64,000 nt of DNA, from contig NZ_JAOCCU010000019.1 of assembly GCF_029840635.1 (NCBI RefSeq), forward strand, positions 1-64,000, written 5' to 3'. The stretch comes from Mitsuaria sp. GD03876. Its GTDB lineage: Bacteria; Pseudomonadota; Gammaproteobacteria; Burkholderiales; Burkholderiaceae_C. The translations under genes were made by a program, and so were the position numbers. The notes under the pieces are model-generated. The model was not told where the DNA came from, ran no database searches, and was given only the letters and a program-made list of their open reading frames with translations. Shown piece by piece: positions 1 to 64,000 of this stretch; the first letter of the stretch is position 1, and each line of letters begins with the position of its first letter.

Positions 1-1
1 C

Positions 2-1870
2 CGGCGCGCGCCGAAGGAGGAAGCGGCCGCGGCGCCGGGAGCGACGTCGGTCCAGGCGCCGGCGCCGGCGCCGGCGCCGGCCTCGGACACGGCGCGCGGC
101 GGCGACCGGTCGGCGGCGCTGCTGACCGACGATCCCGCGACGGCGACGCCGGAGCAGATGCCCAAGGACGCGTTCCTCGCCCGCCTGCGCGCGGAGGTGT
201 GCTCGGCGGTCGACGCGGCGCTGGCGGGCAGCGGCCGGGATTCGCAGGGCTGTCCCTGGATCGATCACTGGTTCGGCCACTACGAGGGCCGCAGCGCGGC
301 GCAGGTCGAGACGGCGCTGCGCCGTTACGCGCCGGAGACCGCGGGCGCGACATCGGTGCAGGTCTACATCGCCGCGGTGGTGACGCGCGTGCGGGCGAGC
401 GCCACGACCTTCCGCGAGACCGGCCAGGTCACCGGGCTCCCGGACGACCTGCCGGACAGCCCGATGGCCGGCGGCGGCGCGCTGGCGGTCTTCGGCGGCA
501 TGTTCTTCAAGGCGCGCCCCGGCGGCGCGCGATGGGCGGATCCGGCGTCGGTGCGCGCGGGGCTGGGCAGCGGCGAGCCGATGCCGGGCCCGGTGCGGGG
601 ACGGATGGAATCCGCGCTCGGCATGGGCCTGGGCCATGTGCGCCTGCACACGGACGCGACGGCCGCGCAGGCGGCGGACCGCCTCAACGCGAAGGCCTTC
701 ACCATCGGCCGCGATGTCGCCTTCGGCTCGGGCGAGTTCCAGCCGGGCACGCCGCGCGGCGACGCGCTGATCGCTCATGAACTGGCCCATGTGGCGCAGC
801 AGGACGGCGCGCGGGCGCCGGACGCGGGCCGCGACAGGGGGGAAACGCCCGGCCTGGAGGAAGAGGCCGACCGCTCGGCGCTGGGCGCGCTGTCGACGCT
901 CTACGGCAAGGGCAGCGCCGGCCCGCCGGTGCGCCATGGCGGCCCGGCCACGCGCGGCGGGCTGCGGCTGCAGCGCTGCAAGTCCGAGTCCGAGAAGGCG
1001 CGCGAGGCGGAGATCAACCGCCTGGGCGGCCTGCAGTACGACTTCCTCGAGAAGCAGCGCAAGGAAACCGAGGACCGCAAGCGCAAGGAGGCCGAGGAGG
1101 CGGCGAAGAAGTCGGGCCTGCCGCCGCCGGTCACGCCGCCGACGGTGACCGTCGACGACATCATCAAGAGCGAGACCAAGGCCGCCGATCCGCCCAAGCC
1201 GGCCGATGCCTGGACCAAGCTGGATCCCAAGGTGCAGGACGACTGGAAGAAGCGCGCCGATGCCGCCTGGAAGAAGGTCGTGGCCAGCGTCGCCGGCACC
1301 GAGCTGGAGACGGTGATGAAGGGCAAGAGCCTGAAGTTCGACCCCAAGGACGCGCTGGAGCAGGGCTACTTCGGCGCGCAGTTGGGCGACGAGCTCGAGG
1401 TCGGCATGCAATGGGTGGAACTGGCCGAGAAGGACGCGAAGAACGTGTGGCCCAACGTGGCGCACGAGCTCGGCGGGCACTTCGAGTACGGCAAGGCCTA
1501 CGCGACCGAGATCATGAGCTCGGCGCTGGAGCGCATGCCCGAGGCCGAGCGCAAGAAGTGGAAGACCGATCCGGTGCTGCGGCAGAAGTTCTTCGACACC
1601 TACGAGTACGCGGAGACCGAGATCTTCGCGGAGCTGCGCGAGCGGCGTTACGCCCATCCCGAGACCGGCACCGCGCCGCCCAATCCCACCGACGATCCGG
1701 ACGTGGACGTGCCGCGCCAGCTCAACGTGCTGAAGAAGGCGCTGCATCCGGAGGTCGCCAAGGCCGTGGTGGCGCACCTGAAGGCGCGCGTCGACGCGTC
1801 GCCCTCGCTCCTGGAACGCGACAAGAAGTTCTTCGCGGAACAGGTCAAGGCCGTGTTCGGCCCGCCCTGA
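2..1870 (+). CDS. eCIS-core (DUF4157) protein with HELGGH metallopeptidase-like C-terminus, 5' end outside window
   Basis: The frame is open from the first bases of the window. An ATG at 158 exists, but the residues before it (ALLTDDPATATPEQ) align with the sequence before the same point in the two downstream paralogues, so the true start lies to the left. Order: Ala/Pro-rich linker (about 45-85); shared module with GRDSQGCPWIDHW (from 158); DUF4157 with VRLHTD and LIAHELAHVAQQ (HExxH-like, His codon 776-778); LQRC boundary (970-980); a charged helical stretch; then a unique C-terminus with VAHELGGHFEYG (His codon 1463-1465) and a Glu-rich ETEIFAELRERR segment. DUF4157 is known as the eCIS core domain of toxins linked to extracellular contractile injection systems. 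The C-terminal HExxxH spacing is not the classical HExxH, so a zinc peptidase activity is inference. The next gene starts one base after the stop. Confidence 0.75.
   Translation, partial: RRAPKEEAAAAPGATSVQAPAPAPAPASDTARGGDRSAALLTDDPATATPEQMPKDAFLARLRAEVCSAVDAALAGSGRDSQGCPWIDHWFGHYEGRSAAQVETALRRYAPETAGATSVQVYIAAVVTRVRASATTFRETGQVTGLPDDLPDSPMAGGGALAVFGGMFFKARPGGARWADPASVRAGLGSGEPMPGPVRGRMESALGMGLGHVRLHTDATAAQAADRLNAKAFTIGRDVAFGSGEFQPGTPRGDALIAHELAHVAQQDGARAPDAGRDRGETPGLEEEADRSALGALSTLYGKGSAGPPVRHGGPATRGGLRLQRCKSESEKAREAEINRLGGLQYDFLEKQRKETEDRKRKEAEEAAKKSGLPPPVTPPTVTVDDIIKSETKAADPPKPADAWTKLDPKVQDDWKKRADAAWKKVVASVAGTELETVMKGKSLKFDPKDALEQGYFGAQLGDELEVGMQWVELAEKDAKNVWPNVAHELGGHFEYGKAYATEIMSSALERMPEAERKKWKTDPVLRQKFFDTYEYAETEIFAELRERRYAHPETGTAPPNPTDDPDVDVPRQLNVLKKALHPEVAKAVVAHLKARVDASPSLLERDKKFFAEQVKAVFGPP
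55..82. repeat. GGCGCC tandem hexamers in an Ala-Pro linker
   Basis: Four back-to-back GGCGCC units plus a partial one encode an Ala-Pro run in the linker of the first eCIS-core protein. Each unit is itself a palindrome. It is most likely a low-complexity linker rather than a regulatory site. Confidence 0.6.
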
Positions 1871-1871
1871 C

Positions 1872-4490
1872 ATGGACGCGACCCGGGCAGCCGCGCAACC
1901 GGCGTCGGCCACCGCGCGCGTGCCGTCCCTCAAGGAGACGGTCGCACCGGCCAACGACCCCGCCGAGCACGAGGCCGACCGCATCGCCGACGCGGTGCTG
2001 CAAGGCCGGCGATGGCCGCTGCCCGGCCAGTCCGGCTGGTCCGCCGCCACCGATCCTGCCTCTCTTGCTCCCTCTCCCGCGGGGCGGGAGAGGGCAGGGG
2101 TGAGCCTCATCCAGCGCGCCGCCAAGCCCGGCGGCGAGCCGGCCGTGACGAGCGCCTCGCCGCTGCTGGTGGCCGACGACGCCAACGCTGCCCCCGGACA
2201 GATGCGCAAGGGCGAGTTCATGGCCGCCTTGCGCGCCGGCATCTGCGCCGCGGTCGACGCCTCGCTGGCGGGCACGGGGCGCGATTCGGAAGGCTGCCCG
2301 TGGATCGAGCACTGGCTCGGTTACTACGAGACCCGCAGCGCCGTCGACATCGAACGCGCGCTCCTGCGCTACGCCCCCGAGGCCGCCGGTGTCCCGACCG
2401 CCGCGCAGTACATCCGCGTGGTCACCGCGCGCGTCAGCCAGAGCGCGCAGCACTGGGCCCGCACCGGCGAGGTCACCGGCCTGCCCGACGAGATGCCCGG
2501 CGCAGCCGGCGGCGGCGGGTTGCTCGCCGGCCTCGGCGCGATGTTCTTCAAGCCGCGCTCCGGCGGCGCGCACGCGGCCGACCCGGTCTCGGTGCGCGAG
2601 CAACTGGGCCGCGGCGAATCGCTCGGCGGCGGCCTCCGCGCGCGCATGGAAGGCGCTTTCGGCACCAGCTTCTCCGCCGTGCGGCTGCACACCGACGGCA
2701 CGGCGGCGCGCTTGTCCAACCAGCTCAACGCGCGCGCCTTCGCGATCGGCCCGCACATCGCCTTCGGCGGTGGCGAGTTCCAGCCCGGCACGCCGGCGGG
2801 CGACGCGCTGATCGCGCACGAGCTCGCGCACGTGGTGCAGCAAGGGCAGGGCGGCGAAGGTGCCGCAGGTGTCGCCCCCAGCGGCGCTCGCGGGCCCGTG
2901 GCCTCCGGCGCGACATCGACGGCGCTCGAGCACGACGCCGATGCGTCCGCCGCCGGCGTGGCGGCGACGCTGTGGGACGCCGGCTCGGTGTCCGGCCTGC
3001 ATCGCGAGGCCCGGCCGCGCCTGCGTTCGGGGCTGAGCCTGCAGCGCTGCGCGAGCAAGCCCAAGACGGCGGTGCCTGGCGCGCAGGGCGCCCCGGCGAA
3101 GGTCAAGCTCACCCCGCTGCAGGAGCGCCAGCAATCGCTGTCCGGCGCCGGCGAGCGCCTGCGCGACGTCAGCGCCTGGGCCACGGGGCAGCAGAAGCAG
3201 CAGGGCGTGCCCGACATCAAGGGCGTGAAGGACCTGGCGCCGGCCGAGGCCGCCAAGGTGGCCGAGGCGATCGACCTGCTGACCAAGGCGAACGCGACCT
3301 TCGGCATCCAGGCGCTGGACGAGATCGGGCCGCAGCTCGACGAGGTCGTCGCCAAGACGAAGGCGGCGCGCTCGACCAGCGGCGCCACCGGCGGCGACAG
3401 CCAGGACCAGCGCCTGGCCGCCAACCAGACGCGGCTGTCGCTGAACCGCGCGATCGACGCGTCCAACGAGGTCAACACGCGGGTGACGGCCTTGAGCCAG
3501 ACGCTGGACGTCGCCGCGATCAAGGAACACACCGATGCCATCGCCGCGGCGCTCGACGGGCTGCAGAACGACGCGAGCGCCATCGACGACGCCTACGACG
3601 CGATCCGCAAGCATGTGCGCTCGGTCAAGGAGCTGATCCGCGACCTGAAGACCCGGTCGTCTCAACTGCCGGCGGCGGTGGGCCGCATCCTCTTCGTGCT
3701 GCGCAGCTTCCTGGCGCTGAACGCGCCGGGCCGCGCCGCCGCGCCGACCGACGACGAGATCAAGGCCTACCTCGCCGGCACGCAGGGCAACCTGGGCCAG
3801 GACTTCAACCTGGTCTTCGGCGACGGCCGCGAGACGATGGGCTTCGATGTCTTCGTCATCTACGCGTCGGTGCTGGAGCAGCAGCTCGCGGTGCGGGCCA
3901 AGATGGCGGCGGCGCAGGTCAAGCCGGCCTCGCCGGTGCCGACGCTGGGCAATGCCGAGGACTTCTTCAAGGCGCTCAAGACCAAGGGCAACGCCGAGGT
4001 CATCGACGCCTACGACAGCTACGCCGGGGCCTACTTCTATCACCGCGTCATCGACAAGTTCGACGACATGAAGGTCAGCGGCGTGGCTGAGCTGTACACG
4101 CGGCCGCTGTCGATCTTCGGCCTGCGGCCGCTGGTCTGCACCGGCTTCGCGATGCTGGGCGCGCATCTACTGCAACAGGCCGGCGCGTCGCTGAAGGCCT
4201 TCCACGTGGCGGTGCGCGCCAGCGACGAGGCGATCGTCGAGAACCGCATCGACGCCGGCCATGCGCTGGCGCACCTGACGCGCAAGGGCCAGGACCTGTG
4301 GGTCACCAACGCCACCGTCGAGGCGTCCAAGGCCGATGCCGAGCGCACCGTCGGCTGGGACCCGAAGGACAAGACGCTGCGCGAGGCGACGGGATCGACG
4401 GTGCCGGGCGCCAACGCCAACTTGGAGAAGGCGCTGGGCGAGCGCGGCGACGCGATCCGCAACCGCGGCAGCGGCGGGCGGCGCAGATAG
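1872..4490 (+). CDS. eCIS-core (DUF4157) protein with papain/transglutaminase-like Cys-His C-terminal domain
   Basis: 872 residues. The ATG lies one base after the upstream TGA, so translation is probably coupled. The N-terminus has HEADRIADAV, a motif common at the start of DUF4157 proteins. The shared module (QMRKGEF, GRDSEGCPWIEHW) is followed by DUF4157 with HELAHVVQQG (His316) and the LQRC boundary near residue 395. Residues about 400-690 are helical and Ala/Lys/Asp rich. The last 120 residues contain VCTGFAMLG (Cys756), GHALAHL (His797) and LWVTNATV about 17 residues later, which is the Cys-His-(Asp/Asn) layout of the transglutaminase-like/papain superfamily. A cysteine protease or related effector is therefore likely but not certain. 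A perfect palindrome has inserted in frame into the linker near residue 70 (see the repeat at 2070). Confidence 0.75.
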   Translation: MDATRAAAQPASATARVPSLKETVAPANDPAEHEADRIADAVLQGRRWPLPGQSGWSAATDPASLAPSPAGRERAGVSLIQRAAKPGGEPAVTSASPLLVADDANAAPGQMRKGEFMAALRAGICAAVDASLAGTGRDSEGCPWIEHWLGYYETRSAVDIERALLRYAPEAAGVPTAAQYIRVVTARVSQSAQHWARTGEVTGLPDEMPGAAGGGGLLAGLGAMFFKPRSGGAHAADPVSVREQLGRGESLGGGLRARMEGAFGTSFSAVRLHTDGTAARLSNQLNARAFAIGPHIAFGGGEFQPGTPAGDALIAHELAHVVQQGQGGEGAAGVAPSGARGPVASGATSTALEHDADASAAGVAATLWDAGSVSGLHREARPRLRSGLSLQRCASKPKTAVPGAQGAPAKVKLTPLQERQQSLSGAGERLRDVSAWATGQQKQQGVPDIKGVKDLAPAEAAKVAEAIDLLTKANATFGIQALDEIGPQLDEVVAKTKAARSTSGATGGDSQDQRLAANQTRLSLNRAIDASNEVNTRVTALSQTLDVAAIKEHTDAIAAALDGLQNDASAIDDAYDAIRKHVRSVKELIRDLKTRSSQLPAAVGRILFVLRSFLALNAPGRAAAPTDDEIKAYLAGTQGNLGQDFNLVFGDGRETMGFDVFVIYASVLEQQLAVRAKMAAAQVKPASPVPTLGNAEDFFKALKTKGNAEVIDAYDSYAGAYFYHRVIDKFDDMKVSGVAELYTRPLSIFGLRPLVCTGFAMLGAHLLQQAGASLKAFHVAVRASDEAIVENRIDAGHALAHLTRKGQDLWVTNATVEASKADAERTVGWDPKDKTLREATGSTVPGANANLEKALGERGDAIRNRGSGGRRR
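2070..2094. repeat. REP-like perfect hairpin inside the coding sequence
   Basis: An 11-bp arm CCCTCTCCCGC, the spacer GGG and the exact reverse complement GCGGGAGAGGG. The flanks (CTTGCTC before, CAGGGGTGAG after) resemble the CTCCCTCTCCC...GAGAGGG...GGGGTGAG elements scattered between genes in many high-GC proteobacteria; that resemblance is from memory. Here it is read through as LAPSPAGRERAGV inside the eCIS-core gene and keeps the frame. Confidence 0.7.
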
Positions 4491-4498
4491 GCGGCAGC

Positions 4499-6700
4499 AT
4501 GAAACGGACACCGACCGCTTCCAGGACCTCGTCGACCGTCGGCCGCGCGTCGCGCGGCGCGGGTGGACGAGGCCGGTTCACCGAGCCCATGGGCCCGCGC
4601 GCCGACGCGTTCGAGGCCGAGGCGGACCGCGTCGCGCGCGCGGTGGTGAAGGGGCCGGGCGGCGGTGCCGCCGCCGGCGCGGGGACGACGTGGTCCCTGG
4701 CCGCGCACGCGGCGCTTCGGGAGGGCACGACGATCCGGCGGGCGCCTCAGGAGGGCGCCGTGGGCGCGGTCGAGGCGGCCAAGGTGCCCGCGCCGGCCGA
4801 GGCGCCCCGACAGGCGGAAGCACCGTCGCGGGCGGAGCCGTCCTCGCCGACCGCGTCGTCCGGACGTGGCGCCTTGCTGGCGGAGGACGGCGTCGACGTC
4901 CAGCCGGGGCAGATGCGCAAGGGCGAGTTCCTCGACGCGCTGCGCGTGGACCTGTGCGCCGCCGTTGACGAGGGGCTGGCGGGCACCGGGCGCGACTCGC
5001 AGGGGTGCCCGTGGATCGACCATTGGCTGGGGTACTACGCCGACCGCGGCGCCGCCCAGATCGAGCGCTCCCTGACGCGGTACGCGCCGGAGACCGCCGG
5101 CGCGATGGACGCGCGCGACTACATACGGGCCGTGGCGGCGCGGGCCAGGCGCAGCGCGCAGACCTACGCCAAGACCGGCCAGGTCACCGGCGTGCCCGAG
5201 GACGTGCCCGACGGTGGCGCCATGGGGGGCGCGATGGGCGGTGGCCTGCTGGGCGCCTTCGGCGGCATGTTCTTCAAGGCGCGGCCGGGCGGGGCCCGCG
5301 AGGCGGATCCGGTGTCGGTCCGCACGCAGCTGGGCGGCGGACGCGCGATGCCGGGCGCGGTGCGCTCGCGGATGGAGTCGGCCTTCGGCGTCGACTTTGG
5401 CCAGGTGCGGCTGCACACCGATGCCCGGGCGGGCCGGACCGCGGAGCAGCTCAATGCCCGCGCCTTCACCGTCGGCCCGCACGTGGCCTTCAACACCGGC
5501 GAGTACCAGCCCGACAGCCTCGTCGGCCAGGCGCTGCTGGCGCATGAACTGGCGCACGTGGTGCAGCAAGGGCGGGGCGAGGCGCTGCAGCGTCACTCGC
5601 GCGCCCCCGGCGAAGGCGCCCAGGCGCTGGAGCAGGACGCCGACACCGCCGCCGTGGGCGCGGTGGTCTCGATCGCGACGGGCGCCCGCAAAGGCCTTGC
5701 GAAGGTCGCGCAAGGCGCCATGCCGCGGCTCAAGTCCGGACTTCGGCTGCAGCGCTGCGGCCGCCACGACCCAGTGCCCAAGGCCAGGCCGGAGATTCCG
5801 ATCACGGAGGAGTCCCTCGGCGCGCACGCGGTGTCCTGCATGATCGCCGCCAACAAGGGGCCGCATACGAAGGACTCCGGCGTCTGGTACGCGCAGGGCT
5901 ACGAGTCCGCCTTCCCCGACGAGTGGGAGAAGGGCTACGCCAAGGGCTACGCCAACCCCGACTACTGGGAGCGGATCGACACCTACCAATGGCGGCTGAA
6001 GAAGGGACGCAGCGCCTCGGCCGGCGTGAAGGCCTGGCTGAAGGGCCTGACGATCGCCGAGTGCTACGCCACCGCGATCGTCTCGGAGGTCGACGCGGTG
6101 CGCGCCGGCATCGGGGACGCCAAGTTCGACGAGCTCTTCGGATCGGAGGACACGCCCGGCGGGCTGTTGCTGGAGCTCGGCCAGAAGGGCTCGAACGCGC
6201 TGTCCGACGGTGTCCTGCGGCACAAGAACGATCCCGACATCGGCACGATGGGCAACCGGCCGGCGGTCGTCGGCGAATGGCACTACTTCTACAACCATCC
6301 GCAGTACCTGCTGAAGCATCCGGCCGGCGTCTACCAGGGCGAGAACGCGATGCTGCGCAGCGACCGCGCGCCCAATGGCGACCAGCTGTGGGAGGGTCTC
6401 GGCCAGAAGAAGGTGACCGAGCGGCAGATGTACCTGAACATGATGGCCGACTACAACCAGCCGCGGACGCAGTGGGACGAAGCGCGGCTCGACGGCATCC
6501 GCAAGGCCAACGGCGGCAAGCTCCCGGCGGCGTACGACCTCAAGAGCGGCGTCTTCCCGGAGACCTTGAAGTCCTACCAGGAGATCCTCGACGCCCCGCC
6601 GTACAAGATCCGGGGCACGGAGCGCAAGGGCGGCTACAGCCCCGGCGCCCGCAAGAACCTCGACCCCGAGAAGGTGCAGGAACTGAAGGACATGCCATGA
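4499..6700 (+). CDS. eCIS-core (DUF4157) protein with Bacillus Tgl-type transglutaminase C-terminus
   Basis: 733 residues from the ATG at 4499, eight bases after the previous stop; an in-frame extension upstream overlaps the previous gene and is rejected. Order: AEADRVARAVV start motif; Pro/Ala linker; shared module (QMRKGEF, GRDSQGCPWIDHW, near residues 138-180); DUF4157 with HELAHVVQQG (His349, Glu350, His353); LQRC boundary near 418; unique C-terminus. That C-terminus matches B. subtilis spore transglutaminase Tgl as recalled: AECYATAIV (Cys522) against Tgl FECATAIV around its catalytic Cys, IGDAKFDELF against IGEDKFNASF, and YQGENAML (Glu615) against WRGENVIL. The Tgl histidine of the FAHGLGI segment is not obvious here (LWEGLG). 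A protein cross-linking or deamidating effector is inferred. The stop overlaps the next start (ATGA). Confidence 0.8.
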   Translation: MKRTPTASRTSSTVGRASRGAGGRGRFTEPMGPRADAFEAEADRVARAVVKGPGGGAAAGAGTTWSLAAHAALREGTTIRRAPQEGAVGAVEAAKVPAPAEAPRQAEAPSRAEPSSPTASSGRGALLAEDGVDVQPGQMRKGEFLDALRVDLCAAVDEGLAGTGRDSQGCPWIDHWLGYYADRGAAQIERSLTRYAPETAGAMDARDYIRAVAARARRSAQTYAKTGQVTGVPEDVPDGGAMGGAMGGGLLGAFGGMFFKARPGGAREADPVSVRTQLGGGRAMPGAVRSRMESAFGVDFGQVRLHTDARAGRTAEQLNARAFTVGPHVAFNTGEYQPDSLVGQALLAHELAHVVQQGRGEALQRHSRAPGEGAQALEQDADTAAVGAVVSIATGARKGLAKVAQGAMPRLKSGLRLQRCGRHDPVPKARPEIPITEESLGAHAVSCMIAANKGPHTKDSGVWYAQGYESAFPDEWEKGYAKGYANPDYWERIDTYQWRLKKGRSASAGVKAWLKGLTIAECYATAIVSEVDAVRAGIGDAKFDELFGSEDTPGGLLLELGQKGSNALSDGVLRHKNDPDIGTMGNRPAVVGEWHYFYNHPQYLLKHPAGVYQGENAMLRSDRAPNGDQLWEGLGQKKVTERQMYLNMMADYNQPRTQWDEARLDGIRKANGGKLPAAYDLKSGVFPETLKSYQEILDAPPYKIRGTERKGGYSPGARKNLDPEKVQELKDMP

Positions 6701-7236
6701 GCGACGCGACCCTGGTCTTTCGCGGTTTCGAGCAGCGGCCCCCGCCGTTCGTCGATGCGCTGCTGGACGTGGCGCTGGCCAACACCGGCGCGCAGCCGCT
6801 CTGGTTCGTGCTGCCGCTGATCCTGGAGACGCCGGGCGCGCTTGGACCGCTGTTCGCCTCGGCGGTCGAGGTGATGGAACTGCCGGGCCCGGGCCGCGTG
6901 CGGATCGCGCGTTTCCTCGGTCCGGGCAGCTTCCAGCTGCTGCGCCTGGCACCCGGCGTCCGGGTGCGGGTGGCCGGGCTGCCGGTCACGCTGACCGGCG
7001 CGCGGCCACGCGACACGCTGACGATCCCGCTGCTGACCGCGCGGGAGCTGCGCCTGGAGGACCGGCTCATCGAGCATTGGCTCGGCATCGACCTGACGAC
7101 CGCGTCGGACGCCGACGCCGTCTTCGAGGACGGCGGCATCGTGGCGAGCCAGGACACCGAGGGCGTCCAGGCGTTGCCGGTGCGGTCGTCAGGCGTGCAG
7201 TCGATGGCTCGGGTGCTCACCCTCGGCGGCAGTTGA
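6697..7236 (+). CDS. Unknown protein coupled to the eCIS-core genes
   Basis: 179 residues; the ATG overlaps the upstream stop as ATGA, so it is translated with the transglutaminase-type effector. I do not recognise the family. No signal peptide or membrane segment is apparent. The sequence is rich in short beta-forming stretches (VRIARFL, VRVRVAGLPVTL), with a Pro-rich start (EQRPPPFVDALLDVALANTG) and a C-terminal region of acidic residues. Position suggests an accessory role such as a chaperone, loading factor or immunity protein for the upstream effector, but nothing in the sequence proves this. Confidence 0.6.
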   Translation: MSDATLVFRGFEQRPPPFVDALLDVALANTGAQPLWFVLPLILETPGALGPLFASAVEVMELPGPGRVRIARFLGPGSFQLLRLAPGVRVRVAGLPVTLTGARPRDTLTIPLLTARELRLEDRLIEHWLGIDLTTASDADAVFEDGGIVASQDTEGVQALPVRSSGVQSMARVLTLGGS

Positions 7237-7267
7237 CGTCCGTCGCCACGCAGGAAGGAGTCGCGCC

Positions 7268-8398
7268 ATGCCCACCCCACGCCCTGGATCCTGGCCCCCG
7301 CCACGGTTGACGATCCTCGGCCGCCGCGTGTCGAGCTTCCAGGTCTGCGGCGCCGTCGGGCTGGTGGTGGCCACGACGCTGGTGTCGGTGCTGACCTGGC
7401 ATTTGCGGCTGCCGCCCTGGATCGTCCCGTGCCTGCTGGCCAGCGGCCTGGCCACCGCCTTCGTGCTGGCGATGGCGACCAAGGTCCTCACCGGCCAGGA
7501 GACGCTGGTCTTCTATCACCACGAGATCGCGATCCTGGCCACCAGCGCGTTGCTGCTGCAGGCGCTGGGCGCGCCGGTGCTGCGCGTGCTGGACCTCAAC
7601 GCGCTGTGGCTCGGCGCCTTCCTGGTCTTCGGGCGGCAGGGCTGCCTGATGGTCGGCTGCTGCCACGGCCGGCCGCACCACTGGGGCGTGCGCTACAGCG
7701 AGTCGCACGCGGCCGAGGGCTTCCCCGCCTGCTACGTCGGCGTGCGGCTGTTCCCGGTCCAGGTGCTGGAGTCGGTGCTCGTCGCCGCCATCGTCGTCGC
7801 GGGCAGCGCGTTGGCCTGGCGCGGCGCCCCGGCGGGCAGCGTGCTCGCCTTGCACGTCGTCTGCTACTGCGCGGTGCGGATCTGGCTCGAGGAACTGCGC
7901 GGCGACGCCGCCCGGCCGTACTGGGGGCGCTTCTCGGAGGCGCAATGGACCTCGGCCGTGTTGATGGCGGCGGTGCTCGCCAGCGAATGGCTGGGCCGGC
8001 TGCCGCGCGCCGACTGGCACTTCGGCGTGGGGCTGGCGACGGCGATCGGCCTGGCCGTGCTGGCGCTGACCGGCCGCGCGCGGCATCGCATCCTGGCGCC
8101 GCGTCACGCGGACGAGGTCGCGCGGCTGCTGCGGTCGCTGCCACAGGCGCCGCACGGACCGATCGCGGTGCGGCGCACCTCGCAGGCCTTCGGTGTCTCA
8201 TGCCAGGCACTGGGGCCGGTGGACGGCCGCCCATCGACGCTGTACGCGCTCTCGCACGCGGGACGGGCCCTGGACGACCGGGAGGCCCGCGTCCTGTCCG
8301 GATTGATCGCGAACCTGGTCGGCGCGCGCGGCGCGCGGGCCCCGCTGCGCGGCGCGCGTGGCATCTACCACCTGATCGTGCGGGACACCCCGCGCTGA
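7268..8398 (+). CDS. Lgt-like (prolipoprotein diacylglyceryl transferase family) membrane protein
   Basis: 376 residues with a clear Shine-Dalgarno AGGAAGGAG before the ATG. Several hydrophobic segments (for example residues about 25-45, 55-75, 85-130, 165-190 and 235-265) make it an inner-membrane protein, with a soluble tail of about 100 residues. The segment FGRQGCLMVGCCHGRP followed by FPVQVLES corresponds to the Lgt signature (GR-GNF-NGE-GR, then the H/P-x-Q-LYE region), but the Asn and Glu positions of true Lgt are Cys. This Cys-rich form marks a divergent Lgt-like subfamily, so standard lipoprotein lipidation is doubtful. It sits in the middle of the eCIS-core gene string, 31 bases after the previous gene. 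A role in membrane attachment or effector modification is inference. Confidence 0.72.
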   Translation: MPTPRPGSWPPPRLTILGRRVSSFQVCGAVGLVVATTLVSVLTWHLRLPPWIVPCLLASGLATAFVLAMATKVLTGQETLVFYHHEIAILATSALLLQALGAPVLRVLDLNALWLGAFLVFGRQGCLMVGCCHGRPHHWGVRYSESHAAEGFPACYVGVRLFPVQVLESVLVAAIVVAGSALAWRGAPAGSVLALHVVCYCAVRIWLEELRGDAARPYWGRFSEAQWTSAVLMAAVLASEWLGRLPRADWHFGVGLATAIGLAVLALTGRARHRILAPRHADEVARLLRSLPQAPHGPIAVRRTSQAFGVSCQALGPVDGRPSTLYALSHAGRALDDREARVLSGLIANLVGARGARAPLRGARGIYHLIVRDTPR

Positions 8399-8426
8399 TC
8401 CCTTTTGCGGCTTTCGAGGAGACGCC

Positions 8427-8740
8427 ATGCCGGACCTCAATCCCGTACCGCTCCGTCTCGCGGCACCGCCCGTGTCGTCGCGCGGCGGCCAGGCCGTCTG
8501 GGCCCGTTCGGTGCTGCGGCTGCAGCGCAGCGTGGGCAATCGCGAGGTGGTGAGGATGCTGGGGCTGTCGCAGAGCCTGCCGGTGGTGCCGGCGCCCGAC
8601 GCAGCGGCGCAGGAAGCACCATTGGCCCTGGTGCCGGCGCCGGCGGCCGGGCCCTGGCGGCGTTGCCTGCAGCTCGCGTGGCGGCGGCTGCGCGGCCTGC
8701 CGCCGCCGGACGAGGCCGTCGTGCTGATCGAGGAACGGCG

Positions 8741-8744
<4 letters not shown>
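8427..8744 (+). CDS. Small protein with eCIS-core type LQRSVGN motif
   Basis: 105 residues, with GAGGAG before the ATG at 8427. Residues about 30-45 (VLRLQRSVGNREVVRML) match the LQR-x-x-GN-x-x-V-x-x-LL segment frequently found near the N-terminus of DUF4157 proteins, but no DUF4157 domain follows. The rest is Ala/Pro rich, then a basic stretch (WRRCLQLAWRRLRGL) and an acidic end. It may be a detached targeting or loading module for the same secretion machinery, or a decayed DUF4157 protein. Its stop overlaps the next gene as ATGA, so it is coupled to the activase. Confidence 0.6.
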
Positions 8745-13902
<5,158 letters not shown>

Positions 13903-13929
13903 GGATGCCGCGCCGGCCTGGCGCCGCGC

Positions 13930-14136
13930 TCACGTCAGCGCGACCTTCGGGAAATCGACCGGCACGTCGAAGGCGACGTTCACGTAGTTCGTGAACAGGT
14001 TCAGCGCGACGTGCGCCATCACCTCGACGATCTGCTCGTCGCCGAAGCCGGCCTGGCGCATCGCGTCGACATCGCCGGCCTCCAGCTGGGCGCGCTGCTC
14101 GACGATCTTCAGCGCGCTGTGCGGGGTCAGCCACTT
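13930..14136 (-). pseudogene. 3' remnant of a carboxymuconolactone decarboxylase (AhpD-like) gene
   Basis: Reading the - strand back from the TGA at 13932-13930 gives about 60 residues of a CMD-family C-terminus: SALKIVEQRAQLEAG, then FGDEQIVEVMAHVALNLFTN, then FDVPVDFPKVALT. The helix with ALNLFTNYVN and the acidic FP ending are typical of that family. The 5' two-thirds, including the catalytic CxxxH part, and any start codon are missing, and the homology stops at about 14130-14140 where AraC coding sequence begins on the other strand. Confidence 0.7.
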
Positions 14137-14908
14137 CGACGCGGGCGAGGGCCATGGCTACCTGCATGTGCTGCGGCGCGGCGAGTTGGAGGTCTTCCAT
14201 CCGGTCGCCAAGGGCGTGCCGAAGACCTTGCGCTTCGACGAGCCGGCGCTGCTGCTGTACCCGTGCCCGCTGACGCACCACTTCCGCAACCACCCGGTGG
14301 AGGGTTCGGACTTCACCTGCGCGCGCCTGGCCTTCGAGGGCGGCCGCGCGCATCCGCTGGCGCGCGCGCTGCCGCCGTTGATCGCGTTGCCGCTGGCGCG
14401 GATACAGGGGCTCGACGCGGCGCTGGAGCTGCTGTTCGGCGAGACCGAGCGCGTGCGTTGCGGTCAGCGGCTGGTGGCGGACCGGCTGTTCGAGGTGGTG
14501 CTGCTGAAGCTGCTGCGGTGGTTGCTGGATCACCCGACGGAGGCGGGCGTCGAGCCGGGTTTGATCACCGGCCTGTCGGATCCGCGGCTGGCGCGGGCGC
14601 TGGTGGCGATCCACGAGTCGCCGGGCGAGCCGTGGTCGCTGCAATCGATGGCGGAGCGGGCCGGCATGTCGCGCACGGCGTTCGCCAACGCGTTCCGGGA
14701 CATCGTGGGCCAGACGCCGGCGGACTACCTGACGGGGTGGCGGATGCTGGTCGCGCAGGGCCGCTTGAAGGAGGGCCAGCCGATCAAGACGATCGCGCAG
14801 GAGCTGGGTTACGCGAACGCCTCGGCGTTCTCGCGGACCTTCGCCGCGCGGACAGGCCTGCCGCCGCGGAGCTGGTTGGCGGAGGCGGGCGTCGACGACG
14901 CGTCGTGA
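13991..14908 (+). CDS. AraC-family regulator, N-terminally truncated and fused to antisense of the CMD remnant
   Basis: The open frame is 305 residues, but roughly the first 45 are simply the antisense of the CMD remnant and have no family character. Real AraC sequence starts near SHFDAGEGHGYLHVLRRGEL (about 14128), part of the cupin_6 sensor, which has lost its usual opening strand (roughly 20-30 residues). The C-terminal part has two helix-turn-helix motifs: WSLQSMAERAGMSRTAFANA and IKTIAQELGYANASAFSRTF, near residues 215-290. An AraC/CMD pair is normally divergent with a shared promoter; here that region appears deleted. It may be a pseudogene or be translated from an internal start. Confidence 0.65.
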   Translation: MNRFSATCAITSTICSSPKPAWRIASTSPASSWARCSTIFSALCGVSHFDAGEGHGYLHVLRRGELEVFHPVAKGVPKTLRFDEPALLLYPCPLTHHFRNHPVEGSDFTCARLAFEGGRAHPLARALPPLIALPLARIQGLDAALELLFGETERVRCGQRLVADRLFEVVLLKLLRWLLDHPTEAGVEPGLITGLSDPRLARALVAIHESPGEPWSLQSMAERAGMSRTAFANAFRDIVGQTPADYLTGWRMLVAQGRLKEGQPIKTIAQELGYANASAFSRTFAARTGLPPRSWLAEAGVDDAS

Positions 14909-15007
14909 GCGATTCGCCCGCATCCGCCAGCGATTCCACCAAGCGCCGGCAAGGCCGCGATGCCCCAATGGAGGCCCGAGGAACGACCTCGCCACCTGGA
15001 GCACCAC

Positions 15008-16108
15008 ATGGACGGCACTTTCCCGGTCACGTTCGTCAATGGCACGCAAGGCCAATGGACCGATGACCAGATCTACATCCTTGGCATCGCGGCCGATCCG
15101 GCCGGCGGCTATTGCTACCTGACGCCGGCGGGGGCGCTGCAGCCCATGGATCCCGCCGATGCCGACGCGCCCGGGCACCTGACCAGGAACGGCATCAACT
15201 ACCCGGCGTACTCGTTCCCGATCAGCGCGGCAGGCGGGTTCCGGATGCCCGCCACCATCATCGGCGGGCGGTTCCTGATCTCCGTCGGGTCGCCGATCTA
15301 CCTCACGGTCTTCCAGGACCGCCAGTACGCGGGGCCGGATCCGATGAACCCGGCCGATCCGAACATCGATACCGTCTACGGCTTGTTCGAGTTCACCTGG
15401 GCCTACGGCGAGACCCCGTTCGATTGCGACATCTCCTACGTCGACGGGTTCGGGCTGCCCTTCACGGCGACCCTCACGCGCGACGTCGACCCGTTCGACC
15501 AGACCATCGGCATCACCTTGTCGCGGGAGGACGCGGTCAGCCAGTACCAGGCCAGCGTCGGCGCGCCCTTCACCTCGCTCGTGACGGGCACGCAGATCCT
15601 GGCGCCGTTCAAGCTGTTCACGCCCGGCAGCCCGGGCGGCGACTACCTGCAACCGGCGATCGACGCGGCCTGGGCCCAGTACGCGTCGACGCCGTTCCAC
15701 TACGACCTGCACGGCGTGCAGTTCGACGGGACGGTCGTCGATGGGCAGTTCAGGTTCACGAAGAACGGGCAGGGGGCGTTCGCCATCGACAAGCCCACCA
15801 CCTACGACGTGCTGGCCGGCGCCTACACGATGGCCTCGGGCGACACGACGGAGCTGATGCTGGAGGCGCAGTGGGTCGCGGCCTTCAACCGCGGCGTGGC
15901 GCTGGACACCTCGAAGTGGCTGGATTCGACGGCCTATTACCCGCCGGGGACGCTCTGCAACGAGTACGCCGCCTTCCTCCATCGGGTGAGCCTGGATCAC
16001 CTGGCCTATGCCTTCGGCTACGACGACGTGAACGAGCAGAGCAGCAACCTGAACCTGCCCGGCGCGGACCAACCGCCGACGTCGCTGACGCTGACCATCG
16101 GCGGGTGA
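15008..16108 (+). CDS. GH64 family beta-1,3-glucanase (thaumatin-like fold)
   Basis: 366 residues from the ATG at 15008, which has GGAG seven bases upstream; an in-frame ATG at 14960 would add 16 residues. Features typical of GH64: WTDDQIYILGI near the start, GLFEFTWAY (candidate acid Glu), SYVDGFGLPF (candidate catalytic Asp), and the C-terminal signature YAFGYDDVNEQSSNLNLPG. The family releases laminari-oligosaccharides from beta-1,3-glucan of fungal or algal walls. No signal peptide is visible from either start, which is unusual for a wall-degrading enzyme; export by another route or an intracellular or storage role is possible. It may complement the secreted chitinase at 20799. Confidence 0.8.
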   Translation: MDGTFPVTFVNGTQGQWTDDQIYILGIAADPAGGYCYLTPAGALQPMDPADADAPGHLTRNGINYPAYSFPISAAGGFRMPATIIGGRFLISVGSPIYLTVFQDRQYAGPDPMNPADPNIDTVYGLFEFTWAYGETPFDCDISYVDGFGLPFTATLTRDVDPFDQTIGITLSREDAVSQYQASVGAPFTSLVTGTQILAPFKLFTPGSPGGDYLQPAIDAAWAQYASTPFHYDLHGVQFDGTVVDGQFRFTKNGQGAFAIDKPTTYDVLAGAYTMASGDTTELMLEAQWVAAFNRGVALDTSKWLDSTAYYPPGTLCNEYAAFLHRVSLDHLAYAFGYDDVNEQSSNLNLPGADQPPTSLTLTIGG

Positions 16109-16119
16109 GGCGGTCGGCG

Positions 16120-16572
16120 CTACACGCTCTGATCCGACGCGGGCTTGCGCAGGTTCTCGGTCATGCGCTCCAGGAACCGCATCAGGGCTTCGGCCTCCTC
16201 CGGCGTGAAGCCCTCCATCGCCAGGGCGTTGTCCTGCGCCAGCAGCGCGCGCGCCTTGGGCAGCAGCCGGGTCGCGTGCGCCGTGAGCTCGACGAATTGG
16301 TTCGTCCGGTGGTTGGGGTTTTGCCGCCGCTGGATGAGGCCGTCGCGCTCCATCCTCGCGAGCGCCTGCGCCATCGACGGTTGCTCGACCTTGAGCGCGC
16401 GGGCGAGATCGGCCTGCGTCATCGCTTCCCCGTTCTTCACGGCCACCAGGATCGGCAGGGTGGAGAAGCCGAAGCCCAGCGGCCGCAACCGGGCTTCGCC
16501 CCGGCGGATGAGCTCGTTGGCCAGCTGCTTGATCACGAACGACGGCATCCGCCGCGGGTCATGCTCGGTCAT
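16120..16572 (-). CDS. MarR-family transcriptional regulator
   Basis: 150 residues with the winged-helix region MTQADLARALKVEQPSMAQA followed by the wing LARMERDGLIQRRQNPNHRT, then a dimerisation helix. MarR proteins usually repress themselves and a divergent neighbour and release DNA on binding a small aromatic ligand. It is divergent from the TetX-like monooxygenase across a short gap holding two identical palindromes, so it very probably controls that gene. Confidence 0.88.
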   Translation of the reverse strand: MTEHDPRRMPSFVIKQLANELIRRGEARLRPLGFGFSTLPILVAVKNGEAMTQADLARALKVEQPSMAQALARMERDGLIQRRQNPNHRTNQFVELTAHATRLLPKARALLAQDNALAMEGFTPEEAEALMRFLERMTENLRKPASDQSV

Positions 16573-16607
16573 CAGGTCGCTCCCAGGTCGATGAATGCCC
16601 TCATCTT

Positions 16608-16634
16608 ATAGGCGCCTATTGCATAGGCGCCTAT
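16608..16634. promoter_or_regulatory. Twin palindromic operator, probable MarR binding sites
   Basis: The perfect 12-bp palindrome ATAGGCGCCTAT occurs twice, at 16608-16619 and 16623-16634, 15 bp apart start to start. It lies between the divergent marR (start 16572) and monooxygenase (start 16678) genes, in a locally AT-richer stretch. Position and symmetry fit MarR dimers overlapping both promoters. Confidence 0.75.
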
Positions 16635-16677
16635 TGGCGAGTAGATTGCGCCCATCTCAACCCAGGCGGAGCCCTTC

Positions 16678-17784
16678 ATGTCGTCACGGATCCAAGTCGC
16701 CATCGTGGGAGCCGGGCCGGGCGGGCTGCTCCTGGGGCGGATGCTGCGCCAGTACGGCGTGGACTTCACGGTCTTCGAGCGCGAGACCTCCGCGGCGCAG
16801 CGCGACCAGGGCGGCACCTTGGACCTGCATGCCGGGACCGGGCAGCACGCGCTGCGGGAGGCGGGGCTCTTCGACGAGTTCCTCCGGTTCGCGCGCTACG
16901 AGGGGCAGCACACGCTGATGTACGACCGCCAGGGCGCGCTGATCCACGAGAAGCCGGTGGACGACGCGGAGGACCGGCCGGAGATCGACCGACGCCATCT
17001 GCGGGAGATCCTGCTCGGATCGATCCCGGAGCGAGCGATCCGTTGGGGACATCAACTGCAGGGTGTCGAACCCCGGGCATCCGGCGGCTTCGAACTCCAG
17101 TTCGCGGGCCGTGAGCCGATGGCCTTCGATGTCGTCGTCGGCGCGGACGGCGCCTGGTCGAGGCTGCGGCCGATGCTGTCGGACGCCGTGCCGGTCTATG
17201 TCGGCTCGACCCTGTACGAGCTCTCGATCGACGACGTCGACCAACGGCATCCCGAGATCGCGCGATTCGTCGGGCAGGGGACCGCGCTGATCGAAGGCGA
17301 GGACCAGGCGATCATCGTCCAGCGCAATTCGAACGGGAACGTGCGCGTGTACGCGGGCGTGCATCAGCGCGAGGACGTCGACCAGCGCGGGGCCAAGGGA
17401 TCGACGACCAGCCGCGAGGCGATCGCCGCGCGCTTCGCCGGCTGGGGCCCGATCGTGCCCAAGCTCTTCGCGGCGGCGGGCGCCGCGGTGCGCCCGTGGC
17501 CGATCTACGCGTTGCCGGTGGACCACCGCTGGGACCCGCGCCCGGGCCTGACGCTGATCGGCGATGCCGCGCACCTGATGCCGCCGGCCGGGGAGGGCGC
17601 GAACCTCGCGCTGCTCGATGCGGTGGAGCTGGCGCGCGCGCTGGCCGGCGGCGCCGACCGGCACGCCGCCGTGCGCGCTCACGAGGAGGCGATGTTCACC
17701 CGCTCGGCCGCCGCCGCGCGGCGTGCGATGGCGATGATGTCGGGCGCGGTCGACATGCGGTCCGCGCTCGAACCCAGCGAGTGA
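16678..17784 (+). CDS. TetX-like FAD-dependent monooxygenase
   Basis: 368 residues; GGAG precedes the ATG. The N-terminal Rossmann motif VAIVGAGPGGLLLGRML binds FAD; QGGTLDLHAGTGQHALREAG matches the TetX-type GGTLDLH segment; VVVGADGAWSRLR is the DG motif; and LIGDAAHLMPPAGEGANLAL is the GD motif. The family hydroxylates aromatic or polyketide substrates with NAD(P)H and O2; some members inactivate tetracyclines, but most have unknown substrates. Divergent from marR with shared operators, so probably induced by its own substrate. The stop codon directly abuts the stop of the convergent Lrp gene. Confidence 0.87.
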   Translation: MSSRIQVAIVGAGPGGLLLGRMLRQYGVDFTVFERETSAAQRDQGGTLDLHAGTGQHALREAGLFDEFLRFARYEGQHTLMYDRQGALIHEKPVDDAEDRPEIDRRHLREILLGSIPERAIRWGHQLQGVEPRASGGFELQFAGREPMAFDVVVGADGAWSRLRPMLSDAVPVYVGSTLYELSIDDVDQRHPEIARFVGQGTALIEGEDQAIIVQRNSNGNVRVYAGVHQREDVDQRGAKGSTTSREAIAARFAGWGPIVPKLFAAAGAAVRPWPIYALPVDHRWDPRPGLTLIGDAAHLMPPAGEGANLALLDAVELARALAGGADRHAAVRAHEEAMFTRSAAAARRAMAMMSGAVDMRSALEPSE

Positions 17785-17791
17785 TCACTCG
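17778..17791. other. 14-bp palindrome formed by two abutting convergent stop codons
   Basis: CGAGTGATCACTCG contains the Glu-stop end of the monooxygenase (GAG TGA, ending at 17784) and, on the other strand, the Glu-stop end of the Lrp gene (ending at 17785). There is no intergenic base between the two genes and no room for a conventional terminator. Confidence 0.8.
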
Positions 17792-18273
17792 AGCGCCGCC
17801 TTGCGGATCGGCAGCCCCGAATAGGGCTTGATCGTCCGCAGCACGAAGGAGGACTGGATCTCCCGCACGCCGGGCAGCTTGGCCGCGACGCGGTTGACGA
17901 AGTCCGCGTAGGCGTCCATGTCCTTGGCCACCACGCGCAGCAGGAAATCGCCCCGGCCCGACACCATGTCGCAGGCGACGATCTCGTCGATCGTCGCCAC
18001 CGCCTCGGTGAACTCGCGGATGTTGGTGTCGTCGTGCTGGTGGACGCCGATCGTCAGGAAGGCCTCGATGCCCAGGCCCAGCCGCCGGGCATCCACGTGC
18101 GCGTGATACCCCTGGATCAGGCCCGACTCCTGCATCTTCTTGATGCGCCGCCACACCGGCGTGTTGGACAGGTGGAGCTGCTCGGCCAGGTCCGCGCTGG
18201 ACAGGCGGGCATCGCGCTGCAGGTGCTCCAGGATCACCACTTCGATCTCGGTCAGCGCCGTGTCTCGGCTCAT
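17785..18273 (-). CDS. Lrp/AsnC-family transcriptional regulator
   Basis: 162 residues, with a GGAAGGA ribosome site before the ATG. The N-terminal HTH is LSSADLAEQLHLSNTPVWRRIKKM; the C-terminal RAM (amino-acid sensing) domain includes IVACDMVSGRGDFLLRVVAKD and PGVREIQSSFVLRTIK. Such proteins sense amino acids and often regulate a divergent neighbour. Here the neighbour is the PrnB-like gene at 18444, so an aromatic amino acid such as tryptophan is a plausible effector; that is inference. Confidence 0.9.
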   Translation of the reverse strand: MSRDTALTEIEVVILEHLQRDARLSSADLAEQLHLSNTPVWRRIKKMQESGLIQGYHAHVDARRLGLGIEAFLTIGVHQHDDTNIREFTEAVATIDEIVACDMVSGRGDFLLRVVAKDMDAYADFVNRVAAKLPGVREIQSSFVLRTIKPYSGLPIRKAALE

Positions 18274-18306
18274 CGGTCAGGTCCTTCCACTGGGTGGGGC
18301 AGCATA

Positions 18307-18338
18307 GCCAAACGAAACCGCAATGGTTTTGCCAAACG
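18307..18338. promoter_or_regulatory. Candidate Lrp operator in the divergent promoter region
   Basis: Inside the 170-base gap between the lrp-type gene and the PrnB-like gene, the inverted repeat CGAAACC-gcaat-GGTTTTG (18313-18331, one mismatch) is flanked by a direct repeat GCCAAACG at 18307-18314 and 18331-18338. The AT-rich core and symmetry fit an Lrp-type site. No clear sigma-70 boxes were identified. Confidence 0.45.
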
Positions 18339-18443
18339 CGGGGTCGCCCGGGGCTCGAAACGCAAAACAAGTGCGCTGCTGTGTCGGAAGAATGTCGCCT
18401 GGACAACCGCCGGATTCCACGGCGAGCAAGAAGGACGTCACCG

Positions 18444-19625
18444 ATGAGCATCCCGAGCGTGGACGACTTCGACCGCTGGATCCGCGACCGCTTCAAGGCG
18501 CACAACACCCGGCTCGAGACGCTGTACTTCGAGCAGGCGGACCGGGCGGACGTGGCAAGCGTCGGCGACGACATCAAGGCGCAGTTGCGCGACGAGGGCG
18601 CCGCGCTCATCGCGCGGGTGGCCGCGGAGCCACGGCTGCATGCCGACGACGCGCGGAACTACGACCTGCTCGGCAATGTCGGGCTCTACATGGCGGCGAT
18701 GCGCCGGCACGAGCTGACGAATCCGGCCCGCGAGAAACGCTCGCCGTTCCCGGTTGCCAGTGCGCTCGCGCAGCGGCTGGCGGTGGGGCTGGGCGTGGCG
18801 CCGCGTTTCGCCACGGCGCACATCAACCTGAGCAACCTCGCACACGGCGTCGAGCACAAGAGCTTCACCCGGCTCGACGACGAGCTGCTCTTCATCGAAT
18901 ACAACTGCCTGAGCATCCTCGGCTACATCCGGGCCGCGGACACGCTGCGCCGGATCGGGCCGCTGGGCGTCGGGCATCCGGTCACGCTCGCGTTGCTGCG
19001 GGATGCGCAGGCGGCGTTGGAGCGCGTGGTCGCGGCGAACGCCGAGCTCGATCGCCGGCTCGATGTCGATCGCTTCTTCTACAACGTCCGGCCGTACTTC
19101 AAACCCTATCGGGTCGGGCGGACCGAGTACCGCGGCGCGAATGCCGGCGACTTCGCGGCGATCAACGAGGTCGACCTGATGCTGGGCCTGTGCGGCGTGA
19201 AGGACGCGGCCTACACCAGCATGCTGCTGGAGAAGCTGCCGTTCATGCCGAGGCAGGACCAGGGACTGCTCCAGGACGCCTGCCGCCAGGGCAGCCTGCT
19301 GGACGGCTTCATCGAGGCGACGGCCGCCGGGCCGCTGCACGACGGCCTGCGCCGGAACATGGCCGCGTTCCTGGACGTGTGCGCGGCCCACGGGCGCATC
19401 GCCGCGCAGCATCACGACCTCTTCGTGCGCCGCTTCATCGAGGAGCCGTCCACCGCGATGTCCGGCCGGCATCTGGCGCAGATCACCGCGAGCGGGCCGC
19501 CGCTGCAGGTGCTCGTCGGCGCCCTGGAAGTGCTGCGGGACAAGCGCCTGGCGGCGGACCGGCCGGGCATCGAGTCCCGCTTCGCCGACATCGCGCGGCT
19601 GAAGGCGGCGGCGCTGGCCTCGTGA
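18444..19625 (+). CDS. PrnB-like (DUF1864) heme-dependent oxygenase-fold protein
   Basis: 393 residues from the ATG at 18444 (AAGAAGGA upstream). The segment YNVRPYFKPYRVGRTEY, then RGANAGDFAAINEVDLMLGL, is characteristic of the PrnB/DUF1864 family as I recall it, which shares the indoleamine 2,3-dioxygenase/tryptophan dioxygenase fold. PrnB itself rearranges 7-chlorotryptophan in pyrrolnitrin synthesis. No PrnA halogenase, PrnC or PrnD is present in the window, so this is not a pyrrolnitrin cluster; tryptophan or a related indole is a reasonable substrate guess. Divergent from an Lrp-family regulator. It ends 21 bases before the convergent esterase stop. Confidence 0.75.
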   Translation: MSIPSVDDFDRWIRDRFKAHNTRLETLYFEQADRADVASVGDDIKAQLRDEGAALIARVAAEPRLHADDARNYDLLGNVGLYMAAMRRHELTNPAREKRSPFPVASALAQRLAVGLGVAPRFATAHINLSNLAHGVEHKSFTRLDDELLFIEYNCLSILGYIRAADTLRRIGPLGVGHPVTLALLRDAQAALERVVAANAELDRRLDVDRFFYNVRPYFKPYRVGRTEYRGANAGDFAAINEVDLMLGLCGVKDAAYTSMLLEKLPFMPRQDQGLLQDACRQGSLLDGFIEATAAGPLHDGLRRNMAAFLDVCAAHGRIAAQHHDLFVRRFIEEPSTAMSGRHLAQITASGPPLQVLVGALEVLRDKRLAADRPGIESRFADIARLKAAALAS

Positions 19626-19646
19626 GGCCCGCCGCCGCGCCAGGGA

Positions 19647-20651
19647 TCAGGACAGCGCCTTCGCCAGCAGCGGCAGGCTGATGTCCATCCGGTAGTCGAC
19701 GGCCGTGTGGTCGTCGGGGAACTCCTCGTAGACGTGGGCCACGCCCATCGCGCTCAGCCGCTGGTGCAAGCGCCGGGCGCCGTAGACCAGGCTGTACTGG
19801 TCGACATCGCCGCAGTCGATGTAGAGCGCCTTGAGCGCCGCGAGGCCCGGGCCGTGCGACTCGACCAGCGTCAACGGGTCCCAGGCCAGCCAGTTGGCCC
19901 AGCGCTCCGGGATCAGCTCGCAGGTGTCGAGGGTCACCGGCAGCCGCACGCCGTAGGGCGCAGTCGGATCGGGATCGAAGCTGGCCGCCTGGGCCAGCAT
20001 CATGAGGATGTGGACGTCGCTGTCCTTGGGTTTCTTCGCGTTCCAGAACGCGTCCACCCAGCGGCCGATGTCCGGTTCCTTGGCCAGGGCGCGCAGCACC
20101 GGCACGAACTCGTGGCGATAGATCAGCTCGAAGCCCACGTCCCCGGAGTGCACCGCCGCGCCGGCCCAGAAGTCCGGATGCAGCAGCGCATGGACCATCG
20201 CGCCGTAGCCGCCGCTGGACTTGCCGAACAGGCCGCGCCGGCCGGCGCCGCCGCAGGCGAAGCGCTCCTCGACGAAGGGCACGACCTCGGCGCGCAGGAA
20301 GTCGTCCCAGCGGCCCATGGCGGCCGAGTTCACGTACTGGTTGCCGCCCAGCCGGGTGAAGCAGTCCGGGAAGGCGACCACGGCGGGCGGCATCTCGCCG
20401 GCGGCGATCAGCCGGTCGAGCCGCTCGGGCACGTTCTCCGAGAAGTTCTTCCAGTTGGTGTGGATCGGGCCGCCGGCGGTGAAGCCGACGATGTCCACCA
20501 GGAGGGGCAGGCCGCGGCCGTCATGGCCGTGCGGGACGTAGACGTCGACGAGGCGGCGGGTCGGGGCGCCGACGAGGTTGCCGGCGAGCACCTCGCTGTC
20601 GAGGGTCAGGCGGTGCACCGTGCCGGACGGCGTGTGGGGGTCTCTGTGCAT
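19647..20651 (-). CDS. Esterase D/antigen-85-like alpha/beta hydrolase
   Basis: 334 residues from the ATG at 20651; the longer frame upstream is compositionally intergenic. The nucleophile elbow is GLFGKSSGGYGAMVHALLHP (G-x-S-x-G around GKSSG); other family features are VYVPHGHDGRGLPLLVDIVGF near the start, an acidic segment YIDCGDVDQYS, and the C-terminal His in EFPDDHTAVDYR. This places it in the PF00756 esterase family. No signal peptide is evident, so it is likely cytoplasmic. Substrate unknown. It is on the same strand as the downstream-facing chitinase but separated by 147 bases with hairpins, so it is probably a separate transcript. Confidence 0.82.
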   Translation of the reverse strand: MHRDPHTPSGTVHRLTLDSEVLAGNLVGAPTRRLVDVYVPHGHDGRGLPLLVDIVGFTAGGPIHTNWKNFSENVPERLDRLIAAGEMPPAVVAFPDCFTRLGGNQYVNSAAMGRWDDFLRAEVVPFVEERFACGGAGRRGLFGKSSGGYGAMVHALLHPDFWAGAAVHSGDVGFELIYRHEFVPVLRALAKEPDIGRWVDAFWNAKKPKDSDVHILMMLAQAASFDPDPTAPYGVRLPVTLDTCELIPERWANWLAWDPLTLVESHGPGLAALKALYIDCGDVDQYSLVYGARRLHQRLSAMGVAHVYEEFPDDHTAVDYRMDISLPLLAKALS

Positions 20652-20748
20652 GTCGATCCAATGCGGGCGGTGTGGCGAGGGCGCTGATCTTCGCCCGGAG
20701 CGCCTCCGCCGAAACGGCCGGGCCCGGGAACACCCTGGCCCCGGCCCC

Positions 20749-20771
20749 GGGATTTCCAACCCGGGAATCCC
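20749..20771 (-). terminator. Hairpin downstream of the chitinase gene
   Basis: GGGATTTCC-aaccc-GGGAATCCC forms a 9-bp stem with one mismatch, 28 bases beyond the chitinase stop (20799). A second GC-rich inverted repeat, CGCGGG-c-CCCGCG, lies at 20785-20797. There is no T-run, so a true intrinsic terminator is uncertain; an mRNA 3'-end stabilising hairpin is equally possible. Confidence 0.4.
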
Positions 20772-20798
20772 GACCCGCCGGCTTCGCGGGCCCCGCGC

Positions 20799-22385
20799 TC
20801 AGGGCAGGGCGTCGAGCGACGACCGGACGCCGCGCGAGAAGCCCAGCCCGTCGTGGCGGTCCCAGTTGATCGACCAGGTCATCACACCGCGCAGCGTCGG
20901 ATAGGCCTGCGGCGGCTTGATCGCGCCGCACTGCGTCAGCCGGGTCAGGCAGTTGAGCGCCGCGGTGATGGTGGCCAGGCTCGCCTGGCCGCTGTTGGCC
21001 GAGGACGGGCCCGACGGCAACCCGAAGGCGACCTGGTCCGGCCGCAGCCCGCGGAACACGAAGGGCCCGGTGCCGTTGTTGGTCGTGAAGCCCTCGATCA
21101 GCATGCGGCTCGTCGCGACGAGCATGTCGGCGCTGCCCTCGGCCAGGCCCTGTGTCGCGTACGGCGTGTAGACGGCGCCGTTGTTGTAGTACTGGACGTG
21201 CAGCACGTTCAGCTCGTCGCGCAGGCCGTCGATGATGGGCAGGTAGGCGCCCCAGATGCCGCTGTAGGCGACGTAGCCGCCCTGGACGTATGGGTGCTCC
21301 GGCGCCATCGACAGGTAGAAGCCGCTGCCGATGCGCGCCTTGAGCTGCTTCACCGCGCTGACCAGGTTGGCCTGCACCGGCGCGCCGGAGGTGACGCCGG
21401 CGCCGCTCTCCAGGTCGATGTCGATGCCGTCGAAGCCGTAGCGCCGCATGATGGCCTCGACGCTGTCAACGAAGTTGGTCACCTGCGCCGCGTTGTTCAG
21501 CGTCACGGTGCCGTTCTGGCCGCCGAAGGACAGCACGACCTTCTTGCCCTTGGCGCGCGCGGCCGCGACGTCGGCGATGAAGCGGGCCTCGCCGCCGGCG
21601 CCCGCGTCGAGGTTGAACGCGATGCTGCCGTTGCCGGCGTCGTCCGCGAAGGCGACGACGATCACGTCGTAGTCGGCGGAGATCTCGCCGATCGGGAAGG
21701 TCGCGCCGGCCGGGTTGGTGAAGTTGTGCCAGTAGCCGATCAGCTGGTGCTTGCCGGGCGCGGGGGCCGGGCCCGGCGACGGTGCCGGGGTGGGCGCGGG
21801 ACCGGGCGCTGGCGTCGGAGCGGGCGAAGGCGCGGGAGTCGGTGCCGGCGACGGGGCGGGCGGCGTCGTGCCGCCGTAGATCGTCCATGGCTGGCCTGTG
21901 CCGACCGGGCCGTTGCGCGTCGCGGGGTTGTCGCCTTGCGTCCACCAGTTGGCGCGGTAGATCACGCCTTGATAGCTGACGATGGCGCCGCCCGAGTAGG
22001 CGGTCGCCGCGTTCCACGCGCCCTGCGGAGCGGGGGCTGGGGACGGAGCCGGCGTGGGCGCTGGCGCGGGACTGGGGGCCGGGCTCGGCGTGGGGGCGGG
22101 GGACGGCGCGGGCGAAGGCGCCGGGCCGTTGGCGGGACCGACCAGCGTCCACAGCGACGCGTTGGTCGGGTTCCAGCCCGTGCTGGCGTAGTCGGTCTGG
22201 TTGACGGTGGCCCGGTAGAGCTGGCCGTTGTAGCTGACGACGGTGCCGGCGGCGTAGTAGGTGTCGGGTTTCCAGGCCGCGGCGGTCTGCGCGACCGCCT
22301 GCAGCGTGAGCGCGGCGGCGCCGAGGGCGACGATCAGGCGCAGCGGGGCGCGGGAGGCGGCGGGGCGTCGGACGGAAGAGGTCAT
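20799..22385 (-). CDS. Secreted GH18 chitinase with two chitin-binding modules
   Basis: 528 residues from the ATG at 22385. Order: signal peptide with LRLIVALGAAALTLQAVAQ (about 1-34); a CBM5/12-type module (AAWKPDTYYAAGTVVSYNGQ, W-rich, about 36-82); Pro-Ala-Ser linker; a second CBM (GAWNAATAYSGGAIVSYQGV, about 121-170); another Pro-Ala linker; and a GH18 catalytic domain from about 210, with the SFGG segment and DGIDIDLE where Glu326 is the general acid. The C-terminal GVMTWSINWDRHDG is typical of ChiC/ChiD-like bacterial chitinases. It hydrolyses chitin outside the cell, relevant to antifungal activity. The linkers show repeated (PAPS/PAPT) units. Confidence 0.93.
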   Translation of the reverse strand: MTSSVRRPAASRAPLRLIVALGAAALTLQAVAQTAAAWKPDTYYAAGTVVSYNGQLYRATVNQTDYASTGWNPTNASLWTLVGPANGPAPSPAPSPAPTPSPAPSPAPAPTPAPSPAPAPQGAWNAATAYSGGAIVSYQGVIYRANWWTQGDNPATRNGPVGTGQPWTIYGGTTPPAPSPAPTPAPSPAPTPAPGPAPTPAPSPGPAPAPGKHQLIGYWHNFTNPAGATFPIGEISADYDVIVVAFADDAGNGSIAFNLDAGAGGEARFIADVAAARAKGKKVVLSFGGQNGTVTLNNAAQVTNFVDSVEAIMRRYGFDGIDIDLESGAGVTSGAPVQANLVSAVKQLKARIGSGFYLSMAPEHPYVQGGYVAYSGIWGAYLPIIDGLRDELNVLHVQYYNNGAVYTPYATQGLAEGSADMLVATSRMLIEGFTTNNGTGPFVFRGLRPDQVAFGLPSGPSSANSGQASLATITAALNCLTRLTQCGAIKPPQAYPTLRGVMTWSINWDRHDGLGFSRGVRSSLDALP

Positions 22386-22627
22386 GGCGAGGGTTCCAAG
22401 GTCGAGGGCCGATGCGGCATCCCGAGCCCGCACCCACGCCGCCGGAGGCCCGGAATTCGGGCCGGCCGGCGGGTCGCGTCGTCGGTGGATCTCAACTGGT
22501 ATTCGAAAGAGTCCGTTTTATGACCACCGCTTGGATACCACTTTCCGAAATCCAGCCGATCGGACGCAGCGGGAAAACCCTGGTCGTGGTGACAAAGCGT
22601 GTGGGGGTCGATCGGCCCGCGGCGTCG
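22386..22627. other. Intergenic region upstream of the chitinase
   Basis: About 240 bases between the end of the NRPS operon and the chitinase start, both on the - strand. It must contain the chitinase promoter and any operon terminator. The segment 22490-22550 is clearly AT-richer than its surroundings (ATTCGAAAGAGTCCGTTTTA) and is the best promoter candidate. I see no strong hairpin with a T-run and no confident -35/-10 pair. Confidence 0.4.
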
Positions 22628-23383
22628 TCAGCGCGCCAGCGCGGTGGCCGTATGCACCCGGACGCCCTCGCGGCGCACGTTGACGGTGAGGTCGTCGAAC
22701 ACGTCCGCGAGAGCGCTCGTGGACGCCGGCCGCAGCCGCAGCCATCGCAACTGCTCGCATCGATCGACCATCTCGACCTCGGTGAAGTCGACGAAGCGCC
22801 GGACCCGGGGATGGAGCGCCTTGTACAGGCTCTCCTTGGCGGAGAACAGCGCGGTCGCCAGTTCCGCCGCCGTCTCGGTTGGACACGATCGAAACCATCG
22901 CTCGCGTTCCCCAGGCGTGACGCAGACGGCGAGGATGTCGGCGAGGCCGGCGGCATCCACCACGACCTCCGTGTCGAGACCGAGGGTGCCGACCTCCGCC
23001 GATCGCCCGACGGCCGCCCAGGCCCCGCCACCCGCGTGCGTGATCGACCCGGAGACGCCGCTCGGCCAGAGCGGCTCGCCGGCCGGGCCCGTCGGCACCT
23101 CGCCGTCGGTGCCGGTCAGGGCCAGCAGTCCCAGCTCGGCGCAGTACCGACCCGCGGCATGGCTGAGCTGCCGTGGGCGCACCGCGTCGCGCAGCCGCGC
23201 CGGCAGCGCCGGCGGCGTCAGGCCGTCGAGCACCGCTTCCAGCGCCGCGAACTCGAGCCCGTGGCCGATCGCGCCGCCAGGCAGCGGATGCGGGGCCTCG
23301 CCGATCAGCCGCAGGACGCGCGCGTGGCGCTCCGGCGCGGCCCGGCTCAGCGCCGCGAGCAGGCCTCCCTGGCCCGCGCTCAT
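22628..23383 (-). CDS. Sfp/EntD-type 4'-phosphopantetheinyl transferase
   Basis: 251 residues; the ATG overlaps the acylase stop (ATGA). Family motifs: SGSITHAGGGAWAAVGRS, TLGLDTEVV (the G-[IL]-D-x-E magnesium-binding motif) and ATALFSAKESLYKALHP (the F/W-SxKES-xxKA motif). It transfers the phosphopantetheine arm of CoA to the T domains of the NRPS proteins of this operon, converting them to the holo form. It is the last gene of the operon. Confidence 0.93.
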   Translation of the reverse strand: MSAGQGGLLAALSRAAPERHARVLRLIGEAPHPLPGGAIGHGLEFAALEAVLDGLTPPALPARLRDAVRPRQLSHAAGRYCAELGLLALTGTDGEVPTGPAGEPLWPSGVSGSITHAGGGAWAAVGRSAEVGTLGLDTEVVVDAAGLADILAVCVTPGERERWFRSCPTETAAELATALFSAKESLYKALHPRVRRFVDFTEVEMVDRCEQLRWLRLRPASTSALADVFDDLTVNVRREGVRVHTATALAR

Positions 23384-25797
23384 CCCGGCGTGAAGGTCAG
23401 GACGTGGCGCGCCGGCCCCGGCAGCAAGGGCAGCGGCTTGCCCGCCACCCAGTCGGCATGTCCGGCCAGGAAGTAGTCGCTCAGCGGATGCCCGCTCTGC
23501 CCGCCGGGCATGTTGAACAGCCCGCGCTCCTCGCGACCCGGCGCGACGACCAGCCGCTCCGACTGCCCGAAGGCGGCGCCGCTGACGCGCGGCAGGTACT
23601 CGTCGCCCGGCATCTCGGTCTGCGGCGCCCGCAGCCACGCGTCCAGGCCGGGCAGCGCCATCGCGAGCGGGTGCTCGATGCGGCTGCGGTTGTAGTCGCC
23701 CCAGCGTCGCTCGGCCATCGGTCCCTCCTGCCGCAGCGTGGCGATCGCGCGATCCACCGCCGCCAGCTGGACGCTGTCCCAATCGACGCCCGGCCGCAGC
23801 CAGCCCGCCGGCCGCTCCGCGATCAGGCGCTGGGCCACGGCCGGCCAGCGGGGGACGGCCATCTGGTAGTCGAGGCTGCCAGGCAAGCGGGCCAAGGCTT
23901 CGCTGCCTCGCCCGAACAGCTCCACCCCCAGCGCGTCCATGTAGGCCCGCGCGAGGCGGTAGCCGACCGACGACGCGTCGGCCCGCCCGGTCCAACCGGT
24001 CTGCAGCAGGGACCGGAACTCGGCGCGCGGCGAGCCGGCCGGCGCCTGGCGCTCGTCCAGCACGGCCAGGGCCTGGGCGCGCCAGAGGGCCATGAACTCG
24101 GCGCGGTCGTCGAGCTGGAGGGCATGCAGCGCGGCTTCGTCGGGCTTCGACGTGGCGCGGAGCGCCGTCCGGATCTGGCGACCACGTGGTCCGAGGTCGG
24201 CGCCGCCGTCGCCGATCAGGGCCTGCGCCGGTCCCGCGAGCTGGCGCTGGTTCCCCGACGAGAGCACGCCATCGCCCGGGTCGACGCGCCGTGGATGCGC
24301 GTCGGCGGGCAGGCGCGCGAACGGCACCGCGTTCGCGGCGGCGCCGGCCTCGGCCCAGCGGTCCGGCAGCGCACCCGCCAGCGTCCATCCGACGCGGCCG
24401 TCCCGCGCGGCGATCAGGATGTTCTGCGCGGGAATGCCGGCAGTCGCCGCGCGGCTCAGGGCGTCGTCCAGCCCGGTGGCGGATTCCAGCCGCGACAGCC
24501 CCAGGTCCACGGCGCCGGGCAGCAGCGCGGTCCAGCGGACGACGACCTGCCGGCCCTCGATCTCCCGCAGGGGCAGGCCGTCGATCTCGCGGGTCGTCAC
24601 CGTCACGGCGTCGCCGCCGCGGACCTCGATGCGTTGCTCGCGCGGCGTGGCCACGACCTCGCGGCCGGCCACCCGGAATCGTCCGGCCCCGGCATCGACC
24701 GGGGTGGCGTCCACGAGGTCCACGTAGCGGCCGTAGCTGTTGGTGAATCCCCAGGCGACGTCGCCGTTGCTGCCGGCCACCAGCATCGGCACGCCCGGCA
24801 GCGTCACGCCGACGAGTCGGCGGTCGTGTCCCGACGCGGGATAGCTCAGCGACAGCCGGTACCAGGTGTTGGGCAGGCGCAGTGTCAGGTGCATGTCGTT
24901 GGCCATGACGGCCGCGCCGGTGCTGGCGCGCGATCCCGCCACCACCCAGCCATTGCTGCCCACGGCCAGCGGACGGTCCTTGCGGACCAGCCACGGCGCC
25001 ACCGGCGGCACCGTCGGCGGCAGGGCCGCGCGGGCCATCGGGCGCGGCGCGTCGCCGCCCGCCGGACCGAACCACGCGGGACCGCTGGCGGGCATGGCCG
25101 CCGGCACCGCCGCGACCTCGTCGGCATCCATCGGCGCGTCGAACGGCGACGACGGCGGCATCAGCACCGCGAGCTGTTCCGCCGTGGCATGGTCCCGCAG
25201 CCAGCGCAGCGCGACTTCCCGCGGCTCCTGCTCGCCCTGCAGGTCCAGGTACATCGCCCAGATCACCAGCAGGCTGTCGGCGGCCGTCCAGGGCTTGGGC
25301 GCCTCGCCCAGCACCAGGTACTCGAAGGGCCGCGCGCGCAGCGACGCGAGCCCGGCGTTGACGCCGCCCACGTACCGCGCCAGCAGCTCGCGCTCGGCCG
25401 GCGCCAGGGCGGCGACCGCCGCCTCGGCCCGGTCGCGGAAGCGGTACACCCGCGACGCGCGGTCCTGGTCCAGCAGGTTCTCGCCGAACAGCGCCGCGAG
25501 TTCCCCCGCCGCCGAACGCCGCAGCAGGTCCATCTGGAAGAAGCGGTCCTGCGCATGCAGGAAGCCGGTGGCGTAGGCCGCGTCCTCGCGGCTGCGCGCG
25601 ACGATGGCGGGCACGCCGTGATCGTCGCGCGAGGCCACGACGGGCTGGGTTACCCCGGGCGATCGCAGCTCGCCGTCCAATTGCGGCAGGCTCGCGCGCA
25701 TCAGCGCGACACCGGTCAAGGACAGCGCGAGCGTCAGGCCACCCGCGCCGAGCAGCCCCGCGACGCCGAACCGCCGCCAGCTCGACCAGCGCCTCAT
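23380..25797 (-). CDS. Penicillin acylase family Ntn hydrolase (PvdQ/QuiP-like)
   Basis: 805 residues from the ATG at 25797, coupled to the GNAT gene by ATGA. An N-terminal hydrophobic signal (VAGLLGAGGLTLALSLTGVAL) sends it to the periplasm. Alpha chain about 30-280 (HAQDRFFQMDLLRR is typical). Self-cleavage is expected before Ser281 in AVGSNGWVVAGSR, the N-terminal nucleophile of the beta chain; ANDMHL and WGFTNSYGRYVDL follow, and YNRSRIEHPLA lies near the C-terminus. In NRPS clusters such enzymes can remove a fatty acyl group from a precursor after export, as PvdQ does for pyoverdine; others degrade acyl-homoserine lactones. Its place inside the biosynthetic operon favours a maturation or self-protection role, which is inference. 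Confidence 0.9.
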   Translation of the reverse strand: MRRWSSWRRFGVAGLLGAGGLTLALSLTGVALMRASLPQLDGELRSPGVTQPVVASRDDHGVPAIVARSREDAAYATGFLHAQDRFFQMDLLRRSAAGELAALFGENLLDQDRASRVYRFRDRAEAAVAALAPAERELLARYVGGVNAGLASLRARPFEYLVLGEAPKPWTAADSLLVIWAMYLDLQGEQEPREVALRWLRDHATAEQLAVLMPPSSPFDAPMDADEVAAVPAAMPASGPAWFGPAGGDAPRPMARAALPPTVPPVAPWLVRKDRPLAVGSNGWVVAGSRASTGAAVMANDMHLTLRLPNTWYRLSLSYPASGHDRRLVGVTLPGVPMLVAGSNGDVAWGFTNSYGRYVDLVDATPVDAGAGRFRVAGREVVATPREQRIEVRGGDAVTVTTREIDGLPLREIEGRQVVVRWTALLPGAVDLGLSRLESATGLDDALSRAATAGIPAQNILIAARDGRVGWTLAGALPDRWAEAGAAANAVPFARLPADAHPRRVDPGDGVLSSGNQRQLAGPAQALIGDGGADLGPRGRQIRTALRATSKPDEAALHALQLDDRAEFMALWRAQALAVLDERQAPAGSPRAEFRSLLQTGWTGRADASSVGYRLARAYMDALGVELFGRGSEALARLPGSLDYQMAVPRWPAVAQRLIAERPAGWLRPGVDWDSVQLAAVDRAIATLRQEGPMAERRWGDYNRSRIEHPLAMALPGLDAWLRAPQTEMPGDEYLPRVSGAAFGQSERLVVAPGREERGLFNMPGGQSGHPLSDYFLAGHADWVAGKPLPLLPGPARHVLTFTPG

Positions 25798-26366
25798 GCG
25801 GACCTCGCGCCGACCGTGCCGACCGTGCCGACCGCGTCCGCCGCTCCGGTCACCGCCACGTCCGCCGGTCCGTCGTTGACGATGAACTCGTGCAGGTCCG
25901 GGTCCTCCGACGGCACCTCTTCGCGCACCGACGAGAACGGCAGGCGCTCGAACGCCCGGCGCCAGAAGTCGAGCGCCTGGCGGTCCTCGCGGAACACGCA
26001 AATCAGCCACGGCTCGTTGGAGTCCAGCACGACCTGTTGGACCACCTCGCTGGCGATGCCGCGCCCGCGATACCGGGGCAGGATGTACAGGTCGGCGAAC
26101 TCCATGATCGAGCGGCCGCGCAGGTTCTGGTGGCCCACCAGCAGCAGGCCGGCCAGCCGGCCCTCGTGCCGGATCAGGTAGGCCCAGTCGAAGCTGTCGG
26201 GATCGCCCAGCCGCTCCAGGAAGTCGGACAGCGAGTTGAACCGGGCCGACTCATCGATGTCCTCGCCGGACCAGAACGAGGATTCGAGCTCGTAGAACTG
26301 CCAGAGCCGGTCGAGGAGCGTGGCGTCGTCGCGCGTCACGCGGGAGAGGGTGATGGGGGCGCTCAT
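25794..26366 (-). CDS. GNAT-family N-acetyltransferase
   Basis: 190 residues; start and stop both overlap neighbours by ATGA. It has the GNAT core: EFADLYILPRYRGRGIASEV (acetyl-CoA pyrophosphate-binding R/Q-x-x-G-x-G/A) and LDSNEPWLICVFREDRQALDFWRRAF. The C-terminal tail has a short GTVGTVGA repeat. It could acylate an amine of the peptide or of a Dab-containing precursor, or confer self-resistance; the substrate cannot be read from sequence. Confidence 0.85.
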   Translation of the reverse strand: MSAPITLSRVTRDDATLLDRLWQFYELESSFWSGEDIDESARFNSLSDFLERLGDPDSFDWAYLIRHEGRLAGLLLVGHQNLRGRSIMEFADLYILPRYRGRGIASEVVQQVVLDSNEPWLICVFREDRQALDFWRRAFERLPFSSVREEVPSEDPDLHEFIVNDGPADVAVTGAADAVGTVGTVGARSA

Positions 26367-27175
26367 GGCATGTCCTTGTACTTGATCAACGTGATGAAGC
26401 CGTCGCGCACGGCGAAGACGCGTTCCTGCTGCATCGAGGGGACTTCCTGGCCGGGGGCCAGGCCGTGCGGGTGGGTCCAGCCGTGCAGCTCGTCGACCAG
26501 CAGCAGCCGGTCGCCGTCCCGCAGCACCACCCCGTGGCCGTGGAAGGCGCGCGACATCCGCGTCGCCTGCGCCACCGAGCCCGCCAGGTCCAGCGTCCGG
26601 TCCGCGTCGACCGGCATGCGCCAGTAGGTGCCCGCGGACTGGGCCGCGCGCCGCTCCCATCGGGCCGGCAGGTCCGCCAGCACCGCGCCGATGAACGCCG
26701 CGGCGTGGTGCCGGGACTTGACCAGCAGCGTCGTCAGATTCTCGTCCGGCGCGAGGTCGAACCCTTGCCGCGCGACCACCGCGCCGCCGTCCCACTGCGC
26801 GGAGAGTTCATGCACGGTGATCGCCGATTGCGTGAAGCCCTTCAGGATCAGGTGGGGCAGCGGCGCCGGGCCGCGGCCCTCCGGCAGCGGGGAGGGATGG
26901 ATGTTGATGCCGTAGGCGCAGTGGCCGCGCCAGTCGGGCACCTTGTGCGAGTAGGACGCCGACAGCACCAGGTCCACGCCCTTGGCCTGGAGGCGCGCCA
27001 TGTCCTCGGGTCCGATCGGATCGAACTGGACCGGCACGCCGAGCGACCCGGCCAGTGCCGCGACCTGCTCGCCGTCGTCCTCCTCGGTGAAGAGCTCGAC
27101 GAGCTCATGGCCGTCGCGCAGCGCGGCCGTCAGGACGTCGCCGAAGCTGTCGTCTCCCAGGTAGGCGAATCTCAT
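26363..27175 (-). CDS. Formyltransferase (methionyl-tRNA formyltransferase-like fold)
   Basis: 270 residues; ATGA overlaps at both ends. MRFAYLGDDSFGDVLTAALR opens a Rossmann-like N10-formyl-THF-binding domain. NIHPSPLPEGRGPAP (near residues 88-102) and ITVHELSAQWDGGAVVARQ carry the catalytic Asn, His and Asp of formyltransferases. A small FMT-C-like domain follows. In NRPS clusters relatives formylate amino groups such as hydroxyornithine (PvdF) or an N-terminal amine. No ornithine N-monooxygenase is seen here, so formylation of Dab or of the peptide is more likely; the position is unknown. Confidence 0.87.
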   Translation of the reverse strand: MRFAYLGDDSFGDVLTAALRDGHELVELFTEEDDGEQVAALAGSLGVPVQFDPIGPEDMARLQAKGVDLVLSASYSHKVPDWRGHCAYGINIHPSPLPEGRGPAPLPHLILKGFTQSAITVHELSAQWDGGAVVARQGFDLAPDENLTTLLVKSRHHAAAFIGAVLADLPARWERRAAQSAGTYWRMPVDADRTLDLAGSVAQATRMSRAFHGHGVVLRDGDRLLLVDELHGWTHPHGLAPGQEVPSMQQERVFAVRDGFITLIKYKDMP

Positions 27176-28152
27176 CGGCCTTCTCCCGTCACGGCCTCGA
27201 AGCGCAGCATGCGCGAGGTGGGACTGGCGCGGTAGGCCATGGCCTCGGCCAGGTCCACCTTCACGTTGAAGCGGCGCAGCCAGCGATCGGCGCCGTCGAA
27301 GCGCGGCTGGAAGGACTTGCGGCCGTGCAGCCACTTGTAGTTGTCGATGAAGCACAGGTCGCCGTCGGCCAGCGGCACCTCCCGGCTGCGCGCCTGCAGT
27401 TCCTGGACCAGGCGCGACATCACCTGCGCGGCCTCGTCGTCGCCGGCGGCGGCGATCGTGAAGTCGAGGTCGAAGCGGATGTAGGGGGTCGTCGCGTGGC
27501 CGACCAGGATCGACTCCGCCGGCGGGCGCGCCACGTCCTCGGTGTGCGAGTCGTCGGCCAGGTGATGGAAGCGGGGTTGCGCCAGCACCGCCAGGTCGCG
27601 GTCGGACAGGCGCAGGTCGCGCACGGCGGCGATCAGCGTCGCGGTGTGGTCGGGATTGCGCACGCAATGCAGGCAGATGAAGTCCGCGCGCATCGGATGG
27701 AAGGTGTCCTCGGTGTGGAAGTTCAGCATCTGCAGGCTGTTGGCGCCTTCCTGGGCGTACTCGCGGCCCTTCATCGGCAGGATGTCGTGGATCAGCTTGC
27801 CGGCCTGCTGCGTCTCGAAGCCGAACGGTTCCCCGAACACCGAGGCCATCAGGATCGCGAGGTAGTCGCAGTCGAAGTCCGGGTGGTAGCTGTCTTCCTT
27901 GAACCAGGTCCGCGGCGTGGCGGGCATCGGCGCGCCCGGCGAGAAGCCGCTGACGACCAGCACGCCGGCATGGTCCTGCAGGTCCCGCAGCCGGTACAGC
28001 TCGCGCAGCAGTCCTTCGGGCAGGCGCGCGGCGACCAGCGGGGCGTCGCGGACGAAGTCCTCGTCCTCGGCCGACGGATGGGCGCGCCGGCATTCGTCGA
28101 GCAGCGCGCGCACGTGCTGGAGCTCGGAGGCGGTCAATTGGTACTTGTTCAT
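27172..28152 (-). CDS. VioC/AsnO-like Fe(II)/2-oxoglutarate hydroxylase 1
   Basis: 326 residues with GGAAGA before the ATG. NFHTEDTFHPMRADFICLHC gives the H-x-E iron ligands used by the clavaminate synthase/VioC/AsnO branch rather than the usual H-x-D. DNYKWLHGRKSFQPRFDG carries the distal His, and RWLRRFNV the 2-oxoglutarate-binding Arg. Members beta-hydroxylate free or carrier-bound amino acids (Arg, Asn, Asp, enduracididine). It is paralogous to the next gene (28174) but clearly divergent, so the two probably act on different residues or sites. Confidence 0.88.
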   Translation of the reverse strand: MNKYQLTASELQHVRALLDECRRAHPSAEDEDFVRDAPLVAARLPEGLLRELYRLRDLQDHAGVLVVSGFSPGAPMPATPRTWFKEDSYHPDFDCDYLAILMASVFGEPFGFETQQAGKLIHDILPMKGREYAQEGANSLQMLNFHTEDTFHPMRADFICLHCVRNPDHTATLIAAVRDLRLSDRDLAVLAQPRFHHLADDSHTEDVARPPAESILVGHATTPYIRFDLDFTIAAAGDDEAAQVMSRLVQELQARSREVPLADGDLCFIDNYKWLHGRKSFQPRFDGADRWLRRFNVKVDLAEAMAYRASPTSRMLRFEAVTGEGR

Positions 28153-28173
28153 GAGGTCTTCCGATCTGGCGCG

Positions 28174-29157
28174 TCAGCCGATCACGCGGGACTCGAGGCC
28201 CGCGCGCGTGGCGGCGGACTTGCGCAGGTTGGTGGTGATGTTGATCCGCTTGAGCCAGCGGTCCTGCCCGTCGAAGGCGGGGTCGAAGCGCCGCCGGCCG
28301 TGCACGACCTTGCGGTTGTCGATCAGGCAGAGGTCGCCGGCCCCGATCACGGTGTCGCGGGTCTTGCGCTCGATCTCCGCGCGCAGCAGGTCGTAGGCCT
28401 CGAGCGCGGCCGGGTCCATGCCGGCGAAGTCGGTGTAGGCGGGGTCGTAGCGCAGGAAGGGATGGGCCCGGTTGCCATACAAGGTCCGGATGCCGGTGGC
28501 TTCGTCCGCCGTCGCGCGCAGCGCCGCGTCGGACTGCTGCGCGGTGTCGAGGTGGGTCTCGTCGGGCTTGAGCGGGAAGACCGCGTCGAACAGCAGCGCC
28601 TGCGTCGCCGGCGGGAGCTCGAGTTCCCGCATCGAGGCCAGCGTCGTCGGCACGGCGGCATGGTTGCGGATGCCGTACATGCAGACGAAGTCGGCCCGGA
28701 AGTCGTGGAAGGAATCCTCGGTGTGCATCAGCAGCTCCGACGTGCTGCCGTAGCTGGTCTGCGCGCCGCCGCGGTGGGGCTGCGGAATCAGGTCGTGGAC
28801 GATCTTGCCCTTCTGCTGGGTCGACCAGCCGAAGACATGGCCCAGGCAGGCCGACGCCAGCACCGCCAGGAAGTCCATCGCCAGGCGCGGGCGGTAGGAC
28901 TCGGGGTAGTTCCAGGAGGACGGGGTGTCGCCGGGCGCCTCGAACGGGAAGCCCGTCACCAGCGTCATGCCCGTGTGTTCATGCGACACCCGGAGCTGGT
29001 GATAGAAGGCTACCAGCCGGGGCGGCAGCTGGCGCGAGAGGAAACCGGCCTCCTGCAGGAAACCGGGGTCGTCGGCGGTGTCGCAGACGGCCATGACGCG
29101 ATCCAGCAGGGTCTGGATGTGGGCCACCTCGGCGGCGGTGAGGGCGAGTTGTTGCAT
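28174..29157 (-). CDS. VioC/AsnO-like Fe(II)/2-oxoglutarate hydroxylase 2
   Basis: 327 residues; GGAG precedes the ATG. LLMHTEDSFHDFRADFVCMY has the H-x-E ligands; CLIDNRKVVHGRRRFDPAFDG the distal His; and RWLKRINITTNLRKS the 2-oxoglutarate Arg. It shares overall layout (STQQKGKIVHDLIP against the TQQAGKLIHDILP of the neighbour) with hydroxylase 1, indicating an old tandem duplication. Candidate substrates are Gln, Dab or the unassigned residue of the second synthetase. A 51-base gap with pyrimidine runs separates it from the thioesterase gene. Confidence 0.88.
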   Translation of the reverse strand: MQQLALTAAEVAHIQTLLDRVMAVCDTADDPGFLQEAGFLSRQLPPRLVAFYHQLRVSHEHTGMTLVTGFPFEAPGDTPSSWNYPESYRPRLAMDFLAVLASACLGHVFGWSTQQKGKIVHDLIPQPHRGGAQTSYGSTSELLMHTEDSFHDFRADFVCMYGIRNHAAVPTTLASMRELELPPATQALLFDAVFPLKPDETHLDTAQQSDAALRATADEATGIRTLYGNRAHPFLRYDPAYTDFAGMDPAALEAYDLLRAEIERKTRDTVIGAGDLCLIDNRKVVHGRRRFDPAFDGQDRWLKRINITTNLRKSAATRAGLESRVIG

Positions 29158-29208
29158 GCGGTGCTCCGCGATCGGTTCAGGGTTCTGGAGGAGGAAAGGG
29201 CGGGCGCG

Positions 29209-30009
29209 CTAGCCGCGCGCGGTCGCCGCGGCCAGGGCCGTGGCGAGATGCGCGTCGATCAGCGCGGCCAGCGCGTCGAGATGCGTGTCGATGAAGAAGT
29301 GGCCCCCGTCGATCCGGTGGTGCGACACGGGCCCGTGGAACTCGCGGCGCCAACCGAGCAGGGCGTCCTCGCCCATGCAGGGGTCGTCGCGGCCGGCCAC
29401 GGTCACCAGCGTCGTGGCCAGCGGCTCGCGACGGCGGTAGCGGTAGGTCTCGCTCAACGAGAAGTCGGCGCGCAGGACCGGCAGGTACAGCTCGACCAGG
29501 TCCGGATGCTCGAAGAACTCGGGCGGCGTGCCGCCCCGCTCGCGCAGCGCGTCCAGGAAGGCGGCGCGCGGCAGGGCGTGCAGGGGCGACCGCTCGTCGA
29601 CGAGCCCCGGCGCGTTCTTGGCCGAGGCGAAGAACAGCGCCGGCAGGTGCCCGCGGTCGCGGAGCCGGTGAGCGATCTCGAAGGCCATCAGCGCGCCGTT
29701 GCTGTGCCCGAACAGCGCGAAGGGCCGGTCCAGCCAGGGCAGCAGGGCCTCGGCCAGCGCGTCGGCCAGGCGATGTGCGTCGCCCAGCGCCGGCTCGCCG
29801 AAGCGGGCGCCGCGGCCGGGCGGCTCGACGGCCACCACCTCCACCGGCGTGCGCAGCCGGCCGGGCCAGTCGCGGAACAGGGACGCGGCGCCGCCGGCAT
29901 AGGGCAGGCAGAACAGCCGCATCGGCGCGTCGGGACGGGGCCGGGGCGAGAAGGCGGCGGCCGATGCGATGGCGCGCGGCGGCAAGGAGGCGGTCGGGGT
30001 CATCGTCAT
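29209..30009 (-). CDS. Type II thioesterase
   Basis: 266 residues; its ATG shares one base with the exporter stop (TGATG). RLFCLPYAGGAASLFRDWPG at the start and VEVVAVEPPGRGARFGEP are typical of GrsT-like external thioesterases. The nucleophile elbow is FGHSNGALMAFEIAHRL, with the catalytic His in GGHFFIDTH. It removes misprimed acyl groups from T domains of the assembly line. Its GHSNGA elbow is the same as that of the terminal thioesterase domain of the last synthetase. Confidence 0.92.
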   Translation of the reverse strand: MTMTPTASLPPRAIASAAAFSPRPRPDAPMRLFCLPYAGGAASLFRDWPGRLRTPVEVVAVEPPGRGARFGEPALGDAHRLADALAEALLPWLDRPFALFGHSNGALMAFEIAHRLRDRGHLPALFFASAKNAPGLVDERSPLHALPRAAFLDALRERGGTPPEFFEHPDLVELYLPVLRADFSLSETYRYRRREPLATTLVTVAGRDDPCMGEDALLGWRREFHGPVSHHRIDGGHFFIDTHLDALAALIDAHLATALAAATARG

Positions 30010-31913
30010 CACGGCGCGGAAGGGGCCTTCTCGGTGCCCGGGGTTGTTGCAGGGGCCGGTGCGACTGCGGCGGCGGGAGCCGGCCGGACCGGGGCCGGCG
30101 GGGTGGCCGGAGGGATGGCGGGAGCGGCGTTGGCGTTGGCGGCGACGTTGGCGGCGACGGGCGACGGCTGCAGCACGCCGGACTCGAACCGGCAGACGCG
30201 ATCGGCCAGGTGGAAGTAGCGGTCGTCGTGGCTGACGACGACCAGCGTGCGGCCCTGCCGGCGCATCTCGGGCAGCAGGTGCTCGTAGAAGTGGGCGCGG
30301 AACTCGGGGTCCTGCTCCGCCGCCCATTCGTCCAGGATGACGACGGGCCGTTCGTCCAGCCAGGCCTGGATCAGCGCCAGGCGCTTGCGCTGACCCTGCG
30401 ACAGCGCGATGTCGGACCAGCGCCCGTCCTCGCGCAGCGACACCCGGCGCGACAGCCCCAGCCGCTCCAGCGCCTCGGCCACCCGCGACGGGTCCGGCGG
30501 CTCGCCGTCGGCGTCGATGGGGGCCTCGAACACGTGCTGGTCCGCGTAGAGGGTGGAGAACAGGTCGCGATAGGCCATCGGCGCCTGGGCCGGGATGGGG
30601 ATGCCATCGACGAGAATCCCGCCGCCGCTGCGTTCGACCAGGCCGTTCATCACCCTGGCGAAGGTCGACTTGCCGCTGCCGTTGCCGCCGACCAGGAAGA
30701 GCACCTCGCCGCGCCGCAGGGTCAGCGTCACCGGGCCGAGCACGAAGGCCTCGGGGTCCGCCGCGTCGGCGTGGTATCGGATCTCGTGGAAGTGGATCTG
30801 CCGCCAGTCCGGGAAGGCCGGGGGCGGGGGCGGCTCCTTCGCGCGCATCTCGTCCACGAATGAGAGACCGCGTGCTGCGCCGGGCGCCTCCGTCACTCCG
30901 GTCACTCCGGTCGCGGCGGTCACTCCGGTCGCGGCCGTCGCGGCGGTCGAGCCCGTCGCCCGCGTGTCGTCGGCCGTGACGCCGGAGGTCGTCAGGCGCA
31001 GCGACAGCGCGCCGATCGTGCGGGCCGACGTGGCGGCCTTCCAGAGCGCGGCCTGCGTGTTGACCACGAACTCGACCGACCCGGCCAGGAAGGTGATGCC
31101 GACGACGTAGCTCACCGTCAGCGCCTGGCTGCCGGCATGCAGCGCCTGGATGGCGCCGAGCGTGACGCCCAGCGCGATCATCAGCAGGGCCCGCATCCAG
31201 GTCTCGCTCAGGTGCCAGGACATGTCGTAGCCGAGCTGCGAGACCCGCAGCCGCGCCAGCGCCGGCGCCATCTCCCGCTCGCGGAAGTGGCGGCGGCGCT
31301 GCCGGTGCGTGGCCAGGTCGCGCGAGCCGTCGAACAGCGTCTGCAGGTGCTGGTAGTAGGCCGACTTGAGGCGGCGGTAGCCCTCGTAGGCCTGGCTGCC
31401 GCGGCGCGAGAACACGACGGCCAGCGTCACGCCGGCGGCGACGGTCGCCGCGAAGCACAGGAAGGCGGACGGTGACAGCCAGGCCAGGTAGACGCAGCAG
31501 CCCAGCACCGTCACGGCATGCAGCAGGAACTGCGGCGCGATGCTCAGCCCCTCGGACAGGTTGTCGACGTCGTCGGTCAGCACCGCCGTCATCGCGCCGC
31601 GGCCGGCGCGCTGGAAGTCGTCGTGGCGCATGGCCAGCAGCGCGGCGGTCAGGTCGGCGCGCAAGCCCGCGACGACCCGCGCCGAGACGCCTGCCAGCAC
31701 CCGGTTGCCGGCCATCAGCAGCGCCAGCATCACGCCCACGCCCGCCAGGAACACCGGCAGCCAGCCCACGCCGGCGCCGGGCGCGGCGCTGGTGACGCGG
31801 TCGTTGAGGTAGGCCAGCAGCGCCACGTTCGCGGCCGAGGCGAGCGCGCCCAGCGCGCCCGCCGCCATGAGCGGGCCGCGATGGCGGCGCAGCAGGTCGG
31901 GGACCATGCTCAT
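30009..31913 (-). CDS. Cyclic-peptide-type ABC exporter (PvdE/SyrD-like), fused permease-ATPase
   Basis: 634 residues; start overlaps the aminotransferase stop (ATGA). The membrane domain has about six hydrophobic segments (residues about 15-340). Its linker contains a (TAATGVT)n-type Thr/Ala/Gly low-complexity stretch. The ATPase has Walker A GGNGSGKST, signature ALSQGQRKRLALI, Walker B VVILDEWAAEQDP and a switch His in VVSHDD. The C-terminus has an Ala/Pro-rich tail. It most likely exports the peptide or its acylated precursor to the periplasm, where the Ntn acylase acts. Confidence 0.9.
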   Translation of the reverse strand: MSMVPDLLRRHRGPLMAAGALGALASAANVALLAYLNDRVTSAAPGAGVGWLPVFLAGVGVMLALLMAGNRVLAGVSARVVAGLRADLTAALLAMRHDDFQRAGRGAMTAVLTDDVDNLSEGLSIAPQFLLHAVTVLGCCVYLAWLSPSAFLCFAATVAAGVTLAVVFSRRGSQAYEGYRRLKSAYYQHLQTLFDGSRDLATHRQRRRHFREREMAPALARLRVSQLGYDMSWHLSETWMRALLMIALGVTLGAIQALHAGSQALTVSYVVGITFLAGSVEFVVNTQAALWKAATSARTIGALSLRLTTSGVTADDTRATGSTAATAATGVTAATGVTGVTEAPGAARGLSFVDEMRAKEPPPPPAFPDWRQIHFHEIRYHADAADPEAFVLGPVTLTLRRGEVLFLVGGNGSGKSTFARVMNGLVERSGGGILVDGIPIPAQAPMAYRDLFSTLYADQHVFEAPIDADGEPPDPSRVAEALERLGLSRRVSLREDGRWSDIALSQGQRKRLALIQAWLDERPVVILDEWAAEQDPEFRAHFYEHLLPEMRRQGRTLVVVSHDDRYFHLADRVCRFESGVLQPSPVAANVAANANAAPAIPPATPPAPVRPAPAAAVAPAPATTPGTEKAPSAP

Positions 31914-33234
31914 GCCGCCGCGGACATCGCGCTGGCGAGGCCGGCCTCCGGCACGCCGGCGTCGGCACCGGTGTCGGCGCTGGCCTCGACGGCCTGGCGG
32001 ATCAGCCGCAGGGCCAGGGCCAGTTCCTCGTCGCTGACGGTGAGCGGCGGCAGCAGCTTCACCACCTCGTCGTTCGGGCCGGCGGTCTCGATGATGAGGC
32101 CCAGGCGATAGGCCTCGCGGGCGATGGCGTCGGCGCGCGCCGGGTCGCGGGCGTCGATGCCCACCATCAGGCCGCGGCCCTTGACCGTGGCGCCGGGGAT
32201 GCCGGCCGCGATCGCGCGCAGGCCCGCGGCGAGCTCCCGGCTCACGGCCTGGACGCGCTCGCCCAGGCGCCGGTCGGCCCAGAACTTCTCCACCGCGACG
32301 GTGGCGGTGACGAAGGCGTGGTTGTTGCCGCGGAAGGTGCCGTTGTGCTCGGCCGGTCGCCACTGGTCGTGGTCCGGCCGGATCAGCAGCAGCGACATCG
32401 GCAACCCGAAGCCGGAGATCGACTTGGACAGCGTCACCAGGTCGGGCAGCACGTCGGCCGCTTCGAAGCTGAAGAAGTCGCCGGTGCGGCCGCATCCGGC
32501 CTGGATGTCGTCGACGATCAGCAGCGCGCCATGGCGGCGGGCGAGCGCCGCGACGCGGCGCAGCCAGGGCGCGCTGGCGACGTTCAGGCCGCCTTCGCCC
32601 TGCACGACCTCGAGCAGGATCGCCGCCGGCGCGTCGAGGCCGCTGGACGGATCGCCGAGCATGCGCTCCAGCAGGTCGGCCGTGTCGACCGACGCGCCCA
32701 GGTAGCCGTCATAGGGCAGCCGGGTGATGCCGGGCAGCGGCGCGCCCATGCGGTGGTACTGGTTGCCGGTGGCGGCCAGCGCGCCCAGCGACACGCCGTG
32801 GAAGCCGTTGGTGAAGGCGATCACGTTGTGGCGGCCGGTCACCTTGCGCGCGAGCTTGAGCGCCGCCTCGATCGCGTTGGTGCCGGTGGGGCCGGTGAAC
32901 TGCACGCGGTAGGGCAGGCCGCGGCCCTGCAGCACGTGGCGGGCGAAGACCTCCAGGAAGGTGCGCTTGGCGTCGGTGTGCAGGTCCATGCTGGTGGCGA
33001 CGCCGCCGCGACGGATGTGCGCGACCAGGGCCTCGCTCATGTCGGGGTCGTTGTGCCCGTAGTTCAGCGCGCCGCAGCCGGCGAGGAAGTCCAGGAAGCG
33101 GCGTCCGTCGCTGTCGTGCAGCCAGCTGCCGCCGGCCTGCGAGAAGACGGCGGGGATGCGCCGGCAGTAGCTCCGGGCGACGGATTCATGGCGGTCGAAG
33201 ACCGTGGCGTGCGGGGTGTCATGCGCTGAGGTGT

Positions 33235-33238
<4 letters not shown>
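31910..33238 (-). CDS. Diaminobutyrate--2-oxoglutarate aminotransferase (PvdH/EctB-type)
   Basis: 442 residues; overlaps the synthetase stop by ATGA. FLDFLAGCGALNYGHNDPDM, IVDDIQAGCGRTGDFFSFE, LVTLSKSISGFGLPM (PLP-binding Lys) and AEHNGTFRGNNHAFV are hallmark segments of the EctB/PvdH group of class III transaminases. It makes L-2,4-diaminobutyrate (Dab) from aspartate semialdehyde and glutamate. No EctA or EctC is present, so the purpose is precursor supply, in agreement with two Dab-type adenylation domains in this operon. Confidence 0.93.
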
Positions 33239-47778
<14,540 letters not shown>

Positions 47779-47813
47779 GTTGCTGTCGAAGATGTGTTCT
47801 GGGGAGGACCGGC

Positions 47814-50800
47814 TCACCACTCGGTCACCGTCAGGGCCTCGTCGTGCGCGGGGCCGTCGTCGTCCCGGCCGTCGGGGCCGACGCGCGGGCCGGATCCGGC
47901 GGCGGGCTCGCCCGCGGCCGGCGCCAGCGTCCGCGCCAGGTCGATCACCGCCGCGATCTGGGCGACGGTCCGTTGCGTGAAGACGTCCCGGATCGCCGGC
48001 GCCAGTCCGAGGCGCTCCCGGCACTGGGTGACGAAGCGCGCCGCGACCAGCGAATGGCCGCCGATGTCGAAGAAGTCGGCGTTGCGCTGCGGCTCGAAGT
48101 CCAGCCGCAGCAGCTCGCGCCAGAGCGCGGAGACCTGCGCCTCGGTCGGGGTGGCCGGCGGGCCGCCGTCGTCGCGGGTGTCCTGCTCGGGCGGGGGCAG
48201 CGACCTGCGGTCGACCTTGCCGCTCGCCAGCTGGGGCAGCTGCGGCGACAGCATCACCACGGTCGGCACCATGTGCTCGGGCAGCCGGTCGCGCAGGGCC
48301 TGCCGGATCGCGCGCGGCGTGGCGTCGTCGCGCGCCGCGGCGGCCGGCAGCAGCTCCACGTGCGCGACCAGTTGCCGGTCGCCCGGCGCCCGCTCATGCG
48401 CGACCACCGCCGCGCATCGCACCTGCGGCAGCGCCAGCAGGGCGGCCTCGACCTCCTGCAGCTCGACGCGGAAGCCGCGGATCTTCACCTGGCTGTCCGC
48501 CCGGCCCAGGAAGTCCATGCCGCCGTCGGGCATCAGCCGGGCCAGGTCGCCGGTGCGGTACAGCCGCCCGGGTCGCGCGCCCGGCGCGGCTTCCAGGAAA
48601 CGGGCCGCGGTCTGCTCGGGCAGGTTGCAGTAGCCGCGCGCCAGGCCAGGTCCGCCGATGTGCAGTTCGCCGGTCACGCCCCAGGGCAGCACCGCGCCGC
48701 GCCGGTCCAGCACCAGCAGCTGCGTGTTGGCCAGCGGGTCCCCGATCGGTACCACCTCCGCGCGTTCCACCGCCAGGGCGGTCACGTCGCAGATGCTCAC
48801 GTCGACCACCGATTCGGTCTGGCCGTAGACGTTGTAGCAACGCGCCGACGGCGGCAGCACCGCGCGCAGGGCGTCCAGGTCCGCGCCGTACCAGGCTTCC
48901 GAGCCGACCATCACCTGGCGCAGGTGCCGCAGCGTCTGGCCGGTGCTTCGCGCATGGCGGGTGAGCTCGCGCAGGACCGCGGGCACGAAGTCGCCGAAGC
49001 TCGCCTGCGAGCGGTCCAGCAGCTCGAACAGCAGGGCCGCGTCGAGCAGGTGCTCCTCCGGGCACAGCACCACGGTGCCGCCGGTGCTCAGCGCCTTGAG
49101 CAGGTCGCCCAGGCAGATGTCGACCGACATGCGCGCCATCTGCAGCACGCGCGGCGGCTGCTCGTCGAAGCCGAAGCGGCGGATCCAGCCCTCGACGCGG
49201 TGCTGCATCCCCAGGTGCTCGACCTCCACGCCGCGGGGCATGCCGGTCGAGCCGGAGGTGTAGACGACATAGGCCAGTTCGCGCGCCAGCGACGCGTCGT
49301 CCGGCAACGCAGCGGCGGCCGCGGCCGGCTCGTCCAGCAGCCGGTCGATGCTCAGGCGGTTCAGCGTCGCGAGCGGTCCGGTCACGGGCGAGCCGTCCGC
49401 CTCGTCGGCGAGCACGACCGCGGCCGGCCTGGCGTCCTGCAGCACGAAGGCCAGGCGCTCGTCCGGCAGGTCCGCGTCCAGCGGGACGTAGGCCGCGCCG
49501 GCGCGCAGGATCCCCAGCATCGCCGCGGGCAGGCGCCAGCCGCGCGGCAGGCGCAGGGCGATCCGGTCGCCGCGGCCGAGGCCCAAGGACGCCAGGTTCG
49601 CGGCGATCCGGCCGGTCATCGCGTCCAGCTCGGCGTAGCTGAAGGTCCGGTCGCCGTCGACCAGCGCGGTCGCCGTTGGGCGCACGCGCGCCTGCCGGCC
49701 GATGCGGGCGTACAGGCCGCCCGGCTCGACCGGGAGCGACTCGCCCGTGCCCTGCGCGACGATGCGCGAGGCCATCGCCTCGGGCAGGATGGCCAGGTCG
49801 GTGACCAGGCCGGCCCCGCCTTGCGCCATCGCCGTCACCAGCGACTCCAGCGCGGTGCGCAGCAGCGCGAGGATCATCGCGGGGTCGTGCGGTCGCGCGA
49901 CCTGCACGGTCAGCGACCATCCGCCGCCGTCCTCGCCCGCGACGCGGGGGCCGTGGTCGTCGATGTCGACGTTGAGCGGGTAGTTGCTGAACTCGTCGGA
50001 GGACAGCGCCGCGATGCCGGCCATCTCCCGGTCCCGGATGCCGTTGTCGGCCGAGTGCCGGTAGTTGAACAGCGCGGAGAACAGCGGTGTCTGCGCCGGC
50101 ACGCGGCTGTGGCGGCGCGCTTCGGCCAGCGGCGTCAGGTCATGCGCCAGCAGCCCGGTCAGGCGCGCCTGCACTTGGGAGAGGGCCTCGCGCACGCTGC
50201 GTCCCGACAGCTGCACATGCAGCGGCAGCGTGTTGACCATGAGGCCGACCGCTGTGGCGTCCGCCAGCGTCGAGCGGGTGCGGCCGATCAGGACCGTGCC
50301 GAACACGACGTCGTCGCGGTCCGCCAGGGTGGCGAGGACGCGCGCCCAGGCGAGGTGGAAGAGCGTGCCGGCACTGACGCCGGCGTCGATCGCGGCGCCG
50401 CGCAGGCGCGTGTCGAGTGCCGCGTCCAGCGGCGCGGTCGCGACCCGCAGGTCGCCGATGTCGTCGACCTCGGCGGGCAGGCCCAGCGGCAGGGTCGGCT
50501 CCGTCACCTCGCCCAGGAGCTCGTCGAAGGTCCGCGCGCGCTCGACGGAGTCCGCCGCCGCATCGCGGGCCGCGGCCACCAGGTCGCGGTAGGGCAGGGA
50601 CGGCGGCAGCTCGGCCTCGCGTCCTGCGAGGATGGCGCCGACCTCGTCCATCACGATGGCCAGCGTCGAGTGGTCCAGCACCAGGTGATGCGCGAGCAGC
50701 AACGCGAGCCAGCGGCCCCGTTCCGGATCGAACGCCGTCCAGATGCGCACCAGCGGGGACGCGGTGATGTCGAGCCGGCAATGGGCCGGATGGAAACGGG

Positions 50801-53800
50801 CGCGCAACTGGTCGGCGGCGTCGCCGGCCTGCAGGTCGGTCACCGGCTCGACGACCAGGTCCACCTGCCGGTGCACGACCTGCACGGGGTGCGGGAGATG
50901 CTCCCAGTGCACCGAGGTGCGCAGCGCGTCGTGACGGGCGATCACTCGCCGCAGCGCGCCGAGGTAGGCCTCCAGGCGCTCGGGGCCGTCGAAGGCCAGC
51001 ACCGTCTGGAGCAGGTAGGCATCGCCTTGCTGGTCGGCCAGGTGGTGGTAGAGCAGCCCTTCCTGCAGGCCGGTCAGGGGCAGGATCTCCTGCACGTTGT
51101 CCTGGCCGCCGGGCAGGCTGGCGACCAGCCGGGCGACGGCGGCGTCGGGCAGGCCGCCATTGCCGTCCATGCCGGGCGCCTCCGGACGCTCCGCCGCTGG
51201 CGCGCTGTCCAGTGCATCGTCCAGCACGCGGGCCAAGGCGGCCGGCGTCGGGTGCGCGTACAGCTGAGCCACGGAGCAGGGAATGCCCCGCGCGGCCAGG
51301 CGCGCGACGACGCGGATCGCCTGCAGCGATTGCCCGCCCAGGCGGAAGAAGTGGTCGTCGCGCGAAACGGCGGCCAGGCCGAGGAGCTCCGCCCAGGTCT
51401 CGGCGATCGCCTGTTCCAGCGGGGAACGGGGCGTCGCCTGTTCGGCCTCGGGCCGGGCCTGCGCGCGCGCGGGGCGTGGCAGACGGGCACGGTCGAGCTT
51501 GCCGTTCGGGAGCAGTGGCAGTTGGTCGAGCACCAGGAGATGCGCCGGCACGAGCGCGGCCGGCAGGCGGCTGGCGAGGATCTCCCGCAAGTGCTCCTCG
51601 GCGGTGTCTCCGGTCTGCTGCATGTCGTCACCGGCTTCCGGCGCATCGTCGGGATCGAGGCACAGGTAGCCGACCAGGACGGACGGTCCGTCGGGTTGGG
51701 CGATGCATTCGGCGGCGGCCTGGCGGACGCCGGGCAGCGCGCGCAGTTGGTCCTCGACTTCGCCGAGCTCCAGCCGGATGCCGTTGACCTTCACCTGGCG
51801 GTCATTGCGGCCCAGGAAGAGCAGGGCGCCGTCGGCGCGCTCGCGCACCCGGTCACCGGTCCGGTAGAAGCGGACCGGCGGCTGGCCAATCTCGATGAAG
51901 CGCTCCGCGGTCAGGTCGGGGCGATGCAGGTAGCCGCGCGCCAGGCCGGCGCCGCCGATGTGGAGCTCGCCTTCGGCGCCAGGCGGCACCGGATCGCCCG
52001 CCGCATCCAGCACGGCGAGGACGGTGTGGTCGATGGGCCGGCCGATCGGCACGCTGCCGGAAGCGTCGTCGGCGCAGCGCCAGAACGTGGCGTCGATGCA
52101 GGTCTCGGTCGGGCCGTAGAGGTTGACGAGCGCGTCGGTGGCGAGCGCGCGGGCGCGGGTCGCCAGCGCGGGGCTCAGCGCTTCGCCGCCGCAGAAGAGC
52201 AGCCGGCATTGGAAGGGCGGCGGGTCGCCGGCAGGCGGCAGCAGGGCCTCCAGCAGGCTGGGGACGAACTGCGCGATGCTGACGGACTCCGAGCGGATCA
52301 GCGCGGTCAGCTGGGCCGGTTCCCGGACGCTGCGTTCCGGGACGAGGACCAGCCGCGCGCCGGTCGCCAGCGGGGTCCACAGCTCCCAGACCGAGGCGTC
52401 GAAGGACATCGGCGTGCGTTGCAGCACGGCGTCGTGTGCGTCGATGGCGAATTCGCGGATCTGCCAGCGCAGGTGGTTCAGCAGCGCGCCGTGCGACACC
52501 ATGACGCCCTTGGGGCGGCCGGTGGAGCCGGAGGTGTAGATGACATACGCCAGGTCCCGAGCCTGCACGGCGCGGAGGGGGGGCTCGCGGTCAACGGTGG
52601 CTTCGGCGTCGGTGCTGATGCGGTCATCGACGCGGGCGTTGGAGTTGGCGTTGGCGCGAGCGTCGAGGTTGCTGGCGGCAGCGGCGCTCGAGGGATCGCG
52701 TTGTCCGGCCGGCGTCAAGTCCGCCAAGGTCCGCAGCGACAGGTGCTCAAGGCCTCCGACAGGCTCGTTGGGCAGTAGCCCGGCGAGCGCCTCGTCACCC
52801 GCCGCGTCCGTCACGATGAGGCGTGGGCGCGCGTCGTCGAGCAGCAAGCGCAGGCGCTCGGCCGGATACGCCGGATCCATCGGCAGGTAAGGCGCGCCGG
52901 ACTTGAGCACCGCGAGCAGCGCGACGATCTGCGCGACGCCACGGGTGGCGCAGACGGCGATCGGCTCGTCGGTGGAGGCGCCGTGACGGTGCAGCAGGGC
53001 GGCGACGCGATCCGCGCGGACGTTGAGGTCGGCGTAGTCGACCGAGGTCCCCTCGAAGCGAAGGGCCGTCGCGTTCGGGCGCAGGCGGGCCTGGCGTTCG
53101 AACAGTTGGTGCACGGCGGTGGCCGACTCGTCCCAGTCCGCCGGGGCTGGCGCGCGGTCGGTGGCGGCGAGGCACGCGGCGCGCTGCGCCTGCGTGAGCA
53201 CCGGCAGCAGCGCCGGCGTGCCGGCGCCCGCGTCGGCTGTCTCCATTCCCTCCAGCAGGTGCGTCAGCGCGCAGTCCAGGTGCGCGGTCACGCGCGCGGG
53301 GTCGATCGCATGCAGCGCCTGCACGGTCAGGAGGAAACCTTGGCCGTCGTCGTCCACGGACACGGCAAGCGGGAAGTTCGTGCGTTCCTCGCTGCGCAGC
53401 AGGTGCACGCCCGGCCACAGATCGGCTTGGGTGTCCGCGCCGCGCGGACCTAGCAGGTTGGCGTGGCGGTAGTTCAGCAGCGCGGTGAACAGCGGGAGCG
53501 AGGCCTCCAGCCCGGTGGCCCGGCGCACCGTCTCCAGCGTGGCTTGCTCGTGGCGCATCAGCGCGGCCAAGCCGGCCGCGGTCTGCGTGACCGCCTGGTC
53601 CAGCGTGTGCCCGTGCAGGGCGACGCGCAACGGCAGCGTGTTGATGAACAAGCCCATGGCCTCGGACAGGCCGGGCTCGTTGCCCTGGCGACCCGAGACG
53701 ACGGTGCCGATCACGGCATCGGGCGTGGCGCTGGTGCGCGCCACCAGAGCCGCGAAAGCGACGTGGAAGAGCGCGGCGGGCGAGACCGAGAGCCGGCGTG

Positions 53801-56800
53801 CCGCTTGACGCAGCCGCGCGGAACGCTCGGCATCGAGCGTGAGTTCGGCTTGGCCGATGTCCTCGGCGCGGCACTGCACGTCGAGTAGCCCGTAGGGCGC
53901 GGTCGGGGCCTCCATCGGTCCGATGGCATCGCGAAAGTGCTGCTCCTGCGCCGCGGCGTCCACCGCCAGTGCGCGAGCCACCTGGCGGGAGTAAGGCCAG
54001 ACCCGAGGGGACAGCGGCTGGCCGTCGAGCTGGCGCCGGATCTCGTCGGCGATGAGCTGCAGCGTGTAGTTGTCGGAGATCAGGTGGTGGTCGACCAGCG
54101 CGAGCAGCCAGCGGTCGGACGCGGCGTCGTGAATCGTCCAGGCGCGCAGCAGCGGCGCGGCGGTCAGGTCCAGACGCAGCTGGTGCGGGTCGCTGGCGGC
54201 TTCCAGCGTTTCGAGGGTCTCATCGTGCTGGTCGCTCTGGAGCTCGACGACCGGCACGACCGCGTGGCGCATCACGACCTGCTGCGGCCGATCCAGTGCT
54301 TCCCAGTGGAAGGCCGTGCGCAGGATCGGATGGCGATCCACGACGCGCTGGAACGCAGCGAGGAATCGCTGCATCAGGGCGTGCTCGTCGAAGGCAAAGA
54401 CCGCGCGGTTCAGGTACACGTCACCGGTGTCCTGCAGCGTGTGCTGCACGAGCATGCCGGTCTGAAGCGGTGTCAGCGGGTAAATGTCCTCGATGACGGC
54501 AGCGCCACCGGGAACGCGCGACACGAGGCGGTCCAGCTCGCCCCGCTCCAGTGCCGCCAGTGGAACCATCTCGGGAGTGATGTGCTCGCAGCCCGGCGGG
54601 ATCGCCGAGGCGCCGGCACCGTCAAGCGCGCGATCGAGACCATCGGCGCCGTGGGTACGGCCATCGATGCCGCCGTCCACCTCGCCGGTCGCAAAGGTCG
54701 AACCATCCGCTGGCGTCGCGGCCGTCGCGGGCCGCAGCGAGGCCGCCATCTCCGCGAGCGTGCGAGCGGCGTAGACGCTGCTCAGGTCCAGCAGCCAACC
54801 GCGCTCGCGCAGCCGCGCGGCCATGCGCACCAGCAGCAGCGAGTGACCGCCGCGTTGGAAGAAGTTGTCACCGCGGCCGACGCGGGGCAACTCCAGCTCC
54901 TCGCGCCAGACCTCCGCGAGCATCTCTTCGCGCTCGCCGATGGGCGGCTCATGCGCGTTCTCTTCAAGCTCGGGCGCGGGCAGCGCCGCGACATCCAGCT
55001 TGCCGTTGGTCGTCAGCGGCCAGGCGGCCACGCGCGTGACGGTGGCCGGCACCATGTACTCGGGCAATTGCCGCGCCAGTGCGTCGCGAATCGCGGCGGC
55101 GTCGAGCACCTCGGAGGCCTTGTACGCAGCGGACGCCTGATGCGCTTCGCTCATCACCACGTAAGCGGCCAGCCGCGTCGGACGCACCCGCGGCACGCCC
55201 AGCACGCAAGCGTCCTCGATGCCATCCATCCCGCGCAGCAGGGCTTCGATCTCGCCCGCCTCGATGCGGAAGCCGCGGATCTTGAGCTGATGGTCGCCGC
55301 GTCCGAGGTACTCCAGTTCGCCGTCGTGGCGCAGCCGCGCCAAGTCGCCGGAGCGGTACAGCCGCTGTGACTCCGGCAGCGCCGGGTGCGCCACGAACCG
55401 CTGCGCGCTGAGCTCGGGGCGGCGCCAGTAACCGCGCGCCACGCCGGGTCCGCCCACGCACAACTCGCCCACGACGCCGCGCGGCACGGGCTCACTGGCC
55501 GCGTCCAGCACCCACAGGCTCAGGTCCTCGATGGCGCGGCCGATGACGCTGCCGCTCTCGCCTAGCGCGTCGCCCGGCGTCACGTCGCGATGCGTGACAT
55601 GCACCGTGGTTTCGGTGATGCCGTACATGTTGACCAGCCGCGCGCGCTCGCCGTGGCGTTCGAACCACGGGACCAGACGACGCAGGTCCAACGCCTCCCC
55701 GCCGAAGATCACCAGCCGCAGCGCCAGCGCGCGCGGCGAGCGGCGGTCCTCCTCCATGAAGGCCTGGAAGGCCGAGGGCGTCTGGTTGAGCACGGTCACG
55801 CCGTGCTCGGCCACCAGGGCATGGAACAGCGGCGTGGAGCGCGCCGCCTCGTGGTCGACCACCACGAGGCGTGCGCCATGCAGCAGCGCGCCCCACATCT
55901 CCCAGACGGAGAAGTCGAAAGCGAAGGAGTGGAACAGCGCCCACACGTCGCCAGCCCCGAAGCGGAACACGGAGTCGGTGCGCTCGAACAGCCGCAGCAC
56001 GTTGGCGTGCGTGACCATCACGCCCTTGGGCTGGCCCGTCGAGCCCGAGGTGTAGATCAGATACGCGAGATCTTCTGGGCCTGCGTCGACTTCGTCGGAA
56101 GCCCAATCACCGTCGGCTCCCGCAGTCGTCCCAACGTCGGAATTGGCTTCGCCATCGCCGTTGGCACGAGCTCCACCCTTGGCGTTGGCGTTGGCGTTGG
56201 CGTCAGTGCGGGTATCGAGGTTGATGTCGATGTCGAGATCCACGTCGGCTCGGACGTGATCACGTTCGCCCAGGCGCGGAGCGGTGACCGCGTCCGCGAC
56301 CACCGTGCGCACTTGCGCGTCCTCGAGGATGCCGGCCACGCGCTCGTCTGGGTACATCGCGTCCAGCGGCACGTAGGCCGCGCCGCGCCGCAGCACCGCC
56401 AGCAGCGCCACCACCACGTGCGCCGAGCGCGACATGAAGACGCCCACCCGGTCACCGCGACGGACTCCGCTCGCGTGAAGTCGGTTCGCCAGCGCGGCGC
56501 TGGCCTTTGCCAGTTCGTCGTATCGCCACTGCCGTTGGCCGTCCACCAGCGCCACCGCTTCGGGCGTGCGCGCGGCCTGCGCCAGGAATCGCTGCGCCAG
56601 CGATCCCTGAACCGGCGTGGGCGCAACGCGCGCCTGGCCCAGCGCCAGCAACGCCTGGCGCTCCTGCGGAGACACAAGCGCGAGCGATTGAATCGCACGG
56701 TCCGGGGTCTGCACCGCCGCGGCCGCGAGCCAACGCAACCCCTGGGCGAAGCCCTGGATGCTCGCCTCGTCGAAGAGGTCGGTGTCGTAACGCCACAGCA

Positions 56801-58301
56801 GTTCCAGCGCGCCGTCCGCGCCGCGACTCGCCTCGAGCGCCAGGTCGAACTGCGCCGATTCCACCGGCACCTCCAGCGCGTCCACCTGGACCCCGTCCAG
56901 CTGGGCGGGCGCTTGATCGTCCTCCTGCATCGCCAGCAGGATCTGGAACAACGGCGAGTGGCTCAGCGAGCGGGCTGGACGCAGCGCTTGAACCAGCCGC
57001 TCGAAGGGCAAAGCTTGATGCGCTTGTGCCTCCAGCACGGTGCGCCGGCTCTGCGCCAGCAGGGCTTCGAAGTCCTGCTCGCCGTCCACGCGGACCCGCA
57101 GCACGAGCGTGTTGACGAAGAAGCCGATGAGATCGGCCAGTTCGGGCCGCTCGCGGTTGGCGCTGGGCGTGCCCACGACGATGTCGGACTCGCCGCTGAA
57201 GCGCGCCAGCAGCGCGGAGAACACCGCGTGCAGTCCCATGAACAGCGTCGCGCCGCGAGCGCGGCACAGCGCTTCGAGCGCGCCGGTGAGCCCGCTATCG
57301 AGCGTGGTGCGCAGCGCGGCACCGTGATGGCGCCGGCGGGCCGGGCGCGGCCGGTCCAACGCCAGACCGTGGATCTCGGGCAGCTGCGCGAGTTGCCGTG
57401 TCCAGTAGGTCAACTGGTCTTGCAGCCGCGCCTGCTGCGTCGCGCCGTGCTGCCAGGCCGCGTAGTCGGTGTACTGGATGGGCAGCACCGGCCACGCGGG
57501 CGCCTCGTCGCGCCCCAGCGCGTCGTAGGCGGCCAGGAAGTCGCGCACCAGCACGCCGGTGGACCAACCGTCACTGGCGATGTGATGCAGCACCACCACG
57601 AGGACGTGCTCTCGCGGGGACAGCCGCAGCAGCCGCGCGCGGATCGGCAGCGCGGACGACAGCGCGAAGGGCTCGTCAACGACGCGGGCCACCGCTGAGC
57701 GTATCGCCGCCTCGCGTACCGCGGCTTCGCGTACCGCGGCTTCGTGCGTGGAAGCGCCGTGCGTCGGGGCGTCCCGCTGCGCGGTCTTGCCCACCGCGGT
57801 AGCACGCTCCCCGTTGTCGACATCACCGGCGTCCACCGGCACGTCCTCGCGTTCCAGCGCGAAGGACTCATCCCCGCGCACGCGCTGAACCGGCTCACCG
57901 TCCACCTCCGCGTACACCGTGCGCAGCACCTCGTGGCGCCGCACCACCTCCCGCAGCGCGGCCTCCAGCCGCGCGTCGTCGAGCTCGCCCGTAAGCGTCA
58001 GCGCCACCGGCATGTGGTACTCCAGGCTCCGTCCACCGCCCAGTCCGTCGATGAGCCACAGCTGCCGCTGGCCGAAGGACAAGGGCCAGTCCTCGCGGTC
58101 CCGGGGCAATGCCGGGATCGCTTCGGCCTGGCCGGCGCGCATGCGGAAATGAGATTCCAGCGCCGCCTTGTGCGCGCGGAGCTGGTCCATCAGTTTGGCA
58201 CCGAGGGTCTCCGGCCGCGCGCCGATGAAGAGCCGGTCCTCACGCAGGCCGATGGCGACATCGCGGGCGTCGAGCTCGCGCAGCAGGTCGTGGAGCGTCA
58301 C
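47814..58301 (-). CDS. NRPS, second synthetase: docking-C-A(Thr)-T-C-A(Gln)-T-C-A(unassigned)-T
   Basis: 3495 residues; the start overlaps the upstream synthetase stop (ATGA). Residues 1-55 (MTLHDLLRELDARDVAIGLR) form a TubC-type docking domain. C1 from about 70 (LCL-type, HHIASDG near 240); A1 core near 755; T1 near 1150; C2 from 1240 (HHLISDN near 1405); A2 core near 1925; T2 near 2320; C3 from 2395 (HHLVLDH near 2540); A3 core near 3015; T3 near 3417; then a tail of about 60 residues rich in Gly/Asp. Codes by eye: DFWNIGMVHK (Thr); DAWQFGLIDK (reported for Gln as I recall); DIGDMGVVDK (not recognised; acidic 278 position hints at a basic side chain). C2 and C3 have the dual E/C-type opening (IEDIYPLTPLQ, VQEILPLTGLQ), so D-Thr and D-Gln are expected. 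No TE; the chain passes to the terminal synthetase. Confidence 0.93.
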   Translation of the reverse strand: MTLHDLLRELDARDVAIGLREDRLFIGARPETLGAKLMDQLRAHKAALESHFRMRAGQAEAIPALPRDREDWPLSFGQRQLWLIDGLGGGRSLEYHMPVALTLTGELDDARLEAALREVVRRHEVLRTVYAEVDGEPVQRVRGDESFALEREDVPVDAGDVDNGERATAVGKTAQRDAPTHGASTHEAAVREAAVREAAIRSAVARVVDEPFALSSALPIRARLLRLSPREHVLVVVLHHIASDGWSTGVLVRDFLAAYDALGRDEAPAWPVLPIQYTDYAAWQHGATQQARLQDQLTYWTRQLAQLPEIHGLALDRPRPARRRHHGAALRTTLDSGLTGALEALCRARGATLFMGLHAVFSALLARFSGESDIVVGTPSANRERPELADLIGFFVNTLVLRVRVDGEQDFEALLAQSRRTVLEAQAHQALPFERLVQALRPARSLSHSPLFQILLAMQEDDQAPAQLDGVQVDALEVPVESAQFDLALEASRGADGALELLWRYDTDLFDEASIQGFAQGLRWLAAAAVQTPDRAIQSLALVSPQERQALLALGQARVAPTPVQGSLAQRFLAQAARTPEAVALVDGQRQWRYDELAKASAALANRLHASGVRRGDRVGVFMSRSAHVVVALLAVLRRGAAYVPLDAMYPDERVAGILEDAQVRTVVADAVTAPRLGERDHVRADVDLDIDINLDTRTDANANANAKGGARANGDGEANSDVGTTAGADGDWASDEVDAGPEDLAYLIYTSGSTGQPKGVMVTHANVLRLFERTDSVFRFGAGDVWALFHSFAFDFSVWEMWGALLHGARLVVVDHEAARSTPLFHALVAEHGVTVLNQTPSAFQAFMEEDRRSPRALALRLVIFGGEALDLRRLVPWFERHGERARLVNMYGITETTVHVTHRDVTPGDALGESGSVIGRAIEDLSLWVLDAASEPVPRGVVGELCVGGPGVARGYWRRPELSAQRFVAHPALPESQRLYRSGDLARLRHDGELEYLGRGDHQLKIRGFRIEAGEIEALLRGMDGIEDACVLGVPRVRPTRLAAYVVMSEAHQASAAYKASEVLDAAAIRDALARQLPEYMVPATVTRVAAWPLTTNGKLDVAALPAPELEENAHEPPIGEREEMLAEVWREELELPRVGRGDNFFQRGGHSLLLVRMAARLRERGWLLDLSSVYAARTLAEMAASLRPATAATPADGSTFATGEVDGGIDGRTHGADGLDRALDGAGASAIPPGCEHITPEMVPLAALERGELDRLVSRVPGGAAVIEDIYPLTPLQTGMLVQHTLQDTGDVYLNRAVFAFDEHALMQRFLAAFQRVVDRHPILRTAFHWEALDRPQQVVMRHAVVPVVELQSDQHDETLETLEAASDPHQLRLDLTAAPLLRAWTIHDAASDRWLLALVDHHLISDNYTLQLIADEIRRQLDGQPLSPRVWPYSRQVARALAVDAAAQEQHFRDAIGPMEAPTAPYGLLDVQCRAEDIGQAELTLDAERSARLRQAARRLSVSPAALFHVAFAALVARTSATPDAVIGTVVSGRQGNEPGLSEAMGLFINTLPLRVALHGHTLDQAVTQTAAGLAALMRHEQATLETVRRATGLEASLPLFTALLNYRHANLLGPRGADTQADLWPGVHLLRSEERTNFPLAVSVDDDGQGFLLTVQALHAIDPARVTAHLDCALTHLLEGMETADAGAGTPALLPVLTQAQRAACLAATDRAPAPADWDESATAVHQLFERQARLRPNATALRFEGTSVDYADLNVRADRVAALLHRHGASTDEPIAVCATRGVAQIVALLAVLKSGAPYLPMDPAYPAERLRLLLDDARPRLIVTDAAGDEALAGLLPNEPVGGLEHLSLRTLADLTPAGQRDPSSAAAASNLDARANANSNARVDDRISTDAEATVDREPPLRAVQARDLAYVIYTSGSTGRPKGVMVSHGALLNHLRWQIREFAIDAHDAVLQRTPMSFDASVWELWTPLATGARLVLVPERSVREPAQLTALIRSESVSIAQFVPSLLEALLPPAGDPPPFQCRLLFCGGEALSPALATRARALATDALVNLYGPTETCIDATFWRCADDASGSVPIGRPIDHTVLAVLDAAGDPVPPGAEGELHIGGAGLARGYLHRPDLTAERFIEIGQPPVRFYRTGDRVRERADGALLFLGRNDRQVKVNGIRLELGEVEDQLRALPGVRQAAAECIAQPDGPSVLVGYLCLDPDDAPEAGDDMQQTGDTAEEHLREILASRLPAALVPAHLLVLDQLPLLPNGKLDRARLPRPARAQARPEAEQATPRSPLEQAIAETWAELLGLAAVSRDDHFFRLGGQSLQAIRVVARLAARGIPCSVAQLYAHPTPAALARVLDDALDSAPAAERPEAPGMDGNGGLPDAAVARLVASLPGGQDNVQEILPLTGLQEGLLYHHLADQQGDAYLLQTVLAFDGPERLEAYLGALRRVIARHDALRTSVHWEHLPHPVQVVHRQVDLVVEPVTDLQAGDAADQLRARFHPAHCRLDITASPLVRIWTAFDPERGRWLALLLAHHLVLDHSTLAIVMDEVGAILAGREAELPPSLPYRDLVAAARDAAADSVERARTFDELLGEVTEPTLPLGLPAEVDDIGDLRVATAPLDAALDTRLRGAAIDAGVSAGTLFHLAWARVLATLADRDDVVFGTVLIGRTRSTLADATAVGLMVNTLPLHVQLSGRSVREALSQVQARLTGLLAHDLTPLAEARRHSRVPAQTPLFSALFNYRHSADNGIRDREMAGIAALSSDEFSNYPLNVDIDDHGPRVAGEDGGGWSLTVQVARPHDPAMILALLRTALESLVTAMAQGGAGLVTDLAILPEAMASRIVAQGTGESLPVEPGGLYARIGRQARVRPTATALVDGDRTFSYAELDAMTGRIAANLASLGLGRGDRIALRLPRGWRLPAAMLGILRAGAAYVPLDADLPDERLAFVLQDARPAAVVLADEADGSPVTGPLATLNRLSIDRLLDEPAAAAAALPDDASLARELAYVVYTSGSTGMPRGVEVEHLGMQHRVEGWIRRFGFDEQPPRVLQMARMSVDICLGDLLKALSTGGTVVLCPEEHLLDAALLFELLDRSQASFGDFVPAVLRELTRHARSTGQTLRHLRQVMVGSEAWYGADLDALRAVLPPSARCYNVYGQTESVVDVSICDVTALAVERAEVVPIGDPLANTQLLVLDRRGAVLPWGVTGELHIGGPGLARGYCNLPEQTAARFLEAAPGARPGRLYRTGDLARLMPDGGMDFLGRADSQVKIRGFRVELQEVEAALLALPQVRCAAVVAHERAPGDRQLVAHVELLPAAAARDDATPRAIRQALRDRLPEHMVPTVVMLSPQLPQLASGKVDRRSLPPPEQDTRDDGGPPATPTEAQVSALWRELLRLDFEPQRNADFFDIGGHSLVAARFVTQCRERLGLAPAIRDVFTQRTVAQIAAVIDLARTLAPAAGEPAAGSGPRVGPDGRDDDGPAHDEALTVTEW
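53199..58084 (-). repeat. C-A(Thr)-T-C duplication unit, copy in the second synthetase
   Basis: Counterpart of 39300-44232. One extra 15-bp unit (GCGTACCGCGGCTTC, around 57714-57743) gives EAAVREAAVREAAIR here against EAAVREAAIR in the other copy, showing slippage since the duplication. Confidence 0.8.
56179..56202. repeat. (TTGGCG)4 in the Thr A domain of the second synthetase
   Basis: Four exact hexamers encoding Asn-Ala, at the same loop as 42347-42370 but with AAC rather than AAT as the repeated Asn codon. Confidence 0.8.
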
Positions 58302-61300
58302 AGGAAGAATCCTTCGTTCATGTCGTCGGCGCGCGCGGCGAGCCGGTCGGAGAGGCGGGCCGTCGTCCGGGCTTGCGTGATGGCGGCGGCCTGGGCCTGC
58401 AAGGTGCTCGCGGTGAACAGCGTGTCCAGCGGCAGTTCGGCGCCCATCGCGGTGCGGATCCGCGTGAGCAGGCGCATGGCCAGCAACGAATGACCGCCCA
58501 GCAGGAAGAAGTCGTGCTCGCGCCCGATCGCGTCGACGCCGAGCAGGTCGCGCCAGATCGAGGCGAGCTGGCGTTCATCGGCGCCTTCGGGCGGCGTGGA
58601 GGTCGCCGCGTCGGCCTGTGTCGGCGCGGGCAGTGCACCGCGATCAAGCTTGCCGTTCGGGGAGGTGGGCAGCTGGGGCAGGCGCATGAAGGCCGCGGGC
58701 ACGAGGTGCTCGGGCAGATGGCGCCTGGCATGCGCGGCGACGGTGGCCTCGTCGGCCTCGCCGACGTGGTAGGCCACCAGCGCCTTCTCATGCGCATCGC
58801 TGCCGCGGACCACTACGACGACGTCGCGCACGCCTTCGCAGCGCGCCAACACGGTCTCGACCTCGCCAGGCTCGACGCGGAATCCGCGCACCTTGGCCTG
58901 GAAGTCCGCTCGTCCGATGAACTCGAGCTCGCCGTCCAGCCGCCAGCGCACGAGGTCGCCGGTGCGGTACATGCGGGCCTGCGGCTCGTCGGTCAAGGAC
59001 CCGTCGGTCAAGGACCCGTCGGTCAAGGACCCGTCGGCCGAGGACCCGTCGGCCGAGGAGTTGCCGGCCGAGGAGTTGCCGGCCGAGGGATCGGTGACGA
59101 AGCGCTCGGCGGTGAGGTCGGGGCGGTTCAGGTAACCGCGCGCCACGCCGACGCCGCCGACCCACAGCTCGCCCGGCACGCCTGCCGGCACTGGCGACAT
59201 CGCCGCGTCCAGCACGTACAGCCGGGTGTTGGCGAAGGGCCGGCCGATGCTCACGCGAGCGCCTTGCTCGGCATGGCGCACGTAGGCGGCGCTGCACGAG
59301 ACCGTGATCTCGGTCGGACCGTAGGTGTTGACCAGCCGGGGACGCAGCGAAGGCTCGTCCCACAGCGTCGCCAGCAGCGCCTCCCACTGCGCCAGCTTGT
59401 GCAGCGAGATCGCGTCGCCGGTGACGTTGACGGTGCGCACGCCGCGCAGCTGCACGGCCGCGCGCGCGGGAGCCTGACTCCATTCGCCCACCAGCGTGTG
59501 CCAGTGCGCGGCGGTGAGATGCACCATCGAGGCGATGCCCGGCTGCTCGCGCGTGCCCAGCGGCTCGCGTCCTGGCGTGAGCGCGGCGCCCGCCAGCAGG
59601 GCAGGGACGATTTCCTCGATGGAGAGGTCGAAGTTCAGCGAGTTCTGCTGCAGGACCACCGAGTCGGCGTCCAGGTCGAACCAGCGCGCGGCGTCCAGCG
59701 CGTAGTTCAGCAGGCCGCGATGCTCGACCATCACGCCCTTGGGGCGGCCGGTGGAGCCGGAGGTGTACATGACGTAGGCCAGCCGCGAGGGCGCGGGGCC
59801 GGCCAGGTCGGGCTCCAGCGACCAAGGCTCGAATGCTGCGAGGACCGCGTCGTTCGACGCGTCGGACAGGGCAGGGGCTGGCGCATCGGCCGGTGAATCC
59901 GCCGACGCCTTGGCTTGCGTATCGGCTTGGTCTTCGCTCAGTGCAGCGCTCCGGACGTCGGCCTGCGCGTCATCTGCAAGCGCTCCGTCAGCCAGCAGTT
60001 CCGCCAGGTCGAAGCTCGCCACGGGCCAGTCGCGCACCGCGGCAGGTACCTCGCCCAGGCGCAGCACGGCGCGAGGTCCGGCGTCTTCCAGCATCTGCGC
60101 CAGGCGCTCGGCGGGATAGCCGGGGTCCAGCGGCAGGTACGCGCCACCGGCCTTCCACACGCCCAGCAGCGCGGCGATGAGCTCGGGCGAGCGTCGTGCG
60201 CAGACCGCCACGCGGTCCTCGGCGCGCACGCCGACGCGGCGCAGCGCCAGTGCCACGTGGCGGGCGCGGGCCTCGAGCTCGGCGTAGCTCCAACGCAGTT
60301 CGCCGTCGATGACCGCCGGCGCGTCCGGGCGAGCCGCCGCCACGCGGGCAATCGCGCGATGCACCAGGCCATCGGCCGGCAGGTCCCGTTCAGTGGCGTT
60401 CCAGCGCGCCAGCAGTCGCGCCTCGCTGTCGGGCAGCGCCGTCAGCGCGCGCACGGGCCGCGGGTCGGCGCTTTCCAGCGCCAGGGTCAGGCCTTCCAGC
60501 GCCCCGACGACGAAGTCCAGCATTCGTGGCGCGCCGACCTCGGCATCCGTCTGCATGACCAGCTCGAAGTCCTGCCCGAGGTCGTCCACCGACAGCGAGA
60601 ACGGATAGTTGGTCCGCTCCTCGCCGTCGAGGATCCGAAGTCCGGTCCCGCTCGACGCCGACGCGGGCGCGGTGTGGCGGTAGTTCAGCAACGCGCTGAA
60701 CAACGGCAGCCGCGCGTCGACCCCGCTGCACCGCTGGGCCAGCGCGAGCGAGGCCTGCTCATGCGCCACCAGCGCGCGGAGCACGCCGCTCATGGTCTCC
60801 ACGGCCTCTTCCGCGCTCGCCTGCGCGAGACGGGCGCGCACCGGCAGCGTGTTGATGAACAGGCCCATCGTGGACTCCACGCCCGAGCGGCCATGCAGCC
60901 GTCCCGACAGCACGGTCCCGAAGGCCACGTCGTCGCGTCCGGAGCAGGTGGCCAGCACCATCGCCCAGGCCACGTGGAACAGCGCCGCGGGGCTGATCCC
61001 GCGCTCACGCGCCGCTTCGCGCAGACGCCTCGACAGCGCCGGATCCAGCGCGCGCTCGGCCTGCGCGATGTCCGTGCCGTCGCCCCGAACCTCCAGCAGG
61101 TCGAAGGGCGCGGTCGGCGACGCCAGGTCGCCGAGCTGCGCGCGGAAGAACGCCTCCGCCTCCGGGCCGGCCTGGCGGTGCAGCGCCTCCGCGACGAACT
61201 CGCGGTAGGGCACCGGCACGGGCAATTCGTCCTGCCGCCCCTGCTCATGGAGCCGCCATTCGGTGTCGATGATCTCCAGCCCCACGTGGTCGAACACCAG

Positions 61301-64000
61301 GTGGTGGCAGCTGAAGACGACCAGGTGGGACCCGTCCTCGCGCTCCGCGATCTCCATCCGCATCAGCGGCGCCTCGTCCAGCGGCAACCACTGGCGCTCG
61401 CGCGCGCACAGCTCACGCATGCGCGCCATCACGTCCTCACCGGGCCCGAAGCGGCGCCAGGTCACCGACAGCGTCGCCTCGCGCCACACGACCTGCACCG
61501 GCTGGGGCAGCGCGTCCCACAGCACCGCCGTGCGCAGCGCGTCGTGGCGGGCCACCAGGTGCTGGACGGTCCGCGCGAAGCGTTCGGTCTCCTCGCGGCC
61601 GCCCAGGGCCAGCAGCACCGGCGTGACATACGGGTCGCTGCGCTGCGTGGCGGCCATGTGCAGGAAGAGCATCCCTTCCTGCAGCGGCATCAGCGGGTAG
61701 ATGTCCTGGATGTTGGCCGCGCCTCCTGGGGTGCGGGCCGCGATGTGGTCGATCTCGTCCTGCGACAGCGTCACCAGCGGCAGCATGTCCGGCGTGATGC
61801 GGGCACAGCCCGGCGCGATGAGGTTGGGCGGCGCCTGGAAGGCCGCGCCGGCCGCGGGGCCTGCAGCCTCCATCGCGCCAGCCAGCGCGCCGAGGTCGGC
61901 TGCCTCCAGGATCTGGTGGATGGACACGTCGGCGCCGTGCTCGCGCAGCCGCGACAGCAGCCGCAGCGACAGCAGGGAATGGCCGCCCAGCGCGAAGAAG
62001 TTGTCGCGCGTGGACACCGGGCGTCCCGGACTCAGCAGTTCCTCCCACAGCGTGGCCAGCAGGCGCTCAGCCGCCGTGGCGGGCGGCACGTGCCTGCCGC
62101 GTGACCCGACCACGGGCGCGGGCAGGGCCGCGCGGTCCAGCTTGCCGTTGACGCTCAGCGGCATCGCCTCGAGCACGATGAAGGCGGCCGGCACCATGTA
62201 CGACGGCAACCGTGTCGCGAGCTTCGCGGCCCAGTCGTGGCCCGTCGCATGCGCCGCGTCCGGCGCCGCCGCTTCCGTCAGCGTGAGGTAGGCCACGAGC
62301 CGCGCATCCCCGGGCGAGTCCTCGCGCAACACCGTCACCGCCTCGCGCACGCCGGGCAGCGCGGTCAGCGCAGCCTCGATCTCGCCGAGCTCGATGCGCT
62401 GGCCGCGCAGCTTCACCTGGAAGTCGTTGCGGCCGAGGTACTCGATCTGTCCGTCCTCGCGCCATTGCCCCAGGTCGCCGGTGCGGTACATGCGCGCCGC
62501 GGGATCCGTGGAGAACGGGTCGCGGACGAAGCGCTCGGCGGTCAGGTCGGGCCGGTTGAGGTAGCCGCGCGCCACCTGCACGCCGGCGATGTGGATCTCG
62601 CCGGGCACGCCCACGGGCACGGGCCGGCCGTGGGCATCCAGGACGTGCAGCCGGGTGTTGTCGATGGGAGCGCCGATCGGCACGGTGCCCTGCGGCGAGC
62701 CCAGCACGCAGGCGTGCCAGCTCACGTCGACGGCGGCCTCGGTCGGCCCGTACAGGTTGTGCAGGCCGGCGTGGGGCCAGCGGCGCAGGAAGCGATCCCG
62801 CTGGACCGGCGCGAGCGCCTCGCCGCTGCAGAAGACGAGACGCAGCGAGGCATGGGCGGTGGACGCCGGCACGCCGTCGAGATAGGCCTGCAGCATCGAG
62901 GGCACGAAGTGCAGCGTGGTGATGCCTTGCTCGTCGATCAGCCGCGCGAGGTAGTCGGGCGAGCGATGTCCCTGGGGACGCGCCATGACCACGCGCGCGC
63001 CGGTGATCAGCGGCCAGAAGAACTCCCAGACCGAGACATCGAATCCGAACGGCGTCTTCTGCAGGACGCGGTCGTCGGCGTCCAGCGCGAAGACGCGCTG
63101 CATCCACAGCAGCCGGTTGACCACGCCGGCGTGTTCGTTCATGACGCCCTTGGGCCGGCCGGTCGATCCCGAGGTGTAGAGCGTATAGACCAGATGACGC
63201 GGACCCAACGCTGGCTGCGCGGGAGCGACCGGCGGCAACGCGTCGAGCATCGCGCGTAACGGAACGGCATCGAGGACCAAAACCTCGGGCGGCGGCGAGC
63301 CGCCGGCATTCGCTTCGGCTTCGGCTTCGGCGTCGACGACGGCCGTTGCGTCGGCGAGGCGGCTGGCGATCGCCTGCTGGGTGAGCACGAGCGCGGGACG
63401 CGCGTCACGCAGGATCCAGCCCAATCTGGCCGGCGGCAGATCGGGATCCAACGGCACGTAGGCGGCGCCGGCCTTGAGCACGCCCAGCAGCGCGACCACC
63501 AGGTCCGCCGATCGTTCCATGCAGACGCCGACCAGTTGGTCCGGACCCGCGCCGCGCGCTGCCAGTGCCTGGGCCAGGCGGTTGGATCGCGCCTGGAGTT
63601 CCGCGTAGGTGAGGGTGCCGTCCTCCGCGCTGACCGCGATCGCTTGCGGCGTGCGTTCGACCTGGGCGTCGAAGAGCGTGTGGACCAGTTCGTCCGCGCC
63701 CGGCAGCTCGCGTGCCGTGTCGTTCCAGCGCGCCAGGCGCTGCTGCTCCGCGGCGGGCAGCGTGGCGAGGGCGAGCAACGCGTCGCGGCTCCCCGTGTCG
63801 AGCGCCTGGATCAGCTGCTCCAGCGCGGTGGCCGTGGCGTCGAGCAGCCGCTCGGCGCCCACGCGATCGTCCACCTGCATGACCAGCGTGAAGTCCTGTC
63901 CGAAGTCGTCCACGGACAGGGTGAACGGGTAGTTGGTGCGTTCCTCGCCGGCGATGACCGGCAGGGCGCCGGTGTCCGCCGAAGTCGGCGCCACGCTGTG
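58298..64000 (-). CDS. NRPS, first visible synthetase: (C)-A(Ser)-T-C-A(Dab)-T, 5' end outside window
   Basis: The frame is open to the window edge, starting inside a condensation domain (HSVAPTSADTG, ERTNYPFTLSVDDFGQDF), so the gene continues to the right; an apparent GTG at 63994 is not a start. A1 (about 63740-62110) has YTSGSTGRPKG and code DVWHFSLVDK, a known Ser code. T1 is near 61980. The C domain (about 61800-60450) opens ITPDMLPLVTLSQ...IQDIYPLMPLQ, has HHLVFDH at about 61300 and looks like a dual E/C type, implying D-Ser. A2 (about 60384-58622) has code DLEHNTTVSK, reported for Dab in PvdL/SyrE-type domains. T2 is near 58490 (LLGGHSLLAMRL), and a 60-residue tail ends in MNEGFFL. The chain passes to the second synthetase. 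Confidence 0.93.
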   Translation of the reverse strand, partial: HSVAPTSADTGALPVIAGEERTNYPFTLSVDDFGQDFTLVMQVDDRVGAERLLDATATALEQLIQALDTGSRDALLALATLPAAEQQRLARWNDTARELPGADELVHTLFDAQVERTPQAIAVSAEDGTLTYAELQARSNRLAQALAARGAGPDQLVGVCMERSADLVVALLGVLKAGAAYVPLDPDLPPARLGWILRDARPALVLTQQAIASRLADATAVVDAEAEAEANAGGSPPPEVLVLDAVPLRAMLDALPPVAPAQPALGPRHLVYTLYTSGSTGRPKGVMNEHAGVVNRLLWMQRVFALDADDRVLQKTPFGFDVSVWEFFWPLITGARVVMARPQGHRSPDYLARLIDEQGITTLHFVPSMLQAYLDGVPASTAHASLRLVFCSGEALAPVQRDRFLRRWPHAGLHNLYGPTEAAVDVSWHACVLGSPQGTVPIGAPIDNTRLHVLDAHGRPVPVGVPGEIHIAGVQVARGYLNRPDLTAERFVRDPFSTDPAARMYRTGDLGQWREDGQIEYLGRNDFQVKLRGQRIELGEIEAALTALPGVREAVTVLREDSPGDARLVAYLTLTEAAAPDAAHATGHDWAAKLATRLPSYMVPAAFIVLEAMPLSVNGKLDRAALPAPVVGSRGRHVPPATAAERLLATLWEELLSPGRPVSTRDNFFALGGHSLLSLRLLSRLREHGADVSIHQILEAADLGALAGAMEAAGPAAGAAFQAPPNLIAPGCARITPDMLPLVTLSQDEIDHIAARTPGGAANIQDIYPLMPLQEGMLFLHMAATQRSDPYVTPVLLALGGREETERFARTVQHLVARHDALRTAVLWDALPQPVQVVWREATLSVTWRRFGPGEDVMARMRELCARERQWLPLDEAPLMRMEIAEREDGSHLVVFSCHHLVFDHVGLEIIDTEWRLHEQGRQDELPVPVPYREFVAEALHRQAGPEAEAFFRAQLGDLASPTAPFDLLEVRGDGTDIAQAERALDPALSRRLREAARERGISPAALFHVAWAMVLATCSGRDDVAFGTVLSGRLHGRSGVESTMGLFINTLPVRARLAQASAEEAVETMSGVLRALVAHEQASLALAQRCSGVDARLPLFSALLNYRHTAPASASSGTGLRILDGEERTNYPFSLSVDDLGQDFELVMQTDAEVGAPRMLDFVVGALEGLTLALESADPRPVRALTALPDSEARLLARWNATERDLPADGLVHRAIARVAAARPDAPAVIDGELRWSYAELEARARHVALALRRVGVRAEDRVAVCARRSPELIAALLGVWKAGGAYLPLDPGYPAERLAQMLEDAGPRAVLRLGEVPAAVRDWPVASFDLAELLADGALADDAQADVRSAALSEDQADTQAKASADSPADAPAPALSDASNDAVLAAFEPWSLEPDLAGPAPSRLAYVMYTSGSTGRPKGVMVEHRGLLNYALDAARWFDLDADSVVLQQNSLNFDLSIEEIVPALLAGAALTPGREPLGTREQPGIASMVHLTAAHWHTLVGEWSQAPARAAVQLRGVRTVNVTGDAISLHKLAQWEALLATLWDEPSLRPRLVNTYGPTEITVSCSAAYVRHAEQGARVSIGRPFANTRLYVLDAAMSPVPAGVPGELWVGGVGVARGYLNRPDLTAERFVTDPSAGNSSAGNSSADGSSADGSLTDGSLTDGSLTDEPQARMYRTGDLVRWRLDGELEFIGRADFQAKVRGFRVEPGEVETVLARCEGVRDVVVVVRGSDAHEKALVAYHVGEADEATVAAHARRHLPEHLVPAAFMRLPQLPTSPNGKLDRGALPAPTQADAATSTPPEGADERQLASIWRDLLGVDAIGREHDFFLLGGHSLLAMRLLTRIRTAMGAELPLDTLFTASTLQAQAAAITQARTTARLSDRLAARADDMNEGFFL
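58622..60384 (-). repeat. Dab adenylation-domain unit, copy in the first visible synthetase
   Basis: Counterpart of 37500-39246; nearly identical from LVHRAIARVAAARPDAPAV through GKLDRGALPAPT, with divergence immediately outside on both sides. Confidence 0.8.
58988..59092. repeat. Seven 15-bp tandem units in the Dab A domain (first visible synthetase)
   Basis: Three exact GTCGGTCAAGGACCC units, then graded variants (GTCGGCCGAGGACCC, GTCGGCCGAGGAGTT, GCCGGCCGAGGAGTT, GCCGGCCGAGGGATC), encode an Asn/Ser/Asp/Gly loop before MYRTGDLV. Confidence 0.9.

Follow-up and report, generated by a model that had tools for sequence, protein, structure and literature searches.

A Roseateles gene cluster predicted to make an acylated cationic peptide with a probable arginine-derived residue in a mirror-ordered core

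What does an NRPS assembly line whose residues seem to run in mirror order make, and has its product been described? The question is raised by a window of 64000 bases, the whole stretch of DNA analysed (positions 1-64000 of contig C11, in a draft genome that totals 6.36 Mb over 94 contigs), from a member of the Roseateles (Mitsuaria) group of the Burkholderiales, Mitsuaria being now Roseateles. Over a 901-base piece, its 16S gene shows 99.2% identity to that of Mitsuaria sp. 7. The cluster spans 47.5 kb from window position 22628 to contig position ~70099; all of its genes share a strand, and neighbouring genes either overlap at their stop and start codons or are separated by no more than ~50 bases. 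In order, they encode the synthetases N1, N2 and N3, a Dab aminotransferase, an ABC exporter, a thioesterase, two oxygenases, a formyltransferase, a GNAT protein, an acylase and a phosphopantetheinyl transferase (Table 1). The window end at 64000 truncates the cluster, and N1 extends to ~70099 on the contig, a start picked by eye; the part outside the window contributes two modules, one Orn-like and headed by a starter C domain, the other a C-T module that lacks an A domain. The assembly line given in the initial annotation was therefore too short by these two upstream modules.

Table 1. Features of the cluster, with positions in the window
Feature	Position	Strand	Remarks
NRPS N1, 3' part	58298..64000	-	Cs-A1(Orn-like)-T / C-[no A]-T / C/E-A(Ser)-T / C/E-A(Dab)-T; extends to ~70099
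A domain Ser	62000..63655	-	code DVWHFSLVDK
A domain Dab	58511..60244	-	code DLEHNTTVSK
NRPS N2	47814..58301	-	docking-C-A(Thr)-T / C/E-A(Gln)-T / C/E-A(X)-T
Duplicated Thr block, other copy	54240..58081		
A domain X	48075..49739	-	code DIGDMGVVDK; probably Arg or hydroxy/dehydro-Arg
NRPS N3	33235..47778	-	docking-C-A(Gln)-T / C-A(Thr)-T / C/E-A(Dab)-T / C-A(Thr)-T-TE
Duplicated Thr block (C-A-T-C/E)	40444..44231		direct copy of 54240-58081, 91% DNA identity
L-2,4-diaminobutyrate aminotransferase (EctB/DAT family)	31910..33238	-	NF006733 607 bits (cut-off 438), TIGR02407 584 (552)
Cyclic-peptide-type ABC exporter	30009..31907	-	TIGR01194 313 bits (cut-off 286)
Stand-alone thioesterase (type II)	29209..30009	-	profile search
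Oxygenase hyd1, Fe(II)/2-oxoglutarate, VioC/GntD family	28174..29157	-	
Oxygenase hyd2, Fe(II)/2-oxoglutarate, VioC/GntD family	27172..28152	-	
Formyltransferase, Fmt/ArnA type	26363..27175	-	PF00551 35.7 bits (cut-off 26.1)
GNAT acetyltransferase	25794..26366	-	profile search
Penicillin-acylase family Ntn hydrolase	23380..25797	-	profile search
4'-phosphopantetheinyl transferase	22628..23383	-	profile search

Analysis of the encoded proteins revealed that the kind of assembly line is ordinary and the set of parts uncommon. A TubC_N docking domain was found in N3 (41.3 bits) and, just under the cut-off of 26, in N2 (25.0 bits), and N3 ends in a thioesterase domain (PF00975, 141 bits). The aminotransferase passes the curated DAT and EctB cut-offs (NF006733 and TIGR02407) and the formyltransferase that of PF00551, the latter scoring 65.5 against TIGR00460, under its cut-off of 201.5; both enzymes had been named in the initial annotation and are borne out. 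Its two hydroxylases are likewise present and can be refined to the VioC/GntD family. The acylase it named is also present, as a penicillin-acylase family protein, the periplasmic place being suggested by the family and by a hydrophobic N-terminus seen by eye. We take the exporter to be of the PvdE/SyrD kind, and no NCBIfam model matched the GNAT protein.

Ten A domains were read in the whole cluster, nine in the window and one upstream. On re-reading, all nine window codes agreed with the order Ser-Dab-Thr-Gln-X-Gln-Thr-Dab-Thr proposed at the outset. Beyond the Ser and Dab codes of N1 (Table 1), N2 carries DFWNIGMVHK (Thr), DAWQFGLIDK (Gln) and the X code, and N3 carries DAWQFGLIDK, DFWNIGMVHK, DLEHNTTVSK and DFWNIGMVHK (Gln, Thr, Dab and Thr). 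DFWNIGMVHK is presumably a Thr code and DLEHNTTVSK presumably a Dab code, the latter call drawing also on the aminotransferase in the operon; DLEHNTTVSK was not found in the open-licence literature, and its position 278 varies with the alignment (H in two readings, T in one). The Ser call for DVWHFSLVDK is printed in an excerpt of PMC3795760, and the Gln code has an exact printed match in an excerpt of PMC2866473. The upstream domain, A1, reads DVGEVGTIDK and agrees at 8/10 positions with DVGEIGSIDK, which is ornithine in the part of PMC3992020 consulted.

Residue X, left unnamed in the initial annotation, is most likely Arg-derived, because its code agrees at 7/10 positions with DIGDLGIIDK, linked to dehydro-Arg in the available part of PMC12283262, and both oxygenases belong to the VioC/GntD family. 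The exact code of X was not found in the open-licence literature, and its residues 239 and 322 do not fit the usual Arg pattern given in the same part of that source. Since the Orn-like A1 code itself reaches 6/10 with the dehydro-Arg code, the 7/10 of X is modest evidence. For hyd1 and hyd2 the best NCBIfam model was GntD (enduracididine hydroxylase; 311 and 313 against a cut-off of 345) and the second VioC (273 and 283 against 418.6), with neither protein reaching either cut-off. The best solved chain for hyd2 was an L-arginine hydroxylase, and that for hyd1 was 6daw, titled a non-heme iron hydroxylase and followed in the ranking by Arg hydroxylases.

Both oxygenases keep the His-x-Glu...His facial triad as well as a further Asp, which we take to be VioC Asp222. 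The equivalents of Asp268 and Arg334 are also kept in both, the roles of the VioC-family residues being those described in a portion of PMC10884159. Because the Asp268 equivalent is present in 15/15 family members compared, it does not single out Arg. At the guanidinium site hyd2 retains both Asp residues, including the Asp270 equivalent, and hyd1 retains the first and has Ala at the second, leaving one Asp, like NapI. In the hydroxylase tree the two proteins group weakly (81/83); the tree and the residue table hold 15 of 17 intended rows, two (L047 and L048) having been removed by a motif filter.

The residues D-Ser, D-Thr, D-Gln and D-Thr had been suggested from C-domain types, and are supported as predictions by the T-C1 distances and the C-domain identity matrix. 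Counted with the T motif itself, the distance from the T-motif start to the next C1-motif start was 63, 69 and 65 residues in three internal C domains of LCL-like type. In the five dual-like domains it was 100, 100, 127, 89 and 127 residues, of which 127 and 89 fall outside the published band, and the two groups did not overlap. The lengths given in part of PMC10212144 are 65-70 or typically 60 for LCL domains and 95-105 or typically 92 for dual domains. The identity matrix gave the same grouping (42-95% among LCL, 36-84% among dual and 22-32% across the groups). Motif, distance and matrix together place the five dual C/E domains directly after the A-less T and after the Ser, Thr, Gln and Thr modules. 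The first C domain of N1 shares only 21-29% identity with each of the ten others and appears to be of the starter type; its nearest solved chain is 7c1k, which we take to be the RzmA starter C.

We then considered the mirror order. The palindrome put forward for the core holds for the residue names of the seven-residue core but not for the predicted chirality (L-Dab, D-Thr, D-Gln, L-X, L-Gln, D-Thr, L-Dab) or for the whole 11-module order, and 6 of the 630 orders possible for the core's composition are palindromic, in a pattern spotted after the fact. The Thr blocks of N2 and N3 are 91% identical across 3.8 kb, and N1 and N3 share a stretch of 2.8 kb that includes Dab, at 81% identity. Inverted duplication as the origin of the order was ruled out, because all 39 of 39 repeat pairs longer than 300 bases are direct (for N1, the portion beyond the window was set against the window portion alone) and the Gln A domains share just 45% identity, with no sign of recent copying. 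Copying of modules in direct orientation would explain the two core Thr and the two Dab residues, and the mirror order appears to be a by-product of such direct duplication, with no sign of designed symmetry. Short tandem repeats in the synthetase genes (window 58987-59088, 40344-40405 and 47244-47276) were read as low-complexity loops.

Relatives were sought in genome samples, with the best few candidates per genome scored (e.g. 5, 6 or 3). Among 379 order-level genomes, the X A domain (1e-120, best three candidates per genome) matched in two, its own and G430, whose X-like A domain has the code DIGDLGVIDK on contig C82, next to a Ser module. The one VioC-family match in G430 at 1e-10 lies on another contig, C54, in the order NRPS-ABC-TE-hydroxylase-GNAT-acylase, as in the present cluster, with identities of 38.5% for the exporter, 49.6% for the thioesterase, 29-30% for the oxygenase, 32.7% over 104 residues for the GNAT protein and 46% for the acylase. 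The two contigs are likely one cluster, with a Gln module and the ABC-TE-hydroxylase-GNAT-acylase tail on C54 and the X-type A domain and Ser on C82. It differs from ours in that its last Gln module stops shortly after the T domain and a second acylase is present; this second, diverged penicillin-acylase-like protein (L059 3403-5838, 22% match) adjoins the first. No match to the Dab aminotransferase or the formyltransferase was found in the G430 stretches read (C82 and C54). With its matching tail order and its X-type A domain, G430 suggests that there may be a small cluster family across two families of one order.

At 1e-30, hydroxylase relatives turned up in 3 of 399 genomes of the family, the cluster's own among them (best five candidates per genome), and in the own genome alone among 398 genomes of the phylum at 1e-40 and 16 of the genus at 1e-20. 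The accessory set was not found at the G154 and G271 loci, one G271 contig carrying NRPS pieces and a TE. Formyltransferase relatives occurred in 13 of 399 order genomes at 1e-25, own included (best six candidates per genome); the accessory set was absent from the flanks of 8 of the 12 others, and the flanks gave weak ABC matches at two loci (L022 and L029) and weak A-domain-like matches at a third (L027). A scan of named genomes gave five loci, four with strong NRPS matches nearby and one, in Leucothrix, with weak A-domain-like matches; the accessory set was absent at all five, with a weak ABC match at one (L037). On plasmids, none of the seven regions read among the best 30 of 66 and best 60 of 112 hydroxylase matches was alike by annotation, and the best match of the X A domain was 41% (best 15 of 1933 records). 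In a congener, G1153, window bases 106-13931 were matched at 91-95% in two pieces with a gap at 5571-7295, and no match above 300 bits lay beyond 13931 in the 60 kb compared; as far as this one comparison goes, the window beyond 13931 appears variable in the genus.

Taken as a whole, the locus is probably best explained as a cluster that makes an acylated cationic peptide, which is exported and then deacylated in the periplasm. The operon-like gene run would yield a cationic peptide, ten or eleven residues long and N-acylated. An Orn-like residue would come first, linked to a fatty acyl group by the starter C domain, and the three synthetases would extend it to the predicted product acyl-Orn?-(D-?)-D-Ser-Dab-D-Thr-D-Gln-X-Gln-D-Thr-Dab-Thr, to be released by the TE as a ring or chain. 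Dab would be supplied by the aminotransferase, and either or both of the VioC-type enzymes may oxidise free arginine to give X, carried as 3-hydroxy-Arg or, after water loss, dehydro-Arg. Once the exporter has brought it into the periplasm, the acyl-peptide may lose its acyl group to the acylase, for maturation or self-protection, as in the pyoverdine and glidonin pathways; the GNAT protein may protect or decorate the peptide, and the formyltransferase may cap an amine. For substrates, step order and acylase location we infer from the protein families and the glidonin and pyoverdine precedents, and the activity of the product is most likely antimicrobial.

A tentative alternative is that the acylase and GNAT protein serve self-resistance alone, by breaking the peptide down inside the producing cell, and that the acylated form is the active one. 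Such a role was considered for GdnD, likened to Tem25, in the part of PMC10587159 available, but both here and in G430 the acylase gene shares a run with the exporter gene, an arrangement just as compatible with maturation.

Another reading concerns the A-less module of N1, which might be inactive and skipped, giving a ten-residue product with X as its sole Arg-derived residue. It has no A domain between C and T, PP-binding being the only family found there, and no AMP-binding family occurs among the nine accessory genes; but the C, T and following C/E motifs look intact, as expected if the T domain were still used, and we regard skipping as rather unlikely. In the preferred pathway this T domain is probably charged in trans, perhaps with an Arg-derived unit too, which is a lead and not a result. 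In G430 the X module directly precedes the C/E-Ser pair, the place of the A-less module in N1, and this C/E domain and Ser A domain best match those of N1 (45%, the next C/E at 43%, and 59%). The idea of trans-loading is weakened because the best match of the G430 X-module C and T domains is not module 2 of N1. That the oxidised Arg of a dioxygenase pair is used twice, in its own module and in trans in the A-less one, in a formylated cationic acyl-peptide unmasked in the periplasm, and that this represents a new Burkholderiales pro-peptide family, seems unlikely.

Pyoverdine gene sets include an acylated intermediate, Dab supply, a cyclic-peptide exporter, a periplasmic acylase and a formyltransferase, all of which are present in or predicted for this cluster. 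A pyoverdine/ornibactin-type siderophore pathway, in which acyl-peptide and helpers mature an iron chelator, would account for these helper types (Dab aminotransferase, PvdE-like exporter, acylase and formyltransferase), but we rejected it as highly improbable, because the cluster's A domains include no Tyr or Asp code, the sole strong N-oxygenase match (402 bits, of three in the genome) lies at C89:74894 beside another NRPS, C11 carrying no Orn N-oxygenase, and of 55 TonB-receptor matches in the genome one is at C89:72408 and none on C11. The best Fur-box score upstream of N1, 11/19, was the same in C89 stretches chosen as a positive control, the 95th percentile of a shuffled 660-base null being 12. 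The acylase is no PvdQ ortholog, since it scores 26.8 bits against a cut-off of 950. The C89 locus (C89:46998-75934; L003 and L004), a second NRPS cluster with an Orn/Lys N-oxygenase and a TonB receptor, is itself likely the siderophore cluster. Its codes are a Thr code, two occurrences of DGEGSGGVTK, of which the locus end truncates the second, DGEDHGTVTK and DLTKVGHVGK, the last presumably an Asp code. DGEDHGTVTK is the code of an Orn-activating domain in an excerpt of PMC12283262.

NRPS lipopeptides that undergo deacylation are well known. In the viomycin, capreomycin and streptothricin pathways VioC, CmnC and OrfP, Arg-oxidising Fe/2OG enzymes like those proposed here, feed oxidised Arg to an NRPS; however, the assembly line differs, and here no capreomycidine-forming enzyme is found in the nine accessory genes. 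The glidonins (gdn, Schlegelella brevitalea, Burkholderiales), as described in part of PMC10587159, share a starter C domain, dual C/E domains, a module in which the A domain is partial, and an N-acyl peptide that a PvdQ-like acylase deacylates, the freed peptide occurring in formylated forms. They differ in that modules 1-3 are predicted to use Phe, Asn and Pro, the C-terminus carries putrescine and the acylase is encoded far away; Dab has no occurrence in that text and no Arg hydroxylase is noted in the part used here. Consistent with the initial annotation, we found no described peptide with this set of parts in open-licence papers. If right, the cluster would make an undescribed cationic peptide, probably antimicrobial, whose predicted residue list can be checked by mass spectrometry, and the family in two families of one order would tie an Arg-hydroxylase-type enzyme, a GNAT protein and an acylase to one A-domain code.

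Several features adjoin the cluster. A lone PrnB-like protein of a pyrrolnitrin-pathway enzyme family (window 18294-19625, PF08933 438 bits) lies next to it, and a family 64 beta-1,3-glucanase (window 14960-16108) and a chitinase-like GH18 protein with CBM5/12 (window 20799-22433) give the neighbourhood an antifungal look. On the other side, an inverted repeat, CTTCGGATAATCCGAAG, with 8-base arms and a one-base spacer (L001 12373-12389, C11 ~70572-70588), lies between N1 and a divergent upstream gene and is a possible operator. Further upstream, a region with an AAA_13 ATPase (36 bits, at the cut-off) and a DUF4145 protein (L001 15043-18059) is possibly a defence or mobile island.
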